DNA from: Limosilactobacillus fermentum
Lineage (GTDB): Bacteria; Bacillota; Bacilli; Lactobacillales; Lactobacillaceae
Assembly (NCBI RefSeq): GCF_013394085.1
Contig: NZ_CP040910.1
Location: 1,399,418 to 1,463,417 of the forward strand
Direction: 5' to 3'
DNA: 64,000 nucleotides
Positions 1 through 64,000 of the stretch are shown piece after piece; position 1 is the first letter of the stretch, and every line of letters begins with the position of its first letter. Below the pieces are notes generated by a model. It was given only the letters and a program-made list of their open reading frames with translations, was not told the origin of the DNA and did no database searches. The translations under genes and the position numbers were made by a program.

Positions 1-72
1 CAAACCAAGATCGCCCCGCACGTGGAAAAGATCCAAGCCGTGTTAAAGACGGTTCAAGAACGTCAGCAGTAA
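1..72 (+). CDS. C-terminal end of a small protein, probably YtxH-like (partial)
   Basis: An open frame enters the window from the left and ends at TAA (70-72), giving 23 residues ending in KTVQERQQ. The charged helical tail is compatible with the end of a YtxH-domain protein. In related Firmicutes a hit/ytxH-type gene sits beside prsA and yhaM, so the assignment rests mainly on gene order. The protein is cut by the window edge, so the function is an inference. It converges on prsA and shares the hairpin at 86-130. Confidence 0.45.
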   Translation, partial: QTKIAPHVEKIQAVLKTVQERQQ

Positions 73-85
73 CCTACCCAATAAC

Positions 86-130
86 AAAGCCCAGCCAGCT
101 CGCTGAATGCGAACTGTGCTGGGCTTTTAT
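86..130. terminator. Bidirectional Rho-independent terminator
   Basis: The arms AAAGCCCAGC (86-95) and GCTGGGCTTT (118-127) pair perfectly around a loop, with A-rich and T-rich flanks. It lies between the convergent partial gene on the left and prsA on the right and can serve both. Confidence 0.8.
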
Positions 131-150
131 TGTCACCCGTTAATCATTGA

Positions 151-1107
151 TTAGTTAGATGACGATAATTCGCTAGCGCTAGAAGAACTGGAGCTAGAAG
201 TCGTGGAAGACGTTGACGAAGAACTAGTCAAGTAGTCGTCCATGATGTTCTTTAAGTCAGAATCCTTAATCGAAACGTCACCCTTCTTTAAGACCTTGGA
301 AACAACGTTGTGTAAGAAGGTCGAGTTGTTCATGTTTTGGGTAACGATTTGGTCCTTCAAGTCGCTGATGTGAGAAGAGTACTTACCCTTAGCCGGGTGC
401 TTGATCATGTAAATGACGTAGTAACCGTTGTCGGTCTTAACCGGTTCGGTCGTGTATTCACCGGTCTTCAAAGCAAAGGCGGCCTTACGGTAAGCAGATG
501 GCAAGCTAGTATCCGTATTATCAAAGGCGGATAAGACCCCACCGTTAGACTTGGTCGTCGTGTCGGTGGACTTGGACTTAGCCAGCTTCTTGAATTCCTT
601 AAGCTTGCTTCCCGACGTGTTGTTTAAGGTGTCGATGATGCTTTGGGCCGTTTCCTTTGAACCCACCAGAATTTCGGCGGTCTGAACCTTTGGCTCGTAC
701 TTCTTCCATTGCTTCTTTAAAGCGCTGGAGGAGAAGGTGGAGTAATTGCGCACGGCGGCCTTTAAGAGCAGGTTAGAACGAATCTGTTGCTTAAAGGACT
801 TGGCGGTCAAGCCTTCCTCAGATAAAACGGTTGAAAATGAGGAGCCGTACTCCTTTTTGTAGGCGTTGTATTCGGAGTTCACCTCGGAAGTCGAAACCTT
901 GCTTCCGTACTGCTTTTCCAACACCTTGTCTAGGATCATTTGCTGAAGCACTTGTTTCCCATTGGAGGTTTGCTTCATGCTGGAGTAGTATTCGCTCTCC
1001 GTGATCTTTCCACCACTGGTGGTGGCGACCGCCTTGTTACCGCAGGCGGCCAACGGCAATGCTAGGGCTAACCCAGCGATGATTGCCAACATTTTCTTTG
1101 ATTTCAA
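151..1107 (-). CDS. prsA: PrsA foldase lipoprotein (parvulin-type peptidyl-prolyl isomerase)
   Basis: Extracellular membrane-anchored chaperone that helps secreted proteins fold after Sec export. The N-terminus has a lysine-rich start, a hydrophobic stretch and the lipobox LPLAAC with Cys22 as the lipidated residue. A parvulin rotamase domain covers roughly residues 140-240, including the conserved DNGYYVIYM block. The tail is a Ser/Thr-rich low-complexity run. The chosen start is TTG at 1107, preceded by AAAGGATGTGAG; the next ATG (1092) would remove the positively charged n-region. At 318 residues it is of normal length. It lies next to yhaM, as in Bacillus and other lactobacilli. Confidence 0.93.
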
Positions 1108-1198
1108 ACTATCTCACATCCTTTGGATTTTTTCACCAATCTAATATAACACACTCAAAAAGCACGTGCTTGCTCCTTAGAAAGCTTTTAGGCTTTCT

Positions 1199-2155
1199 TC
1201 ACGCTTTCTTCGTGTCTTGTCCGGTTGGGAGCCGGTAGAACTGCCGGCGGCCAAGGGCAAACTGGCGGGGCGAAAATTCACCCGGGGCGGTTTGCTCTAA
1301 CGCCCCGTTAATTTCGGTGATCGCCGCATCGAGCTCATCTAGGCGGTGTAAGACCTCCGCTTCCATTAGCTCCGGTTCAACGGGGGACCCGTACTCACGC
1401 AGGCCGTGGTGGGCCAATATGACGTGGCGAAGCAAGACCACCTGGGGGTTGGTCGGCAATAAACCGACCTCTTGGCAACAGGCGACAATTTCGCCATCAA
1501 CGATGGAAATGTGGCCCAACAAGTTCCCGGTCGTGGTGTACTGGGTCGCTACCGGGCCGGACAACTCGATTACCTTACCCATGTCGTGCAAAAGGGCGCC
1601 GGCGTACAGGAGTTCCCGGTTGATCCCCGGGTACTGGTCGCAAACGTTTTTAGCCAGGCGCAAAATCGACAGGGTGTGAAAGGCCAACCCACCGACCAGG
1701 GCGTGGTGGTTGACCTTGGCCGCCGGGAAGTTAAAGAAGGGCGCTCCGTATTTTTTAAACAAATGATTAACGATCGTCGCCCATTCAACCTGATGAATGG
1801 CCGCTAAAAAGGGCCGCAGGTCATCCTTTAGTTCCCCGTCCGTTTCCGTCACCCGGGGCACAAAGTCTTCCGGTTGGCCCTCCTCTGGGCTAGCCAGGCG
1901 CAGCTCCTGGATCCGAAACTGCAACTGGTCCTGGTAGGTTTCGACCTGGCCGGCGAGCTCCACCACCACCCCGGCCTTAAATTGGGCGACCTGGTTTTCG
2001 GTTGCGTCCCAAAGGTTACCGCTGATTTCACCGGTCCGGTCGGCAAAGCGCAGGGCTAAAAAGGGGTCCCCGGTCCGGGTCGTCTTTAACTGGGCGTCCT
2101 TAATCAGTGCCACCCCTTCGGTCGCCACCCCGCTAGTTAAGTTACCAATCTCCAT
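1199..2155 (-). CDS. yhaM: 3'-5' exoribonuclease YhaM
   Basis: Cytoplasmic exonuclease acting on RNA and single-stranded DNA from the 3' end. An OB-fold nucleic-acid binding domain occupies about residues 15-95. An HD metal-binding domain follows, with HHALVGGLAFHT and LLHDMGKV providing the His/His-Asp ligands and a later HHGLREYGSP block. The length of 318 residues matches the family. The start ATG at 2155 has AGGAGGG in front. A terminator hairpin (2173-2212) lies just upstream and separates it from yheA, so it is probably transcribed on its own. Confidence 0.93.
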   Translation of the reverse strand: MEIGNLTSGVATEGVALIKDAQLKTTRTGDPFLALRFADRTGEISGNLWDATENQVAQFKAGVVVELAGQVETYQDQLQFRIQELRLASPEEGQPEDFVPRVTETDGELKDDLRPFLAAIHQVEWATIVNHLFKKYGAPFFNFPAAKVNHHALVGGLAFHTLSILRLAKNVCDQYPGINRELLYAGALLHDMGKVIELSGPVATQYTTTGNLLGHISIVDGEIVACCQEVGLLPTNPQVVLLRHVILAHHGLREYGSPVEPELMEAEVLHRLDELDAAITEINGALEQTAPGEFSPRQFALGRRQFYRLPTGQDTKKA

Positions 2156-2172
2156 CGTGATCCCTCCTTGTT

Positions 2173-2212
2173 AAAAGAGGCTGGGAAAATCAAAGTTTCC
2201 CCAGCCTCTTTT
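2173..2212 (-). terminator. Terminator attached to repeat copy A
   Basis: AAAAGAGGCTGGGGAAA pairs with TTTCCCAGCCTCTTTT. It follows the right end of repeat copy A directly on the minus strand and ends the yheA transcript. The AGAGGCTGGG arm recurs beside copies D1 and G. Confidence 0.8.
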
Positions 2213-2220
2213 CAAATCTT

Positions 2221-2299
2221 GAATGTTACACAGCTAACGTGCTCCCAACCACAAACCTAGTGCCTAAGTACGGTTTGTCGAGAGGGTTGGTCACACTTC
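2221..2299 (-). repeat. Structured intergenic repeat, copy A (internally deleted)
   Basis: On the minus strand it starts GGAAGTGTGACC and ends GTAACATTC. It keeps the outer stem CCAACC/GGTTGG and the middle stem ACAAACC/GGTTTGT with the 6-nt bulge CTCTCG, but has lost the apical arm. The middle stem differs from other copies (ACAGGCC/GGCCTGT) on both sides, so pairing is kept. It sits between the yheA stop and its terminator. Confidence 0.85.
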
Positions 2300-2306
2300 C
2301 CCGTAA

Positions 2307-2669
2307 CTAGCCCTCTTGCGGGCCGAATTGCTTGTAAAGTTCTTGTAGCGGGCCAGTGATGATCTGATTTAATTGTTGGATCATTTGGTCAACTTGTTGT
2401 TCCTTGGCCATCAAGGCTTGGATGACGTCCTTGCTGGTAACGTCTTTGGCCAGGGCTTGGATTTCCTTGATTTCATCTTCGGAAATTTCTTGGCCCTGCA
2501 TTTGCTTTTGTTGGGCCGCCGCTTGCTTAGCTTGGAACTTAACGAACAGGTCCGTTGCTTCCTTGTCGGCCTTTAAGTCATCAAAGGCTTCCTTTAAGCC
2601 GATGAATTCCTGCGTTTGCCGCATTTGGCGTTCCAGTTCGTTTGCCGTATCGTAAATGTTTACAACCAT
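2307..2669 (-). CDS. YlbF/YmcA-family protein (UPF0342, YheA-like)
   Basis: A 120-residue, all-helical cytoplasmic protein. It starts MVVNIYDTANELERQMRQ and has Gln/Lys-rich amphipathic helices (around residues 45-100) and a C-terminal QLNQIITGPLQELYK helix. This pattern is typical of the YheA/UPF0342 branch of the YlbF/YmcA family, whose founding Bacillus members modulate RNase Y. For YheA itself no biochemical role is established. The start ATG at 2669 follows AGGAGGACAC. It lies between the PBP gene and yhaM on the same strand. Confidence 0.85.
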   Translation of the reverse strand: MVVNIYDTANELERQMRQTQEFIGLKEAFDDLKADKEATDLFVKFQAKQAAAQQKQMQGQEISEDEIKEIQALAKDVTSKDVIQALMAKEQQVDQMIQQLNQIITGPLQELYKQFGPQEG

Positions 2670-2727
2670 TTGAATGTGTCCTCCTAATTGACATTGCTTT
2701 CATTGTATCATGACCGGCCTGGTCTAG

Positions 2728-4848
2728 CTAGAAGAGCGAGCGGATGTTGCTCCAGGCGTTTTGGACCTGTTGGTTAACGTTATTGGCAAAGTCGGAAACC
2801 CGGTTCCACAGGTTGGAGCCAGACGAGTTCGATGATGATGCGGACTTGGCCGCCTCTTGCGCCTTGGTTTGGGCGTCTTGGACGGTGAACTTAGTCCCGG
2901 CGGTGTTAGACAAGATCCCACTCATTTCGGTCTTAAAGAGGCCGTAGATGTCGTTATTTTCGACGTCGTAAAGCTGGTTAGTCTTAGTGGTAGTGTCATA
3001 ACCTTCCCAGGTCACCACCACCACGTCGGGTGTGTAGCCGATGATCCACTTATCGCGGTCGTTGTCATCATTCGTCAAACCGGAATTGGTCGTCCCGGTC
3101 TTTCCGGCGATCGTGTAACCACTCGGGGCGGCGTTCTTCCCGGTCCCGTGCTTGAAGACCCCGATCATCATCGAGGTCATCGTGTTGGCCACCTTCTTAG
3201 AGATGATCCGCTTGGTCGTCAACTTGTTCTTGCGCTTAACGACCTTGCCCGAGGCGTCCACGGTCTTGGTGATGTAGTGGGTCGTCGGCAGCTCCCCACC
3301 CGAGGCAAAGACGGCGTAGGCCCGGGCCATTTGTTGTGGCGAAACCCCGTCGGTTAAGCCCCCGAGCGCCAGCGCCAGGTTTTTATCGCTCTTCACTACC
3401 GGTAGGCCAAACTTTTGGGCCATCTTGTAGCCGGTGTCGACCCCGATCTTGTTTAAGAGCCAGACCGCCGGAGCGTTGAGACTTTCGTACAGGGCCTTAT
3501 ACATCGGTACCGATCCCGAGTAGGTGTTGTCGTAGTTTTTCGGGGTGTACTTGTTAGTCCCGTAGGATTGGAGCTTGTCTTGCAGGGTCGAATCGTAGAA
3601 GTAGCCGTGCAAGAGGGCCGGGGTGTAGACGGCAATCGGCTTGATCGTCGACCCCGGTTGGCGCCGCATTTGGGTGGCCCGGTTGTAGCCCCGGAAGACG
3701 TGGGTCCCACGCCCGCCGACCACGGCCGTCACGCCCCCGGTCTTAGGGTTAACGGCAATCGAAGCTGACTGAACGATCGTCCCGTCAGCCTTGGTGGACG
3801 GGAAGTTGTTGTCATTATCGTAGGTATCTTGCATCGCTTCTTGCTGCCCCTGATCGAGGGTGGTGTAAATCTTGTAGCCGTTATTCATAACCTCTTTTTC
3901 GGTCAGGCCGTAATCCTTGATCGCCTCCGAAATTACGGCGTCAAAGTAGTACGGGTACTTGTAGGTGTTGGAATTACTGTACCCATCTTCAACGGTTAAC
4001 GGCACCTTCTTGTAGGCATTGGCCTGTGCCTGGGTCAGCTTATTATTTTCCACCATCAGGTCCAAGACGAGGTTGCGCCGTTCCTTAGCTAATTTCGGGT
4101 GGTCAACCGGGTCGTAAATCCCCGGCGACGTCAGCATCCCCGCCAAGGTCGCGGCTTGTGGCACCGTCAACTGGCTAGCGTTAACGTTAAAGTAACGCTT
4201 AGCGGCGTCTTGCACTCCCCAAACCCCGTGACCGAAGTAGGCGTTATTCAAGTACATGGTCAAGATATCTTTTTTGGAGTACTGATTTTCCACTTCGATC
4301 GAGATGAAGATTTCCTCGGCCTTACGCGAGAAGGTTTGCTGCTGGGTTAAAAAGGCGTTCTTGACCAGTTGCTGGGTCAAAGTTGATCCCCCACCGGAAA
4401 TGTAGTCCCGGCCCAAGACCTTATTTTTGACCAGCAGGTAGGCCGCCCGGGCCAGTCCCTTAACCGAGAAACCGTGTTCGTGGTAGAAGTTGCGGTCCTC
4501 CGTCGATAAAACGGCGTTGGAAACGTTACTCGAAATCTCATTTAAGGAAACGTAGGTCCCCTTTTGTGAATACAGGCTCCCGGCGCTCTTACCGTTATGG
4601 TCGTAAACCAGGGTTGGCTGCTCCAAGCGGGCCTTTAAGTCCTTAACGTTAGACGTTTTAGCCACAAAGGTCAGGTAGGCGCTCATCACCAAAAAGAGGC
4701 TCAAGACAATTATGATCAACCAGCGGGTCAGCTGGAAACGGTGCCACTGGTGGCGAACTAGTTGCCAAACCCGGTGACCGACTTGCTTGACCCCTTCTTT
4801 CAACCGCTCCTTAAATGGTAAGCGTGGCGGTCTTTGACGTTCCATCAT
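2728..4848 (-). CDS. Class A penicillin-binding protein (PBP1A family)
   Basis: Bifunctional cell-wall synthase that polymerises glycan strands (GT51) and cross-links peptides. It has a basic cytoplasmic N-terminus and one membrane helix at about residues 42-65. The transglycosylase domain carries TEDRNFYHEHGF and GGSTLTQQLVKNAFL. The transpeptidase domain carries the SxxK serine in GSTIKPIAVY, the SxN motif SLNAP and the KTG motif GKTGTTN. A Ser/Asn-rich tail of about 60 residues follows. The 706-residue length is normal. Two tandem ATGs (4848, 4845) follow GGAGGATAA; the second has the better spacing. Confidence 0.93.
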   Translation of the reverse strand: MMERQRPPRLPFKERLKEGVKQVGHRVWQLVRHQWHRFQLTRWLIIIVLSLFLVMSAYLTFVAKTSNVKDLKARLEQPTLVYDHNGKSAGSLYSQKGTYVSLNEISSNVSNAVLSTEDRNFYHEHGFSVKGLARAAYLLVKNKVLGRDYISGGGSTLTQQLVKNAFLTQQQTFSRKAEEIFISIEVENQYSKKDILTMYLNNAYFGHGVWGVQDAAKRYFNVNASQLTVPQAATLAGMLTSPGIYDPVDHPKLAKERRNLVLDLMVENNKLTQAQANAYKKVPLTVEDGYSNSNTYKYPYYFDAVISEAIKDYGLTEKEVMNNGYKIYTTLDQGQQEAMQDTYDNDNNFPSTKADGTIVQSASIAVNPKTGGVTAVVGGRGTHVFRGYNRATQMRRQPGSTIKPIAVYTPALLHGYFYDSTLQDKLQSYGTNKYTPKNYDNTYSGSVPMYKALYESLNAPAVWLLNKIGVDTGYKMAQKFGLPVVKSDKNLALALGGLTDGVSPQQMARAYAVFASGGELPTTHYITKTVDASGKVVKRKNKLTTKRIISKKVANTMTSMMIGVFKHGTGKNAAPSGYTIAGKTGTTNSGLTNDDNDRDKWIIGYTPDVVVVTWEGYDTTTKTNQLYDVENNDIYGLFKTEMSGILSNTAGTKFTVQDAQTKAQEAAKSASSSNSSGSNLWNRVSDFANNVNQQVQNAWSNIRSLF

Positions 4849-4940
4849 TTATCCTCCGAACGAAAACATGATGGGACTATTTTAACATTGCAAGCAAGCC
4901 GGCGCCAAACCTAGCCCCGATCTTAACCATTTGTCAAGGA
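4849..4940. other. Leader side of the PBP gene before the repeat array
   Basis: This stretch precedes the PBP start and contains its Shine-Dalgarno sequence. I see no clear promoter or structured RNA in it. The rest of the 613-bp gap up to argS is filled by repeat units B1-B4 and the argS terminator. Confidence 0.4.
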
Positions 4941-5060
4941 GGAAGTGCGACCCAATCTATCAAACAGGCCGTGGGCTAAGGATAGGGTACAGGTTAGCGC
5001 GCCAGCGGTGTTCTGTGGCCAGACTTAGCCACTAGTCCTGTGATTGGGGAGCACGTTATT
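4941..5060 (+). repeat. Structured intergenic repeat, unit B1
   Basis: A 120-bp unit starting GGAAGTGCGACC and ending GCACGTTATT. CCCAATC (4951-4957) pairs with GATTGGG (5042-5048), and ACAGG (4964-4968) pairs with CCTGT (5037-5041). The 6-nt bulge TATCAA lies on the 5' side only. CTAAG and CTTAG form a third stem. Its interior is nearly identical to unit D3, about 20 kb away on the other strand. Confidence 0.9.
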
Positions 5061-5179
5061 GGAAGTGCGACCCAATCTATCAAACAGGCCGTGGGCTAAG
5101 CTAGAGGAAGATTGGTGCGGTACGCACCGTTCTTCGCCCGTACTTAGGCACTAGACCTGTGGTCATTTTCCACGTTATC
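5061..5179 (+). repeat. Structured intergenic repeat, unit B2
   Basis: A tandem neighbour of B1 with the same left 40 bp but a different interior. The interior forms an apical hairpin, GGTGCG-GTA-CGCACC. The middle stem ACAGG/CCTGT is kept. The outer stem is lost on the 3' side (GGTCATT instead of GATTGGG). Confidence 0.85.
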
Positions 5180-5345
5180 GGAAGTGCAACCCAATCTCCT
5201 CGACAAACCGTATGTAAGCTCGAATACCGAATAAGGTACACGACAAATGTTTAGATTTGCGCAATACAGTGAGTGCGACCCAACCTATCAAGCAGGCCGT
5301 CTAGCGGTCATTGCGCCAAATTTTAGATTTGTCCTGTCACCAAAA
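5180..5345 (+). repeat. Degenerate repeat units B3 and B4
   Basis: Two further left ends appear at about 5180 (GGAAGTGCAACCCAATC) and 5271 (GAGTGCGACCCAACC). They are followed by diverged sequence that shares an ATTTTAGATTTG-like segment. The full fold is not kept. They look like decayed copies in the same tandem array. Confidence 0.6.
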
Positions 5346-5414
5346 CGGGAGTGACGCCCGAATGGTTTGGCAGATATCCCTCAGCAATGAAGTTGGCAAC
5401 CTTTTCCCCGTATC

Positions 5415-5445
5415 AAAAAAGCCCCACCGCAGAGCGCGACGGGGC
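5415..5445 (-). terminator. argS terminator
   Basis: On the minus strand GCCCCGTCGC pairs with GCGGTGGGGC (two G-U pairs) and is followed by TTTTTT, just after the argS stop codon. Confidence 0.85.
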
Positions 5446-5461
5446 AACGTATTAAACTAAA

Positions 5462-7150
5462 TTACATTTCGTCTGGTGCCTTAACGCCGAGGAGGGCTAA
5501 GGCGGACTTGAGGACGTCGGAAACGGCTTGGACGAGGGCTAAGCGGGAGAGCTTTTGGTCGTCTTCTTCCAGAATCCGGGTGTGGGCGTAGTATTGGTTG
5601 AAGGACTTAGCCAAGGACAGGGCGTACTTCCCAATCAAGGACGGGTCGTATTCGTTAGCGGCCCGGACGATCGTTTCTTGGTATTGACCAATCTTCTTGG
5701 CTACTTCCCAGGCTTCTTGACCATCGACGGTCAACGTAGCGCCTTCAAAGGATGGGCGGCCGGCCTTACGGAGGATCGATTCGGCCCGGGCGTGGGCGTA
5801 TTGAACGTATGGACCGGTTTCCCCTTCGAACTTAACCACTTCTTCTAACTTAAAGTCCACCGAGTTGGTCCGTTCGTTCTTCAGGTCGTGGAAGATTACG
5901 GCGCCAACCCCCACTTCTTCGGCCACTTGGTCGGCGTTGGCCAGGGTCGGGTTCTTTTCTTCGATTTGTTGGCGGGCCAACTTGATCGAGTCGTTTAAGA
6001 CGTCTTCCAATTGGATAATGTTCCCCTTCCGGGTAGACATCTTCTTCCCGTTTAAGCTCATCAAACCAAACGGAATGTGGTGAATTTGGTCTGACCAGGT
6101 GAAGCCCATTTCGGACAGGACCGCCTTTAATTGGGCAAAGTGGTTGCTTTGTTCGGCCCCCACCACGTACAGGGATTGGGCGTGGTGGTACATCCGCTTA
6201 CGGAATAAAGCGGCCGCCAAGTCCCGGGTTAGGTACAGGGTGGAGCCGTCGCTCTTGCGGATCATGGCCGGGTTTAAGTCGTACTTTTCCAGGTCGATGA
6301 TTTCGGCCCCACGGGATTCCTTAAGTAACTGCTTGTCTTCTAAGAGGGTTACCACTTCATCCATCTTATCGTTGTAGAAGGCTTCCCCGTTAAAGGAGTC
6401 GAAATCAATGTCCAAGAGGTTGTAGATCTTCATAAACCGTTGCAAGGACACTTCCCGGAACCACTTCCAGAGCCGCTGGGCTTCCGGATCGCCCTGTTCG
6501 AGCTTAGCAAACCATTCCCGGCCCAGGTCATCGTATTCGGGGTGTTCATCGGCTTCGGTGTTGATCTTAACGTAGTACTTTTGCAGGGTGTTGATCGGGT
6601 CCTTTTGCACCTCTGCTTCGTCCCCCCACATTTCGTAGGCGGCCATCAACTTCCCAAACTGGGTCCCCCAGTCACCAAGGTGGTTGATCCGTACCGGTAC
6701 GTAGTTGACCTTAGCCAAGATGTTGGCAATGGCGTTCCCGATCACGGTTGAACGCAGGTGCCCCATCCCCATTGGCTTGGCGATGTTTGGCGAGGACAGG
6801 TCAATGGTCACGTGCCCCTGGTGACCCAGGTCGGTGCTCCCGTAGTTAGCTGGGTCCGCCAAGACGGCGGCCAAGATTTCTCCCCCGACGCTAGCCTTGT
6901 CCAAGAAGAAGTTAATGTACGGGCCGGCAACAACCACCTTTTCAAAGCCACTTTGGTCGATTTGTTCAGCCAGTTCGCTAGCAATCATTTGCGGCGCCTT
7001 GTGGAGCTCCTTGGCTAAAAAGAAGGTTGGAAAGGCGTAATCACCGTTCTTAGCATCCTTTGGGCGTTCCAACTTTGCTTCAAGATCTTCCACACTGAGG
7101 TTTGGCAGCACCTTTTGCAGTGCAGACGCAACTTGTTGACGTTCGTTCAT
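5462..7150 (-). CDS. argS: Arginyl-tRNA synthetase
   Basis: Class I aminoacyl-tRNA synthetase charging tRNA-Arg. The N-terminal domain is of ArgRS type. The HIGH-type motif appears as [14 protein letters not shown] after SSPNIAKP, and the KMSKS-type loop as [20 protein letters not shown] anticodon-binding domain forms the C-terminus and includes [11 protein letters not shown]. The length of 562 residues is typical. The start ATG (7150) is preceded by AGGAGGAATT. It is a single-gene unit behind a T-box leader, so expression should rise when tRNA-Arg is uncharged. Confidence 0.96.
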
Positions 7151-7159
7151 CCTAAATTC

Positions 7160-7385
7160 CTCCTAAAAAGTAAAAAAGCCCCTAATAAGCCCATGCTTAC
7201 TAGAGACGAGATTTCCCGCGGTACCACTCTAATTGAATGTATCATTCCACTCAAACTTCGATTTAACTGCTGGTCCCTGACACGCCTTCGTAACGGCAAC
7301 GCCCCTCCTTTCACCAACGAGGGGTCGCTAATTACGTTCGCCGTTACTACTACTCCAGGGACCGGAATGCCTTTATTATACCAAG
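7160..7385 (-). promoter_or_regulatory. T-box leader of argS
   Basis: The minus strand carries the conserved T-box AGAGTGGTACCGCGGGAAA (around 7210-7235). It is followed by a terminator-type hairpin ending in GGGGCTTTTTT before the argS RBS. Upstream is a long stem with arms GTCCCTG/CAGGGAC. The likely specifier triplet in its internal loop is CGT followed by G, an Arg codon that fits the gene. The specifier was read by eye. Confidence 0.88.
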
Positions 7386-7435
7386 CTCCGGCAGAATAAC
7401 AAGCAAAAAAAATCACCGCCGAAGCGATGATGAGA

Positions 7436-7506
7436 AGCGGGTAACGAGAATCGAACTCGCGACGCAACCTTGGGAAGGTTGAGTTTTACCACTGAACTAT
7501 ACCCGC
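7436..7506 (-). tRNA. tRNA-Gly (CCC)
   Basis: A 71-nt cloverleaf on the minus strand. The acceptor arms are GCGGGTA/TACCCGC with discriminator T. The anticodon loop TTCCCAA gives CCC, and the T-arm contains GTTCGATTC. It is not part of the rRNA-linked tRNA cluster. Confidence 0.93.
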
Positions 7507-7568
7507 ATAATTTAATGAGTAATTAACTTACTCATTTATAATACCACATTAAATTGATTTGTCACTAC

Positions 7569-7928
7569 TTATTTGGAACTTTTTTCGTTTTTTTCGGAAC
7601 TAGCCGACTCTTTAGTCGTCTTTGTCCGCCGCCGGCGGGTGTTCTTACCCGATTTAGCAGCCTTTGCCGCCGCTTCTTCTTCTTCCTTAGCGGCCGCTTC
7701 TAAGTCCTCTTTGGTCCGTGGCACTTCCTTTAAGATCTTGGCTTCGCCCTTCCGAACCACGGCCCGGCCGTTTAATTCGTTGATCCCACTTTGATCTGCC
7801 GGATCGTATTCGGTAATGGCAATCATTACTGAGTTATCGTAAACCTTTTCGACTTCCCCGGAGAAATCGTGTTCTAAGGGACCAAACTTCTTGGCCGCTA
7901 CTTTATCACCAATCTTGTAATGGGTCAT
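7569..7928 (-). CDS. KOW-like small basic-tail protein (DUF2187-type)
   Basis: A 119-residue protein. The first 65 residues (MTHYKIGDKVAAKKFG... to EAKIL) look like a small beta-barrel of the KOW/DUF2187 kind. The rest is an alternating Glu/Ala/Lys region and a basic tail with TRRRRTKTT, suggesting nucleic-acid or ribosome contact. The longer ORF starts at 7961, but ATG at 7928 has GAGGTGGAAGGC directly before it and begins at the conserved domain. The domain call is from memory of the family; the function is unknown. Confidence 0.75.
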   Translation of the reverse strand: MTHYKIGDKVAAKKFGPLEHDFSGEVEKVYDNSVMIAITEYDPADQSGINELNGRAVVRKGEAKILKEVPRTKEDLEAAAKEEEEAAAKAAKSGKNTRRRRTKTTKESASSEKNEKSSK

Positions 7929-8070
7929 GCCTTCCACCTCACTGATCAACTTTTTTCGCAATAAAGGCTATTTTACACATTTTAAGATTTTTTTCAAGTC
8001 CCACGCCCCGTTCGCCGGTCAAATGCGGCAATGCTACAATGGTGGTAAACCGATTTCAAGGGGAATTATC

Positions 8071-8409
8071 ATGGATCCACTTTACTTTGCCGTTAACCTT
8101 CTGGGGTTTCTCGGCCTCATCTTTACCATTTACCGGGGCCTGCGCTCCCACCAAGAAAAACGGGTCACGACCTGGTTGGTCATCACCCGTTTAATCATCC
8201 TGTTATTAGTCGGCCTAACGATCGTCGACCAGCTCCACTCCCTGCCGGCGTTTAATCCTTTATCGATCATCCGGGGCGTGTACCTTATTTTTTTGTTTGT
8301 GGTTAGCGAAGTCACCTTCGGCCGCAAGCAGGAAAGCTTTGGCAGTCCCCACCAAATGATGCGCTTGGAATTGTTAACGCTGGCTGGCATCCTAGTCTTG
8401 CCTTGGTAA
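8071..8409 (+). CDS. Small four-helix membrane protein, possibly DUF1516/YisL-like
   Basis: A 112-residue protein starting MDPLYFAVNLLGF, with four hydrophobic segments at roughly 4-22, 37-56, 68-84 and 95-111. A conserved-looking RKQE loop precedes the last helix. The ATG at 8071 has AAGGGGAA eight bases upstream; the longer frame has no RBS. Size and topology resemble DUF1516 (YisL) proteins, but residue similarity is weak to the eye. Its stop codon touches the folP stop (8409/8410) with no terminator in between. Confidence 0.7.
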   Translation: MDPLYFAVNLLGFLGLIFTIYRGLRSHQEKRVTTWLVITRLIILLLVGLTIVDQLHSLPAFNPLSIIRGVYLIFLFVVSEVTFGRKQESFGSPHQMMRLELLTLAGILVLPW

Positions 8410-9543
8410 TTACAGTTGCCAGTAACCACTGGTAATCGTGTCGAGCATCTTTACTAACTGCTTGGTCTCCTTGACGTCGTGGACCCGTAGCACCCGCCCG
8501 CCGTGCAGGTACATGTAACTTTCGGCAATTAGGGTCACGTCTAGGCGATCGTCTTTGGCCAGACCAAAGAGTTGCTTACCAAAGCCCTTGCGCGAGATCG
8601 CCACGATCATCGGCCGCTTCAAATAGTTGAACTGGTCGAGGTTGCGCATCATGGCGTAGTCTTGTTCCCCGTCGGCAACCTTGGAGTAGCCAATCCCCTG
8701 ATCCAAAAGAACCCGCTCCCGGTCGATACCGGCCTTTTCTAGCATCGCCAGGTTCTCCTCGAAGAAGTGCTTCATCGCCACCGTCAGGTTTTCGTATTCG
8801 TGTTCCCGGCTCGAGTGCATCGTCACCAGGCCAACCTGGCTATCTTTTAGCAGGGTTAACTTCTGATCGTCATCCAAAAAAGCGTTGACGTCGTTAATGA
8901 TGTCCACCCCTAGTTCCACGGCCGCTTGCATGACCGGGTACTTGTAGGTATCCACGGCAATTGCCACCGCCGGGTAGTTAGCCTTTAAGTACTCGATGGC
9001 CGGGGTGATCCGCTTGATTTCTTCGTCGGGACTTACTTCCACAAAGCCACCGGGCTTGGTCGTTTGGCCACCAACCTCAATGATGTCGGCGCCATCCTTG
9101 ACCATCTGATCGATGTGGGCCTTGACGTCGTCGGTTGCTTGGTAGCGTCCGCCGTCATAAAAGGAGTCCGGCGTCACGTTTAAGATCCCGTAAACCAAGG
9201 GGTGGGCGGTGACGTTAAAGGTGAACCGACCGGCCCGCCATAAGATCGCCGTTTCCTTAGTGAGCGCCTCTAAGGAGCTTTGGAGTTCGTCATCGGCTGG
9301 CCAGGCTTGCTTAGCCCACTTGACCAACACTGGTAAGGCGGCCTGCTTGACCATTAGGGCGATCCCGTCTGCTTGGCTAGCAAACGGGACGTCTAAACGT
9401 TCGATTAATTCAATAACGGCGCCCTGCTGTGCTTGGTCGACTTGCCAAAACAAAAAGCGCTGTTCTTCCACCGTGGCCAGTTGCGCTAGCACCGCCTGGT
9501 TAAAGGCGTCCGTGGTGGTTGGCATCTTAATTGAAATCTTCAA
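8410..9543 (-). CDS. folP: Dihydropteroate synthase
   Basis: Condenses p-aminobenzoate with hydroxymethyl-dihydropterin pyrophosphate in folate synthesis. The catalytic TIM barrel begins near residue 115, with YGILNVTPDSFYDGG, then VGGQTTKPGG, DIINDVNAF and SRKGFGKQL. An additional N-terminal region of about 110 residues makes it 377 residues, against roughly 270-280 for the bare enzyme. The start is TTG at 9543, spaced 7 bases after GGAG; ATG at 9525 is the alternative. The TTG overlaps the end of the preceding gene by 17 bp, so translation is coupled. It is the last gene of the folate operon. Confidence 0.93.
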   Translation of the reverse strand: MKISIKMPTTTDAFNQAVLAQLATVEEQRFLFWQVDQAQQGAVIELIERLDVPFASQADGIALMVKQAALPVLVKWAKQAWPADDELQSSLEALTKETAILWRAGRFTFNVTAHPLVYGILNVTPDSFYDGGRYQATDDVKAHIDQMVKDGADIIEVGGQTTKPGGFVEVSPDEEIKRITPAIEYLKANYPAVAIAVDTYKYPVMQAAVELGVDIINDVNAFLDDDQKLTLLKDSQVGLVTMHSSREHEYENLTVAMKHFFEENLAMLEKAGIDRERVLLDQGIGYSKVADGEQDYAMMRNLDQFNYLKRPMIVAISRKGFGKQLFGLAKDDRLDVTLIAESYMYLHGGRVLRVHDVKETKQLVKMLDTITSGYWQL

Positions 9544-10120
9544 TTCTCTTCTCCTTTAGTTGTTCCATCAGGTCCCGCGCCGCCCGGGAACGGTGCGCCT
9601 CTTTTAACCACTCCGCCGTTGGCAATAGCGCCAGCGGCTTTGTTTGTCCCGCCGGAATTAATAAGCGGTCAAAGCCCCGGTCATCGTCGCCCTGGGGAGT
9701 GGCCGCTAAGGTGCCGGTTAAGCAACCGTGGCCCACCGCCACTTCCTGGCCGTCACGAAAGAGACTGACCCAGGTTTCCATCGTAAATTCCCGGTCACGA
9801 CCGGCCACCATCGCGAGGACGGTTTGTAGCCGGTCGCCGCCGTGTTCGTCCAGTTCGCGAGCGGTCCGGATCCCCAATTGACCCGGGCAAGCTGCTAAAG
9901 TCAGTCCCGAGTCGTCGGCTAAGACGTACTCACCCGGCATGACTTGGCTAACAAAGCGGGCCTTTTGCCGGGCGTTGTCTAGGTAGGACGCGACCCCCTC
10001 GGCAGGCATTGGCTGAGCTAGCTTGGGCGCCGGGGCGGCATCAATACCACTGCTGGAAAGGATCATGGCCAGCTCGGCAACCTTGCCCTGGTTGTGGCTA
10101 GCGATCCAAACTTTCATCAT
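9527..10120 (-). CDS. Non-canonical purine NTP pyrophosphatase (RdgB/HAM1 family) in the folate operon
   Basis: HAM1-family nucleotide pyrophosphohydrolase. Visible motifs are ASHNQGKVAEL near the N-terminus, LADDSGLTLAACPGQLG, and GDDDRGFDRLLIP in place of the usual GxxGFGYDP. Length 197. In L. plantarum the same position (between folC2 and folP) holds xtp3. The family removes ITP/XTP. In this operon it may instead remove pyrophosphate from dihydroneopterin triphosphate, an otherwise missing step; that is inference. Two ATGs overlap the RBS region GAGGGGCTCA. It overlaps folC by 23 bp. Confidence 0.85.
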   Translation of the reverse strand: MMKVWIASHNQGKVAELAMILSSSGIDAAPAPKLAQPMPAEGVASYLDNARQKARFVSQVMPGEYVLADDSGLTLAACPGQLGIRTARELDEHGGDRLQTVLAMVAGRDREFTMETWVSLFRDGQEVAVGHGCLTGTLAATPQGDDDRGFDRLLIPAGQTKPLALLPTAEWLKEAHRSRAARDLMEQLKEKRIEDFN

Positions 10121-11378
10121 TGAGCCCCTCTTCTAATTCCTTGATTAGGTAAAATGAGCCGGTGACGATAATTACCCCGTTGGTCGGCGTTAGTTCACGA
10201 GCCAATTCCAGGGCTTCGCGGGCGTCGGGCGCCCATTCGTGACCCATTGCCGTTGCTAGCGGCCAACTGTCCATCGCCCGCCCGTGGTTATCCGGGGTGG
10301 TAAAGATCAGGTGGTCGGCAACCTGCTGGTACATGGTCACCATCCGTTCAACGTCCTTGTCGGCCAAAAAGCCCAGCACCATCGTTACCGGGCGGTCAGC
10401 AAAGTCCTCTTGGATGGTCGCCACCATTTGCTTAGCCGCATCCGGGTTGTGGGCGCCGTCTAGGATCACGAGCGGGTCGTGGTCAATTGCTTCCATCCGC
10501 CCCGGGAAGGTGACCCGTTGCAAGACCTTCTCCAGCATGGTCTGGTCAATGGTGACCCCGCCTTGCCGTAACTGTTCCACTATGGCCAGCGCCGTCGTTA
10601 GGTTCTCCGTTTGGTAGTGGCCATGAAGGTTGCACGGGCAGGTGAACTGTTCTTCCCCCATCTTTACCTTGGCGGTCCCGTCCGCAAGTTTGACCTGGAC
10701 CCGGCTGGCCGCTTCCACTAGCGGTACGTCGGCTTCCTGAGCGCGTTGGGCCAGGATCTCCTTGGCCGCTTCTGGCTGGTTAGGCGCCACCACTAGGGCG
10801 CGGGTTTGGTACTTAATGATGCCGGCCTTGGCCTTGGCGATGTCTTCAATCTTGGACCCCAAAATTTGGGTGTGATCCAGGGCCAGGTGGGTGATTACCG
10901 CCAGGGCGGGGGCATCAATTACGTTGGTGGCGTCGTCTTGGCCGCCCAGCCCGCACTCGATCACTGCCCAGTCAACCGCTTGGTCGGCAAAGTATTGGAG
11001 CATCACGACCGTCCACCATTCAAAGATGGTTAGGTCCTGTTCGGTCATGTAGTCAGGTAGGGCGCAGAGAATCTTTTTAAAGGTCGTCACAAAGTCGTCC
11101 TTGCTAATCAGGTTCCCGTTGACCAGGACCTGTTCGCGGTCGCTAATCATTGCCGGCGAGTTGAAGTGGCCCACCTTGTAGCCGCTGGTGATCAAAAACC
11201 GGGCCACTAAGGACCCGGTCGAGCCCTTACCGTTGGTGCCGGCGACGTGAATAATTTGGTATTGGTGCTCCGGGTGGCCCAGGGCGTCTAATACCTGGTG
11301 CAAAATTTCTAAACGGTTGTCTTCGCCGGCCAGCATTTGCTTGGGTAGCCGGTCAATAATCTCTTGGTATTCACTCAT
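10098..11378 (-). CDS. folC: Bifunctional folylpolyglutamate/dihydrofolate synthase
   Basis: ATP-dependent ligase adding glutamate to dihydropteroate or folates. The Mur-ligase-like P-loop GTNGKGSTGSLVARFL begins near residue 47. Further motifs are SPAMISDREQVLVNG, the central ECGLGGQDDATN and the C-terminal ILDGAHNPDAAKQM. Length 426, normal. The start ATG (11378) overlaps the folE stop by 4 bp. As part of the folate operon it most likely supplies the dihydrofolate synthase step; a second folC elsewhere in the genome cannot be judged from here. Confidence 0.95.
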   Translation of the reverse strand: MSEYQEIIDRLPKQMLAGEDNRLEILHQVLDALGHPEHQYQIIHVAGTNGKGSTGSLVARFLITSGYKVGHFNSPAMISDREQVLVNGNLISKDDFVTTFKKILCALPDYMTEQDLTIFEWWTVVMLQYFADQAVDWAVIECGLGGQDDATNVIDAPALAVITHLALDHTQILGSKIEDIAKAKAGIIKYQTRALVVAPNQPEAAKEILAQRAQEADVPLVEAASRVQVKLADGTAKVKMGEEQFTCPCNLHGHYQTENLTTALAIVEQLRQGGVTIDQTMLEKVLQRVTFPGRMEAIDHDPLVILDGAHNPDAAKQMVATIQEDFADRPVTMVLGFLADKDVERMVTMYQQVADHLIFTTPDNHGRAMDSWPLATAMGHEWAPDAREALELARELTPTNGVIIVTGSFYLIKELEEGLNDESLDR

Positions 11379-11947
11379 GGTCGTCCCCTCACTTGGTCTA
11401 GGAATTCTTGTTTCAGGTTGGGTTGGTCAAAAAAGGCGCCGGTAAAGTGACTGGTGTAGGTAAACTGGCCGGCCTTGGTCACCCCCCGCATTTCCATGCA
11501 CATGTGGCGGGCGGCCACCACCACCGCCACCCCGGCGGGATCTAGCAGGCGGGTCAGCTCCTGGACTAGTTCGGTGGTGACCCGCTCTTGCATCCCCGGC
11601 TTGTGGCTGACAAAGTCAACTAAGCGCGGGATCTTGGACAGGCCAATCACGCGGCCGTTTTTCGGTACGTAGGCAACGCTGACCGTGCCGAAGAAGGGCA
11701 AGAGGTGGTGTTCACACATCGAATAGAAGGGAATCTCTTGGATCGCCACCATTTCCGGGGTGTCTGCCACGTGAAAAACCTTGTAGTTGGTGACGGCTTC
11801 CGGGCGCTTAGCATCCAGGGAGGAAAAGATTTCCGCGTACATCTTCGCCACCCGCTCCGGGGTCTCCCGTAGGCCTTCGCGGTCAGGGTCTTCACCAAAG
11901 GCCTCAATCATCATCTTGGTGGCCTTGATTAATTTTTCTTGATCCAT
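11375..11947 (-). CDS. folE: GTP cyclohydrolase I
   Basis: Opens the GTP purine ring to give dihydroneopterin triphosphate, the first folate step. Zinc ligands are visible in FYSMCEHHLLPFFG and HMCMEMRGV. The GLSKIPRLVDF and RPQMQE-like region (KPGMQERVT) are typical of the family. The length of 190 residues is standard. ATG at 11947 follows AGAGGAAG and overlaps folK by 19 bp. Confidence 0.97.
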   Translation of the reverse strand: MDQEKLIKATKMMIEAFGEDPDREGLRETPERVAKMYAEIFSSLDAKRPEAVTNYKVFHVADTPEMVAIQEIPFYSMCEHHLLPFFGTVSVAYVPKNGRVIGLSKIPRLVDFVSHKPGMQERVTTELVQELTRLLDPAGVAVVVAARHMCMEMRGVTKAGQFTYTSHFTGAFFDQPNLKQEFLDQVRGRP

Positions 11948-12447
11948 TCTGCTACTTCCTCTTTCTTAATTCGTTGGGTAAGCCACTCCCGGTCCGGGGT
12001 GTCCCTGATTAGTTGGGCTAGGTGCCAATATTCCTGTTCCTTGCCAGGCATGATTTCTTGCAGGGGCACCAGGACAAAGCGCCGGTTGGCCATTTCCAGG
12101 TGGGGAATCTTCAGGGTGGGGCTGGTTAACCGTGTGCACCCATACAAAACGATGTCTAAGTCGATCGTCCGCGGGCCCCAGTGGATTAAACGCCGCCGGT
12201 GAAGGCTTTGTTCAATGACGTGTAGCCAGGCCAACAGGTCCCGGGCGCTTAAGTTAGTGGACAGGCCCACGGCAATGTTGAGGAAGTTTGCTTGGACCAC
12301 CCCACCGACCGGGGCCGTCTCGTAAACCGACGAAATGCTGGTTACCTCGATCTCCGGGCGCCGCTCTAACAACCGCACCGCTTGCTTTAAGTTAGCCAGG
12401 CGGTCCCCCATGTTAGTACCAATGCTCAAGTAGGCCTTAGTCCACAT
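11929..12447 (-). CDS. folK: 6-hydroxymethyl-7,8-dihydropterin pyrophosphokinase
   Basis: Transfers pyrophosphate from ATP to hydroxymethyl-dihydropterin, just before FolP. Motifs are LSIGTNMGDR at the N-terminus, YETAPVGG, the magnesium/ATP block HWGPRTIDLDIVLYG, and RRFVLVPLQEI. Length 172. The start at 12447 follows GGAGGGCGTCC and lies within the folB end (11-bp overlap). Confidence 0.96.
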   Translation of the reverse strand: MWTKAYLSIGTNMGDRLANLKQAVRLLERRPEIEVTSISSVYETAPVGGVVQANFLNIAVGLSTNLSARDLLAWLHVIEQSLHRRRLIHWGPRTIDLDIVLYGCTRLTSPTLKIPHLEMANRRFVLVPLQEIMPGKEQEYWHLAQLIRDTPDREWLTQRIKKEEVAEWIKKN

Positions 12448-12808
12448 CGGACGCCCTCCCCGTCACCTCAATTTCAATGTTATCAAAGACGCCGGCAATT
12501 GGCACCGCATACTTGCGAATTCGCACCGTAATTGTCCCCAGGGCTGGGTACTGGGTCTGTAAAGTCTTTAATAACCCATTAGCGGCGCTTTCAATTAGGT
12601 TAAACTGGTGGCCTTCCAAAAACTCCTTGGTCGTGTCGTAAACGTCGGCGTAAGAAACCGTTTCGGTCAATTCGTCATGTTGCACCGCCGTTTCAATCGG
12701 GTAAGACATATCGAGGTCAACCTCTAGGCGTTGCCCCATCCGCTTTTCTTCGGCAAAGACCCCGTTATAAGTGTGAAAAACCATGTTATTAATTCGAATT
12801 TGCCCCAT
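12437..12808 (-). CDS. folB: Dihydroneopterin aldolase
   Basis: Cleaves dihydroneopterin to hydroxymethyl-dihydropterin and glycolaldehyde. The 123-residue protein shows the family features FHTYNGVFAEEKRMGQRLEVD, the SYADVYDTTKEF block and FNLIESAANGLL. It is the first gene of the six-gene folate operon. The start ATG (12808) follows AAAGGTGATTG. A TATGAT candidate -10 lies about 50 bp upstream, but I see no good -35 or riboswitch. Confidence 0.95.
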   Translation of the reverse strand: MGQIRINNMVFHTYNGVFAEEKRMGQRLEVDLDMSYPIETAVQHDELTETVSYADVYDTTKEFLEGHQFNLIESAANGLLKTLQTQYPALGTITVRIRKYAVPIAGVFDNIEIEVTGRASDVD

Positions 12809-12908
12809 TCAATCACCTTTTCTCTTTATTTTGTTCGTTTTCTTCGTGCTTATCCATCATACCGCATTTTCTAATCAACGAGAACTCCCGGGAAGAAATT
12901 AAGGTAGG

Positions 12909-12967
12909 TGGTCAATAACCCCCAAGGTAGGCCTGCGGTTATCGACTACGTTTTCTGTCTAACATTT
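12909..12967 (+). repeat. Structured intergenic repeat, copy G (truncated, refolded)
   Basis: It contains the right end GTAGGCCTGCGGTTATCGACTACG and the tail TTTTCTGTCTAACATTTG found in copy E. The usual left half is missing. Instead GTCAATAACC (12911-12920) pairs with GGTTATCGAC in the right arm (9 of 10), so a shorter hairpin is formed. The tail runs into the terminator at 12978. Confidence 0.75.
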
Positions 12968-12977
12968 GGGAATACAG

Positions 12978-13013
12978 TAAGAGGCTAGGAAAAACGCTTT
13001 TCCCAGCCCCTTC
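12978..13013. terminator. Terminator attached to repeat copy G
   Basis: AAGAGGCTAGGAAAA pairs with TTTTCCCAGCCCCTT. It ends the leftward... reading from the right side, and it lies directly downstream of the CPBP gene on the minus strand. The hairpin sequence is related to those beside copies A, D1 and E. Confidence 0.75.
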
Positions 13014-13023
13014 TAAATTGTAT

Positions 13024-13707
13024 TTATCGTGCGTTGAGCAAGACCGCCATCGCCACGATGTTATTGAGCATGTGGAGGGCGATGACGTTGCTTAGGTGAC
13101 CGGTCTTGCGGTAAACAAAGGCAAAGACGGCCCCCATAAAGAAGTAAATCAAATACGAAACCGGCGTCGTGCTGGCGTGCTCCAGGGTAAAAACAACCCC
13201 GGATAACAAAATTGGCGGCCAAACCGCATCGTCTTTGAAAAACAGGTTCATTAAGACGCCCCGAAAGATCAGCTCCTCGGCCACCGGCGACAGTAAAATC
13301 CCGGAGCCGGCCACCAACATCATCATTAAAGACGAGCTTCCCATCAGGTTGGCGATCGTTTGGTTATTGGTCGTCTGGCTCTGGTGGTAGAGGGCCTGGT
13401 TTAAAATCGCCAACACGTCTTCGCCGGCAATCATCACCAGGTAGCCCCCGATTAACCAACCGAGCCGGCTACCCACCCCTTGGGGCCTTGGTGTCCACCG
13501 GCGGTACTTGTAAAACAGGTGGGTCGCCCAAACGATAATGGCGACAAAGACCACTAAGTCAACGACCAGCCACCTGGTTGCCACCGAGGGATGACTGTAC
13601 ATATTCTGCTTAACCAGTAGTTCAAAAATTGGTGGAATCTGAATCGAAACCGCCAGTAACACCATGATCAGGACCCGCTTGGGCAGGGCCGGCCTTGTCT
13701 CGTCCAT
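13024..13707 (-). CDS. CPBP-family intramembrane metalloprotease (CAAX/Abi type)
   Basis: A multi-pass membrane protein of 227 residues with about seven hydrophobic segments. The active-site motifs of the CPBP family are present: EELIFRGVLMNLFF (the EExxxR glutamates), a second motif with TLEHAS, and HMLNNIVA near the end. In other lactobacilli such proteins are linked to bacteriocin immunity or peptide processing; no bacteriocin gene is visible here, so the substrate is unknown. ATG at 13707 has AAAGGGGGG upstream. It lies 18 bp downstream of the LacI-type regulator gene, probably in one transcript. Confidence 0.9.
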   Translation of the reverse strand: MDETRPALPKRVLIMVLLAVSIQIPPIFELLVKQNMYSHPSVATRWLVVDLVVFVAIIVWATHLFYKYRRWTPRPQGVGSRLGWLIGGYLVMIAGEDVLAILNQALYHQSQTTNNQTIANLMGSSSLMMMLVAGSGILLSPVAEELIFRGVLMNLFFKDDAVWPPILLSGVVFTLEHASTTPVSYLIYFFMGAVFAFVYRKTGHLSNVIALHMLNNIVAMAVLLNAR

Positions 13708-13725
13708 CGTTGACGCCCCCCTTTT

Positions 13726-14733
13726 TTACTTAACGGCTGCCGTTGACGACCGCACCACTAGTTCGACGGGTAAGCTAATTTGCTGGGTTGGCGCCTGCGG
13801 GTTACTAATTCGGCTGAGCAAAAGGGCGCTGGCCTTTTCCCCCAGTTCCTCAATTGGCTGGGCCACCGTCGTCAGTTGCGGGGTGACGTAGCGGTCTAAG
13901 TCAATCCCGTCAAAGCCGACCACCGATATGTCATCGGGGACCTTGACCCCCCGCTCGGCCAGTCCCCGGTACAGGCCAAGCGCCATTTCATCGTTCGCGG
14001 CAAAGACCGCCGTCGGCTTGGTCGCTAAAACGGCGTCGGTGGCCTCGTAGCCCCCCTGCTTGGTGAGGGTGCCATAAACTACCTGGCTAGCCGGGTCAAA
14101 GTCGATCCCCTCTTCGGCAAGCCCGCGGACAAAGCCGTGCTGGCGCTCCTCAATATTTTTAACGTTCTTAGGGAAGAGCAGCGTGATCTTTTGGTGCCCT
14201 TCCTTAGCCAAGTGCTTGGCAACTAGGTAGCCCCCCTGGTCGTTATCGACTTCAATCCGGTCGCCGTCCGGGGTGTCGTTTTGGTCAAAGAGTAGGTAGG
14301 GTACCTGGAGGGGCTTTAAAATCTCGTCGATCGTCTGGGTCGTTACCGAAGCCGAGGCGATGATCAGGCCGTCAACGGAGCGCTCCACCAGCCGCTGTAG
14401 GTAGTAGCGTTCCTGGTCTTCTTCGTGGTCGGCCGAAAAGATCAGCGGCATAAAGCCCGCCTGACGCGTTGCCTTTTGGATTCCCTTGACAAAGGCGGCG
14501 AAGAAGGGGTTGGCAATGTTTGGTAACAAGACCCCGATCGTCTTCGATGAGCGCATGATTAGGTTGCGGGCGTTAAAGTCCGGGACGTAGTTCAGCTGTT
14601 TTTTAAGGGTGAGCACTTTTTCCCTGGTTTGTTCGCTAAAGCGCTGGCCCTTCCCGTTTAGGATCTGGGAGACCGTGGTGACCGAAACCCCCGCTTGCTT
14701 GGCGAGGTCGCGGATGGTGATTTTATTTGCCAT
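13726..14733 (-). CDS. LacI-family transcriptional regulator
   Basis: Sugar-type repressor of 335 residues. The N-terminal helix-turn-helix with hinge reads TIRDLAKQAGVSVTTVSQIL, followed by a periplasmic-binding-like core (IGVLLPNIANPFFAAFVKGI, VFAANDEMALGLYRGL, ISVVGFDGIDLDRYVTP). The core resembles RbsR-type proteins rather than CcpA, but the ligand cannot be read. No sugar-utilisation genes are adjacent. A near-palindromic GTAAACTGTTTTAT sits about 30 bp upstream of the start and could be an auto-operator. Confidence 0.9.
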   Translation of the reverse strand: MANKITIRDLAKQAGVSVTTVSQILNGKGQRFSEQTREKVLTLKKQLNYVPDFNARNLIMRSSKTIGVLLPNIANPFFAAFVKGIQKATRQAGFMPLIFSADHEEDQERYYLQRLVERSVDGLIIASASVTTQTIDEILKPLQVPYLLFDQNDTPDGDRIEVDNDQGGYLVAKHLAKEGHQKITLLFPKNVKNIEERQHGFVRGLAEEGIDFDPASQVVYGTLTKQGGYEATDAVLATKPTAVFAANDEMALGLYRGLAERGVKVPDDISVVGFDGIDLDRYVTPQLTTVAQPIEELGEKASALLLSRISNPQAPTQQISLPVELVVRSSTAAVK

Positions 14734-14806
14734 GACTGTTCCTTCTTGTTGTTGATCTTAATAAAACAGTTTACTAAATTTTTAGTGTTCTGACCATTCC
14801 TCTTGC

Positions 14807-15415
14807 TTATTCCTGGTGGAAAACCTGATCCAAAACCTTGCGGGCGGTGGCGGTTTGCGTCCCGCGCACCCTTACGTAGTCGATCTGGGCCAGCAAGATT
14901 TCGTACTCCCATAAAGAAGATAAGTCGTGGGAGTTGAAGTAGTGGAGGGTTAGCTTAATCGTCCCCAGGTCGCTAATCACCCCGGTAAAATCGTCGCCCC
15001 CCTTGTACTTTTTGGTTCCAATCACCAGCGGCAAGTCATTTTGATAGGAGTCAGTTAGCAGGGTGCGCAAGATGTTTTTTCCCTGGTAATCGTGATCGTG
15101 CAAGAAATCTTGTAGGTGCCACAGGTCAAAGTAACCATTTTCCTGGGCGACCTTGCACTTGAGCGAAACGGTCGTTAAGTAATCAGTTTGGCTCCGGACC
15201 CGGTGAATGGAGGCCAGCCGGACCGCCGTTAAACCGTTGATCTTACCGTCCCAATCGATCCCGAGTAAGAGGACAAACAATTCGTCGACGGCCAACACAA
15301 AGCCGACGTCAAAGGTCTCGCCAGCCTCGTCAAAATCGTGGACCTCCACCAAACTCCCCTGTTGTTTGCTGACGGCTAGTTGCGCCCGGATTTGTTCTTG
15401 TGTCATTAGTTCCAT
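14807..15415 (-). CDS. Hypothetical protein (202 aa)
   Basis: I do not recognise this family. It is a soluble, acidic 202-residue protein with no signal peptide or membrane segment. It alternates short hydrophobic strands (VGFVLAVDELFVLLLGIDWDG, LPLVIGTKKY) with charged loops, suggesting a mixed alpha/beta fold. ATG at 15415 is preceded by GAAGGGAAC. It lies 73 bp upstream of the LacI gene on the same strand and diverges from the deoxynucleoside kinase gene. Confidence 0.8.
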   Translation of the reverse strand: MELMTQEQIRAQLAVSKQQGSLVEVHDFDEAGETFDVGFVLAVDELFVLLLGIDWDGKINGLTAVRLASIHRVRSQTDYLTTVSLKCKVAQENGYFDLWHLQDFLHDHDYQGKNILRTLLTDSYQNDLPLVIGTKKYKGGDDFTGVISDLGTIKLTLHYFNSHDLSSLWEYEILLAQIDYVRVRGTQTATARKVLDQVFHQE

Positions 15416-15544
15416 TTTCTTGTTCCCTTCTGGGCAAAGGGGTTGCCCGTTAATTTCATTATCCTCAATTATTTAATGATGGGCAAGCCCGAGCTTTTGT
15501 AGTAGAATTGTTTCGTTACGAAAAAATTTTAAAGGGGAGTCATC

Positions 15545-16177
15545 ATGGTGATTATCACAGCAGGAATGATCGGGGTTGGCAAGACCACCCTCACCGCCAA
15601 AATTGCCGAACACTTAAACACGAAGGCCTTTTTTGAACCCGTGGGGGAAAATCCCGTCCTCCCCCTCTACTACAAGGATCCTAAGCAGTACGGTTTCTTG
15701 TTGCAAATCTACTTTTTAAACAAGCGCTTTTCCATGATCAAGCAGGCCCTGTCCGACGACAACAACGTCTTGGACCGCTCAATTTACGAAGACGCCCTCT
15801 TCACCCGGGAAAACAACGCCGAGGGAAACATCACCGATACCGAACTGGGGGTTTACCTCTCCTTGCTCGATAACATGATGAACGACCTCGAACGGCTGCC
15901 CAAGAAGGCGCCGGACCTGATGGTTTATTCGGAAACCAACTTTGACACGATCCTCTACCGGATCAAAAAACGGGGCCGCGATTACGAACAAATCGACGCC
16001 AACCCCGAGTTAAAGGATTACTACTACAAGATGTGGTCGGCCTACAAGCAATGGTACCAAGATTACGATGCCTCGCCGAAGATGAAGATCGACCTTGATA
16101 AGTACAACTTAGAGGACGAACAAAACGTGGCCACCGTTCTGGCAATGATTGATGACCGCTTAAAAGAAATTCGATAA
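15545..16177 (+). CDS. Deoxyadenosine/deoxyguanosine kinase
   Basis: Salvage kinase phosphorylating purine deoxynucleosides with ATP. It has the P-loop GMIGVGKTTLT at residues 7-17, the catalytic-site DRSIYED block, and the lid region RIKKRGRDYEQ. The length of 210 residues fits the lactobacillus dAK/dGK family, whose genes often occur as adjacent pairs; only one is present here. ATG at 15545 follows AAAGGGGAGTC. It is monocistronic, ending at repeat copy C and a terminator. Confidence 0.93.
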   Translation: MVIITAGMIGVGKTTLTAKIAEHLNTKAFFEPVGENPVLPLYYKDPKQYGFLLQIYFLNKRFSMIKQALSDDNNVLDRSIYEDALFTRENNAEGNITDTELGVYLSLLDNMMNDLERLPKKAPDLMVYSETNFDTILYRIKKRGRDYEQIDANPELKDYYYKMWSAYKQWYQDYDASPKMKIDLDKYNLEDEQNVATVLAMIDDRLKEIR

Positions 16178-16190
16178 ATTAGAAGTGCGG

Positions 16191-16230
16191 ACCAACCATT
16201 GGCAGGGCACGGCACCTTCCTAACATTCAA
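16191..16230 (+). repeat. Structured intergenic repeat, copy C (remnant)
   Basis: A 40-bp remnant that keeps both ends of the full element: AGAAGTGCGGACCAACC at the left and CCTAACATTCAAAGC at the right. The middle is collapsed. It is followed by a terminator hairpin at 16240, the same order as in larger copies. Confidence 0.65.
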
Positions 16231-16239
16231 AGCTTAAAC

Positions 16240-16279
16240 AAAAGTCGTTGAGCGATCTTTTTCGCCCAACGACTTTTTA
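16240..16279. terminator. Bidirectional terminator after the deoxynucleoside kinase
   Basis: AAAAGTCGTTGAGCG pairs with CGCCCAACGACTTTTT. It separates the rightward kinase gene from the leftward glucosaminidase gene. Confidence 0.85.
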
Positions 16280-17395
16280 TTTGGTCACTAATTTCCGCAA
16301 CCAGGCGAGCAACCCCACCGAACCGGCACCACCGGCCACTGGCACCGGCCACGGGACCCCGCCAGCCTTTACCGGACTGGCGGTCTCCTTGGTGTTGGCC
16401 GGTGAAGCTGCAACTGAACTGGTGGCGGCGGAGCTTAGGGGCGCCGTCGTGACTTCAGCTGCTTGTGCTTGGCTGGTTGACGTTGGCGACGCCCCCTGTT
16501 GGTCATACTGGTCAAGTTGGTAAGCCTCAATCAGTTGGTTGAGCTTGGCCTGGTAATTAGGGTCGGTCGCGTAGGTCCCGGTTAAAGCAGCCGTCGCCTG
16601 GCGGTAGCTGTTAGTAGTTGACCGGTGGACACCCCGGTAAAGCCCCTGGTTTAGCACCTTAGCGTAGTCGGCAAAGCTAGCGCTGACGTCGGCGTAGCTC
16701 TTAAAGCCGGCCGTAATCGTCACGTCTTGACCGCCCAGGTTTTCCGTGGTCGGCATTACCACCCCGGTTCCCTTGATACCAAAGAGGTTATGGTGTAACC
16801 GGCTCAGGTCACTGTTGCCCCAGTTAGATTCCAGGGCCGCTTGGGCAATCATCACCGACGGGTAGAGATCGTATTCCTGACCGATTTTGACGGCGGCCGG
16901 TGCCACCTGGTTAATGAATTGACGCTGGCTGATTGTCGGGGGCAAGGGAGCGTAGCGTTCGTGGTAATCGGCCGCCGGGGTGACCGTTGCCTCGGCTTGG
17001 CTAGCCACTGCGCTCCCGTCGCTGAGCGATTCCGCCGGTGCTGCCTGTTCATCCCCGCTATCACTTGGTGCGCTGGTCGCTTCCGTTGGTTCCGTACTTG
17101 ACGCTGCGCTCGTTACTTGTGACGTAGAGGTTGAACTAGCGGCCGGCGCCTCCCTAACCGGGTGGTCGGCAAGCCACTGCTGGCCTCTCGTTAATCCCTC
17201 CTGGTAACCGGCTAATTCCACCGGATCGGTTGGCTGGTGGTGCTCACCGGTCAGTAAATCCTCCCCGGCCAACTTGACTCCCGCTAGGTAACGGGCCTGT
17301 TCTTCTTGTGTCCACCCTTGATTAGTCGCCGCCTTAGCCGTCATTGGCAACGCTAGGGCTGCGATCAGGGTGGTGACTGTCATCAACTTCTTCAT
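16277..17395 (-). CDS. Secreted glucosaminidase (GH73 autolysin-type)
   Basis: Predicted peptidoglycan hydrolase cutting glycan strands outside the cell. A signal peptide (lysines, then LMTVTTLIAALALPMTAKA) is followed by a short helical region and a Ser/Thr/Ala-rich linker to about residue 140. The glucosaminidase domain (about 155-295) contains the catalytic glutamate in AQAALESNWGNSDLS, and LFGIKGTG. A second low-complexity linker leads to a C-terminal hydrophobic segment with LRKLVTK. There is no LPxTG, so anchoring by the hydrophobic tail is inferred. The start ATG (17395) is 8 bases after GGAGGG; TTG at 17398 is the alternative. Confidence 0.88.
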   Translation of the reverse strand: MKKLMTVTTLIAALALPMTAKAATNQGWTQEEQARYLAGVKLAGEDLLTGEHHQPTDPVELAGYQEGLTRGQQWLADHPVREAPAASSTSTSQVTSAASSTEPTEATSAPSDSGDEQAAPAESLSDGSAVASQAEATVTPAADYHERYAPLPPTISQRQFINQVAPAAVKIGQEYDLYPSVMIAQAALESNWGNSDLSRLHHNLFGIKGTGVVMPTTENLGGQDVTITAGFKSYADVSASFADYAKVLNQGLYRGVHRSTTNSYRQATAALTGTYATDPNYQAKLNQLIEAYQLDQYDQQGASPTSTSQAQAAEVTTAPLSSAATSSVAASPANTKETASPVKAGGVPWPVPVAGGAGSVGLLAWLRKLVTK

Positions 17396-17445
17396 CAAAA
17401 TCCCTCCTTCACCCTTAAATACGCAAGAATTGGGGAGGTTAACGA

Positions 17446-17477
17446 AAAACGCCCGGCCATTTTTGCCGAGCGTTTTT
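17446..17477 (-). terminator. Terminator of the L,D-transpeptidase gene
   Basis: On the minus strand AACGCTCGGC pairs with GCCGGGCGTT around AAAAATG and is followed by TTTTTCG. Confidence 0.8.
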
Positions 17478-17485
17478 TCATTAAA

Positions 17486-18874
17486 CTAATAAATTACCAC
17501 CGGTTCGTCAACCGACAAGTCATTGAAGGCGTTTGGGGCGTCATAAGTGTGCATGTTGACACACCCGTTGGACCCGTTGTTGACGTAGGCGGTTGTCGAC
17601 CAGTCGGTCCGCCAGGAAGCATCGTGGAAACCACAGCCGGATTCGGTAAACGGTGCCCAGTAAGAAACTGGCGAGGCGTAAGCCTTCCCGGTATCGCCAA
17701 TCCCGCGTAGGGTCGTATTGCGCTGCTTGTACATGATGTAGTAAACCCCGGTTGGCGTATCATCGCCACTGGATTGCTTACCAGTTACCACCCTTGCACT
17801 GTAGACCAGCTTACCATCCTTGTAGAACCAGGCCGTTTGGGCTGAGATCGAAACTTCGGCGTAGGTATCACCGATGCCGTTGTTACTGGTGGTCCCGTAG
17901 CCGACCCCACCGGTGTTGTAGCCGATTCCGTAAACGTCGGCCTTCGCACTAACGCTGGTCGTCCCCTTCAGCAGGGCGTCCGTCAAGGTCTTGGTGGCCT
18001 TAGTCGTGCTAATCCGCCAACCGTAGGACCCTTGGGCACTGGTCGTAATTGTGTTGCCGGCGTGGGTCTTAAACTTAAAGGACTTGCCGAGCGTCGACTG
18101 GGCCTTGTTGATCTTGGCAATCTCCTGATCAAGGGCGGCGGTATCAAACTGGTACTGCCCGTTTTGATAGGTTGCCTTGGTGATGATATCGTCACTAGTC
18201 AGGGTGTAGGACTTGTTTTCAACCTTATAGGTGATCTTCTTGTTGCTGAGCTTCTTTAAGGCCGCTACTTCCTTTTTGACCGCGGCGCTGTTTTTAGTCA
18301 ATGGCGTCTTCACCTTTGCGGTCAGCTGGATCGAATCGGCGGCCAATTGGTTACTCAATTCGGCTTGAATCTTGGATGTATCGTAAGCGGTCCCTTTCTT
18401 GGGGCTGGTGACCGTTACCTTGTTATCCTTCCAAACCGCCTTGGCGTCCACGGCCATCACCCGGTTTTGGTTTAACTTATCAACCGCCACCTTAATTGCC
18501 TTCTTCATGGCCGAAAGTTGGCTGGTATCCAACTCCGACGGGGTCAACTTGTAGTTAGTCTTTTTCGCTGACGGCAAGATGGTGGCCTGTTCCTTTAAGG
18601 CCTTGGTTACCTTGGCCTTGTCGGCGCTGGTGTAGCCAGACGAGGTGCTGGTTCCCTCGTAGATTTTTTTACCGTTCAGGTAAACGTCGTTGCTACGTTT
18701 TTGGGAGGCGAGCTTTTGGTAAGCTGCTTCACTAGTCAGGCCACCGACCTTCACCCCGTTGATGGTCACGTTCTTGTTAAAGTGGGAGTGGTGGTAGTAG
18801 CCGCTAGCGCCCAAGCCACCAATCACTGCCACGGCGGCCAGCGCCCCCCAAATTAACTTCTGGGTCTTTTCCAT
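17486..18874 (-). CDS. L,D-transpeptidase with peptidoglycan-binding repeats (YkuD family)
   Basis: Cell-surface enzyme of 462 residues predicted to make 3-3 cross-links or exchange peptides on peptidoglycan. An N-terminal membrane anchor (IWGALAAVAVIGGLGASGYY) precedes a long extracellular region built from PG_binding_4-like repeats. The C-terminal catalytic domain has the conserved His in GCGFHDASW and the nucleophilic Cys in GSNGCVNMHTYDA. ATG at 18874 was chosen because TGAGGACC lies 5-12 bases upstream; ATG 18886 and TTG 18895 are alternatives. It sits beside a glucosaminidase gene, both acting on the wall. Confidence 0.92.
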   Translation of the reverse strand: MEKTQKLIWGALAAVAVIGGLGASGYYHHSHFNKNVTINGVKVGGLTSEAAYQKLASQKRSNDVYLNGKKIYEGTSTSSGYTSADKAKVTKALKEQATILPSAKKTNYKLTPSELDTSQLSAMKKAIKVAVDKLNQNRVMAVDAKAVWKDNKVTVTSPKKGTAYDTSKIQAELSNQLAADSIQLTAKVKTPLTKNSAAVKKEVAALKKLSNKKITYKVENKSYTLTSDDIITKATYQNGQYQFDTAALDQEIAKINKAQSTLGKSFKFKTHAGNTITTSAQGSYGWRISTTKATKTLTDALLKGTTSVSAKADVYGIGYNTGGVGYGTTSNNGIGDTYAEVSISAQTAWFYKDGKLVYSARVVTGKQSSGDDTPTGVYYIMYKQRNTTLRGIGDTGKAYASPVSYWAPFTESGCGFHDASWRTDWSTTAYVNNGSNGCVNMHTYDAPNAFNDLSVDEPVVIY

Positions 18875-18950
18875 GTAGGTCCTCATTCTTATCAAGCGAT
18901 CTGTTAGTAAGGTTAATTATAACAGGTTAACTGTGAAAATTGAGAGAAAA

Positions 18951-18994
18951 AAAGACCGCACCGCCCTTAAAGTTTGAGGGAGGGTGCGGTCTTT
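18951..18994 (-). terminator. Terminator of the universal stress protein gene
   Basis: AAAGACCGCACC pairs with GGTGCGGTCTTT around an inner CCCT/AGGG pairing, with a T-run (TTTTTTT) on the minus-strand side. Confidence 0.85.
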
Positions 18995-18999
18995 AGCGC

Positions 19000-19500
19000 T
19001 TACAGTTCCGGATAAGAGGCCCGCTTAACGCTAATCGGCTTATTTTCACTGTCGGTCTTGACCACCGTGACGTCGCACGGGGCCTGGCGTACCACGTAGG
19101 CCGCCGTCGAGCCGACAATCATCCGCCCGATCACGTTGAGCCCAGAAGCCCCGATCACGATCAGGTCGATGTGGTTGTCCTTTGGGTAGGACTCGGTCAG
19201 TTCCACCTTGGCGTTACCGATCATCACGTCCGTGTGCACATCCGTTACGCCCGCCGCAACCGCTTCTTCTTTCATCTTGGTTAAAACGTCCGTCATCTTC
19301 TTGGTGGCGTCGTCGTAAAGGCCGCGGTCCACGAAGCCGTAGCCTAAGGTTGAACCGCTCGGGTACTGTTCCCCGTTAATTACGCTCACCAGGTGCAAGG
19401 TGGCGCCGTTTTCCTTTGCCACGTGCAACCCCTTTTCAAAAGCCACTTGGGATTGCTTTGAACCATCAACCCCGACCATTACATTTTTGTATTCTACCAT
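19000..19500 (-). CDS. Universal stress protein (UspA family)
   Basis: Single-domain Usp of 166 residues. The ATP-binding signature G-x2-G-x9-G-S/T is seen in GASGLNVIGRMIVGSTAAYV, and the N-terminal MVGVDGSKQSQVAF strand-loop is typical. The C-terminus is extended by about 20 residues. ATG at 19500 has GGAGGTGATT upstream. It is transcribed alone. Confidence 0.93.
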   Translation of the reverse strand: MVEYKNVMVGVDGSKQSQVAFEKGLHVAKENGATLHLVSVINGEQYPSGSTLGYGFVDRGLYDDATKKMTDVLTKMKEEAVAAGVTDVHTDVMIGNAKVELTESYPKDNHIDLIVIGASGLNVIGRMIVGSTAAYVVRQAPCDVTVVKTDSENKPISVKRASYPEL

Positions 19501-19579
19501 ATAGAATCACCTCCAAGTGATTACATCATCCGTCCTTGTGTTTATTTTACCACGGTAAACCGTACAATGAAACCGTTCC

Positions 19580-20980
19580 CTAATCAGTGACCAGGTCGTG
19601 AATGGCTTCCATGTAGATTGCCATTGATATGATCAGGTCGTTGACCGGTTGGAATTCGTTGGCCTGGTGCATGGTGTTGGTCGTGGTCGGCATCAAAGCA
19701 CCAAAGGCAACCCCGCGCTTCATCAGGCGGCCGTACGTCCCGCCGCCGACCACTTCTGGCTGGGCCCCCTGATCGCCGGTCTGGTGAATGTAGGCCTTCA
19801 TCAGGGTTTGCACCAGCGGGTCGGCCGGGTCAACGTAGTGGGGAACTTCCCCGTCTTGGTAGGTAACGGTGAAGTGTAGCGGTTCGGCCACCTTCGCCAC
19901 CGCCGCTTTGATTTCATCCGGGGTAATCCCCTTAGGGTAGCGGAAGTTCATGTCAATGTGGGCGCCGGTTTGTTGATCAAAACTCAAGAGCCCCGCGTTC
20001 ATCGTCATTTCCCCCATTACCGGGTCGCTAAAGGCGGCGTTAAACTTATCCATCCGGGTGTCTAAGTGTAAGTAGTCGGCCACGTAAGCGACAAAATCCT
20101 TGGCAAACCCGCCGAGCCGGAGCTGCTTTAAGAAGGTGGCCAGGTAAGTGGCGGCGTTAATCCCCTTTTCCGGTTCCATTCCGTGGGCGGCCTTACCGAT
20201 CACTTCAATGTGGGCGCCGTCGGGTTCAACCTCGATGGATCCGGTAACCGGGTTTTCGTCTAAAAAGGCCGTGAAGCGGGTGACCAGGTCCTCGTTGTCG
20301 GCGACTTCCACGACCGCCGTTGCTTCCCGGGGTACCATGTTGAAGCGCAGCCCGGCGTCAAAGGACTTCAGCAGGTCGCCATCGCCGTTGCCTCCCGGCA
20401 GGTCCAAGAGCATTGAAACCTGGCCCTTTTCCCCGTTGATCACCGGGAACTCGGCGTCCGGTGAGAAACCAAAGGTCGGCGCCGGTTCAACCTCGAAGTA
20501 ACGGTGCATCCCGGTCCAATCGGCCTCTTCGTCGGTCCCGACGATGAAACGAACCTTCTTGTTGAAGTGAACCCCCTGGTCCTTTAAGGTCTTCAAGGCG
20601 TAGTAGGCGGCCATCCCCGGCCCCTTATCGTCAGAAGCACCGCGGCCAATCAGGTTACCGTCTTTGATCACCGGGTCAAAGGGATCGGTGTCCCAACCGT
20701 TGCCGGCCGGCATCACATCCAAGTGGGCTAAGATGGCAAGGGTTTCATCACCCTCCCCCCACTCGGCGTAGCCCACCAGGTTATCGATGTTTCTGGTCCG
20801 GAAACCGTCTTGATCGGCCATTTCTAAAAAGGCGGCTAGGGCTTGGGCCGGGCCGGGTCCCAGTGGGTAGTCGGCGGTCGCCTGTTCGTCATCCCTGACG
20901 CTTTCGATTTTCATCAAGGAGATCAGGTCGGTTAGGTAATCTTCCCTTTGTGCGTTAGCTTCTTTTAACCAATCGGTCAT
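19580..20980 (-). CDS. pepV: Dipeptidase PepV (M20 family)
   Basis: Zinc metallo-dipeptidase releasing amino acids from dipeptides in the cytoplasm. Metal-site motifs are ILAHLDVMPAGNGWDTDPF, GRGASDDKGPGMAAYYALK and GTDEEADWTGM. The C-terminal VVGGGTYGRLMKRGVAFG block is typical for PepV. ATG at 20980 was chosen because GGAGGG lies 8 bases upstream, giving 466 residues, the usual size. It is divergent from the NAD(P)HX dehydratase gene. Confidence 0.95.
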   Translation of the reverse strand: MTDWLKEANAQREDYLTDLISLMKIESVRDDEQATADYPLGPGPAQALAAFLEMADQDGFRTRNIDNLVGYAEWGEGDETLAILAHLDVMPAGNGWDTDPFDPVIKDGNLIGRGASDDKGPGMAAYYALKTLKDQGVHFNKKVRFIVGTDEEADWTGMHRYFEVEPAPTFGFSPDAEFPVINGEKGQVSMLLDLPGGNGDGDLLKSFDAGLRFNMVPREATAVVEVADNEDLVTRFTAFLDENPVTGSIEVEPDGAHIEVIGKAAHGMEPEKGINAATYLATFLKQLRLGGFAKDFVAYVADYLHLDTRMDKFNAAFSDPVMGEMTMNAGLLSFDQQTGAHIDMNFRYPKGITPDEIKAAVAKVAEPLHFTVTYQDGEVPHYVDPADPLVQTLMKAYIHQTGDQGAQPEVVGGGTYGRLMKRGVAFGALMPTTTNTMHQANEFQPVNDLIISMAIYMEAIHDLVTD

Positions 20981-21087
20981 TTTTTTACCCTCCATCATGT
21001 TCACTTTGTTACAGATAATGATACCATAAAGCTAACGGGGACTAAAATGGTCCCCCTGAATTCGTTTTCAGCCGAGGGGGAATTTAA

Positions 21088-21963
21088 ATGAAGGATTTAA
21101 CTGAACAGATACTACAAGATGTGATCACCACCCGGCCCCAGGAAAGCTTTAAGGGCACCTTTGGCAAGGTCCTCTTGGTTGGGGGCAACCACCAGTTTGG
21201 CGGGGCGATCATCATGGCCGCCACGGCCGCCGTCAACGCCGGGGCCGGCCTGGTAACGGTCGCCTGCGACCTGGTCAACCGGACCGCCTTGCACGCCCGG
21301 CTTCCCGAAGCGATGGTGATTGATTTTTCCAACCAAGCCGCCCTGCTTGAAATGCTTAACGGCGTCGATACGATTGTCGTTGGCCCGGGCTTGGGGGAAG
21401 AGGAGCAAAGTCTTGCGGTGTTAAAGACCGTTTTTGCAAATACCAAGCCCACCCAAACCGTGGTGATTGACGGATCGGCCATTACCCTAATGGCCACCCA
21501 CCAACTAGCGGCGCCGGCCGGTCACCTAGTCTTCACCCCCCACCAAATGGAATGGCAACGCCTCTCCGGTATCCCAATCAAGGACCAAGCAGAAGCCCTT
21601 AACCAAGCGGCCCAAGAAAAACTGGGGGGAACCGTCGTTTTGAAGCGCCACCACACCGAAATCTACACTGCCAACGGCACCTTCCGCTTGCCAATCGGTT
21701 CGGCGGCCCAAGCGGTTGGCGGGATGGGCGACACCCTGGCCGGGATGGTTGGTGGCTTTTGCGCCCAGTTTAAGGAGGCTGGCGACCAGGCCGTCTTAGC
21801 CGCCGTTTACGCCCACTCCGCCATCGCCGATCAGATTGCCAAAGACCAATACATTGTTTTACCCACCCAAATTGCAACGGCTTTGCCCTCCTTCATGAAA
21901 AAGGTTGAACAAGGCCCGGCTACCCACCACATTGGTTTTTTAGGGGGGGAATTAAGATGTTAA
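21088..21963 (+). CDS. nnrD: ADP-dependent NAD(P)H-hydrate dehydratase
   Basis: Repairs hydrated NADH/NADPH, the ribokinase-like C-terminal half of YjeF-type proteins. Visible motifs are VLLVGGNHQFGGAIIMAA, NAGAGLVTVA, VVGPGLGEEEQ, VFTPHQMEWQRL and the nucleotide-binding VGGMGDTLAGMVGGF. The 291-residue protein carries no epimerase domain. The ATG at 21088 follows GAGGGGGAA. It overlaps the next gene by 7 bp. Confidence 0.93.
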   Translation: MKDLTEQILQDVITTRPQESFKGTFGKVLLVGGNHQFGGAIIMAATAAVNAGAGLVTVACDLVNRTALHARLPEAMVIDFSNQAALLEMLNGVDTIVVGPGLGEEEQSLAVLKTVFANTKPTQTVVIDGSAITLMATHQLAAPAGHLVFTPHQMEWQRLSGIPIKDQAEALNQAAQEKLGGTVVLKRHHTEIYTANGTFRLPIGSAAQAVGGMGDTLAGMVGGFCAQFKEAGDQAVLAAVYAHSAIADQIAKDQYIVLPTQIATALPSFMKKVEQGPATHHIGFLGGELRC

Positions 21964-22334
21964 AAGAAGTTCACTTGACCAGCCCGCTGCCTACCGCACA
22001 ACAAGCCATTGAGGACCGCCTCCACCAACGGGGCTTTAAAATCTTTGCCGCCATCGACCAGGCTGCAGAAGCCCAAAACGTCGGCCTAACACTGAAACCC
22101 ACCGTCCTCTTGATTTTTGGTAACCCCAAGGTTGGTACCCTGTTGATGCAAGAAGACGACCAGGTCGCCTTTGAGTTACCAATTAAACTGTTACTGGTGG
22201 CAGAAGGCGACCACACCAAGGCCCTCTACCGTGACCCGCACGATTTTCCCAACGCCACTAAGCTAAGCGAGGCCGGTCAACAAATCATCGCCAACATGGC
22301 TAACCTTTACCAGTCCGTTTTAGCCGACCTATAG
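21957..22334 (+). CDS. DUF302 family protein
   Basis: A 125-residue soluble protein. The block LLIFGNPKVGTLLMQEDDQVAFELPIK is characteristic of DUF302, a small dimeric alpha/beta domain without a settled function. Its start lies inside the end of nnrD (7-bp overlap) with AGGGGGGGAATTAAG as RBS, so the two are co-translated. A strong terminator follows. Confidence 0.9.
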   Translation: MLKEVHLTSPLPTAQQAIEDRLHQRGFKIFAAIDQAAEAQNVGLTLKPTVLLIFGNPKVGTLLMQEDDQVAFELPIKLLLVAEGDHTKALYRDPHDFPNATKLSEAGQQIIANMANLYQSVLADL

Positions 22335-22335
22335 A

Positions 22336-22378
22336 AAAACTCCCGCCCAGCTCGAAACCCGAGCGGCGGGAGTTTTCT
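22336..22378. terminator. Bidirectional terminator
   Basis: AAAACTCCCGCC pairs with GGCGGGAGTTTT around an inner GCTCG/CGAGC stem. It serves the rightward DUF302 gene and the leftward flippase gene. Confidence 0.9.
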
Positions 22379-24025
22379 TTATTTAATATGGAAACGAGTT
22401 CGCAGGCCGGCGAAGCGATCACCGAGTAGGGTATCAACCAAGCGGTACTTAAGGGCCAGGTAGGCAAAGACCCCACCACCGATGACCACCCCGATTACCA
22501 GGGTGAAAAAGGCGTTGAAGCGCCCGTACGGACTAACCACCAGCCCCAACAAGAGCATCACCACTTTGACCACGGCAAACATGATCAAGGAAAAGGCGAG
22601 GATCTGGTTGGTTGGCTGGGCCATCTCGTTGAAGTGCAAGGTGAACTCCCGGTTAAAGGAGTGCAGGATGCAGTAGTTGATAAACAGCATCGCCACCGCC
22701 GTTGCCAGCAGGGGCCCCAGCCCCTTAAAGAGCCAGATGGCGGGAACTTGCACGATAAACTTAATGATGATCCCCACGAACAAGAAGCGCATCATCTTCT
22801 TGTTTTCGGAGATCCCCTGCATCATGGCCGCCCCAACCGTGTACATCCCGTACGGAATCGACATGAAGGCGGCAAACTGCAACACCGTGATGCCGGCCGC
22901 GTCGTAGCGGTAAAAGACCGTGTAAATCTGTTGGGCCACCGCCGCTAACCCTAGGGCCGCCGGTACCATGATGAAGTAAAAGAGCAGCAGGGCGTTTTCA
23001 ATTTGGCGCCGCATGTCTTGAATGTCATTTTTAGCCCGGGCCTCGGCCAACAGCGGGATCGCCGTGGCGGCCATGGCAGAAGCTAAGGAGATAATAATCA
23101 TGTACAGCTTGTTGGCGTTAAAGGAGAACAGGGCGTAAACCGTGTTGAGTTGGTAGGCGCTGTAGTTGCCAAACCACTTCATGATGTCAAAGAAGGTGTA
23201 CTGGTCAATCAATTGAAACAGGGTGATCCCGGATTCAATCACGATAAAGGGAATTGACTGGTAAATAATTTCACCAATTAACCGCCGGGTCGACACCCCC
23301 GTCGCCACTTCACCCTGGCTCACCAGGGCGTCCATCTCGCGCTTGCGCCGTAAAAAGGAGTAGGCTAACAAGACAATTGACCCCAACGCCCCGATGAAGG
23401 CGGCAAAGGTCGATTGGGTAACGGCTTTGACCCAGTTACCACTGCCCATCTCCATGATCACGAAGGTGGCCAGCAGCATGTAGATGACCCGCAACAGTTG
23501 TTCCACAAACTGCGACATGGCGGAAGGGGCCATCCAGTTGTACCCCTGCAAAAAGCCCCGGGTGATGCTCATGCCGGGGATCACGAGGACCGCCCAGGCT
23601 AGCGACTGAATGACCGGAATTACATCCGGGTCGCCCCCATCAAGCAGGGAGGCCCCGAAAAACATCAGGATCGAGCAGACCAGCCCCATCGCCACCGAGA
23701 CGTACATCCCCGAGTGGTACAAGCGGCGGGAGACCCCGTACTGGTTAATCCCGTTGTAGTGGGCCACCATCTTGGAAATCGCCGAGGGGATCCCGGCCGT
23801 TGCGACCATCAAAAAGAGGCTGTAGATGTTATACCCCTTAGCAAAGAGGGCGTTGGCCTGGTTGGAATAGGCCCCCATCCAAGTCACCCACGGGATGATG
23901 TAGATGGCACCCAAAATCCGGGAGAGGATCGAGCCCGCCGTCATCCATGCAGAACCGGAGATCATTTTGCGCCGCGAATCGTCAAGGGAGGCGGAAGAAG
24001 CCCCCGGTTGATTACGTGAATCCAT
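22379..24025 (-). CDS. murJ: MurJ/YtgP-type lipid II flippase (MVF/MOP superfamily)
   Basis: An integral membrane protein of 548 residues with about 14 hydrophobic segments. The N-terminal half (GSAWMTAGSILSRILGAIYI, TAGIPSAISKMVAHYN, PGMSITRGFLQGYNWMAPSA) reads very like Bacillus YtgP/MurJ. The likely job is moving lipid-linked peptidoglycan precursor across the membrane. Other members of the same superfamily move teichoic or exopolysaccharide units, so the substrate is an inference. ATG at 24025 follows AGGAAAGAAAG. Single gene, leftward. Confidence 0.82.
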   Translation of the reverse strand: MDSRNQPGASSASLDDSRRKMISGSAWMTAGSILSRILGAIYIIPWVTWMGAYSNQANALFAKGYNIYSLFLMVATAGIPSAISKMVAHYNGINQYGVSRRLYHSGMYVSVAMGLVCSILMFFGASLLDGGDPDVIPVIQSLAWAVLVIPGMSITRGFLQGYNWMAPSAMSQFVEQLLRVIYMLLATFVIMEMGSGNWVKAVTQSTFAAFIGALGSIVLLAYSFLRRKREMDALVSQGEVATGVSTRRLIGEIIYQSIPFIVIESGITLFQLIDQYTFFDIMKWFGNYSAYQLNTVYALFSFNANKLYMIIISLASAMAATAIPLLAEARAKNDIQDMRRQIENALLLFYFIMVPAALGLAAVAQQIYTVFYRYDAAGITVLQFAAFMSIPYGMYTVGAAMMQGISENKKMMRFLFVGIIIKFIVQVPAIWLFKGLGPLLATAVAMLFINYCILHSFNREFTLHFNEMAQPTNQILAFSLIMFAVVKVVMLLLGLVVSPYGRFNAFFTLVIGVVIGGGVFAYLALKYRLVDTLLGDRFAGLRTRFHIK

Positions 24026-24137
24026 ATCTTTCTTTCCTCGATTTTTAAAAAATTACAATTCCCCTTATTCTAGCCTTATTTAATGGGGGTCGCAAACCCT
24101 TTTAACTACCGCTCCTCTTTGTCCCCCACTTAGCTTA

Positions 24138-24401
24138 TCAATACTTATCTAAATCAGTGGTGATAAGTTCCACGTGAAAGTCCCGGTACTGCTCACTTAT
24201 TTCCCGTTGGTCGCTCGGCGCGGGGACCGGTTCGCGGTGGCTTTGTAGGTCGCTAATGATTATCGCTAGACCAATGGTTGCCCGCAGGCGGGCTCGGTCA
24301 AGGTCTTCGTCCACCACGTCGGCATCCGGTAGGTCCGGAAAGTGGATGGTATAGCCCTGCGATGTTTTTTTAATGACGGCTGGATAGGTTGTTAGTTCCA
24401 T
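24138..24401 (-). CDS. Orphan HicB-like protein
   Basis: An 87-residue protein. The N-terminus (MELTTYPAVIKKTSQGYTIHFPDLP) matches the partial RNase-H-like fold of HicB antitoxins, including the YTIHFPDLPD block followed by an acidic stretch. There is no HicA toxin gene beside it and no C-terminal DNA-binding domain. ATG 24401 begins the domain, but no Shine-Dalgarno is visible, and the start lies only 20 bp past the terminator of repeat D1. It may be an unlinked HicB-fold protein or a poorly expressed remnant. Confidence 0.7.
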   Translation of the reverse strand: MELTTYPAVIKKTSQGYTIHFPDLPDADVVDEDLDRARLRATIGLAIIISDLQSHREPVPAPSDQREISEQYRDFHVELITTDLDKY

Positions 24402-24420
24402 TTTAATTACCAAATGAAGA

Positions 24421-24457
24421 AAAGGTTGGAAAAACTACGAGTTTTCCCAGCCTCTTA
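24421..24457 (-). terminator. Terminator attached to repeat D1
   Basis: On the minus strand AAGAGGCTGGGAAAACT pairs imperfectly with AGTTTTTCCAACCTTT. It closes the leuS transcript after three repeat units. The same AGAGGCTGGG arm is found at copy A. Confidence 0.75.
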
Positions 24458-24467
24458 CCGTGTGTTC

Positions 24468-24600
24468 GAATGTTAGACAGATAACGTGCTCCCCAACCAC
24501 GGGCCTAGTGCCTAAGTACGGTCAAGGAACGATGCTTTCCGCATCAACCCTTGCCCTAGCTTAGTCAAACGGCCCGTCGAGGAGGTTGGGTCACACTCCC
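24468..24600 (-). repeat. Structured intergenic repeat, unit D1 (with full right tail)
   Basis: Minus-strand unit with outer stem CCCAACC/GGTTGGG and middle stem ACGGGCC/GGCCCGT around the bulge TCCTCG. The apical hairpin is GATGCG-GAAA-GCATC. The tail reads TATCTGTCTAACATTCG and leads into the terminator. The stems differ from B1 on both strands yet still pair. Confidence 0.88.
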
Positions 24601-24603
24601 AAA

Positions 24604-24724
24604 GATAACGTGCTCCCCAACCACAGGCCTAGTGCCTAAGTCCAGACACAGAACACCGCGTGCCGCGCTAACCTGCGTCTTACCCTTAGCCCACGGCCTG
24701 TTTGATAGGTTGGTCCGCACTTCC
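24604..24724 (-). repeat. Structured intergenic repeat, unit D2
   Basis: Minus-strand unit with outer stem CCAACC/GGTTGG, middle stem ACAGGCC/GGCCTGT and the bulge TATCAA. The interior is of the B1 type. It is in tandem between D3 and D1. Confidence 0.88.
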
Positions 24725-24725
24725 T

Positions 24726-24845
24726 AATAACGTACTCCCCAATCACAGGCCTAGTGCCTAAGTCTGGCCACAGAACACCGCTGGCGCGCTAACCTGTGTC
24801 CTATCCTTAGCCCACGGCCCGTTTAATAGATTGGGTCGCACTTCC
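24726..24845 (-). repeat. Structured intergenic repeat, unit D3
   Basis: Minus-strand unit whose first base is the last base of the leuS stop codon (TAG then GAAGTGCGACC). Outer stem CCCAATC/GATTGGG; middle stem ACGGGCC/GGCCTGT with one G-U pair. The interior is almost identical to B1. Confidence 0.88.
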
Positions 24846-27262
24846 TACTTCACGACGATGTTAACGATCCGGTTTGGAATCACGATCACCTTCTTGACGT
24901 CCTTGCCGTCCACAAAGGAGTGAACGTGCTCGTTAGCCAAGGCAGCGTCTTCAACGTCCTTGTTATCGGCGTCCTTAGCCATCTTAATCTTGGCCCGGAC
25001 CTTCCCGTTAACCTGGACGATCATTTCGACCTCATCTTCCACCAGGGCCTTTTCGTCATAGGTTGGCCACGGTTGGTAAGTGATGGTTTCTGATTCGTTG
25101 AATTGGCTCCACAGTTCTTCGGCCAGGTGCGGCATCAACGGCGCAATCATCTTAACAAAGCCCTCCATGTACTCTAACGGCAAGTTGTCAACCTTGTAAG
25201 CTTCGTTGACAAAGACCATCAGTTGGGAAATGGCGGTGTTAAAGTGCATCCGTTCAAAGTCGTCGGTCACCTTCTTAACGGTTTGGTTGTAGACCTTGGT
25301 CAACTTACCGTCGTTGTAGGTGGACACCCGGTCGCGTAGGTGGTTGTTGTCGTCCATCAAGAGGCGCCAAACCCGTTGCACCCACTTGTTGGACCCGTGC
25401 AGGCCCTTTTCATCCCACGGCACCGATTCTTCCAGCGGTCCCATGAACATTTCGTACAGGCGCAGGGTATCGGCCCCGTATTGGTCGACGATGTCATCCG
25501 GGTTCACCACGTTGCCCTTGGACTTGGACATCTTTTCGTGGTTGGAGCCCAGGATCATCCCCTGGTTAACCAACTTCATGAACGGTTCCTTAGTTGGTAC
25601 CAAGCCAAGGTCGTAGAGGACCTTGTGCCAGAAACGGGCGTACAAGAGGTGTAAGACGGCGTGTTCGGCTCCCCCCACGTAAAGGTCAACCGGTGACCAG
25701 TAGTCGAGGGCTTCTTTGGAAGCGAACTCCTTGTCGTTGGTCGGGTCGGTGTAACGCAGCCAGTACCAAGAAGAGCCGGCCCACTGTGGCATCGTGTTGG
25801 TTTCCCGCTTCCCGTGGCGGCCGTTTTCATCGTAGACGTTGACCCAGTCTTCGATGTTAGCTAACGGGCTTTCCCCGGTCCCGGACGGTTCAATGTTGTC
25901 GGTTTCCGGCAGGCGCAACGGCAACTCGTCTTCCGGTACTAATGAAGTCGTGCCGTCGTCCCAGTGGATAACCGGGATCGGTTCACCCCAGTAACGTTGG
26001 CGCGAGAAGATCCAGTCACGGAGCCGGTAGTTAACCTTCTTGCCCCCGCAGTCATGTTCTTCCAGCCATTCCACCATCTTGGCCTTGGCTTCCTTGATGT
26101 TTAAGCCGTCCAAGAAGCCGGAGTTGACGTGGGCACCATCTTCGGTGTAGGCCTCTTCCCCGTTGAATCCTTCGACCACCGGCGTGATTGGCAGGTTAAA
26201 CTTAGTGGCGAACTCAAAGTCCCGTTGATCACCGGATGGCACCGCCATGACCGCCCCGGTCCCGTAGGAGTTCAAGACGTAGTCGGCCGTCCAGATTGGT
26301 AACTGTTCGCCGTTAACCGGGTTGATGACGTAGGCACCGGTGAAGACCCCGGTCTTTTCCTTGCTTAACTCGGTCCGTTCCAGGTCGGAACGCCGGGACG
26401 CCTCTTCCTTGTAGGCGTCAACGGCGGCCTTTTGTTCCGGCGTCGTCAGTTGGTCAACCAGTTCGTTTTCCGGTGCCAGCACCACGTAGGAAGCACCAAA
26501 GAGGGTATCGGCCCGGGTGGTAAAGACCTCAATTTCGACCCCGTCGTGACCAACCACCTTAAACTTGACGCTGGCCCCCTCTGAACGGCCGATCCAGTTG
26601 CGTTGCATTTCCTTAACGCTTTCCGGCCAGTCAACCAGGTCCAAATCATCGATCAAACGGTCGGCGTAAGCGGTGATCTTTAAGACCCACTGACGCATCG
26701 GTACCCGGTAAACTGGGTAACCACCCCGTTCGGTCTTACCATCGACGACTTCTTCGTTGGCAACCACGGTCCCGCCCATGAAGTCGGGTGCCCAGTTAAC
26801 CATGATTTCATCTTCGTAGGCTAAACCCTTCTTGTAGAGCTGCTCAAAGATCCACTGGGTCCACTTGTAGTAGTTCGGATCGGTCGTGTTAACTTCGCGG
26901 TCCCAATCGTAGGAAAAACCAAGTGATTGAATTTGGTCGCGGAAGTGGTCAACGTTTTGGTTAGTGAAGTCAGCCGGGTTGTGACCGGTCTTTAAGGCGT
27001 ATTGTTCCGCCGGTAGCCCAAAGGCGTCCCAGCCCATCGGATGTAAGACGTTGAAGCCCTGCATCCGCTTGAGCCGTGACATCACGTCGGTGGCCGTGTA
27101 ACCTTCCGGGTGACCAACGTGTAACCCTTGACCAGACGGGTACGGGAACATGTCTAAGGCGTAGTACTTCTTTTGGTCCTTGTCCAAAGTGGCCTTAAAG
27201 GTCTTGTGTTGCTTCCAGTAGCGTTGCCATTTCTTTTCAATCGCTTTGTGATCGTATGCCAT
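24845..27262 (-). CDS. leuS: Leucyl-tRNA synthetase
   Basis: Class I synthetase charging tRNA-Leu and hydrolysing mischarged products. The HIGH motif lies in [20 protein letters not shown]. The CP1 editing domain (about residues 220-420) includes [14 protein letters not shown] and the DQRDFEFA block. The catalytic KMSKS loop is [14 protein letters not shown]. The C-terminus ends VNGKVRAKI...[17 protein letters not shown] at 27262 follows GGAGGATTTG, giving 805 residues. It is controlled by a T-box leader, and its stop codon abuts repeat unit D3. Confidence 0.97.
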
Positions 27263-27299
27263 GATCAAATCCTCCAATCAATTCGCGTGACTAAACCGG

Positions 27300-27550
27300 A
27301 AGGGACAAAAAAACGCCCCGTTGTGCTTAACACAAACGGGACGAATTTCTCCGCGGTACCACCCATCGTTCCACGTTGCCGTGGCCCTTAGCCCCTTAAC
27401 GCGGGAAACGAGGACGACTACTGGTTTCACCGCCCTTTAGCGGGGTGAGTTCACCCGGCTTGCCCTCCACATTTCCAGCCCCATGTGGTCTCTTTAAGGG
27501 TCGCCCCGGGTTACTTTTCCCCTTCCGGTCTGATATTATGGTTACCACTA
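27300..27550 (-). promoter_or_regulatory. T-box leader of leuS
   Basis: The minus strand carries the T-box GGGTGGTACCGCGGAGAAA (27340-27365). It is followed by the terminator hairpin CCCGTTTGTG/CACAACGGG with TTTTTTT. Upstream are long paired arms, including CCACATGGGG and the GGGTGAACTCACCC hairpin. A CTC triplet in GTCGTCCTCGTTTCCC is the likely Leu specifier. The specifier was read by eye. Confidence 0.88.
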
Positions 27551-27623
27551 TACCATAAATTTTGACACGTGGGCGCTCCTTTTAATTTCTTTGTTAAAAA
27601 TGCGCACCCTTCTGGAGGAACTT

Positions 27624-28331
27624 TTGAATAACCATTACAAGTCTTTATCGTTAACCATTGGCGCCAGCGCCCTGGTGATCTTTTTGCTCTGTGCGTGGCT
27701 GGTGGGAAGCCACGCACCAGCCCTCAACGCTAACGATGCGGCGCTCCGTTCTTTAGTTAACGCCCACCGCACTAACTGGGGGACCGCCTTTTTCACCCAC
27801 CTCACCCTAGCTTACAACTCCACCGGTACCACGATCATCGCCGGGTTCGTCACCCTGGTGGCTTTGCTCGGCTTTAGCTGGCGGGCCGGGCTCCAGGTCG
27901 CCTTAACGGTCGCCACCGGCTCTTGGCTTAACCACTACCTCAAGTCCCTTTTTCAGCGCCCGCGGCCAACTAACGACGTCTTGATGCACTACGGTGGCTG
28001 GTCCTTCCCCTCGGCCCACGCGGCCCTGAGCGCCCTGACGATGGGGTGCTTAGTCCTGTTAATCTTGCGGACCAAGTGGCCGACTAAGTACCGCCACCCC
28101 CTGGCAACGTTGGCGGTCGTCTTTGCGCTTTTGATCGGCTTTTCGCGCCTCTACGTTGGTGCCCACTTCTTGTCCGATGTCATCGGTGGTTGGGCGCTAG
28201 GGATTACCGTGGTCGCCTTTTTTGACGCCCTCTTTCACCGCTTCTTACCCTACCAGGTCCGCTCCGTTCAGCGGGCCAAGCGTCGCCGCCCGCGCCCACG
28301 GTCAAACCGGCCCCGGGCCCGGCGGTACTAA
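27624..28331 (+). CDS. PAP2-family phosphatase, membrane-bound
   Basis: Predicted lipid phosphatase (undecaprenyl-pyrophosphate or phosphatidic acid type) of 235 residues with about six membrane helices. The three PAP2 motifs are present: KSLFQRPRP, FPSAHAALSA and SRLYVGAHFLSDVIGG. The C-terminus is a very basic tail rich in Arg/Pro. TTG at 27624 is preferred because TGGAGGAAC is right upstream; ATG 27600 has no RBS. It is divergent from leuS and followed by repeat copy E. Confidence 0.88.
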   Translation: MNNHYKSLSLTIGASALVIFLLCAWLVGSHAPALNANDAALRSLVNAHRTNWGTAFFTHLTLAYNSTGTTIIAGFVTLVALLGFSWRAGLQVALTVATGSWLNHYLKSLFQRPRPTNDVLMHYGGWSFPSAHAALSALTMGCLVLLILRTKWPTKYRHPLATLAVVFALLIGFSRLYVGAHFLSDVIGGWALGITVVAFFDALFHRFLPYQVRSVQRAKRRRPRPRSNRPRARRY

Positions 28332-28339
28332 ATAAGGAG

Positions 28340-28470
28340 AATGGAAAATAACCTCCGAAGCAGGTCGTATGACTAAGCTAGGACGAACGGTTGGTGCGGA
28401 CCGCACCGTTCTTCGTCCGTACTTAGGCACTAGGCCTGCGGTTATTGACCACGTTTTCTGTCTAACATTC
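28340..28470 (+). repeat. Structured intergenic repeat, copy E
   Basis: The stems are AACC/GGTT and GCAGG/CCTGC around the bulge TCCGAA, then CTAAG/CTTAG and the apical hairpin GGTGCGG/CCGCACC. The tail is TTTTCTGTCTAACATTCG. The usual GGAAGTG start is altered (GGAGAATGGAAAAT). It follows the PAP2 stop codon and runs into the terminator at 28482. Confidence 0.85.
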
Positions 28471-28481
28471 GTGAATATAGT

Positions 28482-28522
28482 AAGGGGCCAGGAGAAAGCT
28501 GTGCTTTCCCCTGGCCCCTTTA
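28482..28522. terminator. Terminator attached to repeat copy E
   Basis: AAGGGGCCAGGAGAAAG pairs with CTTTCCCCTGGCCCCTT. It ends the PAP2 transcript and, from the other side, could end proBA. Confidence 0.88.
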
Positions 28523-28589
28523 AGGTTTCTAACTATTTCAGCTCCTCAGTGCGGTACTCCCCACCATTGGGGCGCCCAACCAACACGCC

Positions 28590-29831
28590 TTATTGCCGGA
28601 TCTGACCGTCCCCGGTGATCTGGTACTTGATCGTCGTTAACTGGGCCAACCCCATTGGGCCCCGTGCGTGAAGCTTTTGGGTTGAGATCCCAATCTCGGC
28701 GCCAAAACCAAACTCACTACCGTCGGTGAAGCGCGTCGAGGCGTTAACGTAGACGCAGGCCGAATCAACCCGCTGTTGGAAGGCCCGGCCCCGCTCCATG
28801 TCCTTGGTGATGATTGCCTCGGAGTGGTGGGTCGAGTGCTGGTTAATCCACTGGATGGCCTCATCCAGGTCGTCAACCACCTTGACGGCCATGATTAAAT
28901 CGTTATATTCGGTATCCCAATCGGCGTCGGTGGCCGGTACCAGGTCACTGACGATCGCCCGGGCCCGCTCATCACCGCGAACCTCAACCCCGTGTTCCCG
29001 CAGGGCGGCCACCAGGCTTGGCAACTGCTCTTCGGCCACGGCCTGGTTTACCAAGAGCTTTTCGGCGGCGTTGCAAACGGACGGGCGTTGCACCTTGGCG
29101 TTGACCACGATCGGTGCGGCCACGGCCAAATCGGCGCTCTGGTCGATGTAAATGTGGCAGTTACCGGCCCCGGTTTCAATCACCGGCACGGTCGCCGTCT
29201 CCAACACCCGGGCGATCAAGCCCTTGCCCCCACGGGGAATCAAGACGTCGATGTAGCCGGTGAGGTGCATCATTTCCGTGGCGACCGCGTGACTTTGGTC
29301 CTCCACCAGTTGAACCGCATCCTTTGGCAACCCGCTTTCCGTCAGCGCCACTTGCAAACACGCCACGATCGCTTGGTTAGACCGGGCGGCTTCCTTGCCC
29401 CCACGCAGGATCACAGCGTTGCCGGACTTGAGGGTCAAGGCGGTGGCGTCGGCGGTCACGTTTGGCCGGGCCTCAAAGATGATTCCCACCACCCCCAATG
29501 GCACCCGCCGTTGGATGATCTCTAAGCCGGCGTAGTTGACCCAGCCGCGGTCGATCTTGGCCACCGGGTCGTCTAAGTTAGCGACGGTTTCTAGGCCGGT
29601 TGCCATGTCGTCGATTCGTTGCGGTGTTAAGCGTAAGCGGTCGACAAACTTGGCCGGCATCTCCTTTGCACTAGCGAGGTCAGCCTCGTTAGCCGCCAAG
29701 ATCGTTGCTTGGCCAGCCCGTAAGGCCGTGGCCATCTTGAGTAAGGCGTCGTTTTTTTGCTTGGTGGTTAATTGCGCTACTACTTGACTAGCTTCCTTGG
29801 CCCGTTGGCCCATTTCTTCCATCATCGTCAT
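28590..29831 (-). CDS. proA: Gamma-glutamyl phosphate reductase
   Basis: NADPH-dependent aldehyde-dehydrogenase-fold enzyme, second step of proline synthesis. The catalytic Cys is in QRPSVCNAAEKLLV. Other marks are GVVGIIFEARPNVTADA, ALTLKSGNAVILRGGKEA, DVLIPRGG and SRFTDGSEFGFGAEIGIS-like text (STRFTDGSEFGFGAE). Length 413. ATG at 29831 begins 2 bp after the proB stop region; the two form an operon under a T-box. Confidence 0.96.
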   Translation of the reverse strand: MTMMEEMGQRAKEASQVVAQLTTKQKNDALLKMATALRAGQATILAANEADLASAKEMPAKFVDRLRLTPQRIDDMATGLETVANLDDPVAKIDRGWVNYAGLEIIQRRVPLGVVGIIFEARPNVTADATALTLKSGNAVILRGGKEAARSNQAIVACLQVALTESGLPKDAVQLVEDQSHAVATEMMHLTGYIDVLIPRGGKGLIARVLETATVPVIETGAGNCHIYIDQSADLAVAAPIVVNAKVQRPSVCNAAEKLLVNQAVAEEQLPSLVAALREHGVEVRGDERARAIVSDLVPATDADWDTEYNDLIMAVKVVDDLDEAIQWINQHSTHHSEAIITKDMERGRAFQQRVDSACVYVNASTRFTDGSEFGFGAEIGISTQKLHARGPMGLAQLTTIKYQITGDGQIRQ

Positions 29832-29833
29832 GG

Positions 29834-30625
29834 TTAATTCCCCTTTCCAAAGCGAGTTCCAATTTCCTTACCGGCAAGTACGTCCTTAATGATCGCCGGG
29901 TCCTTACCGTTACATAAAATCATCTGCTTACCCGCAGCCAACATCGTCTTAGCCGCCCGTAACTTGGTCACCATCCCCCCGGTTCCCAGGCCGCTGCCAC
30001 TGCCCCCGGCGGCCGCCTCCATTTCCGGCGTCAGCTGTTCGACGTGGCGAATCACCTTGGCGTCGGGGTCTTGGTGGGGATCGGCGTCGTAAAAGGCGTC
30101 GATGTCAGACAAGACAATCAGCTTGCTTGCGCCAACCTTGACGGCCACCTGAGCCGATAACTCGTCGTTGTCCGAAAACATGGTGTGGTGATCGAGTTCG
30201 TCAACGGCGACCGGGTCGTTTTCGTTGACGATCGGGATTACCTTATCGGCCAAGAGGACCTCGAAGGTGTCGATTACGTGTTGCAAGCTAACCGGGAAGG
30301 TCAACACGTCCCGGGTAATCAGGATCTGGCCGACCTTAGTTTGGTAATCCAAGAAGCGTTGGGAGTAGATCCGCATCAACTCGGTTTGCCCAATCGAGGC
30401 TAAGGCCTGCTGGCGGGCGATTTCCGCCGGCCGCTTGGTCAAGCCCAAACTGGCTAACCCCACCCCGATGGCCCCGGAAGAAACCAGGATCGGTTGGTAT
30501 CCCTGGTTGTTAACGCAAGCTAGGGTAAAGGCTAACCGGTCGATGGAGGCTAGGTTGACCCGGCCGTTTTCTTGGATTAGGCTGGAGGTCCCAATCTTAA
30601 CCACAATTCGTTCTTTATCTGCCAT
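29834..30625 (-). CDS. proB: Glutamate 5-kinase
   Basis: Phosphorylates glutamate for proline synthesis. The amino-acid-kinase fold shows VVKIGTSSL, LVSSGAIGVGLASLGL, IVNENDPVAVDEL, FSDNDELSAQVA and GTGGMVTKLRAAK. At 263 residues it lacks the C-terminal PUA domain found in E. coli ProB, as is common in lactobacilli. ATG 30625 was chosen (8 bases after AAGGAG); ATG 30631 is too close to the RBS. Regulation is by the T-box leader upstream. Confidence 0.95.
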   Translation of the reverse strand: MADKERIVVKIGTSSLIQENGRVNLASIDRLAFTLACVNNQGYQPILVSSGAIGVGLASLGLTKRPAEIARQQALASIGQTELMRIYSQRFLDYQTKVGQILITRDVLTFPVSLQHVIDTFEVLLADKVIPIVNENDPVAVDELDHHTMFSDNDELSAQVAVKVGASKLIVLSDIDAFYDADPHQDPDAKVIRHVEQLTPEMEAAAGGSGSGLGTGGMVTKLRAAKTMLAAGKQMILCNGKDPAIIKDVLAGKEIGTRFGKGN

Positions 30626-30639
30626 AATCATTCTCCTTA

Positions 30640-30830
30640 AAACAAAAGCCCGCCTTCAATTGGGGCACCCTTGCAGGCGGTACCATCCCCATTTGAAGAC
30701 GAGCTTCACGCTTTTTTAATTTGATTCGGTTTTTGGACTTAGTCCAGCGGGTTTCGAACGCATGGGTCAGCTTGCAGCCGGTGACTGACCTCTCTAGACG
30801 GTTCTTAATTGTTAATCATAGGGTACCCGT
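30640..30830 (-). promoter_or_regulatory. T-box leader of proBA (probable tRNA-Pro sensor)
   Basis: The minus strand shows GGGGATGGTACCGCCTGC then GGGTGCCCC, a compact T-box antiterminator bulge. It is followed by a terminator (CCCGCC-type arms of GGCGGGCTTTTG) before the proB RBS. A stem GGTCAG/CTGACC and a stem GGACT/AGTCC lie upstream. A CCC triplet in GAAACCCGC could be the Pro specifier. At about 190 nt it is shorter than the argS and leuS leaders. Confidence 0.8.
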
Positions 30831-30857
30831 TTTTTTCGTACCGGTCAAGCAAAGAAA

Positions 30858-30896
30858 AAAACGTGGGGAAGGTCACAAATGACCCCCGCCACGTTT
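30858..30896 (-). terminator. metK terminator
   Basis: On the minus strand AACGTGGCGGGGGTC pairs with GACCTTCCCCACGTT (imperfect in the middle) followed by TTTTTTC. Confidence 0.8.
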
Positions 30897-30907
30897 TTCA
30901 TTGGTTA

Positions 30908-32095
30908 TTAGCCCAAAATTTTCTTTAATTCCGCAACCTTGTCTAACTTTTCCCAAGGCAAGTCGATGTCGGTCCGGCCAAAATGACCGTAGGCAGCGGT
31001 TTGCTTGTAGATTGGCCGTTGTAAGTCGAGCATCTTGATAATCCCAGCCGGTCGGAGGTCAAAGACTTGACGAACGGCGGCGATCATTTCTTCTTCACTC
31101 TTGGTTCCGGTACCAAAGTTGTCAATCGAAATTGAAACCGGCTTGGCCACCCCAATCGCGTAGGCAACTTGGATTTCCAGCTTCTTTGCGTAGCCAGCGG
31201 CAACCAAGTTCTTGGCGATGTAGCGGGCGGCGTAACTAGCCGAACGGTCCACCTTGGTGGCGTCCTTACCGGAGAAGGCCCCCCCACCGTGGTGAGCGGC
31301 CCCACCGTAAGTATCGACGATGATCTTACGTCCAGTTAACCCGGCGTCCCCTTGCGGACCACCAATCACGAAGCGGCCGGTCGGGTTAATGAAGTACTTG
31401 GTTTGATCGTCCAGGTATTCAGCTGGAATCACGGCCTTGATAACCTGTTCCTTAACGTCTGCTTGGATTTGTTCCAAGGAAACGTCTGGGTCGTGTTGGG
31501 TCGATAAGACCACCGTGTCGACCCGGACCGGCTTGCCGTCTGCATCGTATTCCACCGTTACTTCGGCCTTGGCGTCCGGGCGTAAGTACTTGATGACCTT
31601 ATCCTTGCGCAGGATGGCGATCCGCCGCATCAACTTGTGGGATAAGATTAGTGGCAGCGGCATGTATTCAGGCGTTTCATCGGTGGCAAAGCCAAACATC
31701 AACCCCTGGTCTCCGGCCCCAATTTGGTCGAGTGGGTCTACTTGACCCTCCCGGATTTCTAAGGAGTCGTCCACCCCTTGGGCGATGTCTTTGGACTGTT
31801 CATCCAGTGCCACGATGACGGCGCAGTTATCCCCGTCAAAACCGTACTTACCGTCCGTGTAACCAATCTCTTTGATCGTTTCACGCACCACGTGTTGGAT
31901 GTCAACGTAGGCCGAGGTCGAAATTTCCCCGAAGACCAGGGCTAACCCGGTCGTCACGGACGTTTCAACGGCCACCCGGGCATCCGGGTCCTTTTCTAAG
32001 AGGGCGTCTAGGATGGCATCGCTGATCTGGTCGGCGATCTTGTCCGGGTGCCCCTCGGAAACGGATTCTGACGTGAATAAGTGTCGTTCTTTCAT
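30908..32095 (-). CDS. metK: S-adenosylmethionine synthetase
   Basis: Makes SAM from methionine and ATP. Signatures: [49 protein letters not shown]. Length 395, standard. ATG at 32095 is 7 bases after the GGGGGAATT Shine-Dalgarno that forms the 3' strand of the SMK box, so translation should be blocked when SAM is high. Confidence 0.97.
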
Positions 32096-32100
32096 GTGAT

Positions 32101-32175
32101 AATTCCCCCATTTTCTAAACATAGTGTTTTGCGGTTACAAGGCAGCGGAGCACTGGGCTCCCCCCATCGGGAATT
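32101..32175 (-). promoter_or_regulatory. SMK box (SAM-III riboswitch) of metK
   Basis: On the minus strand AATTCCCGA (anti-SD) pairs with GGGGGAATT next to the metK start. In between is the conserved core GCTGCCTTGTAACCG. A hairpin GGGAGC/GCTCC forms the P3-like arm. These match the known SAM-III core (TTCCCGA, GCCTTGTAACCG, GGGGGAA). The mechanism is translational. Confidence 0.95.
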
Positions 32176-32288
32176 GCTTCATAACAGGGGCAATAATATC
32201 ATATTTTTCTATTAACTTTCAATTAAAGATTCGCAATCTTTGTTATACTAAGGTCAATGTCAAAACCTGAAAAGGACGTGTAAATCTA

Positions 32289-33020
32289 ATGTGGAATCAA
32301 CTCAAGGCGCAGGTTCACGCCACCGATTGGCAAGACCTTTTGCCGACCATCTGCATTCAATTAATTACCTGGTCATACGCCCCCTTCGCCTACGTGGTCG
32401 GCGTTGACGGGACCCACTTCACCAGCCATTTCGGCCCGCTTTTTTTATATGAATTATGCATCGGCGCCGCTATTACCCTGGCGATTAACCACCACTTCGC
32501 CTCCCAGCTGTCCTTGGTCCCCCTGGCCTTGAGCGTAATCTTCGCTGGGATTGGCTTTCTCAAGTCGCCGATCCTTTTGACCCTCTTGATCCTCTTGCCG
32601 GCCTACCTAGTCTTAATCCAGTTGCCGAACATTGACCTGCGCGGGGGGCTGAGGCTCGTCACCCTTGGTATCCTCATCACCTTAACCATCCCGGTTGCCT
32701 GCGCCTTTACCTCGACGCACTTCATGTCCTGGGTGATCGTCCGTTACTTTGTGCCGTTGGCCTGTTCAATCTGGTTTTTTTACGGGCCCTTTTTTATCAC
32801 CAACGTTAAGCACTTAGTCCCCTTCGAAAGCGTGACCGGCCTTTTGTACGCCGCCGCCATTCTCTCCCACCCGCTGAGCGTGGCGACCATTTTCGCCCTC
32901 ATTATTTCCTTGGGCGCTTGGTTCATGGTCATCTTGCCCACCACCCGGGAAAAGTATTGGAACTTTGTTTACGCCAACCTCGCCCAGTTAGTCACGATCG
33001 TTTTAATCTACTGGACCTAA
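32289..33020 (+). CDS. Hypothetical polytopic membrane protein
   Basis: I do not recognise this family. It is a 243-residue protein with about seven hydrophobic stretches (for example IVLIQ-like LILLPAYLVLIQL, LVTLGILITLTIPVACAF, LIISLGAWFMVIL). No catalytic motif stands out. The ATG at 32289 follows AAAAGGACGTG. It is divergent from metK and ends at a strong terminator, so it is expressed alone. Confidence 0.8.
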   Translation: MWNQLKAQVHATDWQDLLPTICIQLITWSYAPFAYVVGVDGTHFTSHFGPLFLYELCIGAAITLAINHHFASQLSLVPLALSVIFAGIGFLKSPILLTLLILLPAYLVLIQLPNIDLRGGLRLVTLGILITLTIPVACAFTSTHFMSWVIVRYFVPLACSIWFFYGPFFITNVKHLVPFESVTGLLYAAAILSHPLSVATIFALIISLGAWFMVILPTTREKYWNFVYANLAQLVTIVLIYWT

Positions 33021-33028
33021 TCAAATCA

Positions 33029-33069
33029 AAAAGGAGCTAGCAGGGTTATTCCCTCCTAGCTCCTTTTTT
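33029..33069. terminator. Bidirectional terminator
   Basis: AAAAAGGAGCTAGCAGGG pairs with CCCTCCTAGCTCCTTTTT around TTATT. It lies between the convergent membrane-protein gene and tag. Confidence 0.9.
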
Positions 33070-33113
33070 GTGTGCCGTAAACTACTTGGCCGTCAATGAC
33101 CACCGCCCCAGGC

Positions 33114-33650
33114 CTAAGCAAGGCGGGCGTTGATTACCCCGACCGCCGTTAAGTACGACATCACCACCACCGGGCCGGTAAACTTAAAGCCGACCCGTTT
33201 AAATTCGGTCGCCACTTGTTCGGACAGGGGCGTCTTGGCCGGTAAGGGCAGCCCTGGTACCGGCTCCATGCGAATCGAACGCCCGTTGGTAAAGGACCAG
33301 GTAAATTGTTCCAGGGTGCGTCCCTCTTGGTGCCACTGGCTTAAGATTTGGGCGTTATTGATCGTGGCCCGTACCTTCAACTGGTTGCGGATCAGCGCCG
33401 GGTCGGCTAAGAGCTTGGCGACCTCTTCTTCGCCAAACTGTGCAACCTTGGCCGGATCAAAGCCCTGGTAGGCTTCTAACAGGGCCAGGCGCTTTTGCCA
33501 AACTAAGGCCCAGCTGAGCCCCGATTGAAAGCACTCCAGGCACAGCATCTCAAAGAGTTTTTGTTCGTCGTGTTGGGCAAAGCCCCAGTCGTGATCGTAG
33601 TAAGCTTGCATGGCGGGCGACTTTTGCGCCCATTCTGGTCGGTTAACCAT
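33114..33650 (-). CDS. tag: DNA-3-methyladenine glycosylase I
   Basis: Base-excision repair enzyme removing 3-methyladenine. Family motifs: PAMQAYYDHDWGFAQHDEQKLFEML, CLECFQSGLSWALVWQKR, and the C-terminal zinc-site-like region with VGFKFTGPVVVMSYLTAVGV. Length 178. ATG at 33650 is preceded by AAAGGAGGGATT. The usual N-terminal Cys of the zinc snap (C in 'MxRCxW') is replaced here by NRPEW, and the C-terminal HxxxC is not evident, so the zinc site may be missing. It lies 38 bp downstream of the MFS gene on the same strand. Confidence 0.9.
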   Translation of the reverse strand: MVNRPEWAQKSPAMQAYYDHDWGFAQHDEQKLFEMLCLECFQSGLSWALVWQKRLALLEAYQGFDPAKVAQFGEEEVAKLLADPALIRNQLKVRATINNAQILSQWHQEGRTLEQFTWSFTNGRSIRMEPVPGLPLPAKTPLSEQVATEFKRVGFKFTGPVVVMSYLTAVGVINARLA

Positions 33651-33688
33651 GGCAATCCCTCCTTTACCCTTTAAATACGGCAACTTTT

Positions 33689-35122
33689 TTAATCGGGCTT
33701 CTTTTTCGTGTCTTTTAATAGCAACGCTAGGAACAGCCCGACCAGTTCAACAAGCACCATCAGGGAAAAGACCGCCCGAAAGCCCGTCAAACTAGCGGCC
33801 GAGTGGCTAACACCGCTTTGACCAACCCGGTTCGTCACGTTGGCCAACACCATGGTGGCGACCACCACCCCCGCCGAACCAAGCACCTGGCGAACGGTGG
33901 TAATTACCGCCGTTCCGTGGGCCACCAAGCGGTCGGGTAAGGCGTTGGCACCCAGGGTAACGGCCGGCATCATGACAAAGGCGTTGCCCCCTTCAATCAC
34001 CATCGCACAAAGGAGCATTCCCATCAAGCTGTGTTGACTAACCACTAAGATTCCCGCCCCCCAACCGATGATGATCATCGCCATCCCGACTAACATCGTC
34101 GGCTTAAAGCCAATCCGGTCCGCTAGCTTACCACTGAGCGGATTCAAAATCGATAAGAAGACCGCTCCGGGGACCAGGCTCATTCCAGACACAAAGGGAC
34201 TCACCCCCAGTACCCCTTGATAGTACAGGGGGAAGATGATCGTGGTGACGATTAAGGCAATGTATGAAATCGAGGTCAATAAAACGGCCAAGTCGTAGTT
34301 AAAGGTTTTTAAAACGCGGAGCTCCAGTAGTGGGGTCGCCAGTTTAAGTTGGCGGACGACAAACCAGGCGAGGGCCAGCAGGCTAACGGCCAGTAGTGTC
34401 GCGGCCAGGTCCCAATTGACCCCTGCCTTGCCCACCTGGTTGATTCCCCACATTAAACCAATCAAGCCCAGCAGGAGAAACACCGACAGCCAATCCAATT
34501 TGCTCTGGTGGCGTTCCATTATGTCTTGAATCAGGCCGGCTCCCGCCAAGGCGAAGATAACGGTGATCACGATCATAAAGAAGATAAATAGGCTCTGCCA
34601 GGAAAAATACTTGAGGACAACACCGGACACGATCGGCCCCACCGCTAGGGCGGATCCCATTACCAAGCCAGCAATCCCCATCGTGGTGCCCCGCTCTTTT
34701 TCCGGGGTAATTTCTAGCAAAACGGTCTGGTAAGATGGGAAGAGTACCCCGACGGCAAAGGCCTCTAGTACCCGGCCAACCATCATAAACCAAAAGCCAG
34801 CCGCCCCCCAACTAACCGGGGTCAAAACGATCACCAGGCTGCCCAGGTCAAAGAGGGCTAAGGCGCCCATGAACATCTTTTTAAAGGACAGGTTGTTTAG
34901 CATCCAGGGGCTAATCGGCATCGCAACACACATTACCAGCATAAAGCCGGTCGTTAGCCACTGAACGGTGCTGGCCGAAATACCAAAGTCAGCCATCAAG
35001 GTCGGGTACGCCGTTGACAGCGATGACTGGCTGATCGACATCGTGAAGGTCCCCACCAAGAGGGTGGCCATGAAACCCAGCCGGTTAAATGAGTGGCTGG
35101 AGGGCTCAATTTGCGTTTCCAT
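33689..35122 (-). CDS. MFS drug:H+ antiporter, DHA2 (EmrB/QacA) type
   Basis: A 477-residue transporter with about 14 hydrophobic segments. It has the early motif STAYPTLMADFGISASTVQWL, the antiporter motif region GRVLEAFAVGVLFPSYQTVLLEI, and LADRIGFKPTMLVGM in the second half. The substrate is unknown. The DHA2 class usually exports hydrophobic cations or antibiotics. ATG at 35122 follows GAAGGGATTC. It is divergent from perR and upstream of tag. Confidence 0.88.
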   Translation of the reverse strand: METQIEPSSHSFNRLGFMATLLVGTFTMSISQSSLSTAYPTLMADFGISASTVQWLTTGFMLVMCVAMPISPWMLNNLSFKKMFMGALALFDLGSLVIVLTPVSWGAAGFWFMMVGRVLEAFAVGVLFPSYQTVLLEITPEKERGTTMGIAGLVMGSALAVGPIVSGVVLKYFSWQSLFIFFMIVITVIFALAGAGLIQDIMERHQSKLDWLSVFLLLGLIGLMWGINQVGKAGVNWDLAATLLAVSLLALAWFVVRQLKLATPLLELRVLKTFNYDLAVLLTSISYIALIVTTIIFPLYYQGVLGVSPFVSGMSLVPGAVFLSILNPLSGKLADRIGFKPTMLVGMAMIIIGWGAGILVVSQHSLMGMLLCAMVIEGGNAFVMMPAVTLGANALPDRLVAHGTAVITTVRQVLGSAGVVVATMVLANVTNRVGQSGVSHSAASLTGFRAVFSLMVLVELVGLFLALLLKDTKKKPD

Positions 35123-35178
35123 CGAATCCCTTCTTCTTTAGAAAACTTATAAAATTCCCTTTGCCCCCCATTATATGT

Positions 35179-35207
35179 TTGGATTTTAAAAATGTAAATG
35201 CTATACT
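35179..35207 (+). promoter_or_regulatory. perR promoter
   Basis: A TTGGAT -35 (35179-35184), a 17-bp spacer and a TATACT -10 (35202-35207) precede perR. The predicted start site falls just before the PerR box. Confidence 0.65.
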
Positions 35208-35216
35208 AGGGTTAAT

Positions 35217-35231
35217 TTAAAATGATTATAA
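35217..35231. promoter_or_regulatory. PerR operator (Per box) in the perR leader
   Basis: TTAAAATGATTATAA matches the Per box consensus TTATAATNATTATAA at all but one position. It lies between the -10 and the RBS of perR, where binding would block transcription, pointing to autoregulation. Confidence 0.75.
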
Positions 35232-35243
35232 AGGAGTGATCAA

Positions 35244-35699
35244 ATGGCCAACGATGAATTCCAACACGCCCTCGAGCGGCTACATGAGCACAAGGTACGG
35301 TTAACCCCCCAACGCAAAGCGATCCTCCACTACTTGATTGGGCACCATACCCACCCAAGCGTCGAGATGATCTACAACGATTTAAAAAAGACTGACGACG
35401 GCCTTTCCATGGCCACGGTTTACAACACCCTCAAGATGTTGGTGACTTACAACCTAGTGATCGAACTGGATAACGGCGATGGCGCCACCCACTACGATTA
35501 CTTTGGTCGCCCCCACTTCCACGTGGTTTGCGACTCCTGTGCTAAGATTACCGATGTGTTTGACGAGCGCTTTGCCGACCTCGCTAAGTCACTCGGGACC
35601 ATCACCCGCGATCAAACCGGCTACCTGGTCACCCGTACGGACGTGGAGGTCCACGGTCTGTGCCCGGATTGCCAGGCTAAGTTGGGCTTGGCACGCTAA
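35244..35699 (+). CDS. perR: Peroxide-responsive repressor PerR (Fur family)
   Basis: Metal-dependent peroxide sensor of 151 residues. The winged-helix DNA-binding domain contains RLTPQRKAILHYL and ATVYNTLKMLV. The regulatory domain has HFHVVCDSCAKI and the second Cys pair CPDC, forming the structural zinc site, with His/Asp residues placed as in PerR. Fur and Zur are alternatives, but the Per box in its own leader supports PerR. ATG at 35244 follows AAAGGAGTG. Confidence 0.9.
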   Translation: MANDEFQHALERLHEHKVRLTPQRKAILHYLIGHHTHPSVEMIYNDLKKTDDGLSMATVYNTLKMLVTYNLVIELDNGDGATHYDYFGRPHFHVVCDSCAKITDVFDERFADLAKSLGTITRDQTGYLVTRTDVEVHGLCPDCQAKLGLAR

Positions 35700-35702
35700 A
35701 AA

Positions 35703-35821
35703 AGAAGTGCCTGACAACCTCTCAGCAGGCCGTGGGGCTAAGCTAGGGCGGGGGTTGATGCGGAACGCATCGTTCTCCGTCCGTACTTAGACACTAGGCC
35801 TGCGGTTGTTGAGTACGTTAA
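35703..35821 (+). repeat. Structured intergenic repeat, unit F1
   Basis: Unit starting GAAGTGCCTGA right after perR. Outer stem CAACC/GGTTG, middle stem GCAGG/CCTGC around TCTCA, then CTAAG/CTTAG and apical hairpin GATGCG-GAA-CGCATC. The apical stem differs from B2 (GGTGCG/CGCACC) on both sides. Confidence 0.88.
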
Positions 35822-35822
35822 T

Positions 35823-35872
35823 AGAAGTGGCCAACAATCAGTTAGTAGGCCGTGGGGCGAAAACTTAGAGAT
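35823..35872 (+). repeat. Structured intergenic repeat, unit F2 (left half only)
   Basis: AGAAGTGGCCAACAATCAGTTAG then TAGGCCGTGGGGCG: the left half of a second unit in tandem with F1. It stops at about 35872, where a terminator begins. Confidence 0.7.
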
Positions 35873-35875
35873 TAA

Positions 35876-35912
35876 AAAAGGGGCTGTGACGCATGTCACA
35901 GCCCCTTTTGTG
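35876..35912. terminator. Bidirectional terminator after perR
   Basis: AAAAAGGGGCTGTGAC pairs with GTCACAGCCCCTTTT around GCAT. It ends perR and, from the other side, the amino-acid permease gene. Confidence 0.9.
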
Positions 35913-35918
35913 GTCTCT

Positions 35919-37286
35919 TTAATGCAATTTAGTTGGTCGCTTGGACAGGGAAATGATTCCCAGCGCCGCTAACCAGATCACGGCCGAGATTACCGACGGT
36001 AAGGTTTCCTTGCTCATGCAAAGGACAACTGCCGTGGCGGCCATGAAGGCCAAGAAGAGGTAGTCGGTAAACGGGGCCAGTGGCATCTTAAATTCGCGTT
36101 GGCCCGGGTTTTGCCGGTGGTACTTCAGGTGGGCCAGAATAATGCTGGTCCAGACGAATAAGAAGGCGGTCGTTGTCATCGAGGTCACCACGGTGAAGAC
36201 TTGGCTAGGCACCAAGTAGTTTAAGATCACCGAGCACCCGACGACGATCACCGACACGATCACGGCCGTGGCCGGGACCTGCTTTTTGGAGAGCTTAGCA
36301 ATCCGGCGTACGCTTGGCCGTGGCGAGTCGGAGGTCAGTTCCGCTAGCATCCGCCCGGTCGTGTACAACGATGAGTTGCAGGCCGAAGCCGCCGCCGTGA
36401 TCACGACGAAGTTCACCACGGAGGCCGCCCCCCGAATCCCGATGTCTTTAAAGACCATTACGAAGGGCGACTGGGTCGGGTCCAGCTTGTTCCACGGGTA
36501 GATGGCCATAATGATTAACAAGGCCCCGACGTAAAAGAGCAGGATCCGCACCGGGATGTCGTTGATCGCCCGCGGAATCACCTTGCGGGGGTTTTGGGTT
36601 TCGGCCGCCGTCATCCCAATCATTTCGATTCCGACAAAGGCAAAGATGACCATTTGAAAGGACATCAAAAGGCCCTTAAAGCCGGTGGCAAAGAAGCCGC
36701 CGTAGTGCGCCAGGTTCCCCGGGTTCGCCCCCCGGTAACCAATCACCATTAAAACGATCCCGACGATGATCAGGGCCACAATGGCAATGATTTTAATCAG
36801 GGCAAACCAGAACTCGACTTCCCCAAAGGCCGATACCGTAATCAGGTTCAAGCACAAGAGGATGATCAGGGTCAACAAACCGGGGATCCACTGGGGTAAA
36901 CCCGGCAACCACAGTTTGATGTAGGTCCCGATCGCCGTAATCTCAGCCATCGCAATTCCGACCCAACAGACCCAATAGGTCCACCCGGCCACAAAGCCGA
37001 CCCGCGGTCCCATGTAATCGCGGATCGCTTCGATAAAGGTGTGGTAACGTAAGTCTGATAAGAGCAGCTCCCCTAACGCCCGCATCAACAGGAAGACCAT
37101 GCCCCCGGTGATGATGTAAGCTAACAGGATTGACGGACCGGCCGCGTGAATCGACTGGCCAGACCCCAAGAACAACCCCGTCCCAATCGTTCCCCCCAGG
37201 GCAATTAATTGAACGTGGCGGTTCTTGAGGTTGCGGGCCATCTTTGGCTCTTCGGACCCGCTGGTTTGCTGATGATGATCAGCCAT
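35919..37286 (-). CDS. APC-family amino acid permease, CycA-like
   Basis: A 455-residue transporter with 12 predicted helices. The N-terminal LKNRHVQLIALGGTIGTGLF and AFVGIEMIGMTAAETQNPRK regions read like E. coli CycA (D-serine/D-alanine/glycine). The substrate is inferred from this likeness only. ATG at 37286 has AATGAGGATTAT before it; the longer ORF adds 27 residues without an RBS. Single gene. Confidence 0.85.
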   Translation of the reverse strand: MADHHQQTSGSEEPKMARNLKNRHVQLIALGGTIGTGLFLGSGQSIHAAGPSILLAYIITGGMVFLLMRALGELLLSDLRYHTFIEAIRDYMGPRVGFVAGWTYWVCWVGIAMAEITAIGTYIKLWLPGLPQWIPGLLTLIILLCLNLITVSAFGEVEFWFALIKIIAIVALIIVGIVLMVIGYRGANPGNLAHYGGFFATGFKGLLMSFQMVIFAFVGIEMIGMTAAETQNPRKVIPRAINDIPVRILLFYVGALLIIMAIYPWNKLDPTQSPFVMVFKDIGIRGAASVVNFVVITAAASACNSSLYTTGRMLAELTSDSPRPSVRRIAKLSKKQVPATAVIVSVIVVGCSVILNYLVPSQVFTVVTSMTTTAFLFVWTSIILAHLKYHRQNPGQREFKMPLAPFTDYLFLAFMAATAVVLCMSKETLPSVISAVIWLAALGIISLSKRPTKLH

Positions 37287-37457
37287 ATAATCCTCATTCC
37301 TTTCTTCTGTCGAATATGGAAGCTTAATTTTCGGCGCTTTCTCACCGTACGTTAATAGAAACTTCATTATACACCATTTCGGTCCCCATGCGATAGGAGA
37401 AATGTGGTCGCTTCACCACTACTAAAATCTGGTACACTATCCTTGAGGTGATTATTA

Positions 37458-37616
37458 ATGATATCAAACGAACAACGGGCCCACGACATCGCCCTGGCCC
37501 TGATGGCCAAAAATGCCGACCCCAAGAACCCGATTGCCGCCTACCACGAGTACGTGACCCTGCTTGTGCCCCTTTTAAAGGAGCTCGACCGTGACTTCCC
37601 TAAGGGGATCAACTAG
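37458..37616 (+). CDS. Small protein of 52 residues, unknown
   Basis: An ORF starting MISNEQRAHDIALALMAKNA and ending RDFPKGIN, with TGAGGTG 9 bases upstream. A possible -10 (TACACT) lies just ahead. The protein is helical and acidic/basic mixed, with no membrane segment. I do not recognise it. It ends 9 bp before the LysR-like gene on the same strand, so they are probably co-transcribed. It does not look like the missing LysR helix-turn-helix. Confidence 0.7.
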   Translation: MISNEQRAHDIALALMAKNADPKNPIAAYHEYVTLLVPLLKELDRDFPKGIN

Positions 37617-37625
37617 GGGGCCAAC

Positions 37626-38243
37626 ATGGCAGACAAGCGACTTTTTATCCTCGCCCAACCAGACTTCCCTAAGACAAAGGGCTTTCAACTCTTAACCCGC
37701 TTTATGCAAGGGCACCGGGAAATCAAGGTTAGTTTCGCCACCCGCACGGCCCACCTGGCTGCGGCCCTAGCAACTGGGGAATGCGACCTAATCTTTGCGG
37801 CCGGTTTGACTAATCAGGCCCACGCCCTGATTACAGACCAAGAACCCTACCTGGCCGTCTTGCCCACCCCACTAGTTAGCCAACTGGGGCTGTCCATGGC
37901 CACCACCGTTAGTCTAGACCAACTCGCCGAACAAGACCTCCTCTTGCCTAGCCAGGGTCACCCGCTCCGCCGGGAACTGGACGCTAATTTTAAGATGGCC
38001 GGTACCCCGCTGCCGTCGGTGGAAGAAGAGGACGCCCTCGACCTGCGCTTAACTAAGGTTGCCCAATTTCTGGGGGCCACGCTTGCTCCCCAGTCCTCTT
38101 TACCAACTGAATTACCGGCCGGCTGCCAATTATTCGGCCTTTCCCCGGCCCTACTCAGTTCCCAAGGCTTCCTAGCCCCCGCCCAGCCCTCTGAAACGGC
38201 CCGCGTTTTCCTAGAATGGCTCCAAGAACAAAGCGGGCAATAG
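37626..38243 (+). CDS. HTH-less LysR-type substrate-binding domain protein
   Basis: A 205-residue soluble protein resembling the effector domain of LysR regulators: IKVSFATRTAHLAAALATGECDLIFAAG is the typical start, followed by YLAVLPTPLVSQ and LLLPSQGHPLR. No DNA-binding helix-turn-helix is present before it. ATG at 37626 follows GGGGGGCCAAC, so the short form is translated as such. It could be a ligand-sensing partner or a domesticated regulator half. The pairing with the 52-aa gene is the only context. Confidence 0.75.
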   Translation: MADKRLFILAQPDFPKTKGFQLLTRFMQGHREIKVSFATRTAHLAAALATGECDLIFAAGLTNQAHALITDQEPYLAVLPTPLVSQLGLSMATTVSLDQLAEQDLLLPSQGHPLRRELDANFKMAGTPLPSVEEEDALDLRLTKVAQFLGATLAPQSSLPTELPAGCQLFGLSPALLSSQGFLAPAQPSETARVFLEWLQEQSGQ

Positions 38244-38268
38244 CCTTCTAGCAGACCGGTTATAAAAT

Positions 38269-38316
38269 CAAGAAAGCGGCCAAGAGAATTCTCGGTTTCT
38301 CTTGGCCGCTTTCTTG
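38269..38316. terminator. Long perfect hairpin, probable terminator
   Basis: A 19-bp perfect stem: CAAGAAAGCGGCCAAGAGA with TCTCTTGGCCGCTTTCTTG, loop ATTCTCGGTT-like. It lies after the LysR-like gene. The T-tract is short. Confidence 0.7.
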
Positions 38317-38346
38317 AATTCGGGTTGCATAAATGATTTAATAAAA

Positions 38347-38731
38347 TTATGGAAAGGTAACCTCTTCGCCAATGAAGTCGAGGGCGTTTCCTTCCCACGG
38401 AAGGTCGAGAACCGTCATTAGTGCTTCCACGCCTTGGTTGGTTTGTTGGTAAAGTTCGTAAGCACCGATCCGTTAGGCGCAGTCAGCACAAAACGGGGCG
38501 CCAATTTGGTCACCGGTCTTAGCGACAATTTCGTCAAATTTCTTAAAGGACAGCGGTTGGTTGCGAGAAGCTTCCAGTTCCGGGAACATGTTGGCCGTGG
38601 CCTTGCAAGCGTCAAACAGGTCGTGGGCTTCTAGCTTCTAACCACTCCCGGTACATGTTCAGCTCGTCTAGCATGGCGCCCCAGTACACCATCGTCGTCC
38701 GGCCGTCTTCGTTAGTGATCTTGTTAAAGCA
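38347..38731 (-). pseudogene. Remnant (C-terminal part) of an unidentified gene
   Basis: The minus-strand reading gives NEDGRTTMVYWGAMLDELNM, then after a frameshift HDLFDACKATANMFPELEAS and later YELYQQTNQGVEALMTVLDL, ending at TAA (38347). A 7-bp tandem duplication GCTTCTA (38627-38640) shifts the frame, and an in-frame stop lies at 38473-38475. The 5' end is cut at about 38731, where a TetR remnant begins in the opposite direction. I cannot name the original protein. Coding bias is kept, so decay is recent. Confidence 0.75.
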
Positions 38732-39350
38732 AAAGCCCCTCAATGACATCACCACCAAAGATATCATTGAATCCGCTGAGGCCAGTCGTAAGACCTTTTA
38801 CACATACTACAAGGATAAACGCGACCTGTTAATGGAAATTGAAGGGGCGATCATTACCGACTTACAAGAGGCCCTAAAAGAGGACCGTAAGTGCTTAACC
38901 CAGCACAGCTCCTTTCCAGACAAGGAAGAAATCTTCCGCCTCTCCCAGGAATCCTTTGCCCACACCGTCCAGGTTTGCAGCGATTACCGGGAAGTCAGCC
39001 GGATCCTGTTATCCCCAAACGGCGACATTAACCTACTCACCCGGATCAAGCGGATCACTTACTCGGAGTTCATGCACCGGGGCAAGCTTTTGTTTTACTT
39101 CAATAGCCAGCACCCCTCTACTAATGTTCACCCGTCACCGATCCCGGTTGACTACCTATTTGAAATCTACACCGGGACTTTGACCAACATCATTGTCCAC
39201 TGGGTACGTTCCGATGACCGGATCTCAACCAGCGCCCTGCGTGAGATCATGGGGTACGCCCAAACCCACTCCCCGGTGGAATTGATCTACTTGACTAACT
39301 TCGACGAGCAAGCCGACCCCGATCAACCAAGCCACCACTTCAACTCCTAA
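38732..39350 (+). pseudogene. TetR-family regulator lacking its N-terminus
   Basis: From about KQKPLNDITTKDIIESAEAS onward this is a clear TetR protein with the end of the helix-turn-helix (RKTFYTYYKDKRDLL) and a C-terminal ligand domain of about 170 residues. The first 20 or so residues of the domain are missing. An open frame runs back to an ATG at 38655, but those codons are the antisense of the neighbouring remnant and there is no RBS. A single deletion removing both 5' ends of a divergent gene pair explains the junction. Confidence 0.8.
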
Positions 39351-39355
39351 TCGCA

Positions 39356-39422
39356 AAAAGAGTGGCCAATCACCTTTGCCCCTGCTTAAACACGTGGGCT
39401 TTTGTTGTTGGCCACTTTTTTT
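39356..39422 (+). terminator. Terminator after the TetR remnant
   Basis: AAAAAGAGTGGCCAA pairs with TTGGCCACTTTTTTT across a 30-nt loop that holds a smaller CACGTG-type pairing. Confidence 0.7.
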
Positions 39423-39446
39423 CTGCCTATCATTTGCAACCACAAC

Positions 39447-39481
39447 AAAAGGCTGAGAGCAATGAGCGTTCTCAGCCTTTT
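39447..39481 (-). terminator. hsp20 terminator
   Basis: On the minus strand AAAGGCTGAGAACGCTC pairs with GAGC...CTCAGCCTTTT, followed by a T-run. Confidence 0.85.
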
Positions 39482-39504
39482 CTGCGTGCTACCACACACT
39501 TTAA

Positions 39505-39936
39505 TTAGTCAATTTCAATGTGCTTACCATCATTAGCCTGCTTAGTCAGCTTAGGCAGGGTCAAAATCAAGACCCCATCGGTGTACTTGGCGTTAACCTG
39601 TTCCAAGTCCACCCCTGGCAAGCGGTACTGACGGCTCATCTGCCCGTAACGGCGTTCGGAGTGGAGGATGTTCCCATCCTTGTCGGACTCATCATCGAAG
39701 GTGTCACGGTGACCGGTGACCGTCAGGAGGTCGTCATTGTAGGAAATGTGAATGTCTTTCTTGTCAAAGCCTGGCATGTCAACCTTAACCCGGTATTGCT
39801 TAGCGGTTTCCTCAATGTCGGTCTTCATGTAGTTACTGTTAAACGGCAGGTTGGCGTTGTTAAAGAAGTTGTTGTCAAACCAATCTTGCATCATGTCACC
39901 AAAGAGGCCGTTGTTACGTTGTAATTCATTTGCCAT
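39505..39936 (-). CDS. Small heat shock protein (Hsp20 family)
   Basis: ATP-independent holdase of 143 residues. The alpha-crystallin domain runs from about residue 40 (TDIEETAKQYRVKVDMPGFD) to about 135, ending ANDGKHIEID; the YGQMSRQYRLPGVD and DGVLILTLPK strands are typical. ATG at 39936 follows GAAAGGAAGTC. The promoter upstream reads TTGCAC, 16 bp, TATGAT, with a CIRCE-like inverted repeat just above it. Confidence 0.95.
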   Translation of the reverse strand: MANELQRNNGLFGDMMQDWFDNNFFNNANLPFNSNYMKTDIEETAKQYRVKVDMPGFDKKDIHISYNDDLLTVTGHRDTFDDESDKDGNILHSERRYGQMSRQYRLPGVDLEQVNAKYTDGVLILTLPKLTKQANDGKHIEID

Positions 39937-40018
39937 GATAAGACTTCCTTTCACGAATCTTTTTATATTTCCTTCAACATCTTTATCATAGCACATTTAA
40001 TTGCAGGTGCAAGCCCCT

Positions 40019-40045
40019 TTAGCAGTGCGAGTTGTTAACTGCTAA
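40019..40045. promoter_or_regulatory. CIRCE-like inverted repeat upstream of hsp20
   Basis: TTAGCAGTG-N9-AACTGCTAA, compared with the HrcA operator TTAGCACTC-N9-GAGTGCTAA: 14 of 18 arm positions and the 9-bp spacer agree. It ends 7 bp upstream of the hsp20 -35 (TTGCAC, minus strand 40011-40006). Regulation by HrcA is inferred. Confidence 0.5.
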
Positions 40046-40147
40046 ATCACGGCTTTGGCTGACTCGCTAATCACCCGTCAACCGGCTTTTTGGTGCTTTG
40101 TACCCCCACTTTTTAAATATTTATTTTTTGATAATATGAACAAAAAA

Positions 40148-40651
40148 TCATTTATCTAAGTTGACGTGGGCGTTGACGGCGGCCAGGTTTTCTCGTTCCG
40201 TCCGCCGGTGCTCACGGCGGTTTTGGTAGGTCTCCATCAAAAAGGCTTGCTCATCATCTTCGCCAATTAAACGGTAATCGGTGAAGTTGGCAGCCTCATC
40301 GATGGCCACGTAGGTCATAAAGCACGAAAAGCCAAGGGTGCGCTTGCCGGTGGCCATTTCCTCAACGATCACCTTAGCAAAGACCTCAATTGACCGCTTA
40401 CCGATCCCGGTTACAAAGGCCTGGAGTTCGGCCGCGTCCCCCAGGACAAAGGGCCGGGTAAACTGAACGTGATCCATGCTAGCGGTCACCACCGTCCCCC
40501 GGGCCAGCCGGACCGCCGCCAGGGAGGCCTCGGCATCGACCATGGCGAGTAACTTCCCCCCAAACATCGTCTCGTGTTCATTTAAATCGGCGCTCATTAC
40601 CCGGTGGGTCGTCACCACCCGGGTCTGGTTACAAGTAATTTCTTTTACCAC
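40148..40651 (-). CDS. Acyl-CoA thioesterase (hotdog fold, YciA/BACH type)
   Basis: A 167-residue hotdog-fold thioesterase. The catalytic segment is VMSADLNEHETMFGGKLLAMVDAEASLAA, with the Asn/His and Asp usual for the YciA group, followed by ASMDHVQFTRPFVLGD. The start codon is GTG at 40651, after AGGGGTGCC. It stands alone and probably releases free CoA from medium- or long-chain acyl-CoAs; the in vivo substrate is unknown. Confidence 0.88.
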   Translation of the reverse strand: MVKEITCNQTRVVTTHRVMSADLNEHETMFGGKLLAMVDAEASLAAVRLARGTVVTASMDHVQFTRPFVLGDAAELQAFVTGIGKRSIEVFAKVIVEEMATGKRTLGFSCFMTYVAIDEAANFTDYRLIGEDDEQAFLMETYQNRREHRRTERENLAAVNAHVNLDK

Positions 40652-40723
40652 GTTGGCACCCCTTTCATTTTCCTTCTATTGTACCCGACTAAGGTCCCCT
40701 TTGGACACCCCAACCTTAAAAAC

Positions 40724-40760
40724 GAAAAAAGACCGGGAGATTAGCTCTCCCGGTCTTTTT
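40724..40760 (-). terminator. apf terminator
   Basis: On the minus strand AAAAAGACCGGGAGAG pairs with CTCCCGGTCTTTTTTC around CTAAT. Confidence 0.9.
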
Positions 40761-40804
40761 ATCAATGTTCTCTGATCTGTTGGGTACTAGATCGCACTCC
40801 TATT

Positions 40805-41653
40805 TTAGTACCAACCGTGGCTTTCCCAGAAGGCTTGGGCTGCGGTCCAAGAGCCGTAACGGGAGGCTACGTATTGGTCAGCCACCTTTTCTTGGTTAGC
40901 GGCCGACAGGTCCCCATTTAAGTAGGAGATGGAAAGTTGGTACTTCCCGTAGTAGTTACCGTTTTTGGCGGTGTAAGAACCACCGGATTCCTTTTGGGTG
41001 ATCCATTCCTTCGCTGCTTCTTCAGATGAGCTCAGGCTAGACGTGTAGGAGCTGGTGCTGGAAGTCGAAGTGGTTGTAGGAGTGGCTGCCATCGTCGTGT
41101 AGGCCGTTGAGGTAGCGGCGGCACTTTGGCTAGCGGCCTGTTGACTTTGCAGGGCGGCTTGGCTAGCGGCAGCGGCACTTTGGGCAGCGGCTTGACTAGC
41201 GGCAGCGGCACTTTGGGCAGCGGCTTGACTAGCGGCAGCGGCACTTTGGGCAGCGGCTAAACTATCTGCGCTAGCTTGGTCAGAGGCAGTCGAACTTGCT
41301 TGGCTAGCGGCGGAGGCACTGTCGGTTTGGGCTTGGCTAGTTGAACTAGCGCTAGCGGACGGCAGTGAGGCCACTTGACTGGCGGTGGCCGAAGTAATTT
41401 CACCGTCATCTTTGATCACTAACTTTTGCCCGACGTAGATCAGGTTCTTGTTAGCGATGTTGTTGTTGGAGGCGAGCGTGTCAACGAAGGCATAATCGTG
41501 ACCGAACTGGCAAGAAATTCCGGAAAGCGTGTCCCCACTCTTAACGGTGTAAATTGAATCGGCATTTGCGGACACCGTCGTTGCAACGGTTCCCAACGCA
41601 ACGGCGCCGGCGACAGTTGCGGTAAGTTTCAAGGCTTTCTTATTGAGCTTCAT
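40805..41653 (-). CDS. apf: Aggregation-promoting-factor-like surface protein (LysM plus lysozyme-like C-terminus)
   Basis: Secreted cell-wall protein of 282 residues. A signal peptide ends near ANADS, then one LysM domain ([17 protein letters not shown] to VGQKLVIKD) binds peptidoglycan. A long Ala/Ser/Gln linker contains near-perfect [11 protein letters not shown] repeats. The C-terminal 70 residues ([20 protein letters not shown] ... [18 protein letters not shown]) are the signature of lactobacillus Apf proteins, a lysozyme-like fold. ATG at 41653 follows AAAGGATTC. A 400-bp leader lies upstream. Confidence 0.9.
41155..41262 (-). repeat. 33-bp tandem repeats inside apf
   Basis: Three near-identical 33-bp units (CTTGACTAGCGGCAGCGGCA then CTTTGGGCAGCGG on the plus strand) encode 11-residue Ala/Ser/Gln repeats in the linker. 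Length changes here would stay in frame. Confidence 0.85.
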
Positions 41654-42005
41654 TAAAATGAATCCTTTCTTTCGTATCAGTATTTGTTCGTCGTTCCTAT
41701 GCTGATTACTATACCCGCCTTTTGTTACCGCGCAGTGACAAGCAGTTCTCAATCGGCCGCCACTTTGTAACTTTCCGTAACAAGCTTAATTCAAACGGCA
41801 ACGCCCGTTCGGGGTTCGAGGCCATGGAGGCGTATAGGTTGACCACCCTTTTCACCTCGGTCCCCCGCCCGTTTGGTTTTTGTAACATTTCACCCCAGTT
41901 TGGCGCCAAAATTTTTCCCAATTCCCCCTCGTTAAGTGAAAATCCCCGGTTTTTCGCCGTTTTTGTTACATTGCCGTAATCTGCAACAAAGGACCCCCTG
42001 AACTA
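41654..42005 (-). promoter_or_regulatory. Long apf upstream region with TGTAAC/TTACGG motifs
   Basis: About 350 bp without a gene. On the minus strand it holds GTTACGGAAAGTTACA (41782-41767), GATTACGGCAATGTAAC (41981-41965) and a further TGTTACAAAAA near 41881. The second resembles a WalR box (two TGTWAH-like halves 5 bp apart). No convincing ORF is seen; the open frame at 41722-41979 on the plus strand lacks an RBS. Confidence 0.4.
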
Positions 42006-42039
42006 AAAACAGCGGCTGGGCAAACCCCAACCGCTGTTT
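42006..42039 (-). terminator. Alcohol dehydrogenase terminator
   Basis: On the minus strand AAACAGCGGTTGGGG pairs with CCCAGCCGCTGTTTTT around TTTG. Confidence 0.88.
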
Positions 42040-42061
42040 CTACTAAATAAAGGTGTTGAAA

Positions 42062-43132
42062 TTAGTCGATGTCGTTGCAGATTACGACCGGCTTGATTAA
42101 GTCAGCCGGCTTGTGGTGCATCAGTTCGATGGCGTCCGGAATCTTCTCGAAGCCTTCGAAGCGGTGGGTGATCATCAGTGATGGATCGATCCGGCCGTTT
42201 ACGACTAGTTGAGCTAGCTTTTCCATTCGCAAGCGGCCACCAGGCATCAGGCCACCGTGGATGGTCTTGTGACCCATCCCAACGCCCCAGTCACCGGCGT
42301 TGAAGACCACGTCGTCGTGACCATTTAGGTAGTTGACGTTCCCAATTGAACCACCCGGCTTGAGCATCCGGACGGCTTCTTCAAAGGTATCGGCGGCGTT
42401 CCCACCGGCGATCAGGACCTTGTCGACCCCTTGGCCGTTAGTGGCTTCTAGGATTTGGTCGGAGATCCGGCCGTTGTGGTAATCCACGATGTCGGTTGCC
42501 CCGTACTTCTTGGCCACTTCGACCGTCTTTTCCCGTGAACCAACCGCAAAGACGCGGCCGGCACCGTGGAGCACCGCCCCGCGCAGGGCCATCAAACCAA
42601 CCGGTCCGATCCCGATCACGGCCACGGCGTCCCCAAAGGTTACGCCCGCTATTTTGGAAGCGTGGAGGCCAGTTGGGATCATGTCGGAAAGCATGCAGGC
42701 TTCCGCCGGGTCGATTTCCTTTGGTAAGAGGGCCAGGTTCCCGTCGGCGTCGTTAACGTGGATCCGGGTGGAGAAAACCCCATCCTTAATGTTGGAGAAC
42801 TTCCAGCCACCCAACATCCCGTCGGAGTCAGTAGCGTAGCCGGCTTGGGAGTAAACGTCGGACCAGTTCGGCGTGATTGCCGGAATCAAAACCCGGTCAC
42901 CAACCTTGAAGTCCTTGACTTCGCTACCGACTTCCACGATCTCCCCGCAGGCTTCGTGGCCGAGGATCATGTTCTCCCGCGGCCCTAAAGCGTCTTCGAA
43001 AACGGTGTGGAGGTCAGAGGTACACGGGGCAACGGCGAGCAGCCGCACCAGGGCGTCACGACTCCCCACCTTCGGATCTTCTTTTTCAATAAAGCCCGTC
43101 TTGCTCGGGCCCAGCATTGCAAAACCTTTCAT
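42062..43132 (-). CDS. NADP-dependent secondary-alcohol (isopropanol-type) dehydrogenase
   Basis: Zinc medium-chain dehydrogenase of 356 residues. Catalytic zinc ligands Cys37, His59, Glu60 and Asp150 are all present (APCTSD, LGHEACGE, MLSDMIPTG). The nucleotide-binding region is VIGIGPVGLMALRGA, followed by AVGSREK, where the Gly-Ser-Arg pattern fits NADP. The N-terminus (MKGFAMLGPSKTGFIEKEDP) and overall text closely resemble the Clostridium beijerinckii and Thermoanaerobacter enzymes. It has no structural-zinc Cys quartet, as in those enzymes. Likely reduces ketones such as acetone or butanone-type compounds. Single gene. Confidence 0.92.
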   Translation of the reverse strand: MKGFAMLGPSKTGFIEKEDPKVGSRDALVRLLAVAPCTSDLHTVFEDALGPRENMILGHEACGEIVEVGSEVKDFKVGDRVLIPAITPNWSDVYSQAGYATDSDGMLGGWKFSNIKDGVFSTRIHVNDADGNLALLPKEIDPAEACMLSDMIPTGLHASKIAGVTFGDAVAVIGIGPVGLMALRGAVLHGAGRVFAVGSREKTVEVAKKYGATDIVDYHNGRISDQILEATNGQGVDKVLIAGGNAADTFEEAVRMLKPGGSIGNVNYLNGHDDVVFNAGDWGVGMGHKTIHGGLMPGGRLRMEKLAQLVVNGRIDPSLMITHRFEGFEKIPDAIELMHHKPADLIKPVVICNDID

Positions 43133-43267
43133 GCTACTAATTACTACCTTTCGGATTAATATACGTTGGTTTCGGCATATATCAGTCGATAATTAAAGCC
43201 CGTTTGTTAACTTTTTAACATATTTTATTAATAATGGTGCAGCACCCTTATATCAACGTTGACCACG

Positions 43268-43325
43268 AAAACACCCCCACCATTTAGCGACCAAGTGATC
43301 GTCAAATCGTGAGGGTGGTGAATTT
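43268..43325 (-). terminator. Purine/uracil permease terminator
   Basis: On the minus strand TTCACCACCCTCACGATTTG pairs imperfectly with TAAATGGTGGGGGTGTTTTC; an inner GATCAC-type pairing is also possible. Confidence 0.65.
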
Positions 43326-43340
43326 TTCTACAAAATTAAG

Positions 43341-44678
43341 TTAGGCTAACTTGTTGTGCCGTGACGGCATCAAGAGGTTCAAGACAATCGCCGTGATCGC
43401 CGCTACCGCGATCGGTGACCCCAGTAAGTATTGGATCATTTGTGGGGCCGCGTTGGTTACCTTGCTTGGCAAGAGGACCAGGGCCAAGGTCAAAATGATC
43501 GGTAAGCCGATGATGTACAGGTCGGATTCGCCGGTTTGTTGCTGGCGAATGACGTTCAACCCGTTGAGCATGATCGTCACGGTGATGATCGCAAAGACCC
43601 CCCCGATTACCGGCGCCGGAATTGCCGCCAAGAAGGCGGACAACTTGGCGAAGAAACCCAAGACGATAAACCAGCTCCCGGCGGCGATGAAGACCCGCTT
43701 GGAGGCGACCCCGGTGATGGAGATCACCCCGGCGTTGGTCGAGTAACCAGTTACCGGCGTCGTTCCGGCCAGGGCGGCTACTAAACAGGAGAGTCCTTCG
43801 CCGATGATCCCGTGGTTCCACTGGCGACTCGTAATCTTGTGGTTGGTAACGGCCCCCATCGCAAACCAGGTCCCGGTCGTTTCCGTGGTCAGGATGGCGT
43901 AGATGATGATGAAGGTCAGAATCGAAGTTAGGTTAAAGGAAATCCCCCAGTGTAGCATCGTCCGTTGTGGGAAGGAGAACCAAGCCGAATCGGCCACCGA
44001 CTTCCAATCAAAGCGGCCCATCGAAGCGGACACCAGTGTCCCCACCAGGAGGGCGATCACGATCGAACCGGTCTTAAACAGCTTTTGCACCCGCGGGAAG
44101 CGAATCGAAATCGCCACGCAAATTAAGAGGGTGAGGGCCGTAATGGAGGCCAGTTCGATGTTTTGGTAAATGTTACCCGTCGCCTCAAAGATGTTGTCGT
44201 TTAAGGCCGAGGGGATCAAAGACAGGCCCACGCAGGTGATGATCGTTCCGCCGACCACCGCCGGCACCAGGGTGTTGATGATCTTTTGAAAGGCCCCGGA
44301 TAAACCGAGCAAGACTAAGACGATCGCCCCGACCACGAGGGCACCCAGCAGGGTTGCCATCCCGTTGCCCTTCAGGCCTCCCGACGCCATGACGACCCCA
44401 GCGGCGGCCCCCAGCGGCACAAAGGACGGCCCCTGCGAAACCGGCATCTTCATAAAGAAGCAGGTTTGCAAAATCGTCCCGATCCCGGCCGCCAGGAAGG
44501 TCGATTGCAACAGCCCCGTTGAATCGGCGGCCCCCATCGCCATCATCCCGGCTAAAATGATCGGCGGCACGTAGACATCCATCGCCAGGACGTGTTGCAA
44601 CCCTAGTAAGGTCGCCTCGCCAGCCGGCACCGGATCGTCCGGGCCAACAATCAGTGAACTCTCAACTTGATTTTCCAT
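43341..44678 (-). CDS. NCS2-family nucleobase permease (uracil/xanthine type)
   Basis: A 445-residue transporter with about 12-14 helices. The family signature lies in the region GTTPVTGYSTNAGVISITGV; QGPSFVPLGAA matches the TM3 motif with the conserved Gln/Ser. Members import uracil, xanthine or uric acid with protons, and the precise substrate cannot be read. ATG at 44678 follows GAGAGAG. A small hairpin GGGCAGC/GCTGC precedes it, but I see no purine riboswitch. Confidence 0.88.
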   Translation of the reverse strand: MENQVESSLIVGPDDPVPAGEATLLGLQHVLAMDVYVPPIILAGMMAMGAADSTGLLQSTFLAAGIGTILQTCFFMKMPVSQGPSFVPLGAAAGVVMASGGLKGNGMATLLGALVVGAIVLVLLGLSGAFQKIINTLVPAVVGGTIITCVGLSLIPSALNDNIFEATGNIYQNIELASITALTLLICVAISIRFPRVQKLFKTGSIVIALLVGTLVSASMGRFDWKSVADSAWFSFPQRTMLHWGISFNLTSILTFIIIYAILTTETTGTWFAMGAVTNHKITSRQWNHGIIGEGLSCLVAALAGTTPVTGYSTNAGVISITGVASKRVFIAAGSWFIVLGFFAKLSAFLAAIPAPVIGGVFAIITVTIMLNGLNVIRQQQTGESDLYIIGLPIILTLALVLLPSKVTNAAPQMIQYLLGSPIAVAAITAIVLNLLMPSRHNKLA

Positions 44679-44775
44679 TTTCTCTCTCTTTCCGCAGCGA
44701 ACTTGCTGCCCTTTGCTTAGGTAATGTTAAGATTTTAGCACCTCCATTCCCTAATGTAAATATGATTGTTCGCCT

Positions 44776-44815
44776 AAAAAAGCATTTACCCCATTGTTCG
44801 GAGGTAAATGCTTTT
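44776..44815 (-). terminator. Terminator of the nrdDG-sufD-like operon
   Basis: On the minus strand AAAAGCATTTACCTCC pairs with GGGGTAAATGCTTTTTT around GAACAAT. Confidence 0.88.
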
Positions 44816-44829
44816 ACATAGTTCGGATT

Positions 44830-45702
44830 TTAATGGAAGCGCTGACTGACCCGGTCGACCATGATCCGTGGGGCGGTGGCCGCTAGGGCCTTCACTAAGG
44901 CCGTTGGGTCGGCGAAGGCTCGCTGGCTAAATTGGACCCCCGCCGCCGGGCCGGCCGTCTTAAAGTGCGGCTCAATCTGCGGGAAGCTGTCCTCATCGAC
45001 CAGGCTAAGGAGTTGGTAGTCTGCTTGCGCCCCCTGTCCGTCCAGCCAGTTGGTCAACCGGGTGACCTGGGCCGGGTGGCTACCTAAAACCGTCGTCACC
45101 GCTAACTGGCTGTACTGGGCCTGGTAGCAAGCCACCACTTGGCGGCTCACCCGGGCCCCGAAGTCACTGAGCTGGTAGAAGTTAACGTGGGCTCGTTCCC
45201 CCAGTAGCAATTCCGTGGCGTGAAAGGACGGCTTGGTGGTCGCCATTGGCTGGTCGTCAATGATCGTCACCGTCGCCCCCGCCCCCACCAAGATCAAATC
45301 GTGAACATTGGGGTGGGAATGTTCCCCGGCCAGCACGACCGGCGCCGGGCGTTCGGTTCCGTCGGGGACGTACAAGAAGCGCCCCCCGTTTAACAGGGCT
45401 AAGTGGGCGGCGTTTTCCTGGTTACCCTGCCAAGCAAGGGCCTTTTCCATTAGGTTTTCTTGCAGGAGTTCACTGAATTGGGGCGCCACGTTCAAGAGCG
45501 GTTGTTCCACTAGGTCGCCGACCCCCCGACTGGTCCCTTGTTCAACACCTAAGTCGGGGTCGGTTTGCCAGTCGGCTAACAAAGCCGGGGCGCCGGCCGC
45601 CAGGCGGTCAAACAGCCGCAAAGCAAGCTGGCGTTTCTGGCCTAGCCACGGGGCGGTCTGGGCGCTGGCCCGTTCAACCAAAGCAATTAATTCGTCGTTC
45701 AT
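44830..45702 (-). CDS. Short SufD-like protein linked to nrdDG
   Basis: A 290-residue protein. The middle (HSHPNVHDLILVGAGATVTII) and following beta-strand repeats (FHATELLLGERAHVNFYQLS) resemble the SufB/SufD beta-helix. The N-terminal helical part is also SufD-like. The last third of a normal SufD (about 420 residues), with the conserved His/Cys region, is absent. ATG at 45702 follows GGGGGCC. It lies 8 bp after nrdG, so it is in the anaerobic ribonucleotide reductase operon. A role in delivering or protecting the iron-sulfur cluster of NrdG is an inference. Confidence 0.75.
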   Translation of the reverse strand: MNDELIALVERASAQTAPWLGQKRQLALRLFDRLAAGAPALLADWQTDPDLGVEQGTSRGVGDLVEQPLLNVAPQFSELLQENLMEKALAWQGNQENAAHLALLNGGRFLYVPDGTERPAPVVLAGEHSHPNVHDLILVGAGATVTIIDDQPMATTKPSFHATELLLGERAHVNFYQLSDFGARVSRQVVACYQAQYSQLAVTTVLGSHPAQVTRLTNWLDGQGAQADYQLLSLVDEDSFPQIEPHFKTAGPAAGVQFSQRAFADPTALVKALAATAPRIMVDRVSQRFH

Positions 45703-45710
45703 AAGGCCCC

Positions 45711-46292
45711 CTAGTGCACCAGCTTATCCCAGATAACGACTTCCCCGGTTGCCAAGGACTTAGGGACGTCAATGATCCGCTGGTTGGAACTCCCCCGAAA
45801 CTGAAGGGTCAGGTCCTTTTTGGCCAACAAGAAGCGCCCGTCGACCAGGATATCGATCAAGGACAGCATCTCCAGTTTGTCTGCGGAATCTTGTAACAGC
45901 TCTTCCCAGGTGTAACCCGACCACGACCAGATGTCTTTTTGGTGGCCAAATTCCTGGCGGACCCGCTTAATCAATTTCAAGCAGACCTGGGTGTTTAAAA
46001 AGGGCTCCCCGCCCAAGAGGGTCAGCCCTTGGACGTAGTCGTGACCCAGGTCTTCGATGATCTGATCTTCCAATTCTTGCGTGTAGGGGGTGCCATAGTG
46101 GAAGTTTTGGGCCGCCTTGTTGTAGCAACCCGGGCAGTTAAAGAGGCACCCGGACACGTAAAGGCTGCACCGAACCCCTTCCCCGTCGACGAAGTTAAAG
46201 GGTTTGTAATCGGCGATGTATTGTTGTGAATGGTCCTTAGCGAGCCATTCTTTGGGCATCGGATTGTTTGGCTCTCTCAAACGCTGCGGCAT
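45711..46292 (-). CDS. nrdG: Anaerobic ribonucleotide reductase activating protein
   Basis: Radical-SAM activase that installs the glycyl radical on NrdD. The cluster motif CxxxCxxC is Cys49, Cys53, Cys56 in YVSGCLFNCPGCYNKAAQNF. LTLLGGEPFLN is the GGE motif for SAM binding, and WSWSGYTWEEL is typical. Length 193. ATG at 46292 has AGGAGGAATG upstream and overlaps the end of nrdD by 56 bp; ATG 46259 is a second candidate. Confidence 0.95.
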   Translation of the reverse strand: MPQRLREPNNPMPKEWLAKDHSQQYIADYKPFNFVDGEGVRCSLYVSGCLFNCPGCYNKAAQNFHYGTPYTQELEDQIIEDLGHDYVQGLTLLGGEPFLNTQVCLKLIKRVRQEFGHQKDIWSWSGYTWEELLQDSADKLEMLSLIDILVDGRFLLAKKDLTLQFRGSSNQRIIDVPKSLATGEVVIWDKLVH

Positions 46293-48447
46293 GCTTAATC
46301 ATTCCTCCTGTCATGTGCTTAGCCCGGTGGATAATTTCCTCGTGGCGCCCGTGGACCATTGGCCGTTGCTGGGGGTTACCTAAGTAGCCACAGGTCCGCT
46401 TGACCACGTCACAGGTCGCCGGATCGTGGTTACCACAATTAGGGCACTTGAAGCCCTGGGCGGTCGCTTCGAATTCGCCCTTAAAACCGCATTCAAAGCA
46501 CTGGTCGATGGAAGTGTTGGTTCCCAGGTAACCGACGTGATCGTAGGCCCAGTCCCAAACGGCTTCTAAGGCCTTTGGGTTTTGGCGCAGGTTCGGGTAT
46601 TCGCAGTAGTGAATGAAACCCCCACCGGCGTACTTGGGGAAGTCCTCTTCAAAGGCCAGCTTTTCAAACGGGGTCGGGTGCTTGCGGACGTCATAGTGGA
46701 AGGAGTTGGTGTAGTATTCCTTGTCGGTGACGTCCTCGACCTTGCCAAAGCGCTTGAGGTCGTCTTGGCAGAAGGTATCGGTCAAAGATTCGGCCGGGGT
46801 CGAGTAGAGGCTAAAGTGGTAGCCCTCCTCTTTTTCCCAGTCGGCACACAGGTCGTGCATCCGCTTGGCGATCTCTAAGACAAAGTCGTGGGCCGCTGGG
46901 CTATCTTCCCACTTCGGGCCAAAGAAGGTCGCCCCGACCTCGTATAATCCGATGTAGCCCAGCGAAACGGTCGCCCGGGAGTTCTTGAAGACCTCATCGA
47001 CCGAATCGGTCCGCTTCAAGCGCTTACCAAAGGCCCCGTACATGTACAGTAACGGCGCGTTTTCCGGCTTGGCTTGCTTGGTCCGCTCGATTCGGTAATC
47101 AAGGGCGAGCTTGGCCAGGCGCATCTTTTCGTCAAAGATCTGCCAGAACAGCTCCCGGTTGCCCCGGGCTTCCAGGGCGATCCGCGGCAGGTTGACCGTC
47201 ACGACCCCCAGGTTCATCCGGCCGGAGTTGACCTCCTTGCCGTTTTCGTCTTCCCAGCCCTGCAAAAAGGAGCGGCAGCCCATCGGGGTCTTAAAGGAGC
47301 CGGTCAACTCCTTGATCTTATCGTACATCAACAGGTCCGGGTACATCCGCTTGGTCGAACACTCCAGGGCCAGTTGCTTAATGTCGTAGTTGGGGTCAGT
47401 CGGGTCCAGGTTGAGGCCGCGCTTGACGGTGAAGGTCAACTTCGGGAAGATCGCCGTCCGGTGTTCCTTGCCCAAGCCCTTAATCCGGATTTGTAAGATC
47501 GCCCTTTGGATCTCGCGGGCCACCCAGGAAGTCCCCAGGCCAAAGTTAATCGTGGTAAACGGCGTCTGCCCCTGGGAGGAGTAGAGGGTGTTGATCTCGT
47601 ATTCCAGGGCCTGCATGGCGTCGTAAATGTCCTTTTTAGTCTTGGTCTTGGCGTATTCTTCTTGCTTGTCTTCTGCCACCCACTGCTTGGCGTCGGCCAG
47701 GTGCTTTTGGTAGTTCTTCATCGCGTAGGGTTCCAACAATTGGTCGATCCGGTTGGCCGAACAGCCCCCGTACTGCAAGGAAGCGACGTTGGCGATGATC
47801 TGTGACATCTGGGCGGTGGCGGTTTGAATCGACTTTGGCGAGTCGACCCAGGCGTTGCCGATCTTGAAACCGTTAGCCAGCATCTCGTCAAAATCAATCA
47901 GGCAGCAGTTGGTTTCCGGGGTGACCGGGGAGTAGTCGAGGTCGTGCCAGTGAATGTCGCCACGCAGGTGGGCCTTAGCCACGACTTCGGGCATCATCTT
48001 GAGCCCTAGCGCCCGGGACACCACCCCGGCCTCCAGGTCCCGTTGGGTGTTGAAGACCTTGCTGTCCTTATTGGCGTTTTCGTGGACGACCCGCGAGTTC
48101 TCATCAAAGAGTTGGTTGAGCTTTTGCTGGGGGTCGGTGGCCTTGTCAAAGCTGGCGTCGTCTTGGCGGCGGTGCTCGGTGAAGGCGGTCGCCAGGTCGG
48201 TGCGCCCAGCCCGGTTCAAGGCGGCGCAAATCGCGTTAGCAATCTCTGCGGTCGTGACCGTTGCCTGGTCACTAAAGGCGTTGACTAAAAACCAGCTAAC
48301 GTTTTTAGTGAGTTGCTCATCGGCGCCCAGGGCCCGCATGACCATCCCAATCTTGTAGCCGTAAAAGGGGGTCTTGGTCTGACCCCGTTTGATGACCGTG
48401 ACGTCGCTTAAGGGCGCCAGGGTTTGGTTAGTAATGATTTCTTGCAT
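46237..48447 (-). CDS. nrdD: Anaerobic ribonucleoside-triphosphate reductase (class III)
   Basis: Oxygen-sensitive glycyl radical enzyme that makes dNTPs from NTPs. An N-terminal ATP-cone (VIKRGQTKTPFYGYKIGMV) is present for allosteric control. The catalytic barrel includes HLRGDIHWHDLDYSP. The zinc site is CFECGFKGE ... CPNCGNHD. The radical glycine lies in RTCGYLGNPQQRP near the C-terminus. Length 736 from ATG 48447, which follows GAAAGGAATGATC. The promoter overlaps two NrdR boxes. Confidence 0.97.
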   Translation of the reverse strand: MQEIITNQTLAPLSDVTVIKRGQTKTPFYGYKIGMVMRALGADEQLTKNVSWFLVNAFSDQATVTTAEIANAICAALNRAGRTDLATAFTEHRRQDDASFDKATDPQQKLNQLFDENSRVVHENANKDSKVFNTQRDLEAGVVSRALGLKMMPEVVAKAHLRGDIHWHDLDYSPVTPETNCCLIDFDEMLANGFKIGNAWVDSPKSIQTATAQMSQIIANVASLQYGGCSANRIDQLLEPYAMKNYQKHLADAKQWVAEDKQEEYAKTKTKKDIYDAMQALEYEINTLYSSQGQTPFTTINFGLGTSWVAREIQRAILQIRIKGLGKEHRTAIFPKLTFTVKRGLNLDPTDPNYDIKQLALECSTKRMYPDLLMYDKIKELTGSFKTPMGCRSFLQGWEDENGKEVNSGRMNLGVVTVNLPRIALEARGNRELFWQIFDEKMRLAKLALDYRIERTKQAKPENAPLLYMYGAFGKRLKRTDSVDEVFKNSRATVSLGYIGLYEVGATFFGPKWEDSPAAHDFVLEIAKRMHDLCADWEKEEGYHFSLYSTPAESLTDTFCQDDLKRFGKVEDVTDKEYYTNSFHYDVRKHPTPFEKLAFEEDFPKYAGGGFIHYCEYPNLRQNPKALEAVWDWAYDHVGYLGTNTSIDQCFECGFKGEFEATAQGFKCPNCGNHDPATCDVVKRTCGYLGNPQQRPMVHGRHEEIIHRAKHMTGGMIKHAAAFERAKQSDAQRMAR

Positions 48448-48494
48448 CTTGATCATTCCTTTCGCGTTTAATCATTATCATATTCAATCATTAT

Positions 48495-48521
48495 CATACG
48501 GGGCTCCCCAGTTCGACACAA
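48495..48521 (-). promoter_or_regulatory. nrdD promoter
   Basis: On the minus strand TTGTGT (48521-48516), a 17-bp spacer and TATGAT (about 48498-48493). A second copy of TATGATAATGATT lies 17 bp further down. The -35 lies inside NrdR box 1. Confidence 0.65.
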
Positions 48522-48529
48522 CATCTAGT
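48516..48529. promoter_or_regulatory. NrdR box 1 of the nrdD operon
   Basis: ACACAACATCTAGT against the NrdR consensus ACACWATATSTWGT: 13 of 14 positions agree. It covers the predicted -35. Confidence 0.8.
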
Positions 48530-48546
48530 TTTTGGATGATCGTTAA

Positions 48547-48560
48547 TTACAAGATCTTGT
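48547..48560. promoter_or_regulatory. NrdR box 2 of the nrdD operon
   Basis: TTACAAGATCTTGT agrees with the consensus at 11 of 14 positions and is itself palindromic at the core. It starts exactly 31 bp from box 1, about three helical turns, the usual NrdR arrangement. Confidence 0.75.
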
Positions 48561-48589
48561 GGTCAAAGTCAAACAATCGGCCACTTAGT

Positions 48590-48786
48590 CCTTTTCCCGG
48601 TTTCACTTAGCGGACCAAAGTGAGCTCCACCCCTACCCGTTCCCCGGTCGCCCCCCTTTTCGCGGTTCAGTCAACCGTTCCAAAGTCGGGGCGTCACTAT
48701 TTTAATTAATCGATCGATAATGGAAAAAACGGCGCCCAGCTTTATTTTGGCCCATGAACCCCCCTTCATTTTGACCCCCGAAGCGC
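48590..48786. other. Intergenic stretch without recognisable features
   Basis: Between the nrdD control region and the next terminator I see no RBS-preceded ORF, hairpin or repeat unit. The stretch is C-rich on the plus strand. Confidence 0.4.
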
Positions 48787-48819
48787 AAAAAAGAGCCGTG
48801 ACCTTTTCGTCACGACTCC
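48787..48819 (-). terminator. Terminator of the amino-acid ABC pair
   Basis: On the minus strand GAGTCGTGAC pairs with GTCACGGCTC around GAAAAG, followed by TTTTTT. Confidence 0.88.
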
Positions 48820-48835
48820 CTTATTTCGTTATCCG

Positions 48836-49519
48836 TTAGCCTAATTCGTACTTAGCGCCCATCCGCCGTTCCAGCCAGCCCAGTAATTGGGCCATCGCCT
48901 GGGTGAGGATGAAGTAGATCACGGCGGCCACTAACAGAGGCGGGATGAAGTTGTACAAGGTTCCCCCCACCCCGAGTGCTTCGGCAGTGATTTCTTGCAC
49001 CCCAATGTAGAAGAGGACGGATGATTCCTTAATCAGGGTGATGAATTCGTTCCCCATCGCCGGTAAGACGTTGCGGAGGGCTTGGGGCAGCACAATCGAG
49101 AACATGGTTTCCTTTTGACTTAGTCCCAACGACAAGCCCGCTTCGGTTTGGCCGGCCGGGATGGAGATGATCCCGGACCGGAAGATTTCGGCCGTGTAGG
49201 CCCCGGAGTTAAGCCCTAAGGCAATCGCCCCCGGGATGATCCGGTCCAGTCCCGACCCCAAAATTTGGGTCTGCGGTAGTGGCAAGGAACGGGCCAACAG
49301 GTAGTAGATCAACATCACTTGGATCATCGACGGGGTTCCCCGCACGATAGCGATGTAGGCCCGTGCGATCCATGAAATCGGCTTTACCTTGGACATCCGC
49401 ATCAGGACCATCAAGAGGCCGATCAAGAAGCCGATGATGACCCCGATGATGGAGATGATCATCGTCTGGGCGGTCCCCTCTAAAAAGAGCGGCCAATATT
49501 GTCCTAGAAAATCAAACAT
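48836..49519 (-). CDS. Polar amino acid ABC transporter permease
   Basis: Inner-membrane permease of 227 residues with about five helices. The EAA loop (QTEAGLSLGLSQKETMFSIV, IVLPQALRNVLPAMGNEFITLIKESS) is the contact for the ATPase and is typical of HisM/GlnP-type proteins. ATG at 49519 follows AGGGGGATTG. It sits 22 bp after the binding-protein gene. No ATPase gene is adjacent. Confidence 0.92.
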   Translation of the reverse strand: MFDFLGQYWPLFLEGTAQTMIISIIGVIIGFLIGLLMVLMRMSKVKPISWIARAYIAIVRGTPSMIQVMLIYYLLARSLPLPQTQILGSGLDRIIPGAIALGLNSGAYTAEIFRSGIISIPAGQTEAGLSLGLSQKETMFSIVLPQALRNVLPAMGNEFITLIKESSVLFYIGVQEITAEALGVGGTLYNFIPPLLVAAVIYFILTQAMAQLLGWLERRMGAKYELG

Positions 49520-49541
49520 GTGCAATCCCCCTGTTAACTAA

Positions 49542-50363
49542 CTACTTGTTGGTGTTTTGTTCTTGAATCTCTTGTGCCTTCTTGAAGAGCTTGTCTAATT
49601 CGCCGGACTTTTGCAGCTTGGTGATTTCCTTGTTGACGGCAGCCTTTAACTTCGGTTCGTCCTTTGGAATGGCGATTGAAATTTCCTTCATGGATGCCGG
49701 TGCCGTGATCTTAACCTTGGCGATGGCGTAAGTGTCCGGGTATTGGGCAACGTATTGTTCCGCGACCTTCTTGGCTAAGACGACCCCGTCGAGCTTACCG
49801 GACTTCAGGTCGGTCGCTAACCCGGTGACTAAGCTTTCGGAAACCAGCTTCGCCTTGGTTTGGGTCTTAGCGATCGTTTCCTGGGTGGATGATTGTTGAA
49901 CCCCGAAGGAAGCGCCCTTCGTGTCGGCGATCGTGTTGTACTTATCGGCGTCGGCCTTCTTAACTAGGAGGGATTCTTGTTCCGTGTAGTACGGCTTAGA
50001 AAAGTCCACGGCCTTTTTCCGTTGTGGCGTCACGTTCATCCCGGCCAGGGCGATGTCGACCTTGTGATCTTGCAACTCGCTAATAATGGAGGAGAATTCC
50101 ATGTTTTGCACCTTGAGCTTAACCCCGAGGCTGTCAGCGATCTTTTGGGCAACCATGATGTCGTAACCGACGTATTCCTTCTTCCCGTTCTTCATGATCG
50201 TGAATTCAAACGGGGCGTAGTCGGCGGAGGTCCCCATCGTCAAGACCTTCTTGTCCTTAATTTGTTGCAGGCTATCGTCGCTCTTCTTCCCACACCCGGC
50301 GAGCCCAATCACCACCAAGAATGCTAACGACAGTAGCGCCAACCATTTCTTATTAACCTTCAT
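49542..50363 (-). CDS. Amino acid ABC transporter substrate-binding lipoprotein
   Basis: A 273-residue SBP_bac_3 protein with signal peptide and lipobox VIGLAGC (Cys24). The ligand domain begins LTMGTSADYAPFEF and contains GYDIMVAQKIADSLGVKL and DIALAGMNVTPQRKKAVDFS. The residues fit polar or basic amino acids, but the substrate is not certain. ATG at 50363 follows GAGGATC. Confidence 0.92.
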   Translation of the reverse strand: MKVNKKWLALLSLAFLVVIGLAGCGKKSDDSLQQIKDKKVLTMGTSADYAPFEFTIMKNGKKEYVGYDIMVAQKIADSLGVKLKVQNMEFSSIISELQDHKVDIALAGMNVTPQRKKAVDFSKPYYTEQESLLVKKADADKYNTIADTKGASFGVQQSSTQETIAKTQTKAKLVSESLVTGLATDLKSGKLDGVVLAKKVAEQYVAQYPDTYAIAKVKITAPASMKEISIAIPKDEPKLKAAVNKEITKLQKSGELDKLFKKAQEIQEQNTNK

Positions 50364-50627
50364 ATTAATGATCCTCTTTCCTCAATTGAATAATCATTGT
50401 ATATATCTTGAATATGTTTTATATAGTACCGCCTTTCTTGCAAAGAGGCAAGTCTTTTTTAATAAAAATACGACATTTTTCGGTGAATATGCGATAAATA
50501 CGTATATTTCATCCCGTGATATACAATTTAATTCAACCCGAAATAACCATCAATCCCCGTCGACACCGTTTTCATTCACCAAATAGTGCTTAATTGATTA
50601 TTCATCACCACTCCGTTGTTCCAATTA
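50364..50627. other. AT-rich upstream region of the amino-acid ABC pair
   Basis: About 260 bp, markedly more AT-rich than the surroundings. It must hold the promoter of the binding-protein gene; several TATA-like runs are present and no single one is convincing. A small stem GCCTTTCTTGCAAAGAGGC is visible near 50431. Confidence 0.35.
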
Positions 50628-50948
50628 CTAGTTGGAGTTGTTAAAGCTTACTAAAAGGACCCCCACTATTATCAAGCGGACGCCTAACCACTGAGCTAGG
50701 GCCACCCGTTCGTGGTACACGAATTGCCCCAGTAACGTCGCCGCTATAATTCCAAGCGCCGCCCAGATTGACTCCGCTACGCTTAGGGGTAATTTTTGGT
50801 ACGACAACGCCATTAGGTAAAAACTAACCCCGTAGCACGCCAAACTAGTTATACCGATCCCTACCCGTGTGAAACCAACGGAGAGTTTTAGGAGGTTCGT
50901 TCCTAAAATCTCAAATCCGATCGCCAGGCTTAATAGTGCGTATCCCAC
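50628..50948 (-). CDS. SMR-family multidrug/guanidinium-type exporter
   Basis: A 106-residue four-helix small multidrug resistance protein. The essential membrane glutamate is Glu13 in AIGFEILGTNLLKLS, and SYQKLPLSVAESIWAALGII is the family signature in the middle. The start codon is GTG at 50948 after GGGAGGAAG. It is divergent from a broken TetR gene, its probable former repressor. Confidence 0.9.
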   Translation of the reverse strand: MGYALLSLAIGFEILGTNLLKLSVGFTRVGIGITSLACYGVSFYLMALSYQKLPLSVAESIWAALGIIAATLLGQFVYHERVALAQWLGVRLIIVGVLLVSFNNSN

Positions 50949-51095
50949 TTTCTCTTCCTCCCTTTAATGAACATATGTTGTTTAACAAACAATAATAGTT
51001 TACAGTAAAAGCACCTAAGTACCATCTGTAACGGGCGGCATACCGTTCGTTAACCGACAGATTGGCAAATCTATGCTAAAAAAGGGGAGCAAAAT

Positions 51096-51642
51096 ATGGT
51101 TGATCGTCGCAGTCGCCGGAGCCAACGTCTCATTAAAGAGGCCTTTTACCGCCTCATCGTCCAAAAACCACTCTTTCGCCTGACGGTGGCTGAAATCACC
51201 CGGGAAGCTGACCTGGGGCGGGGGCCATTACCACGATGTCTTTGACCTCTACGACCAGGAGTTGGCTGCTCACGTCGATACGTTACTGGCCCTCTTTAAA
51301 AGGCATTATCTAACCGCCTTTGATAAGCATGACTTTGTCCCCTTGTTTTCATCCATTATCAACTACCTAACCACCAACCAGGAGCTTCAGGCCCTAATGC
51401 ACGAAGCCTACAACCAATCCCGGGCGCTGGCCGAAATAACGCACGCCTTTCAAACCACCGTCACCCTCAGCGAGGTCGCTGATTTTGGGGGACAAAACGA
51501 TTTAGCAACCCAACTGGAAATTAATTACAACCTAGCGGGGGTACTGACCATTCTTACTGACTGGCAAAAGGGCAACATCAACGCTAGCGTTACTGAGCTA
51601 ACAACGTCCCTGGCCGCAATTGCTCGTCACCACTGGCAATAA
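51096..51642 (+). pseudogene. TetR-family regulator with a frameshift
   Basis: The reading starts MVDRRSRRSQRLIKEAFYRL with AAAGGGGAGC as RBS and gives a TetR helix-turn-helix (LTVAEITREADLGRG). At the five-G run 51220-51224 the frame breaks and meets a stop. Dropping one G restores HYHDVFDLYDQELAAHVDTL and the full C-terminal domain to 51642. The second part is still open as a separate ORF from 51262. A homopolymer error in the sequence would look the same. Confidence 0.8.
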
Positions 51643-51654
51643 CGACGTCCCGCT

Positions 51655-51703
51655 AAATCCTGTTGCTGGATTACCATTGGGGTAATTCGTTGACAGGATT
51701 TTT
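51655..51703 (+). terminator. Terminator after the TetR pseudogene
   Basis: AAATCCTGT pairs with ACAGGATTT, with an inner GATTACC/GGTAATT pairing, followed by TTTT. Confidence 0.75.
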
Positions 51704-51792
51704 AGGTTTTGAGGACACAAAAAAAGACGCCCCGAAGGACGCCTTGGAACTGAATATTACACGAGATGCTTAAAGGCAATAAGCCATGGAAT

Positions 51793-51875
51793 GCCTCCGG
51801 TGGGGGTCGAACCCACACTCCCAAACGGGAACTGGATTTTGAGTCCAGCGCGTCTGCCAATTCCGCCACAGAGGC
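51793..51875 (-). tRNA. tRNA-Leu (CAA)
   Basis: 83-nt class II tRNA with a long variable arm. The anticodon loop CTCAAAA gives CAA; acceptor arms GCCTCTG/CGGAGGC with discriminator A. Last tRNA of the cluster. Confidence 0.93.
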
Positions 51876-51885
51876 AAGATAACAA

Positions 51886-51956
51886 AGGTGGTAACCGGAT
51901 TCGAACCGGTGATGAAGGTTTTGCAGACCTGTGCCTTACCACTTGGCTATACCACC
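51886..51956 (-). tRNA. tRNA-Cys (GCA)
   Basis: 71-nt cloverleaf with acceptor GGTGGTA/TACCACC and anticodon loop CTGCAAA. Confidence 0.95.
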
Positions 51957-52016
51957 ATTGAGCATCTACTATTCAATTCATACAATTAGACGGGCATTAC
52001 CCCGTCTAATCAGAAG

Positions 52017-52092
52017 GGCGGTATGTGGGATTCGAACCCACGCATGTCGGACCCACAAACCGATGTGTTAACCAAACTTCACCAATACCGCC
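52017..52092 (-). tRNA. tRNA-His (GTG)
   Basis: Acceptor GGCGGTA/TACCGCC; anticodon loop TTGTGGG gives GTG. The T-arm has GTGGGTTCGAATCCCAC. The 5' end is extended by the extra base typical of His. Confidence 0.92.
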
Positions 52093-52108
52093 AAAATATT
52101 CAGTTGAG

Positions 52109-52179
52109 CAGGGATAGTAGGAATCGAACCCACAATGACGGTTTTGGAGACCGTAGTTATACCGTTTAACTATATCCCT
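52109..52179 (-). tRNA. tRNA-Trp (CCA)
   Basis: 71-nt cloverleaf with acceptor AGGGATA/TATCCCT, discriminator G and anticodon loop CTCCAAA. Confidence 0.95.
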
Positions 52180-52188
52180 ATAATAAAG

Positions 52189-52271
52189 TGGAGGAGAGTG
52201 GATTCGAACCACCGAACCAAGAGGAACGGTTTTACAGACCGTCGCGTTTAACCAGACTTCGCTACTCCTCC
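52189..52271 (-). tRNA. tRNA-Tyr (GTA)
   Basis: 83-nt class II tRNA with acceptor GGAGGAG/CTCCTCC and anticodon loop CTGTAAA. Confidence 0.95.
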
Positions 52272-52276
52272 ATCAA

Positions 52277-52349
52277 TGGCGCAGGACGGAATCGAACCGC
52301 CGACACATGGAGCTTCAATCCATTGCTCTACCAACTGAGCTACTGAGCC
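52277..52349 (-). tRNA. tRNA-Phe (GAA)
   Basis: 73-nt cloverleaf with anticodon arm ATGGA-TTGAAGC-TCCAT. The acceptor GGCTCAG/CTGCGCC has one mismatch (T with C at the fourth pair). Confidence 0.93.
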
Positions 52350-52383
52350 ATCGTGGTGTAGGTTTGCAACCAAATGGTTGCGA

Positions 52384-52456
52384 TGGAGGATACAGGGCTC
52401 GAACCTGTGACCCTCTGCTTGTAAGGCAGACGCTCTCCCAACTGAGCTAATCCTCC
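52384..52456 (-). tRNA. tRNA-Val (TAC)
   Basis: 73-nt cloverleaf with acceptor GGAGGAT/ATCCTCC and anticodon loop CTTACAA. Confidence 0.95.
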
Positions 52457-52462
52457 AAAAAG

Positions 52463-52534
52463 TGACCCGTACGGGATTCGAACCCATGATACCACCGTGA
52501 AAGGGTGGTGTCTTAACCACTTGACCAACGGGTC
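52463..52534 (-). tRNA. tRNA-Glu (TTC)
   Basis: 72-nt cloverleaf with anticodon arm CCACC-CTTTCAC-GGTGG and acceptor GACCCGT/ACGGGTC. Confidence 0.95.
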
Positions 52535-52539
52535 ATAAA

Positions 52540-52631
52540 CGGAGAGTAAGGGATTCGAACCCTTGATACAGGCTTTAACCCGTATACAGCATTTCCAATG
52601 CTGCTCCTTCGGCCAGCTCGGACAACTCTCC
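52540..52631 (-). tRNA. tRNA-Ser (GGA)
   Basis: 92-nt class II tRNA with a long variable arm, acceptor GGAGAGT/ACTCTCC, discriminator G and anticodon loop TTGGAAA. First of the nine tRNAs after 5S. Confidence 0.95.
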
Positions 52632-52636
52632 AATTC

Positions 52637-52753
52637 GCGTGGCAACGTCCTATCCTCGCAGGGGGCGATCCCCCAACTACTTTTGGCGTGCTGAAGCTTA
52701 ACTTCTGTGTTCGGCATGGGAACAGGTGTATCCTTCAGGCCATCATCACCACA
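52637..52753 (-). rRNA. 5S ribosomal RNA
   Basis: About 117 nt on the minus strand, starting TGTGGTGATGATGGCCTGA and containing CACCTGTTCCCATGCCGAA. The ends pair (GTGG with CCAC). It lies 67 bp after 23S. Confidence 0.93.
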
Positions 52754-52819
52754 CTTTGAAAGCTTGTGCTTTCAAAACTAAACAATATCTTTTCTCATCA
52801 AGAATCCTCACACCTGACT

Positions 52820-55740
<2,921 letters not shown>

Positions 55741-55891
55741 TACTGATCGTAGATCAGTCAAGTTAGTTGAGTATGCGATTATAATTCGTTAAAAACTCAA
55801 ATAACGCGGTGTTCTCGGTTTTCTTAATTTTATTAGAAATTGATATTATTTAGTTTTCAAAGTACAAACTCGCTAACCTTGCGGCTAGCAA

Positions 55892-55964
55892 TGGAGAATA
55901 TCGGGATCGAACCGATGACCTCCTGCTTGCAAAGCAGGTGCTCTCCCAGCTGAGCTAATTCCCC
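55892..55964 (-). tRNA. tRNA-Ala (TGC)
   Basis: 73-nt cloverleaf in the 16S-23S spacer. Anticodon loop TTTGCAA; acceptor GGGGAAT/ATTCTCC. Confidence 0.95.
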
Positions 55965-55968
55965 ATGA

Positions 55969-56042
<74 letters not shown>

Positions 56043-56124
56043 AATAAGCGATGATAAATCATCTTGAGAAGTAAACCTCTCAAAACTGAACACTGTTTCG
56101 ACAATGTGTAGGTTTCCGATTAAT

Positions 56125-57706
<1,582 letters not shown>

Positions 57707-57870
57707 AAATAAGAAGCTTGAATAGCTCTTTTTAATAAATTAAGCGAATTGACTTCGCAAATGTTTTTGCCTCGATCATTAAGATCAAGGACCCTACACA
57801 TTTGATTCGTCGAAACATTATTCAGTTTTCAAAGGTCTACCGCCGACCAGCTTAGCCAGCCGGCTTAAGT

Positions 57871-57986
57871 ATTTTATCATAAGAGCTAATGTGTTGTCAA
57901 GATATTTTTTAAATTCTTTTTTAACTCATTGGCAACGCTGATTTAACAGCTTAATCAATATATCATATCAGACAATTAACTGTCAA
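57871..57986 (-). promoter_or_regulatory. Tandem rRNA promoters P1 and P2
   Basis: P1: TTGACA (57986-57981), 18-bp spacer, TATATT (57962-57957). P2: TTGACA (57900-57895), 18-bp spacer, TAAAAT (57876-57871). Both point into the 16S leader. The rest of the 57.7-58.1 kb gap is AT-rich leader and spacer without a gene. Confidence 0.8.
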
Positions 57987-58099
57987 CACTGTTTTTTGAA
58001 GGATTTTACAAGGTTAACTTCATGTCGTCCTTGCTTATCACAACGATTAAATACTATACCAGTGACTTTTTAAATCGTCAACGCTTTTTGGCAAAAAAG

Positions 58100-58348
58100 T
58101 TAAAAACGTTGGCGAAAATCTTCTAGACAGTCATAGACCTCAATGGCCGCCAAGTCGAGTTGATCGAACACCATCACGTCACCTGGTTCAATTCGCTTAA
58201 CGACAAACTCCCCGCTCTCCTGATTGAAGAGGACGTCGCACACCGCAATCCCATACCGTTCGAAGGTCCGAACCTGCAAGGGCCCCGCCCCGTCCACCAC
58301 CATCGCCTCCAAGCGTTTGATGATCCGACGTAGATTCGAATTAACCAT
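58100..58348 (-). CDS. DUF1797 family protein (YkuJ-like)
   Basis: A 82-residue cytoplasmic protein. The pattern RIIKRLEAMV ... VRTFERYGIAVCDVLFNQES ... DQLDLAAIEVYDCLEDF follows Bacillus YkuJ. The function is unknown. ATG at 58348 follows GGAGGGAAG. Confidence 0.85.
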   Translation of the reverse strand: MVNSNLRRIIKRLEAMVVDGAGPLQVRTFERYGIAVCDVLFNQESGEFVVKRIEPGDVMVFDQLDLAAIEVYDCLEDFRQRF

Positions 58349-58496
58349 TGTCTTCCCTCCTTGTTATCTTATCTATTTTACCCTTCTAACTACTTAAAGG
58401 CAAAACGGGGCGGTAGCGCTAGCCTAAACCACTACCTTACCCCGGTTAATTAACCAGCTAAGGGCGCCGAACTTAGCTCGCTTTCCCCAAGGCGTT

Positions 58497-58522
58497 GGCG
58501 CCAGGTGCTAGCACCTGGCGCC
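58497..58522. other. Perfect 26-bp palindrome
   Basis: GGCGCCAGGTGCT is followed at once by its exact reverse complement AGCACCTGGCGCC, with no loop. It lies in the 333-bp gap between DUF1797 and the flippase-like gene. No T-run follows it, so it is not a normal terminator. Confidence 0.85.
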
Positions 58523-58572
58523 GCCTAAAACAATCTCATCAACAGGATTTGACAAAGGGCCGATATAAATAA

Positions 58573-58606
58573 GGCCCCCACAGCCGGCCAGCGACTATGG
58601 GGGTCT
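58573..58606 (-). terminator. Terminator after the glycolipid cluster
   Basis: On the minus strand AGACCCCCATAG pairs with CTGTGGGGGCCT, then TTATTTAT. A second hairpin, GTAAGGGGAAC/CTCCCCTTA, lies at 58621-58650. Confidence 0.7.
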
Positions 58607-58681
58607 AAGTTAATCTGTTTTACTAAGGGGAGACGGTTCCCCTTACTTTTCAACGGCTACTTAACGGCGCCACTCAGTTAA

Positions 58682-59701
58682 TCATTCATAGGGCTTCACC
58701 GGATCGGGCTTTAAGACGAGGGCCACCATCCCGGCAAACATGCCGAAGTAGTAGGTGAGAATCCGCCACAAGAGCATGGCCAAGACTAGCTTAGCGTTGG
58801 AGGTAATGAAGCTGGCAAAGAGGACGGTAAAGGAATACTCGGCCCCCCCAGTCCCCCCGGGAATCGGGAAGAGCGAGGTAATCATAAAGATCAAGACGTT
58901 TAAGGAAACGATCATCACCACGTTAAGGTTTTGCACCCCCAGCGCCAAGAGAATGAAGTAGGGAATTAGGTAGTAAAAGGCCAACTGGACTAAGGTCACC
59001 ACCGAGACCTTAGCGAGCTTGCCGTACTCCTGACGCATCTTCAAGCTCTCCTGGTAAAAGGAGTCAATCCGCTCGTCTAAGACCCGCTGCCAGTTCTGGT
59101 AACGGTTCTCTTTAACAAACCAACGCACCGGCCTTAATAAGAGGTTGGTGGCCCGCTTGGTAAAGGAGTGCCAGTACATGACTAAGAGCAAGGCGACGAT
59201 CACGCTCAGGTGAATGACAAAGCCAAAGACCACCAGCAAGGACAGGGCCTGGAGCTTGGTGGCAATGTAGTGAAAGCCAATCAGCATGCTGATAATGAAG
59301 TTAATTACGATCATCCCCTGAAAGACGACGAACTTCATCAAGAGGACCGAGCTGGCCCGGCCGCCATCGACCCCAGCCTGGAGCATCGCCACTAGTTGGG
59401 CGGGTTGGCCCCCGGTGGAAAAGGGAGTAATCCCGTTGAAGAGTTGTTCGACCAGCGGCACCCGCATGGTGTTTTTCCAGCTAAAGTCCGGGTAACGGTC
59501 GGCCATGAAGAGCTTGGTAACGACCCCTTCCAGCCCCAGGTAAAGGCAAATACATAAGACGGCCACGCTAAACCAGCCCCAGTTGAGGTTGGCGAGGTCA
59601 ATGCTTAACTGATGTAAATCGGTGTTGCGCAACGAAAAGGTGAAGATGCCGGTGCCGGCAACGAGCATCAAGATCAAAACGACCCAGTTTTTTCGCGACA
59701 T
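58682..59701 (-). CDS. Lysylphosphatidylglycerol-synthase-TM/UPF0104 flippase-like membrane protein
   Basis: A 339-residue protein with eight or so membrane helices. The segment NGITPFSTGGQPAQLVAMLQ is the signature of this family, as is FPIPGGTGGAEYSF. The catalytic synthetase domain of MprF is absent, so it is the flippase-like half alone. ATG at 59701 follows GGGGAGGGAATAG. It is 1 bp after the upstream glycosyltransferase and is the last gene of that operon, suggesting movement of a glycolipid. Confidence 0.9.
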   Translation of the reverse strand: MSRKNWVVLILMLVAGTGIFTFSLRNTDLHQLSIDLANLNWGWFSVAVLCICLYLGLEGVVTKLFMADRYPDFSWKNTMRVPLVEQLFNGITPFSTGGQPAQLVAMLQAGVDGGRASSVLLMKFVVFQGMIVINFIISMLIGFHYIATKLQALSLLVVFGFVIHLSVIVALLLVMYWHSFTKRATNLLLRPVRWFVKENRYQNWQRVLDERIDSFYQESLKMRQEYGKLAKVSVVTLVQLAFYYLIPYFILLALGVQNLNVVMIVSLNVLIFMITSLFPIPGGTGGAEYSFTVLFASFITSNAKLVLAMLLWRILTYYFGMFAGMVALVLKPDPVKPYE

Positions 59702-59702
59702 C

Positions 59703-60728
59703 CTATTCCCTCCCCGTTTGCGTTCGATAAAAGTGGTACCACTCATTAGCTAGGTGGTCCTTGGAGTAGCGTTGGGCGGCCGTTAGTGACTTTTGCTTTA
59801 GGTCAGCTAGGGCGACCGGATCCTGGGCAATCCGCACTAGTTCTGCTTGCATTTGGTCGACGTCTTTAGCCGGTTGGTAGTAGCCGCCGATGATTGAGTG
59901 GTACAAATCGAGGTCGCGCAACATGACCGGGGTCCCACACGAAAAGGCTTCAAGTACCGACATCGGGAAGAGCTCGTTATAGGAAGGCAATAAAAATAGG
60001 TCGGCGATGTTGTTTAACTCGGCAATCTGGTCGCGGGTAACGATCCCCGGGAACAAGAGGTTGGCCGGCGGGTTAGCGACAACCTTCTTGAGCTCTTGGT
60101 AGCCATCGGTGATCCGGCCAAAGGAAAAGCCCCCGGCCCAGATGAATTGAAAGTGGGGGTTTTGTTTGGCTAGTTTGATGAAATCAAAGACGCCCTTCCG
60201 TTCTTGGATTTGACCGCTACCGACGACCGTGAAGCGCTCGGGATCCAGTTTCCACCGCCGGTACAGTTCCCACCGCTTGGCCGCCGAGACCGGGTAAAAG
60301 CGCTGGTCATCGACGAAATTGGGGATGTAGGTCACCCGTTCTTGTGGGATCCCGTAGGCCACCAGCTTGGGGATAAAGGTCGGGTTAACCACGACCAGGT
60401 GATCCATCCGCTTGTAAAAGGCAATCAGGTAACGATAAAAAAGCCCCCGAAACGGTTGGGGGATCTTCAGGCTGCCTTCCATCGTCTCGGGAAGGAAGTG
60501 CACGTAGCCGATCTTTTGGCCCCGTTTCTTGGAAAAGGTCGACACAAAAAAACGGGGGTCGATCGTGTGGTAGTGGCTGATGTCATTTTGGCGGCTAAAC
60601 TCATTAATTTGAATATCGAACTGGGAAGCAAAGCGGTCCTTTAACAGGGTCATCAGCTCCGCGTAGGCGCTCCCGACCCCCTGCCCCGCCACCTTGTCAG
60701 CCGACGAATACATGGTAATTTTAATCAT
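59703..60728 (-). CDS. GT4 glycosyltransferase, probable glycolipid-elongating enzyme
   Basis: A 341-residue GT-B enzyme. The acceptor half contains IGYVHFLPETMEG; the donor half has VVGSGQIQERKGVFDFIKLA and the glutamate block LFLLPSYNELFPMSVLEAFSCG with the EX7E pair. In enterococci and streptococci the same tandem (BgsB-BgsA or homologues) makes mono- and diglycosyl-diacylglycerol for lipoteichoic acid anchors. By order this is the second enzyme (BgsA-like). ATG at 60728 overlaps the previous gene by 8 bp. Confidence 0.85.
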   Translation of the reverse strand: MIKITMYSSADKVAGQGVGSAYAELMTLLKDRFASQFDIQINEFSRQNDISHYHTIDPRFFVSTFSKKRGQKIGYVHFLPETMEGSLKIPQPFRGLFYRYLIAFYKRMDHLVVVNPTFIPKLVAYGIPQERVTYIPNFVDDQRFYPVSAAKRWELYRRWKLDPERFTVVGSGQIQERKGVFDFIKLAKQNPHFQFIWAGGFSFGRITDGYQELKKVVANPPANLLFPGIVTRDQIAELNNIADLFLLPSYNELFPMSVLEAFSCGTPVMLRDLDLYHSIIGGYYQPAKDVDQMQAELVRIAQDPVALADLKQKSLTAAQRYSKDHLANEWYHFYRTQTGRE

Positions 60729-61938
60729 TTTGGTCCCTCAAATGACGAAAACGACGCCCAAAGCCCGGCCGCTTTTTTTCCGCCACTTCCTCTTGGCAGA
60801 CCCGGTAGAAATCAAGCACCCGCTGCCCAAACACCTCCGCGGAGATATCGTGCAGTTTCTCGCGGCGCTTGGCGATCGCCTCCGGGCTTGGCGGGGTGGC
60901 CAAGTATTCCAGTACCCCGTCAACCAGGTCGGTGCGCTTTTGAAAGGAACGCCCAATCGCCGGGTCATCGATTAGCTCGTCCGTATACTCGGAACGCATG
61001 ACGACAATCGGCAAGTCGCTGGCCAAGGCCTCATCGTAAGTCAGCCCCTGGGTTTCCGAATCGCTAGCCGAAACGAAGACGTCGGCCATTTGGTAGTAGT
61101 GACAAACCTGATCGTTATCCACTTGGCCGGTAAAGGATACGTGGTCTTGCAACCCCATTTCGCGCACCTGGCGCTCCAGGGTTGGCCGCGCCGGCCCCTC
61201 CCCCACGATTAAAAGTTGGGCGGCGGGCTCTTTTTCCAAAATGTCCGGCATGGCTTCCACGAGGGCGTGGATGTTCTTTTCAAAGGCCACCCGCGACAGC
61301 GACAAGAGGACCGGCGTTTGATCGGTGTAACCAAGCTTTTGGCGCAGGGCGCTGATCTCTTCTTTACTATCCGGCGTTTGGAAGACTTGTAGGTTAACCC
61401 CGGTTGGAATCACCCGGATCGGCGCTTCCACCCCGTAGGACAAGAGGGTGTCTAAGACCCGTTCAGACGGGGCGATTACCCCGGTCATGTTCTTTAAGTA
61501 AAAATGAGCCAGGTGGGCAACGTCTCGCGGCTTTAAGACCCGCCCGTTAGCGATGTAGTGGAGGTAGTCCTGGTACATGGTGTGGTAGGTGTGTAGGCAC
61601 GGGATCTTCATTTCCCGGGCGACCATCTTCCCCATCATCCCCAGCGAAAACTCGGTCTGGTTGTGGACCACGTCTAAGTCGAGCTTCTTAGCTAACCGCA
61701 ACACCTTCAGCCACCCGCTAACGGCAATCCGCCGGTCGGTAAAGGAGACAAAGGGAATGCTAGCAAAGCGGTAAATTCCCTCCGCCTGGTCCGAAACGGG
61801 ATCAGCCGCCGGGTCGGTGGTTGTAAAAATGTACACCTGGTGGCCCAGCGCGGTTAATTGATCGCGCAGGGTCTTAATCGAGGTGGCCACCCCACTCACC
61901 TGGGGGAAATACGTATCTGTAAACAAACCAATTTTCAA
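60721..61938 (-). CDS. GT4 glycosyltransferase, probable 1,2-diacylglycerol 3-glucosyltransferase
   Basis: A 405-residue GT-B enzyme. The N-terminal FTDTYFPQVSGVATSIKTL motif is typical of diacylglycerol glucosyltransferases. HTYHTMYQDYLHYIANGR marks the acceptor side, and SRVAFEKNIHALVEAMPDIL and ASDSETQGLTYDEALASDLP (E-x7-E) mark the donor side. The start is TTG at 61938, right after AAGGAGCCGAAGC; the longer frame to 62007 has no RBS. It is the first gene of the three-gene cluster. Confidence 0.87.
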   Translation of the reverse strand: MKIGLFTDTYFPQVSGVATSIKTLRDQLTALGHQVYIFTTTDPAADPVSDQAEGIYRFASIPFVSFTDRRIAVSGWLKVLRLAKKLDLDVVHNQTEFSLGMMGKMVAREMKIPCLHTYHTMYQDYLHYIANGRVLKPRDVAHLAHFYLKNMTGVIAPSERVLDTLLSYGVEAPIRVIPTGVNLQVFQTPDSKEEISALRQKLGYTDQTPVLLSLSRVAFEKNIHALVEAMPDILEKEPAAQLLIVGEGPARPTLERQVREMGLQDHVSFTGQVDNDQVCHYYQMADVFVSASDSETQGLTYDEALASDLPIVVMRSEYTDELIDDPAIGRSFQKRTDLVDGVLEYLATPPSPEAIAKRREKLHDISAEVFGQRVLDFYRVCQEEVAEKKRPGFGRRFRHLRDQND

Positions 61939-62055
61939 AGCTTCGGCTCCTTTAATTCTTCGCAATAAACTACGGTTAATTATACTAAAGGGAATTTTCA
62001 GGCGCAATTTAGGCTATTTTAGCCCCGTTCCTATCCCCGGGGCAAGTCAGATCAT

Positions 62056-62103
62056 AAACGGGGTGCCCGGCTCCTTCGGCCCGACACCCCGTTTCTATTT
62101 TTT
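62056..62103. terminator. Bidirectional terminator
   Basis: AAACGGGGTGCCCGG pairs with CCCGACACCCCGTTT, with a T-rich flank. It follows ptsI on the minus strand. Confidence 0.88.
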
Positions 62104-62153
62104 CCAGCTTCCTGGTCGTTGGTAGGCAGGTTAAGCTTTCCTTAATATGTTGA

Positions 62154-63884
62154 TTACTTCATGTGACTGGTTAATTGATCGACCAGCGCCCTGACTTCGG
62201 CCGGGCTGTGGGCAGCCAGGGCCTGGTGAATCAGCGGCTGCAGTTGCCGCACCTTGAGGCGGCGGATCTGCGAGCGAACCGGCAGGACCTGGCTTAGCGG
62301 GACCGAAAACTCATCTAGGCCCATCGCCGCTAACAATGGCACGGCGGTCGGAATGGTCGCCATTTCGCCACACAACCCGACCCACTTGCCTTCCGCGTGG
62401 GCACAATCAATTGTCTGCTTAACCGCCCGCAAGACGGCCGGGTGCAGGGACTGGTAGAGGCTCGCCACCTGCCCGTTGCCCCGGTCGACGGCAAAGAGGT
62501 ATTGGATCAAATCGTTGGTGCCGATCGAAAAGAAGTCGGCGTACTGGGCCAACTGGTCGGCCATCGCCACGGCGGCCGGGATTTCAACCATCGCCCCGAC
62601 CTCATACTCCTTGCCGACCGGGATTCCCTCCTGGGTCAGCCGGTTTTTCTCCTGATCGACCATCCGCTGGGCCTGCTGGAACTCGTCAACGGTCGCCACC
62701 ATCGGGAACATGATCGCTAGCTGGCCGTACGCCGAGGCCCGCAAGAGCGCCCGCAACTGGGTCCGAAATAGCCCCGGGTAGGCCAGGCTAACCCGCAGGC
62801 CGCGCAGGCCCAAGAAGGGGTTGTTCTCCCGTTCCAGGGGCACCTGGGCGAGTTGCTTATCGCCGCCGATGTCGAGCGTGCGCACCACCACCCGGTGGTT
62901 GTTGGCAGCCAAGAGCAGCTTCCGGTAGGCCTGAAACTGGGTTTCTTCGTCCGGTAGGGTGTCTTGGTGTAAGAAAAGAAATTCACTACGAAAGAGACCG
63001 ACCCCCTCGGCCCCGCTGGTGGCCAGTTCGTCGCTTTCGCGTGGCAAAGCGACGTTGGCGGCCACTTCAAAGTGGTGACCATCGGCGCTAACGGTGTCTT
63101 GGTGCTTTAAGACGCCCAGTTCGCGCAGGCGGGCACTCTCCCGGCTAGCCAGCCGTTGGTACTGATCGATTTGCTGAGGGGTCGGTTGCAAGATCACCCG
63201 CCCGTGGGTACCGTCGATGATGGCAACCATGTCGTCATCGGCGTGTTCGGTCACCGTCTTGGTGTCGACCACGGTGGGAAAGCGCATCTCCTTGCTCATC
63301 ACCAAGAAGTGGGCGGTCCGGCCACCCAGGTCGGTCACAATCCCGGCGACTAGGTGTGGGTTCAAGCGAATGATGTCGGTCGGCGTCAGTTGGTGGGCGA
63401 CGATGATCGCCCGGTGATCCAACTTAGCCAGGTCCGGCAATTCTTCATCTAATAGGTGGGCCAAGAGGCGCTTTTTGAAGTCCTGCAGCGCCAGCCCCCG
63501 TGCGTGGTAGTAATCCGCCCCGCCGGATTGGCGCTTGAAGACGTTTAGGTAGTGGTCAATCCGCTGGGTCGCCGTCCAGGCCGCCGTCGTCGAGTAGCGT
63601 TGGATGGCGTCGGTGATCTCCCCTTCAAAACTTTGGTCCTTAGCAATTGCTAATTGGGCGTCAATCACGGTGGCGGCCTTCTCCCCCATCTTTTGGTGAG
63701 CCTGCCGACGAAGGTCCGTCAATTCACGTCTTGCTAACGAAAAAGAATCATGAAGCCGGCTGACCTCATGATTCACATTATCGGTGTATTTAGCTTTAAC
63801 CGTAAACCGCGATTCACCCAACCGGTAGACCGGGGCGATGGCAATCCCACCGCCGGCGGCCACGCCGTCGAGTACGGTGACCAT
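62154..63884 (-). CDS. ptsI: Phosphoenolpyruvate-protein phosphotransferase (PTS Enzyme I)
   Basis: Takes phosphate from PEP and passes it to HPr. The phospho-His is in DLGGRTAHFLVMSKEMRFPT. The PEP domain shows VGLFRSEFLFL, the RTLDIGGDKQLAQ block, ISIGTNDLIQY (here FSIGTNDLIQYLFAVDRGN) and the catalytic Cys in GLCGEMATIP. The length of 576 residues is normal. Several positions differ from the usual EI text (for example AHFLVMSK in place of SHSAIMAR). ATG at 63884 begins 1 bp after the ptsH stop, so they form an operon. Confidence 0.93.
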   Translation of the reverse strand: MVTVLDGVAAGGGIAIAPVYRLGESRFTVKAKYTDNVNHEVSRLHDSFSLARRELTDLRRQAHQKMGEKAATVIDAQLAIAKDQSFEGEITDAIQRYSTTAAWTATQRIDHYLNVFKRQSGGADYYHARGLALQDFKKRLLAHLLDEELPDLAKLDHRAIIVAHQLTPTDIIRLNPHLVAGIVTDLGGRTAHFLVMSKEMRFPTVVDTKTVTEHADDDMVAIIDGTHGRVILQPTPQQIDQYQRLASRESARLRELGVLKHQDTVSADGHHFEVAANVALPRESDELATSGAEGVGLFRSEFLFLHQDTLPDEETQFQAYRKLLLAANNHRVVVRTLDIGGDKQLAQVPLERENNPFLGLRGLRVSLAYPGLFRTQLRALLRASAYGQLAIMFPMVATVDEFQQAQRMVDQEKNRLTQEGIPVGKEYEVGAMVEIPAAVAMADQLAQYADFFSIGTNDLIQYLFAVDRGNGQVASLYQSLHPAVLRAVKQTIDCAHAEGKWVGLCGEMATIPTAVPLLAAMGLDEFSVPLSQVLPVRSQIRRLKVRQLQPLIHQALAAHSPAEVRALVDQLTSHMK

Positions 63885-63885
63885 T

Positions 63886-64000
63886 TTAGTCAGTCAGGCC
63901 TTCCTTAGTCATGGTTTCGGCAATGGCTTCGATGGCCTTCGCTTCGTCGTCACCTTCGGCAGTGATGGTAACGTCGGCGTTTTGGCCAACCCCGAGGGAC
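63886..64000 (-). CDS. ptsH: HPr phosphocarrier protein, C-terminal part (partial)
   Basis: The minus strand at the window edge reads [20 protein letters not shown] and continues to TMTKEGLTD before TAA. This is the end of HPr, after the conserved Ser46 region, which lies beyond the window. It is coupled to ptsI with a 1-bp gap. Confidence 0.9.

Follow-up and report, generated by a model that had tools for sequence, protein, structure and literature searches.

Small dispersed repeats of several kinds serve as points of comparison for the element described here. SPRITE of Streptococcus pneumoniae, in the account cited, consists of an 18-bp duplex and a U-rich tract, is present in 30 copies, has a fold like that of a Rho-independent terminator, occurs preferentially close to the 3′ ends of genes and in convergent intergenic gaps, and is regarded as parasitic, perhaps having been co-opted (PMC3049150). 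BOX elements of the same species are described as modular (boxA–boxB(n)–boxC), MITE-like and strongly folded if transcribed, and one of them has been suggested to act as a terminator (PMC3049150). Efa-1 of Enterococcus faecalis is described as a 163-nt element with 65 copies and two adjacent stem-loops (PMC2267715). RUP, ERIC, Correia and other bacterial MITEs are characterized as short and non-coding, with terminal inverted repeats and many copies (PMC10969869, PMC3733652), and REP/RAYT repeats as 20–40-nt palindromes tagged GTAG or CGTC (PMC3733652).

The repeat found in Limosilactobacillus fermentum is non-coding, short (a 119-nt body, or about 185 nt as a composite) and dispersed in at least 150 copies, and is best read as a MITE-like mobile 3′-end cassette, a variant of the BOX/SPRITE kind. 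Like SPRITE as described, it is a small dispersed repeat with a terminator-like fold near gene 3′ ends, between convergent genes; unlike SPRITE, which has one long stem and a U-rich tract, it has a terminator that ends a larger element of body, tail and terminator. With BOX it shares a modular composite structure, a tandemly repeated module, a strong fold and MITE-like character, and it is set apart from BOX by description, having an intrinsic terminator of its own, as which no BOX module is described in the account cited (PMC3049150). By its published description, Efa-1 resembles it in being intergenic, of similar length and built with two stem-loops. The features described for the RUP, ERIC and Correia MITEs (short and non-coding, with terminal inverted repeats and many copies) also recur here, the body ends pairing imperfectly in an outer stem. 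The 119-nt body separates the element from REP/RAYT palindromes as these are described. We take Efa-1 to be EFAR, which reportedly integrates at terminator-like stem-loops, and we know of no terminator at a fixed position in RUP, ERIC, Correia or other MITEs. Small mobile repeats have thus been described, but this composite of repeat and terminator seems not to have been: a literature search of openly licensed papers found no name or description of a matching element.

Architecture of the Composite and Its Copies in the Window

The window, that is, the whole 64-kb stretch of DNA analysed, covers positions 1399418–1463417 of a single-contig genome of 1,887,974 bases and contains seven full repeat copies of about 119 nt, plus several shortened ones and remnants. 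The composite is about 185 nt long and consists of a hairpin body of about 119 nt, a tail of about 25 nt and a palindromic terminator (AAGAGGCTGGGAGAAAAC..GTTTTCTCCCAGCCTCTT). Its order is stop codon, GAGAGTGGGAAATAACC..hairpin..GGTTATTTACCACGTTT, TCTGTCTAACATTCGTGAATACAGC and AAGAGGCTGGGAGAAAACACGGTTTTCTCCCAGCCTCTT; the left end of the unit is GAGAGTGG or GTGAGTGG, and the right end is the 3′ arm of the intrinsic terminator. Searches used a covariance model of the body built on the seven full window copies (R1), a covariance model of tail plus terminator built on 14 stretches including those of copies A, D1, E and G (R2), and a broader body model (R3). Genes were called with our own simple codon-usage caller. 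The copies in the window are as follows.

2175–2234, minus strand: tail and own terminator (AAGAGGCTGGG..CCCAGCCTCTT) of copy A, with an exact palindromic arm; R2 56.8 bits, in the R2 training set
2235–2300, minus strand: internally deleted body of copy A; R1 39.2 bits
4941–5058, plus strand: full body of copy B1; R1 119.3 bits, in the R1 training set
5061–5177, plus strand: full body of copy B2, in tandem with B1; R1 100.1 bits, in the R1 training set
5269–5300, plus strand: remnant of a further unit, left end only; end-HMM match with E 7.5e-7
12928–12953, plus strand: right end of the body of copy E, the rest being deleted; repeat family D8, shared with copy G
12954–13012, plus strand: tail and own terminator of copy E; R2 67.9 bits, in the R2 training set
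16182–16277, plus strand: remnant with a left end (E 0.008), then a tail-like stretch and a hairpin
24420–24481, minus strand: tail and own terminator of copy D1; R2 63.0 bits, in the R2 training set
24482–24600, minus strand: full body of copy D1; R1 130.5 bits, in the R1 training set
24606–24724, minus strand: full body of copy D2; R1 126.8 bits, in the R1 training set
24728–24845, minus strand: full body of copy D3; R1 123.1 bits, in the R1 training set
28337–28456, plus strand: full body of copy G, with AAATAACC/GGTTATT arms; R1 118.7 bits, in the R1 training set
28457–28520, plus strand: tail and own terminator of copy G (AAGGGGCCAGG arm); R2 80.0 bits, in the R2 training set
35703–35820, plus strand: full body of copy H; R1 125 bits, in the R1 training set
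35878–35907, plus strand: terminator behind copy H; alignment to the sister genome G016, 0 of 200 shuffles as good

The first-pass annotation had claimed that copies A, D1, E and G carry a tail followed by a terminator with related arms. All four composites are found, with a gap of about 10 nt between the tail CTAACATTCG and the terminator, and the related arms are present, with the arms given for the last two copies having been swapped (that of E is AAGAGGCTAGG and that of G is AAGGGGCCAGG). The observation of a repeat-borne terminator is thereby confirmed, and it extends further than was claimed.

Most copies in the window lie close to the ends of genes. The body of copy A is 7 nt past the stop codon of a YlbF/YmcA-family gene, that of G is 6 nt after a PAP2 gene (Pfam PAP2), that of H is 4 nt after a FUR-family gene (Pfam FUR), and D3 is at distance 0 from the leuS stop codon, D1 being the last of three tandem units behind leuS. 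The terminator of copy E lies, on the other strand, just past the stop codon of an Rce1-like gene (13024–13707, minus strand), and the remnant at 16182–16277, with a weak R2 match (30.5 bits over 16215–16277), is also just past a stop codon. Copy B1 is without its own terminator and is flanked by two minus-strand genes; the B array has two full units here versus three in strain DR9 (L395:4843–5199). The whole composite of copy G has 99.5% identity over 184 nt in L. fermentum DR9, where the neighbouring genes are alike. The terminator behind copy H is native, kept in the sister species and outside the repeat.

A second body type has CCCAACC/GGTTGGG arms. Among the copies of the 464-kb sample defined below, sorted by a rough pattern, 14 are of the first type, 47 of the CCCAACC/GGTTGGG type and five unclassified. 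An R2 tail and terminator is flush with 7 of the 14 and 7 of the 47, respectively, and wherever a further unit was counted behind a sampled copy (15 copies), that copy is of the CCCAACC/GGTTGGG type.

Genome-Wide Association of Body, Tail, and Terminator

In the whole genome R1 gives at least 150 matches (the best 150 of 560 candidates). A 464-kb sample, made up of the window and 20 evenly placed 20-kb stretches, contains 66 best-strand copies in 51 arrays, from which about 270 copies per genome are extrapolated. The short motifs of the tail and terminator are weak when taken alone: in the window, the 11-mer arm has 28 matches at up to two mismatches versus 20.95 expected, and the 10-mer tail falls below expectation (25 versus 45.7). 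Their combination, judged from model matches, is far beyond chance. The 142 R2 matches in the 1.888-Mb genome represent 90 distinct places, so that, with 14 training stretches, most of these places were not used in building the model. Among the best 60 places, a body directly adjoins the match at 39 and overlaps it or lies within 71 nt of it at 4 others, and 17 are without a body match, some of them with a body fragment recognizable by eye; in the 464-kb sample, 14 of the 22 places scoring at least 40 bits are flush with a body.

As had been proposed, the repeat comes with a terminator of its own: this is the common form among the genus copies seen, and in the host it applies to only 16 of the 51 arrays, counted by a tail and terminator within 130 nt (R2 E below 5e-4, 464-kb sample). 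In the host, terminator-less copies are therefore commoner than composites. Most arrays nevertheless have a neighbouring terminator candidate: 37 of the 50 with enough flank have a strong hairpin of any kind within 130 nt, the same count being 42 of 80 for the ends of repeat-free genes and 15 of 80 for mid-gene stretches. In 30 of these 37 the hairpin has at least four T near its end, and in 23 it is not an R2 hairpin, at least three of these 23 being native terminators that the sister species also has. A terminator scan with strict T-tract rules was replaced, since terminators like those of G and D1 escaped it.

The terminator arm is not equally common away from repeats. After 29 AAGAGGCTGGG-like sites inside called genes were dropped, 62 noncoding palindromic sites of this kind remain in the 464-kb sample. 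Of the 13 with zero or one mismatch, 8 lie within 60 nt of a body and 10 are next to a body or tail; for those with two or three mismatches the corresponding counts are 16 and 21 of 49. The near-exact arm thus belongs to the repeat, and its looser relatives are ordinary terminators.

As observations on partial copies, 11 left-end and 3 right-end matches lie outside full bodies in the 464-kb sample, two of the left ones being very weak, and some isolated left ends lead directly into a terminator (sites include L031:4232, L044:18470, and L048:13390). A second short motif (TTTAGATTTGCGCAA / CAAATCTAAACATTTGTCCTGTC) recurs next to several repeat copies (window 5230–5340; L049:7966–8017; L037 after 3832; L048 3′ of 4374–4489; L050 before 3348).

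Position Relative to Genes

The terminator-like fold lies close to gene 3′ ends. In the 464-kb sample, 34 of 51 arrays start within 15 nt of a stop codon on the same strand, a few overlapping the last bases of the upstream gene by up to 14 nt, and none of the 51 shows the mirror case of an array ending within 15 nt of an opposite-strand stop codon. Four arrays lie at sample edges; of the other 47, which have two called neighbours, 27 are between convergent genes, 2 between divergent genes and 18 between tandem genes, the last in sense (10) or antisense (8) to their neighbours. The background of gaps of at least 60 nt in the same sample comprises 45 convergent, 139 tandem and 51 divergent gaps.

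A replication-strand bias was considered: among the body matches listed, 91 versus 59 run against the leading direction when the terminus is taken as the midpoint. It was dropped because the position of the terminus is uncertain and a bias of this kind is not seen when the sampled arrays are sorted by context.

Fold and Covariation

To analyse the fold, 20 bodies were aligned, taken from 14 genomes; of the 39 pairs, 33 show a double compensatory change. Read on the gene-sense strand and excluding pairs that are most often G-U, G-U exceeds A-C by 44 versus 4 in this alignment and by 129 versus 31 in the host copies. Changes within pairs are correspondingly skewed (77 C-to-T versus 17 G-to-A, and 46 A-to-G versus 12 T-to-C), whereas unpaired columns change at nearly equal rates (C-to-T 14.6%, G-to-A 13.2%), so that a mutational strand bias cannot account for the G-U excess. 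The stem has two symmetric 3×3 internal loops, CTA opposite GTA and GTA opposite CTA, whose exact forms occur in 14 and 11 of the 20 sequences; information content is 1.68 bits per column in the inner loop, 1.40 in the outer loop and 1.08 in paired columns. The strong covariation indicates a single-strand fold on the gene-sense strand that has been kept by compensatory changes. Together with the loop pattern, it is consistent with selection, during movement, on the element as RNA or as single-stranded DNA; an excess of G-U is uninformative as to whether the hairpin is RNA or top-strand DNA.

Settled Copies in Strain and Ortholog Comparisons

Between the host and DR9, 15 shared units were compared. 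Differences amount to 27 per 1000 paired and 21 per 597 unpaired positions, versus 173 per 14153 in the flanks. Single changes in pairs comprise 5 between Watson-Crick and G-U and 7 between Watson-Crick and mismatch; there are also 3 other changes and 5 clean double ones, and 4 of the latter fall in D1, a copy whose sequence may have been replaced by that of another. Orthologs between other species (6 groups among 61 loci) show three pair-keeping and three pair-breaking changes. Settled copies thus diverge no slower than their flanks and show no sign of constraint, and selection on the fold therefore probably acted during spread, in spreading lineages.

No presence/absence difference was found between the two strains: all 24 element queries with syntenic flanks are present in DR9, which argues against recent movement there. 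The DR9 record CP033372.1 (759,694 bases) is labelled a plasmid, yet genes for ribosomal proteins, RNA polymerase and tRNA ligases, including leuS, are found on it, so that it looks like a mislabelled piece of chromosome.

Spread Across Species and Probable Mobility

Within Limosilactobacillus, 31 of 50 genomes, the host included, have R1 matches at E up to 1e-6, the matching genomes other than the host having 1 to 25 each among those listed (best 72 candidates or fewer per genome, strict filters). In the family, R1 finds matches in 10 of 251 genomes from three genera (best 14 candidates each), and in the order, R3 finds them in 7 of 295 genomes (best 12 candidates each). One of these seven, G470, lies outside the family and has four strong R3 copies. 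At two of its loci (L322, L327) related hairpins are arranged in tandem; they have AGAGTGCGAC..GAGCACGTTT ends and a GCCGTA/CTAGGC loop. One of the two arrays starts over the stop codon of a long frame, and neither locus has a meaningful R2 match. Plasmid records of Latilactobacillus, Lactiplantibacillus and others match part of the body with 80–83% identity over 93–99 nt in the rows listed.

The tail and terminator are flush with the body in 40 of 60 copies from 12 other Limosilactobacillus species (R2 E up to 0.1), these being high-scoring copies and not a random sample. In an earlier, overlapping set of 23 loci, taken from 13 genomes of the genus and two of other genera, an R2 match lies at or near the body in 14 loci, representing 9 of the 13 genus genomes. 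The claim that body and terminator form a portable unit at gene 3′ ends is borne out in this respect: in the sequences compared, body, tail and terminator turn up together, as a single unit, at loci that are unrelated, and do so in many Limosilactobacillus species.

The extent of the unit is indicated by 66 pairs of bodies, 17 of them within one genome, that share at least 97% identity and lie at unrelated loci. In 30 of these pairs the local alignment starts no more than 5 nt from the left end, and the longer left extensions look like A-rich chance extension. On the right, the alignment extends at least 62 nt beyond the body, to the end of the terminator or further, in 50 pairs and stops earlier in 16, for example after 20 nt in a pair from G041 that shares the body and not the terminator. 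At two loci of G034 (L358, L359), homology to full composites ends near the terminator loop, leaving half a hairpin.

The nearest relative by LeuS (G016; 94% identical) has no R1 match in 712 kb at E up to 1, nor in a whole-genome search; R2 picks out one clear site there in 373 kb. Synteny with G016 holds on both sides for 34 of 141 element queries, which represent 23 distinct loci, most of which are short intergenic regions that are empty of the repeat and have other terminators. The sister hairpin is recognizable in the host at 3 of 22 testable loci (H, L040:14009, and L045:15585), one of which also matches a loose pattern for a composite-like tail, and by eye at a further locus, L045:18520. 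At locus L170, a composite terminator stands at the place of the sister hairpin, with a T-run after both. Native terminators may have been lost at composite sites, although native hairpins are often unrecognizable at tail-less sites too. The retention of their arms in the composite was rejected, as it is suggested by L043 and not by most other loci. As for target-site duplications, the sites in G016 are too diverged, and there is no empty site between the host and DR9.

No autonomous left–right pair occurs in the 464-kb sample, and eight fetched reverse-transcriptase or Y1-transposase loci share only chance 11-mers with the element. Y1 transposase has 15 matches in the host. Retro-copying, suggested by a unit that ends at the transcript end, was set aside, as RVT_1 has no match in the host; reverse-transcriptase matches occur in G037 (22) and G033 (11), most of them in 473-aa frames.

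Origin and Significance of the Composite

We favour, with a probability of roughly 0.68, a MITE-like mobile composite whose unit ends with a terminator and which lies mostly behind stop codons. Such an element would settle between stop codons and transcript ends, where transcripts of the upstream gene would pass through the body and stop at the element's own terminator; this terminator would make insertion nearly harmless and would replace or back up the native one. In the host, the CCCAACC/GGTTGGG form, mostly without a terminator, would have been amplified, frequently as tandem units, until it accounted for most of the approximately 270 copies (by the rough classification), and native terminators would serve downstream of terminator-less copies. 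Points that weigh against this account are the minority of host arrays with a terminator of their own (16 of 51), the absence of an autonomous left–right pair from the 464-kb sample, the sharing of all 24 syntenic element queries with DR9, and the antisense orientation of 8 of the 18 arrays between tandem genes.

The neighbourhood of repeat and terminator could instead be fortuitous, with the repeat inserted upstream of ordinary native AAGAGGCTG-type terminators and forming no unit with them. This is true of many terminator-less copies (H, L040:14009, L045:15585, and, by eye, L045:18520), and the sister has a repeat-free AAGAGGCTG terminator at the L188 locus; for the composite class, however, it is already contradicted by the fixed spacing and the homology running from the tail through the terminator at 39 of 60 host places, and by the same tail and terminator lying flush in 40 of 60 copies of other species, which makes it highly improbable as an overall account. 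A purely selfish DNA, whose hairpin is a substrate as single-stranded DNA or for a transposase and whose RNA fold and terminator are incidental, is possible, if doubtful. Lineage-confined amplification, near-identical copies at unrelated loci and the 15 Y1 transposase matches all speak for it, and it gains from the strain comparison, in that settled copies free of constraint imply that family-wide pairing was kept in spreading lineages; the sense-strand bias relative to the upstream gene and the cross-species conservation of the attached terminator are left for it to explain.

The same strain comparison lowers two further readings. A host-beneficial 3′-end cassette, kept because its hairpin protects mRNA 3′ ends or is processed, would suit the sense-strand position after stop codons, the compensatory changes and G-U preference on that strand, and an inner loop conserved above paired columns (1.68 versus 1.08 bits per column). 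Against strong host benefit, shared copies are no more conserved than their flanks, the sister G016 is without the repeat, and ortholog groups are few (6 among 61 loci), with pair-keeping and pair-breaking changes equal at three each; we regard this reading as decidedly unlikely. Exonuclease protection, which had been put forward with reference to a nearby YhaM gene, is not favoured: the putative gene (1199–2155, minus strand) has an HD domain as its sole Pfam match, and its presence is no evidence for such a role. It is also unlikely that the element is a mobile gene-ending with its own transcript-end signal whose GUA/CUA-loop hairpin, as RNA or single-stranded DNA, is recognized by a protein dedicated to it and responsible also for positioning the element after stop codons, the related Lactobacillales bodies then representing an old plasmid-borne superfamily.

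If transcripts do end at the modules of the favoured mobile composite, a selfish repeat would have come to form the transcript ends of a considerable number of genes in a bacterium found in food and the gut; the scale is indicated by 27 arrays (some sharing a gap) against 45 convergent gaps of at least 60 nt in the sample. Occupied host sites and empty sister sites provide a natural experiment on the effects of an added 3′ hairpin and terminator on mRNA, and the copies offer many sequence-diverse terminator candidates for lactobacillus genetics.

Other Features of the Window

At E up to 1, no match to an Rfam covariance model overlaps the repeat anywhere in the window, and seven related loci give only tRNAs and sub-threshold matches. 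Elsewhere in the window, a T-box leader lies upstream of leuS (27334–27536, minus strand; 104.8 bits), and another match (7199–7377, minus strand; 63.8 bits, gathering score 93) lies upstream of the ORF at 5462–7150. A SAM-III riboswitch match at 32093–32184 (minus strand; 44.9 bits, just under the 45-bit gathering score) overlaps the start of the ORF at 30908–32122, whose DR9 counterpart is annotated as methionine adenosyltransferase. Imperfect tandem repeats of about 33 bp occupy 41117–41340 within the ORF at 40805–41752. Near the D array, a small ORF (24138–24413, minus strand) has a borderline HicB-like Pfam match (26.5 bits versus a cut-off of 27), and its DR9 counterpart is annotated as a HicB family protein.
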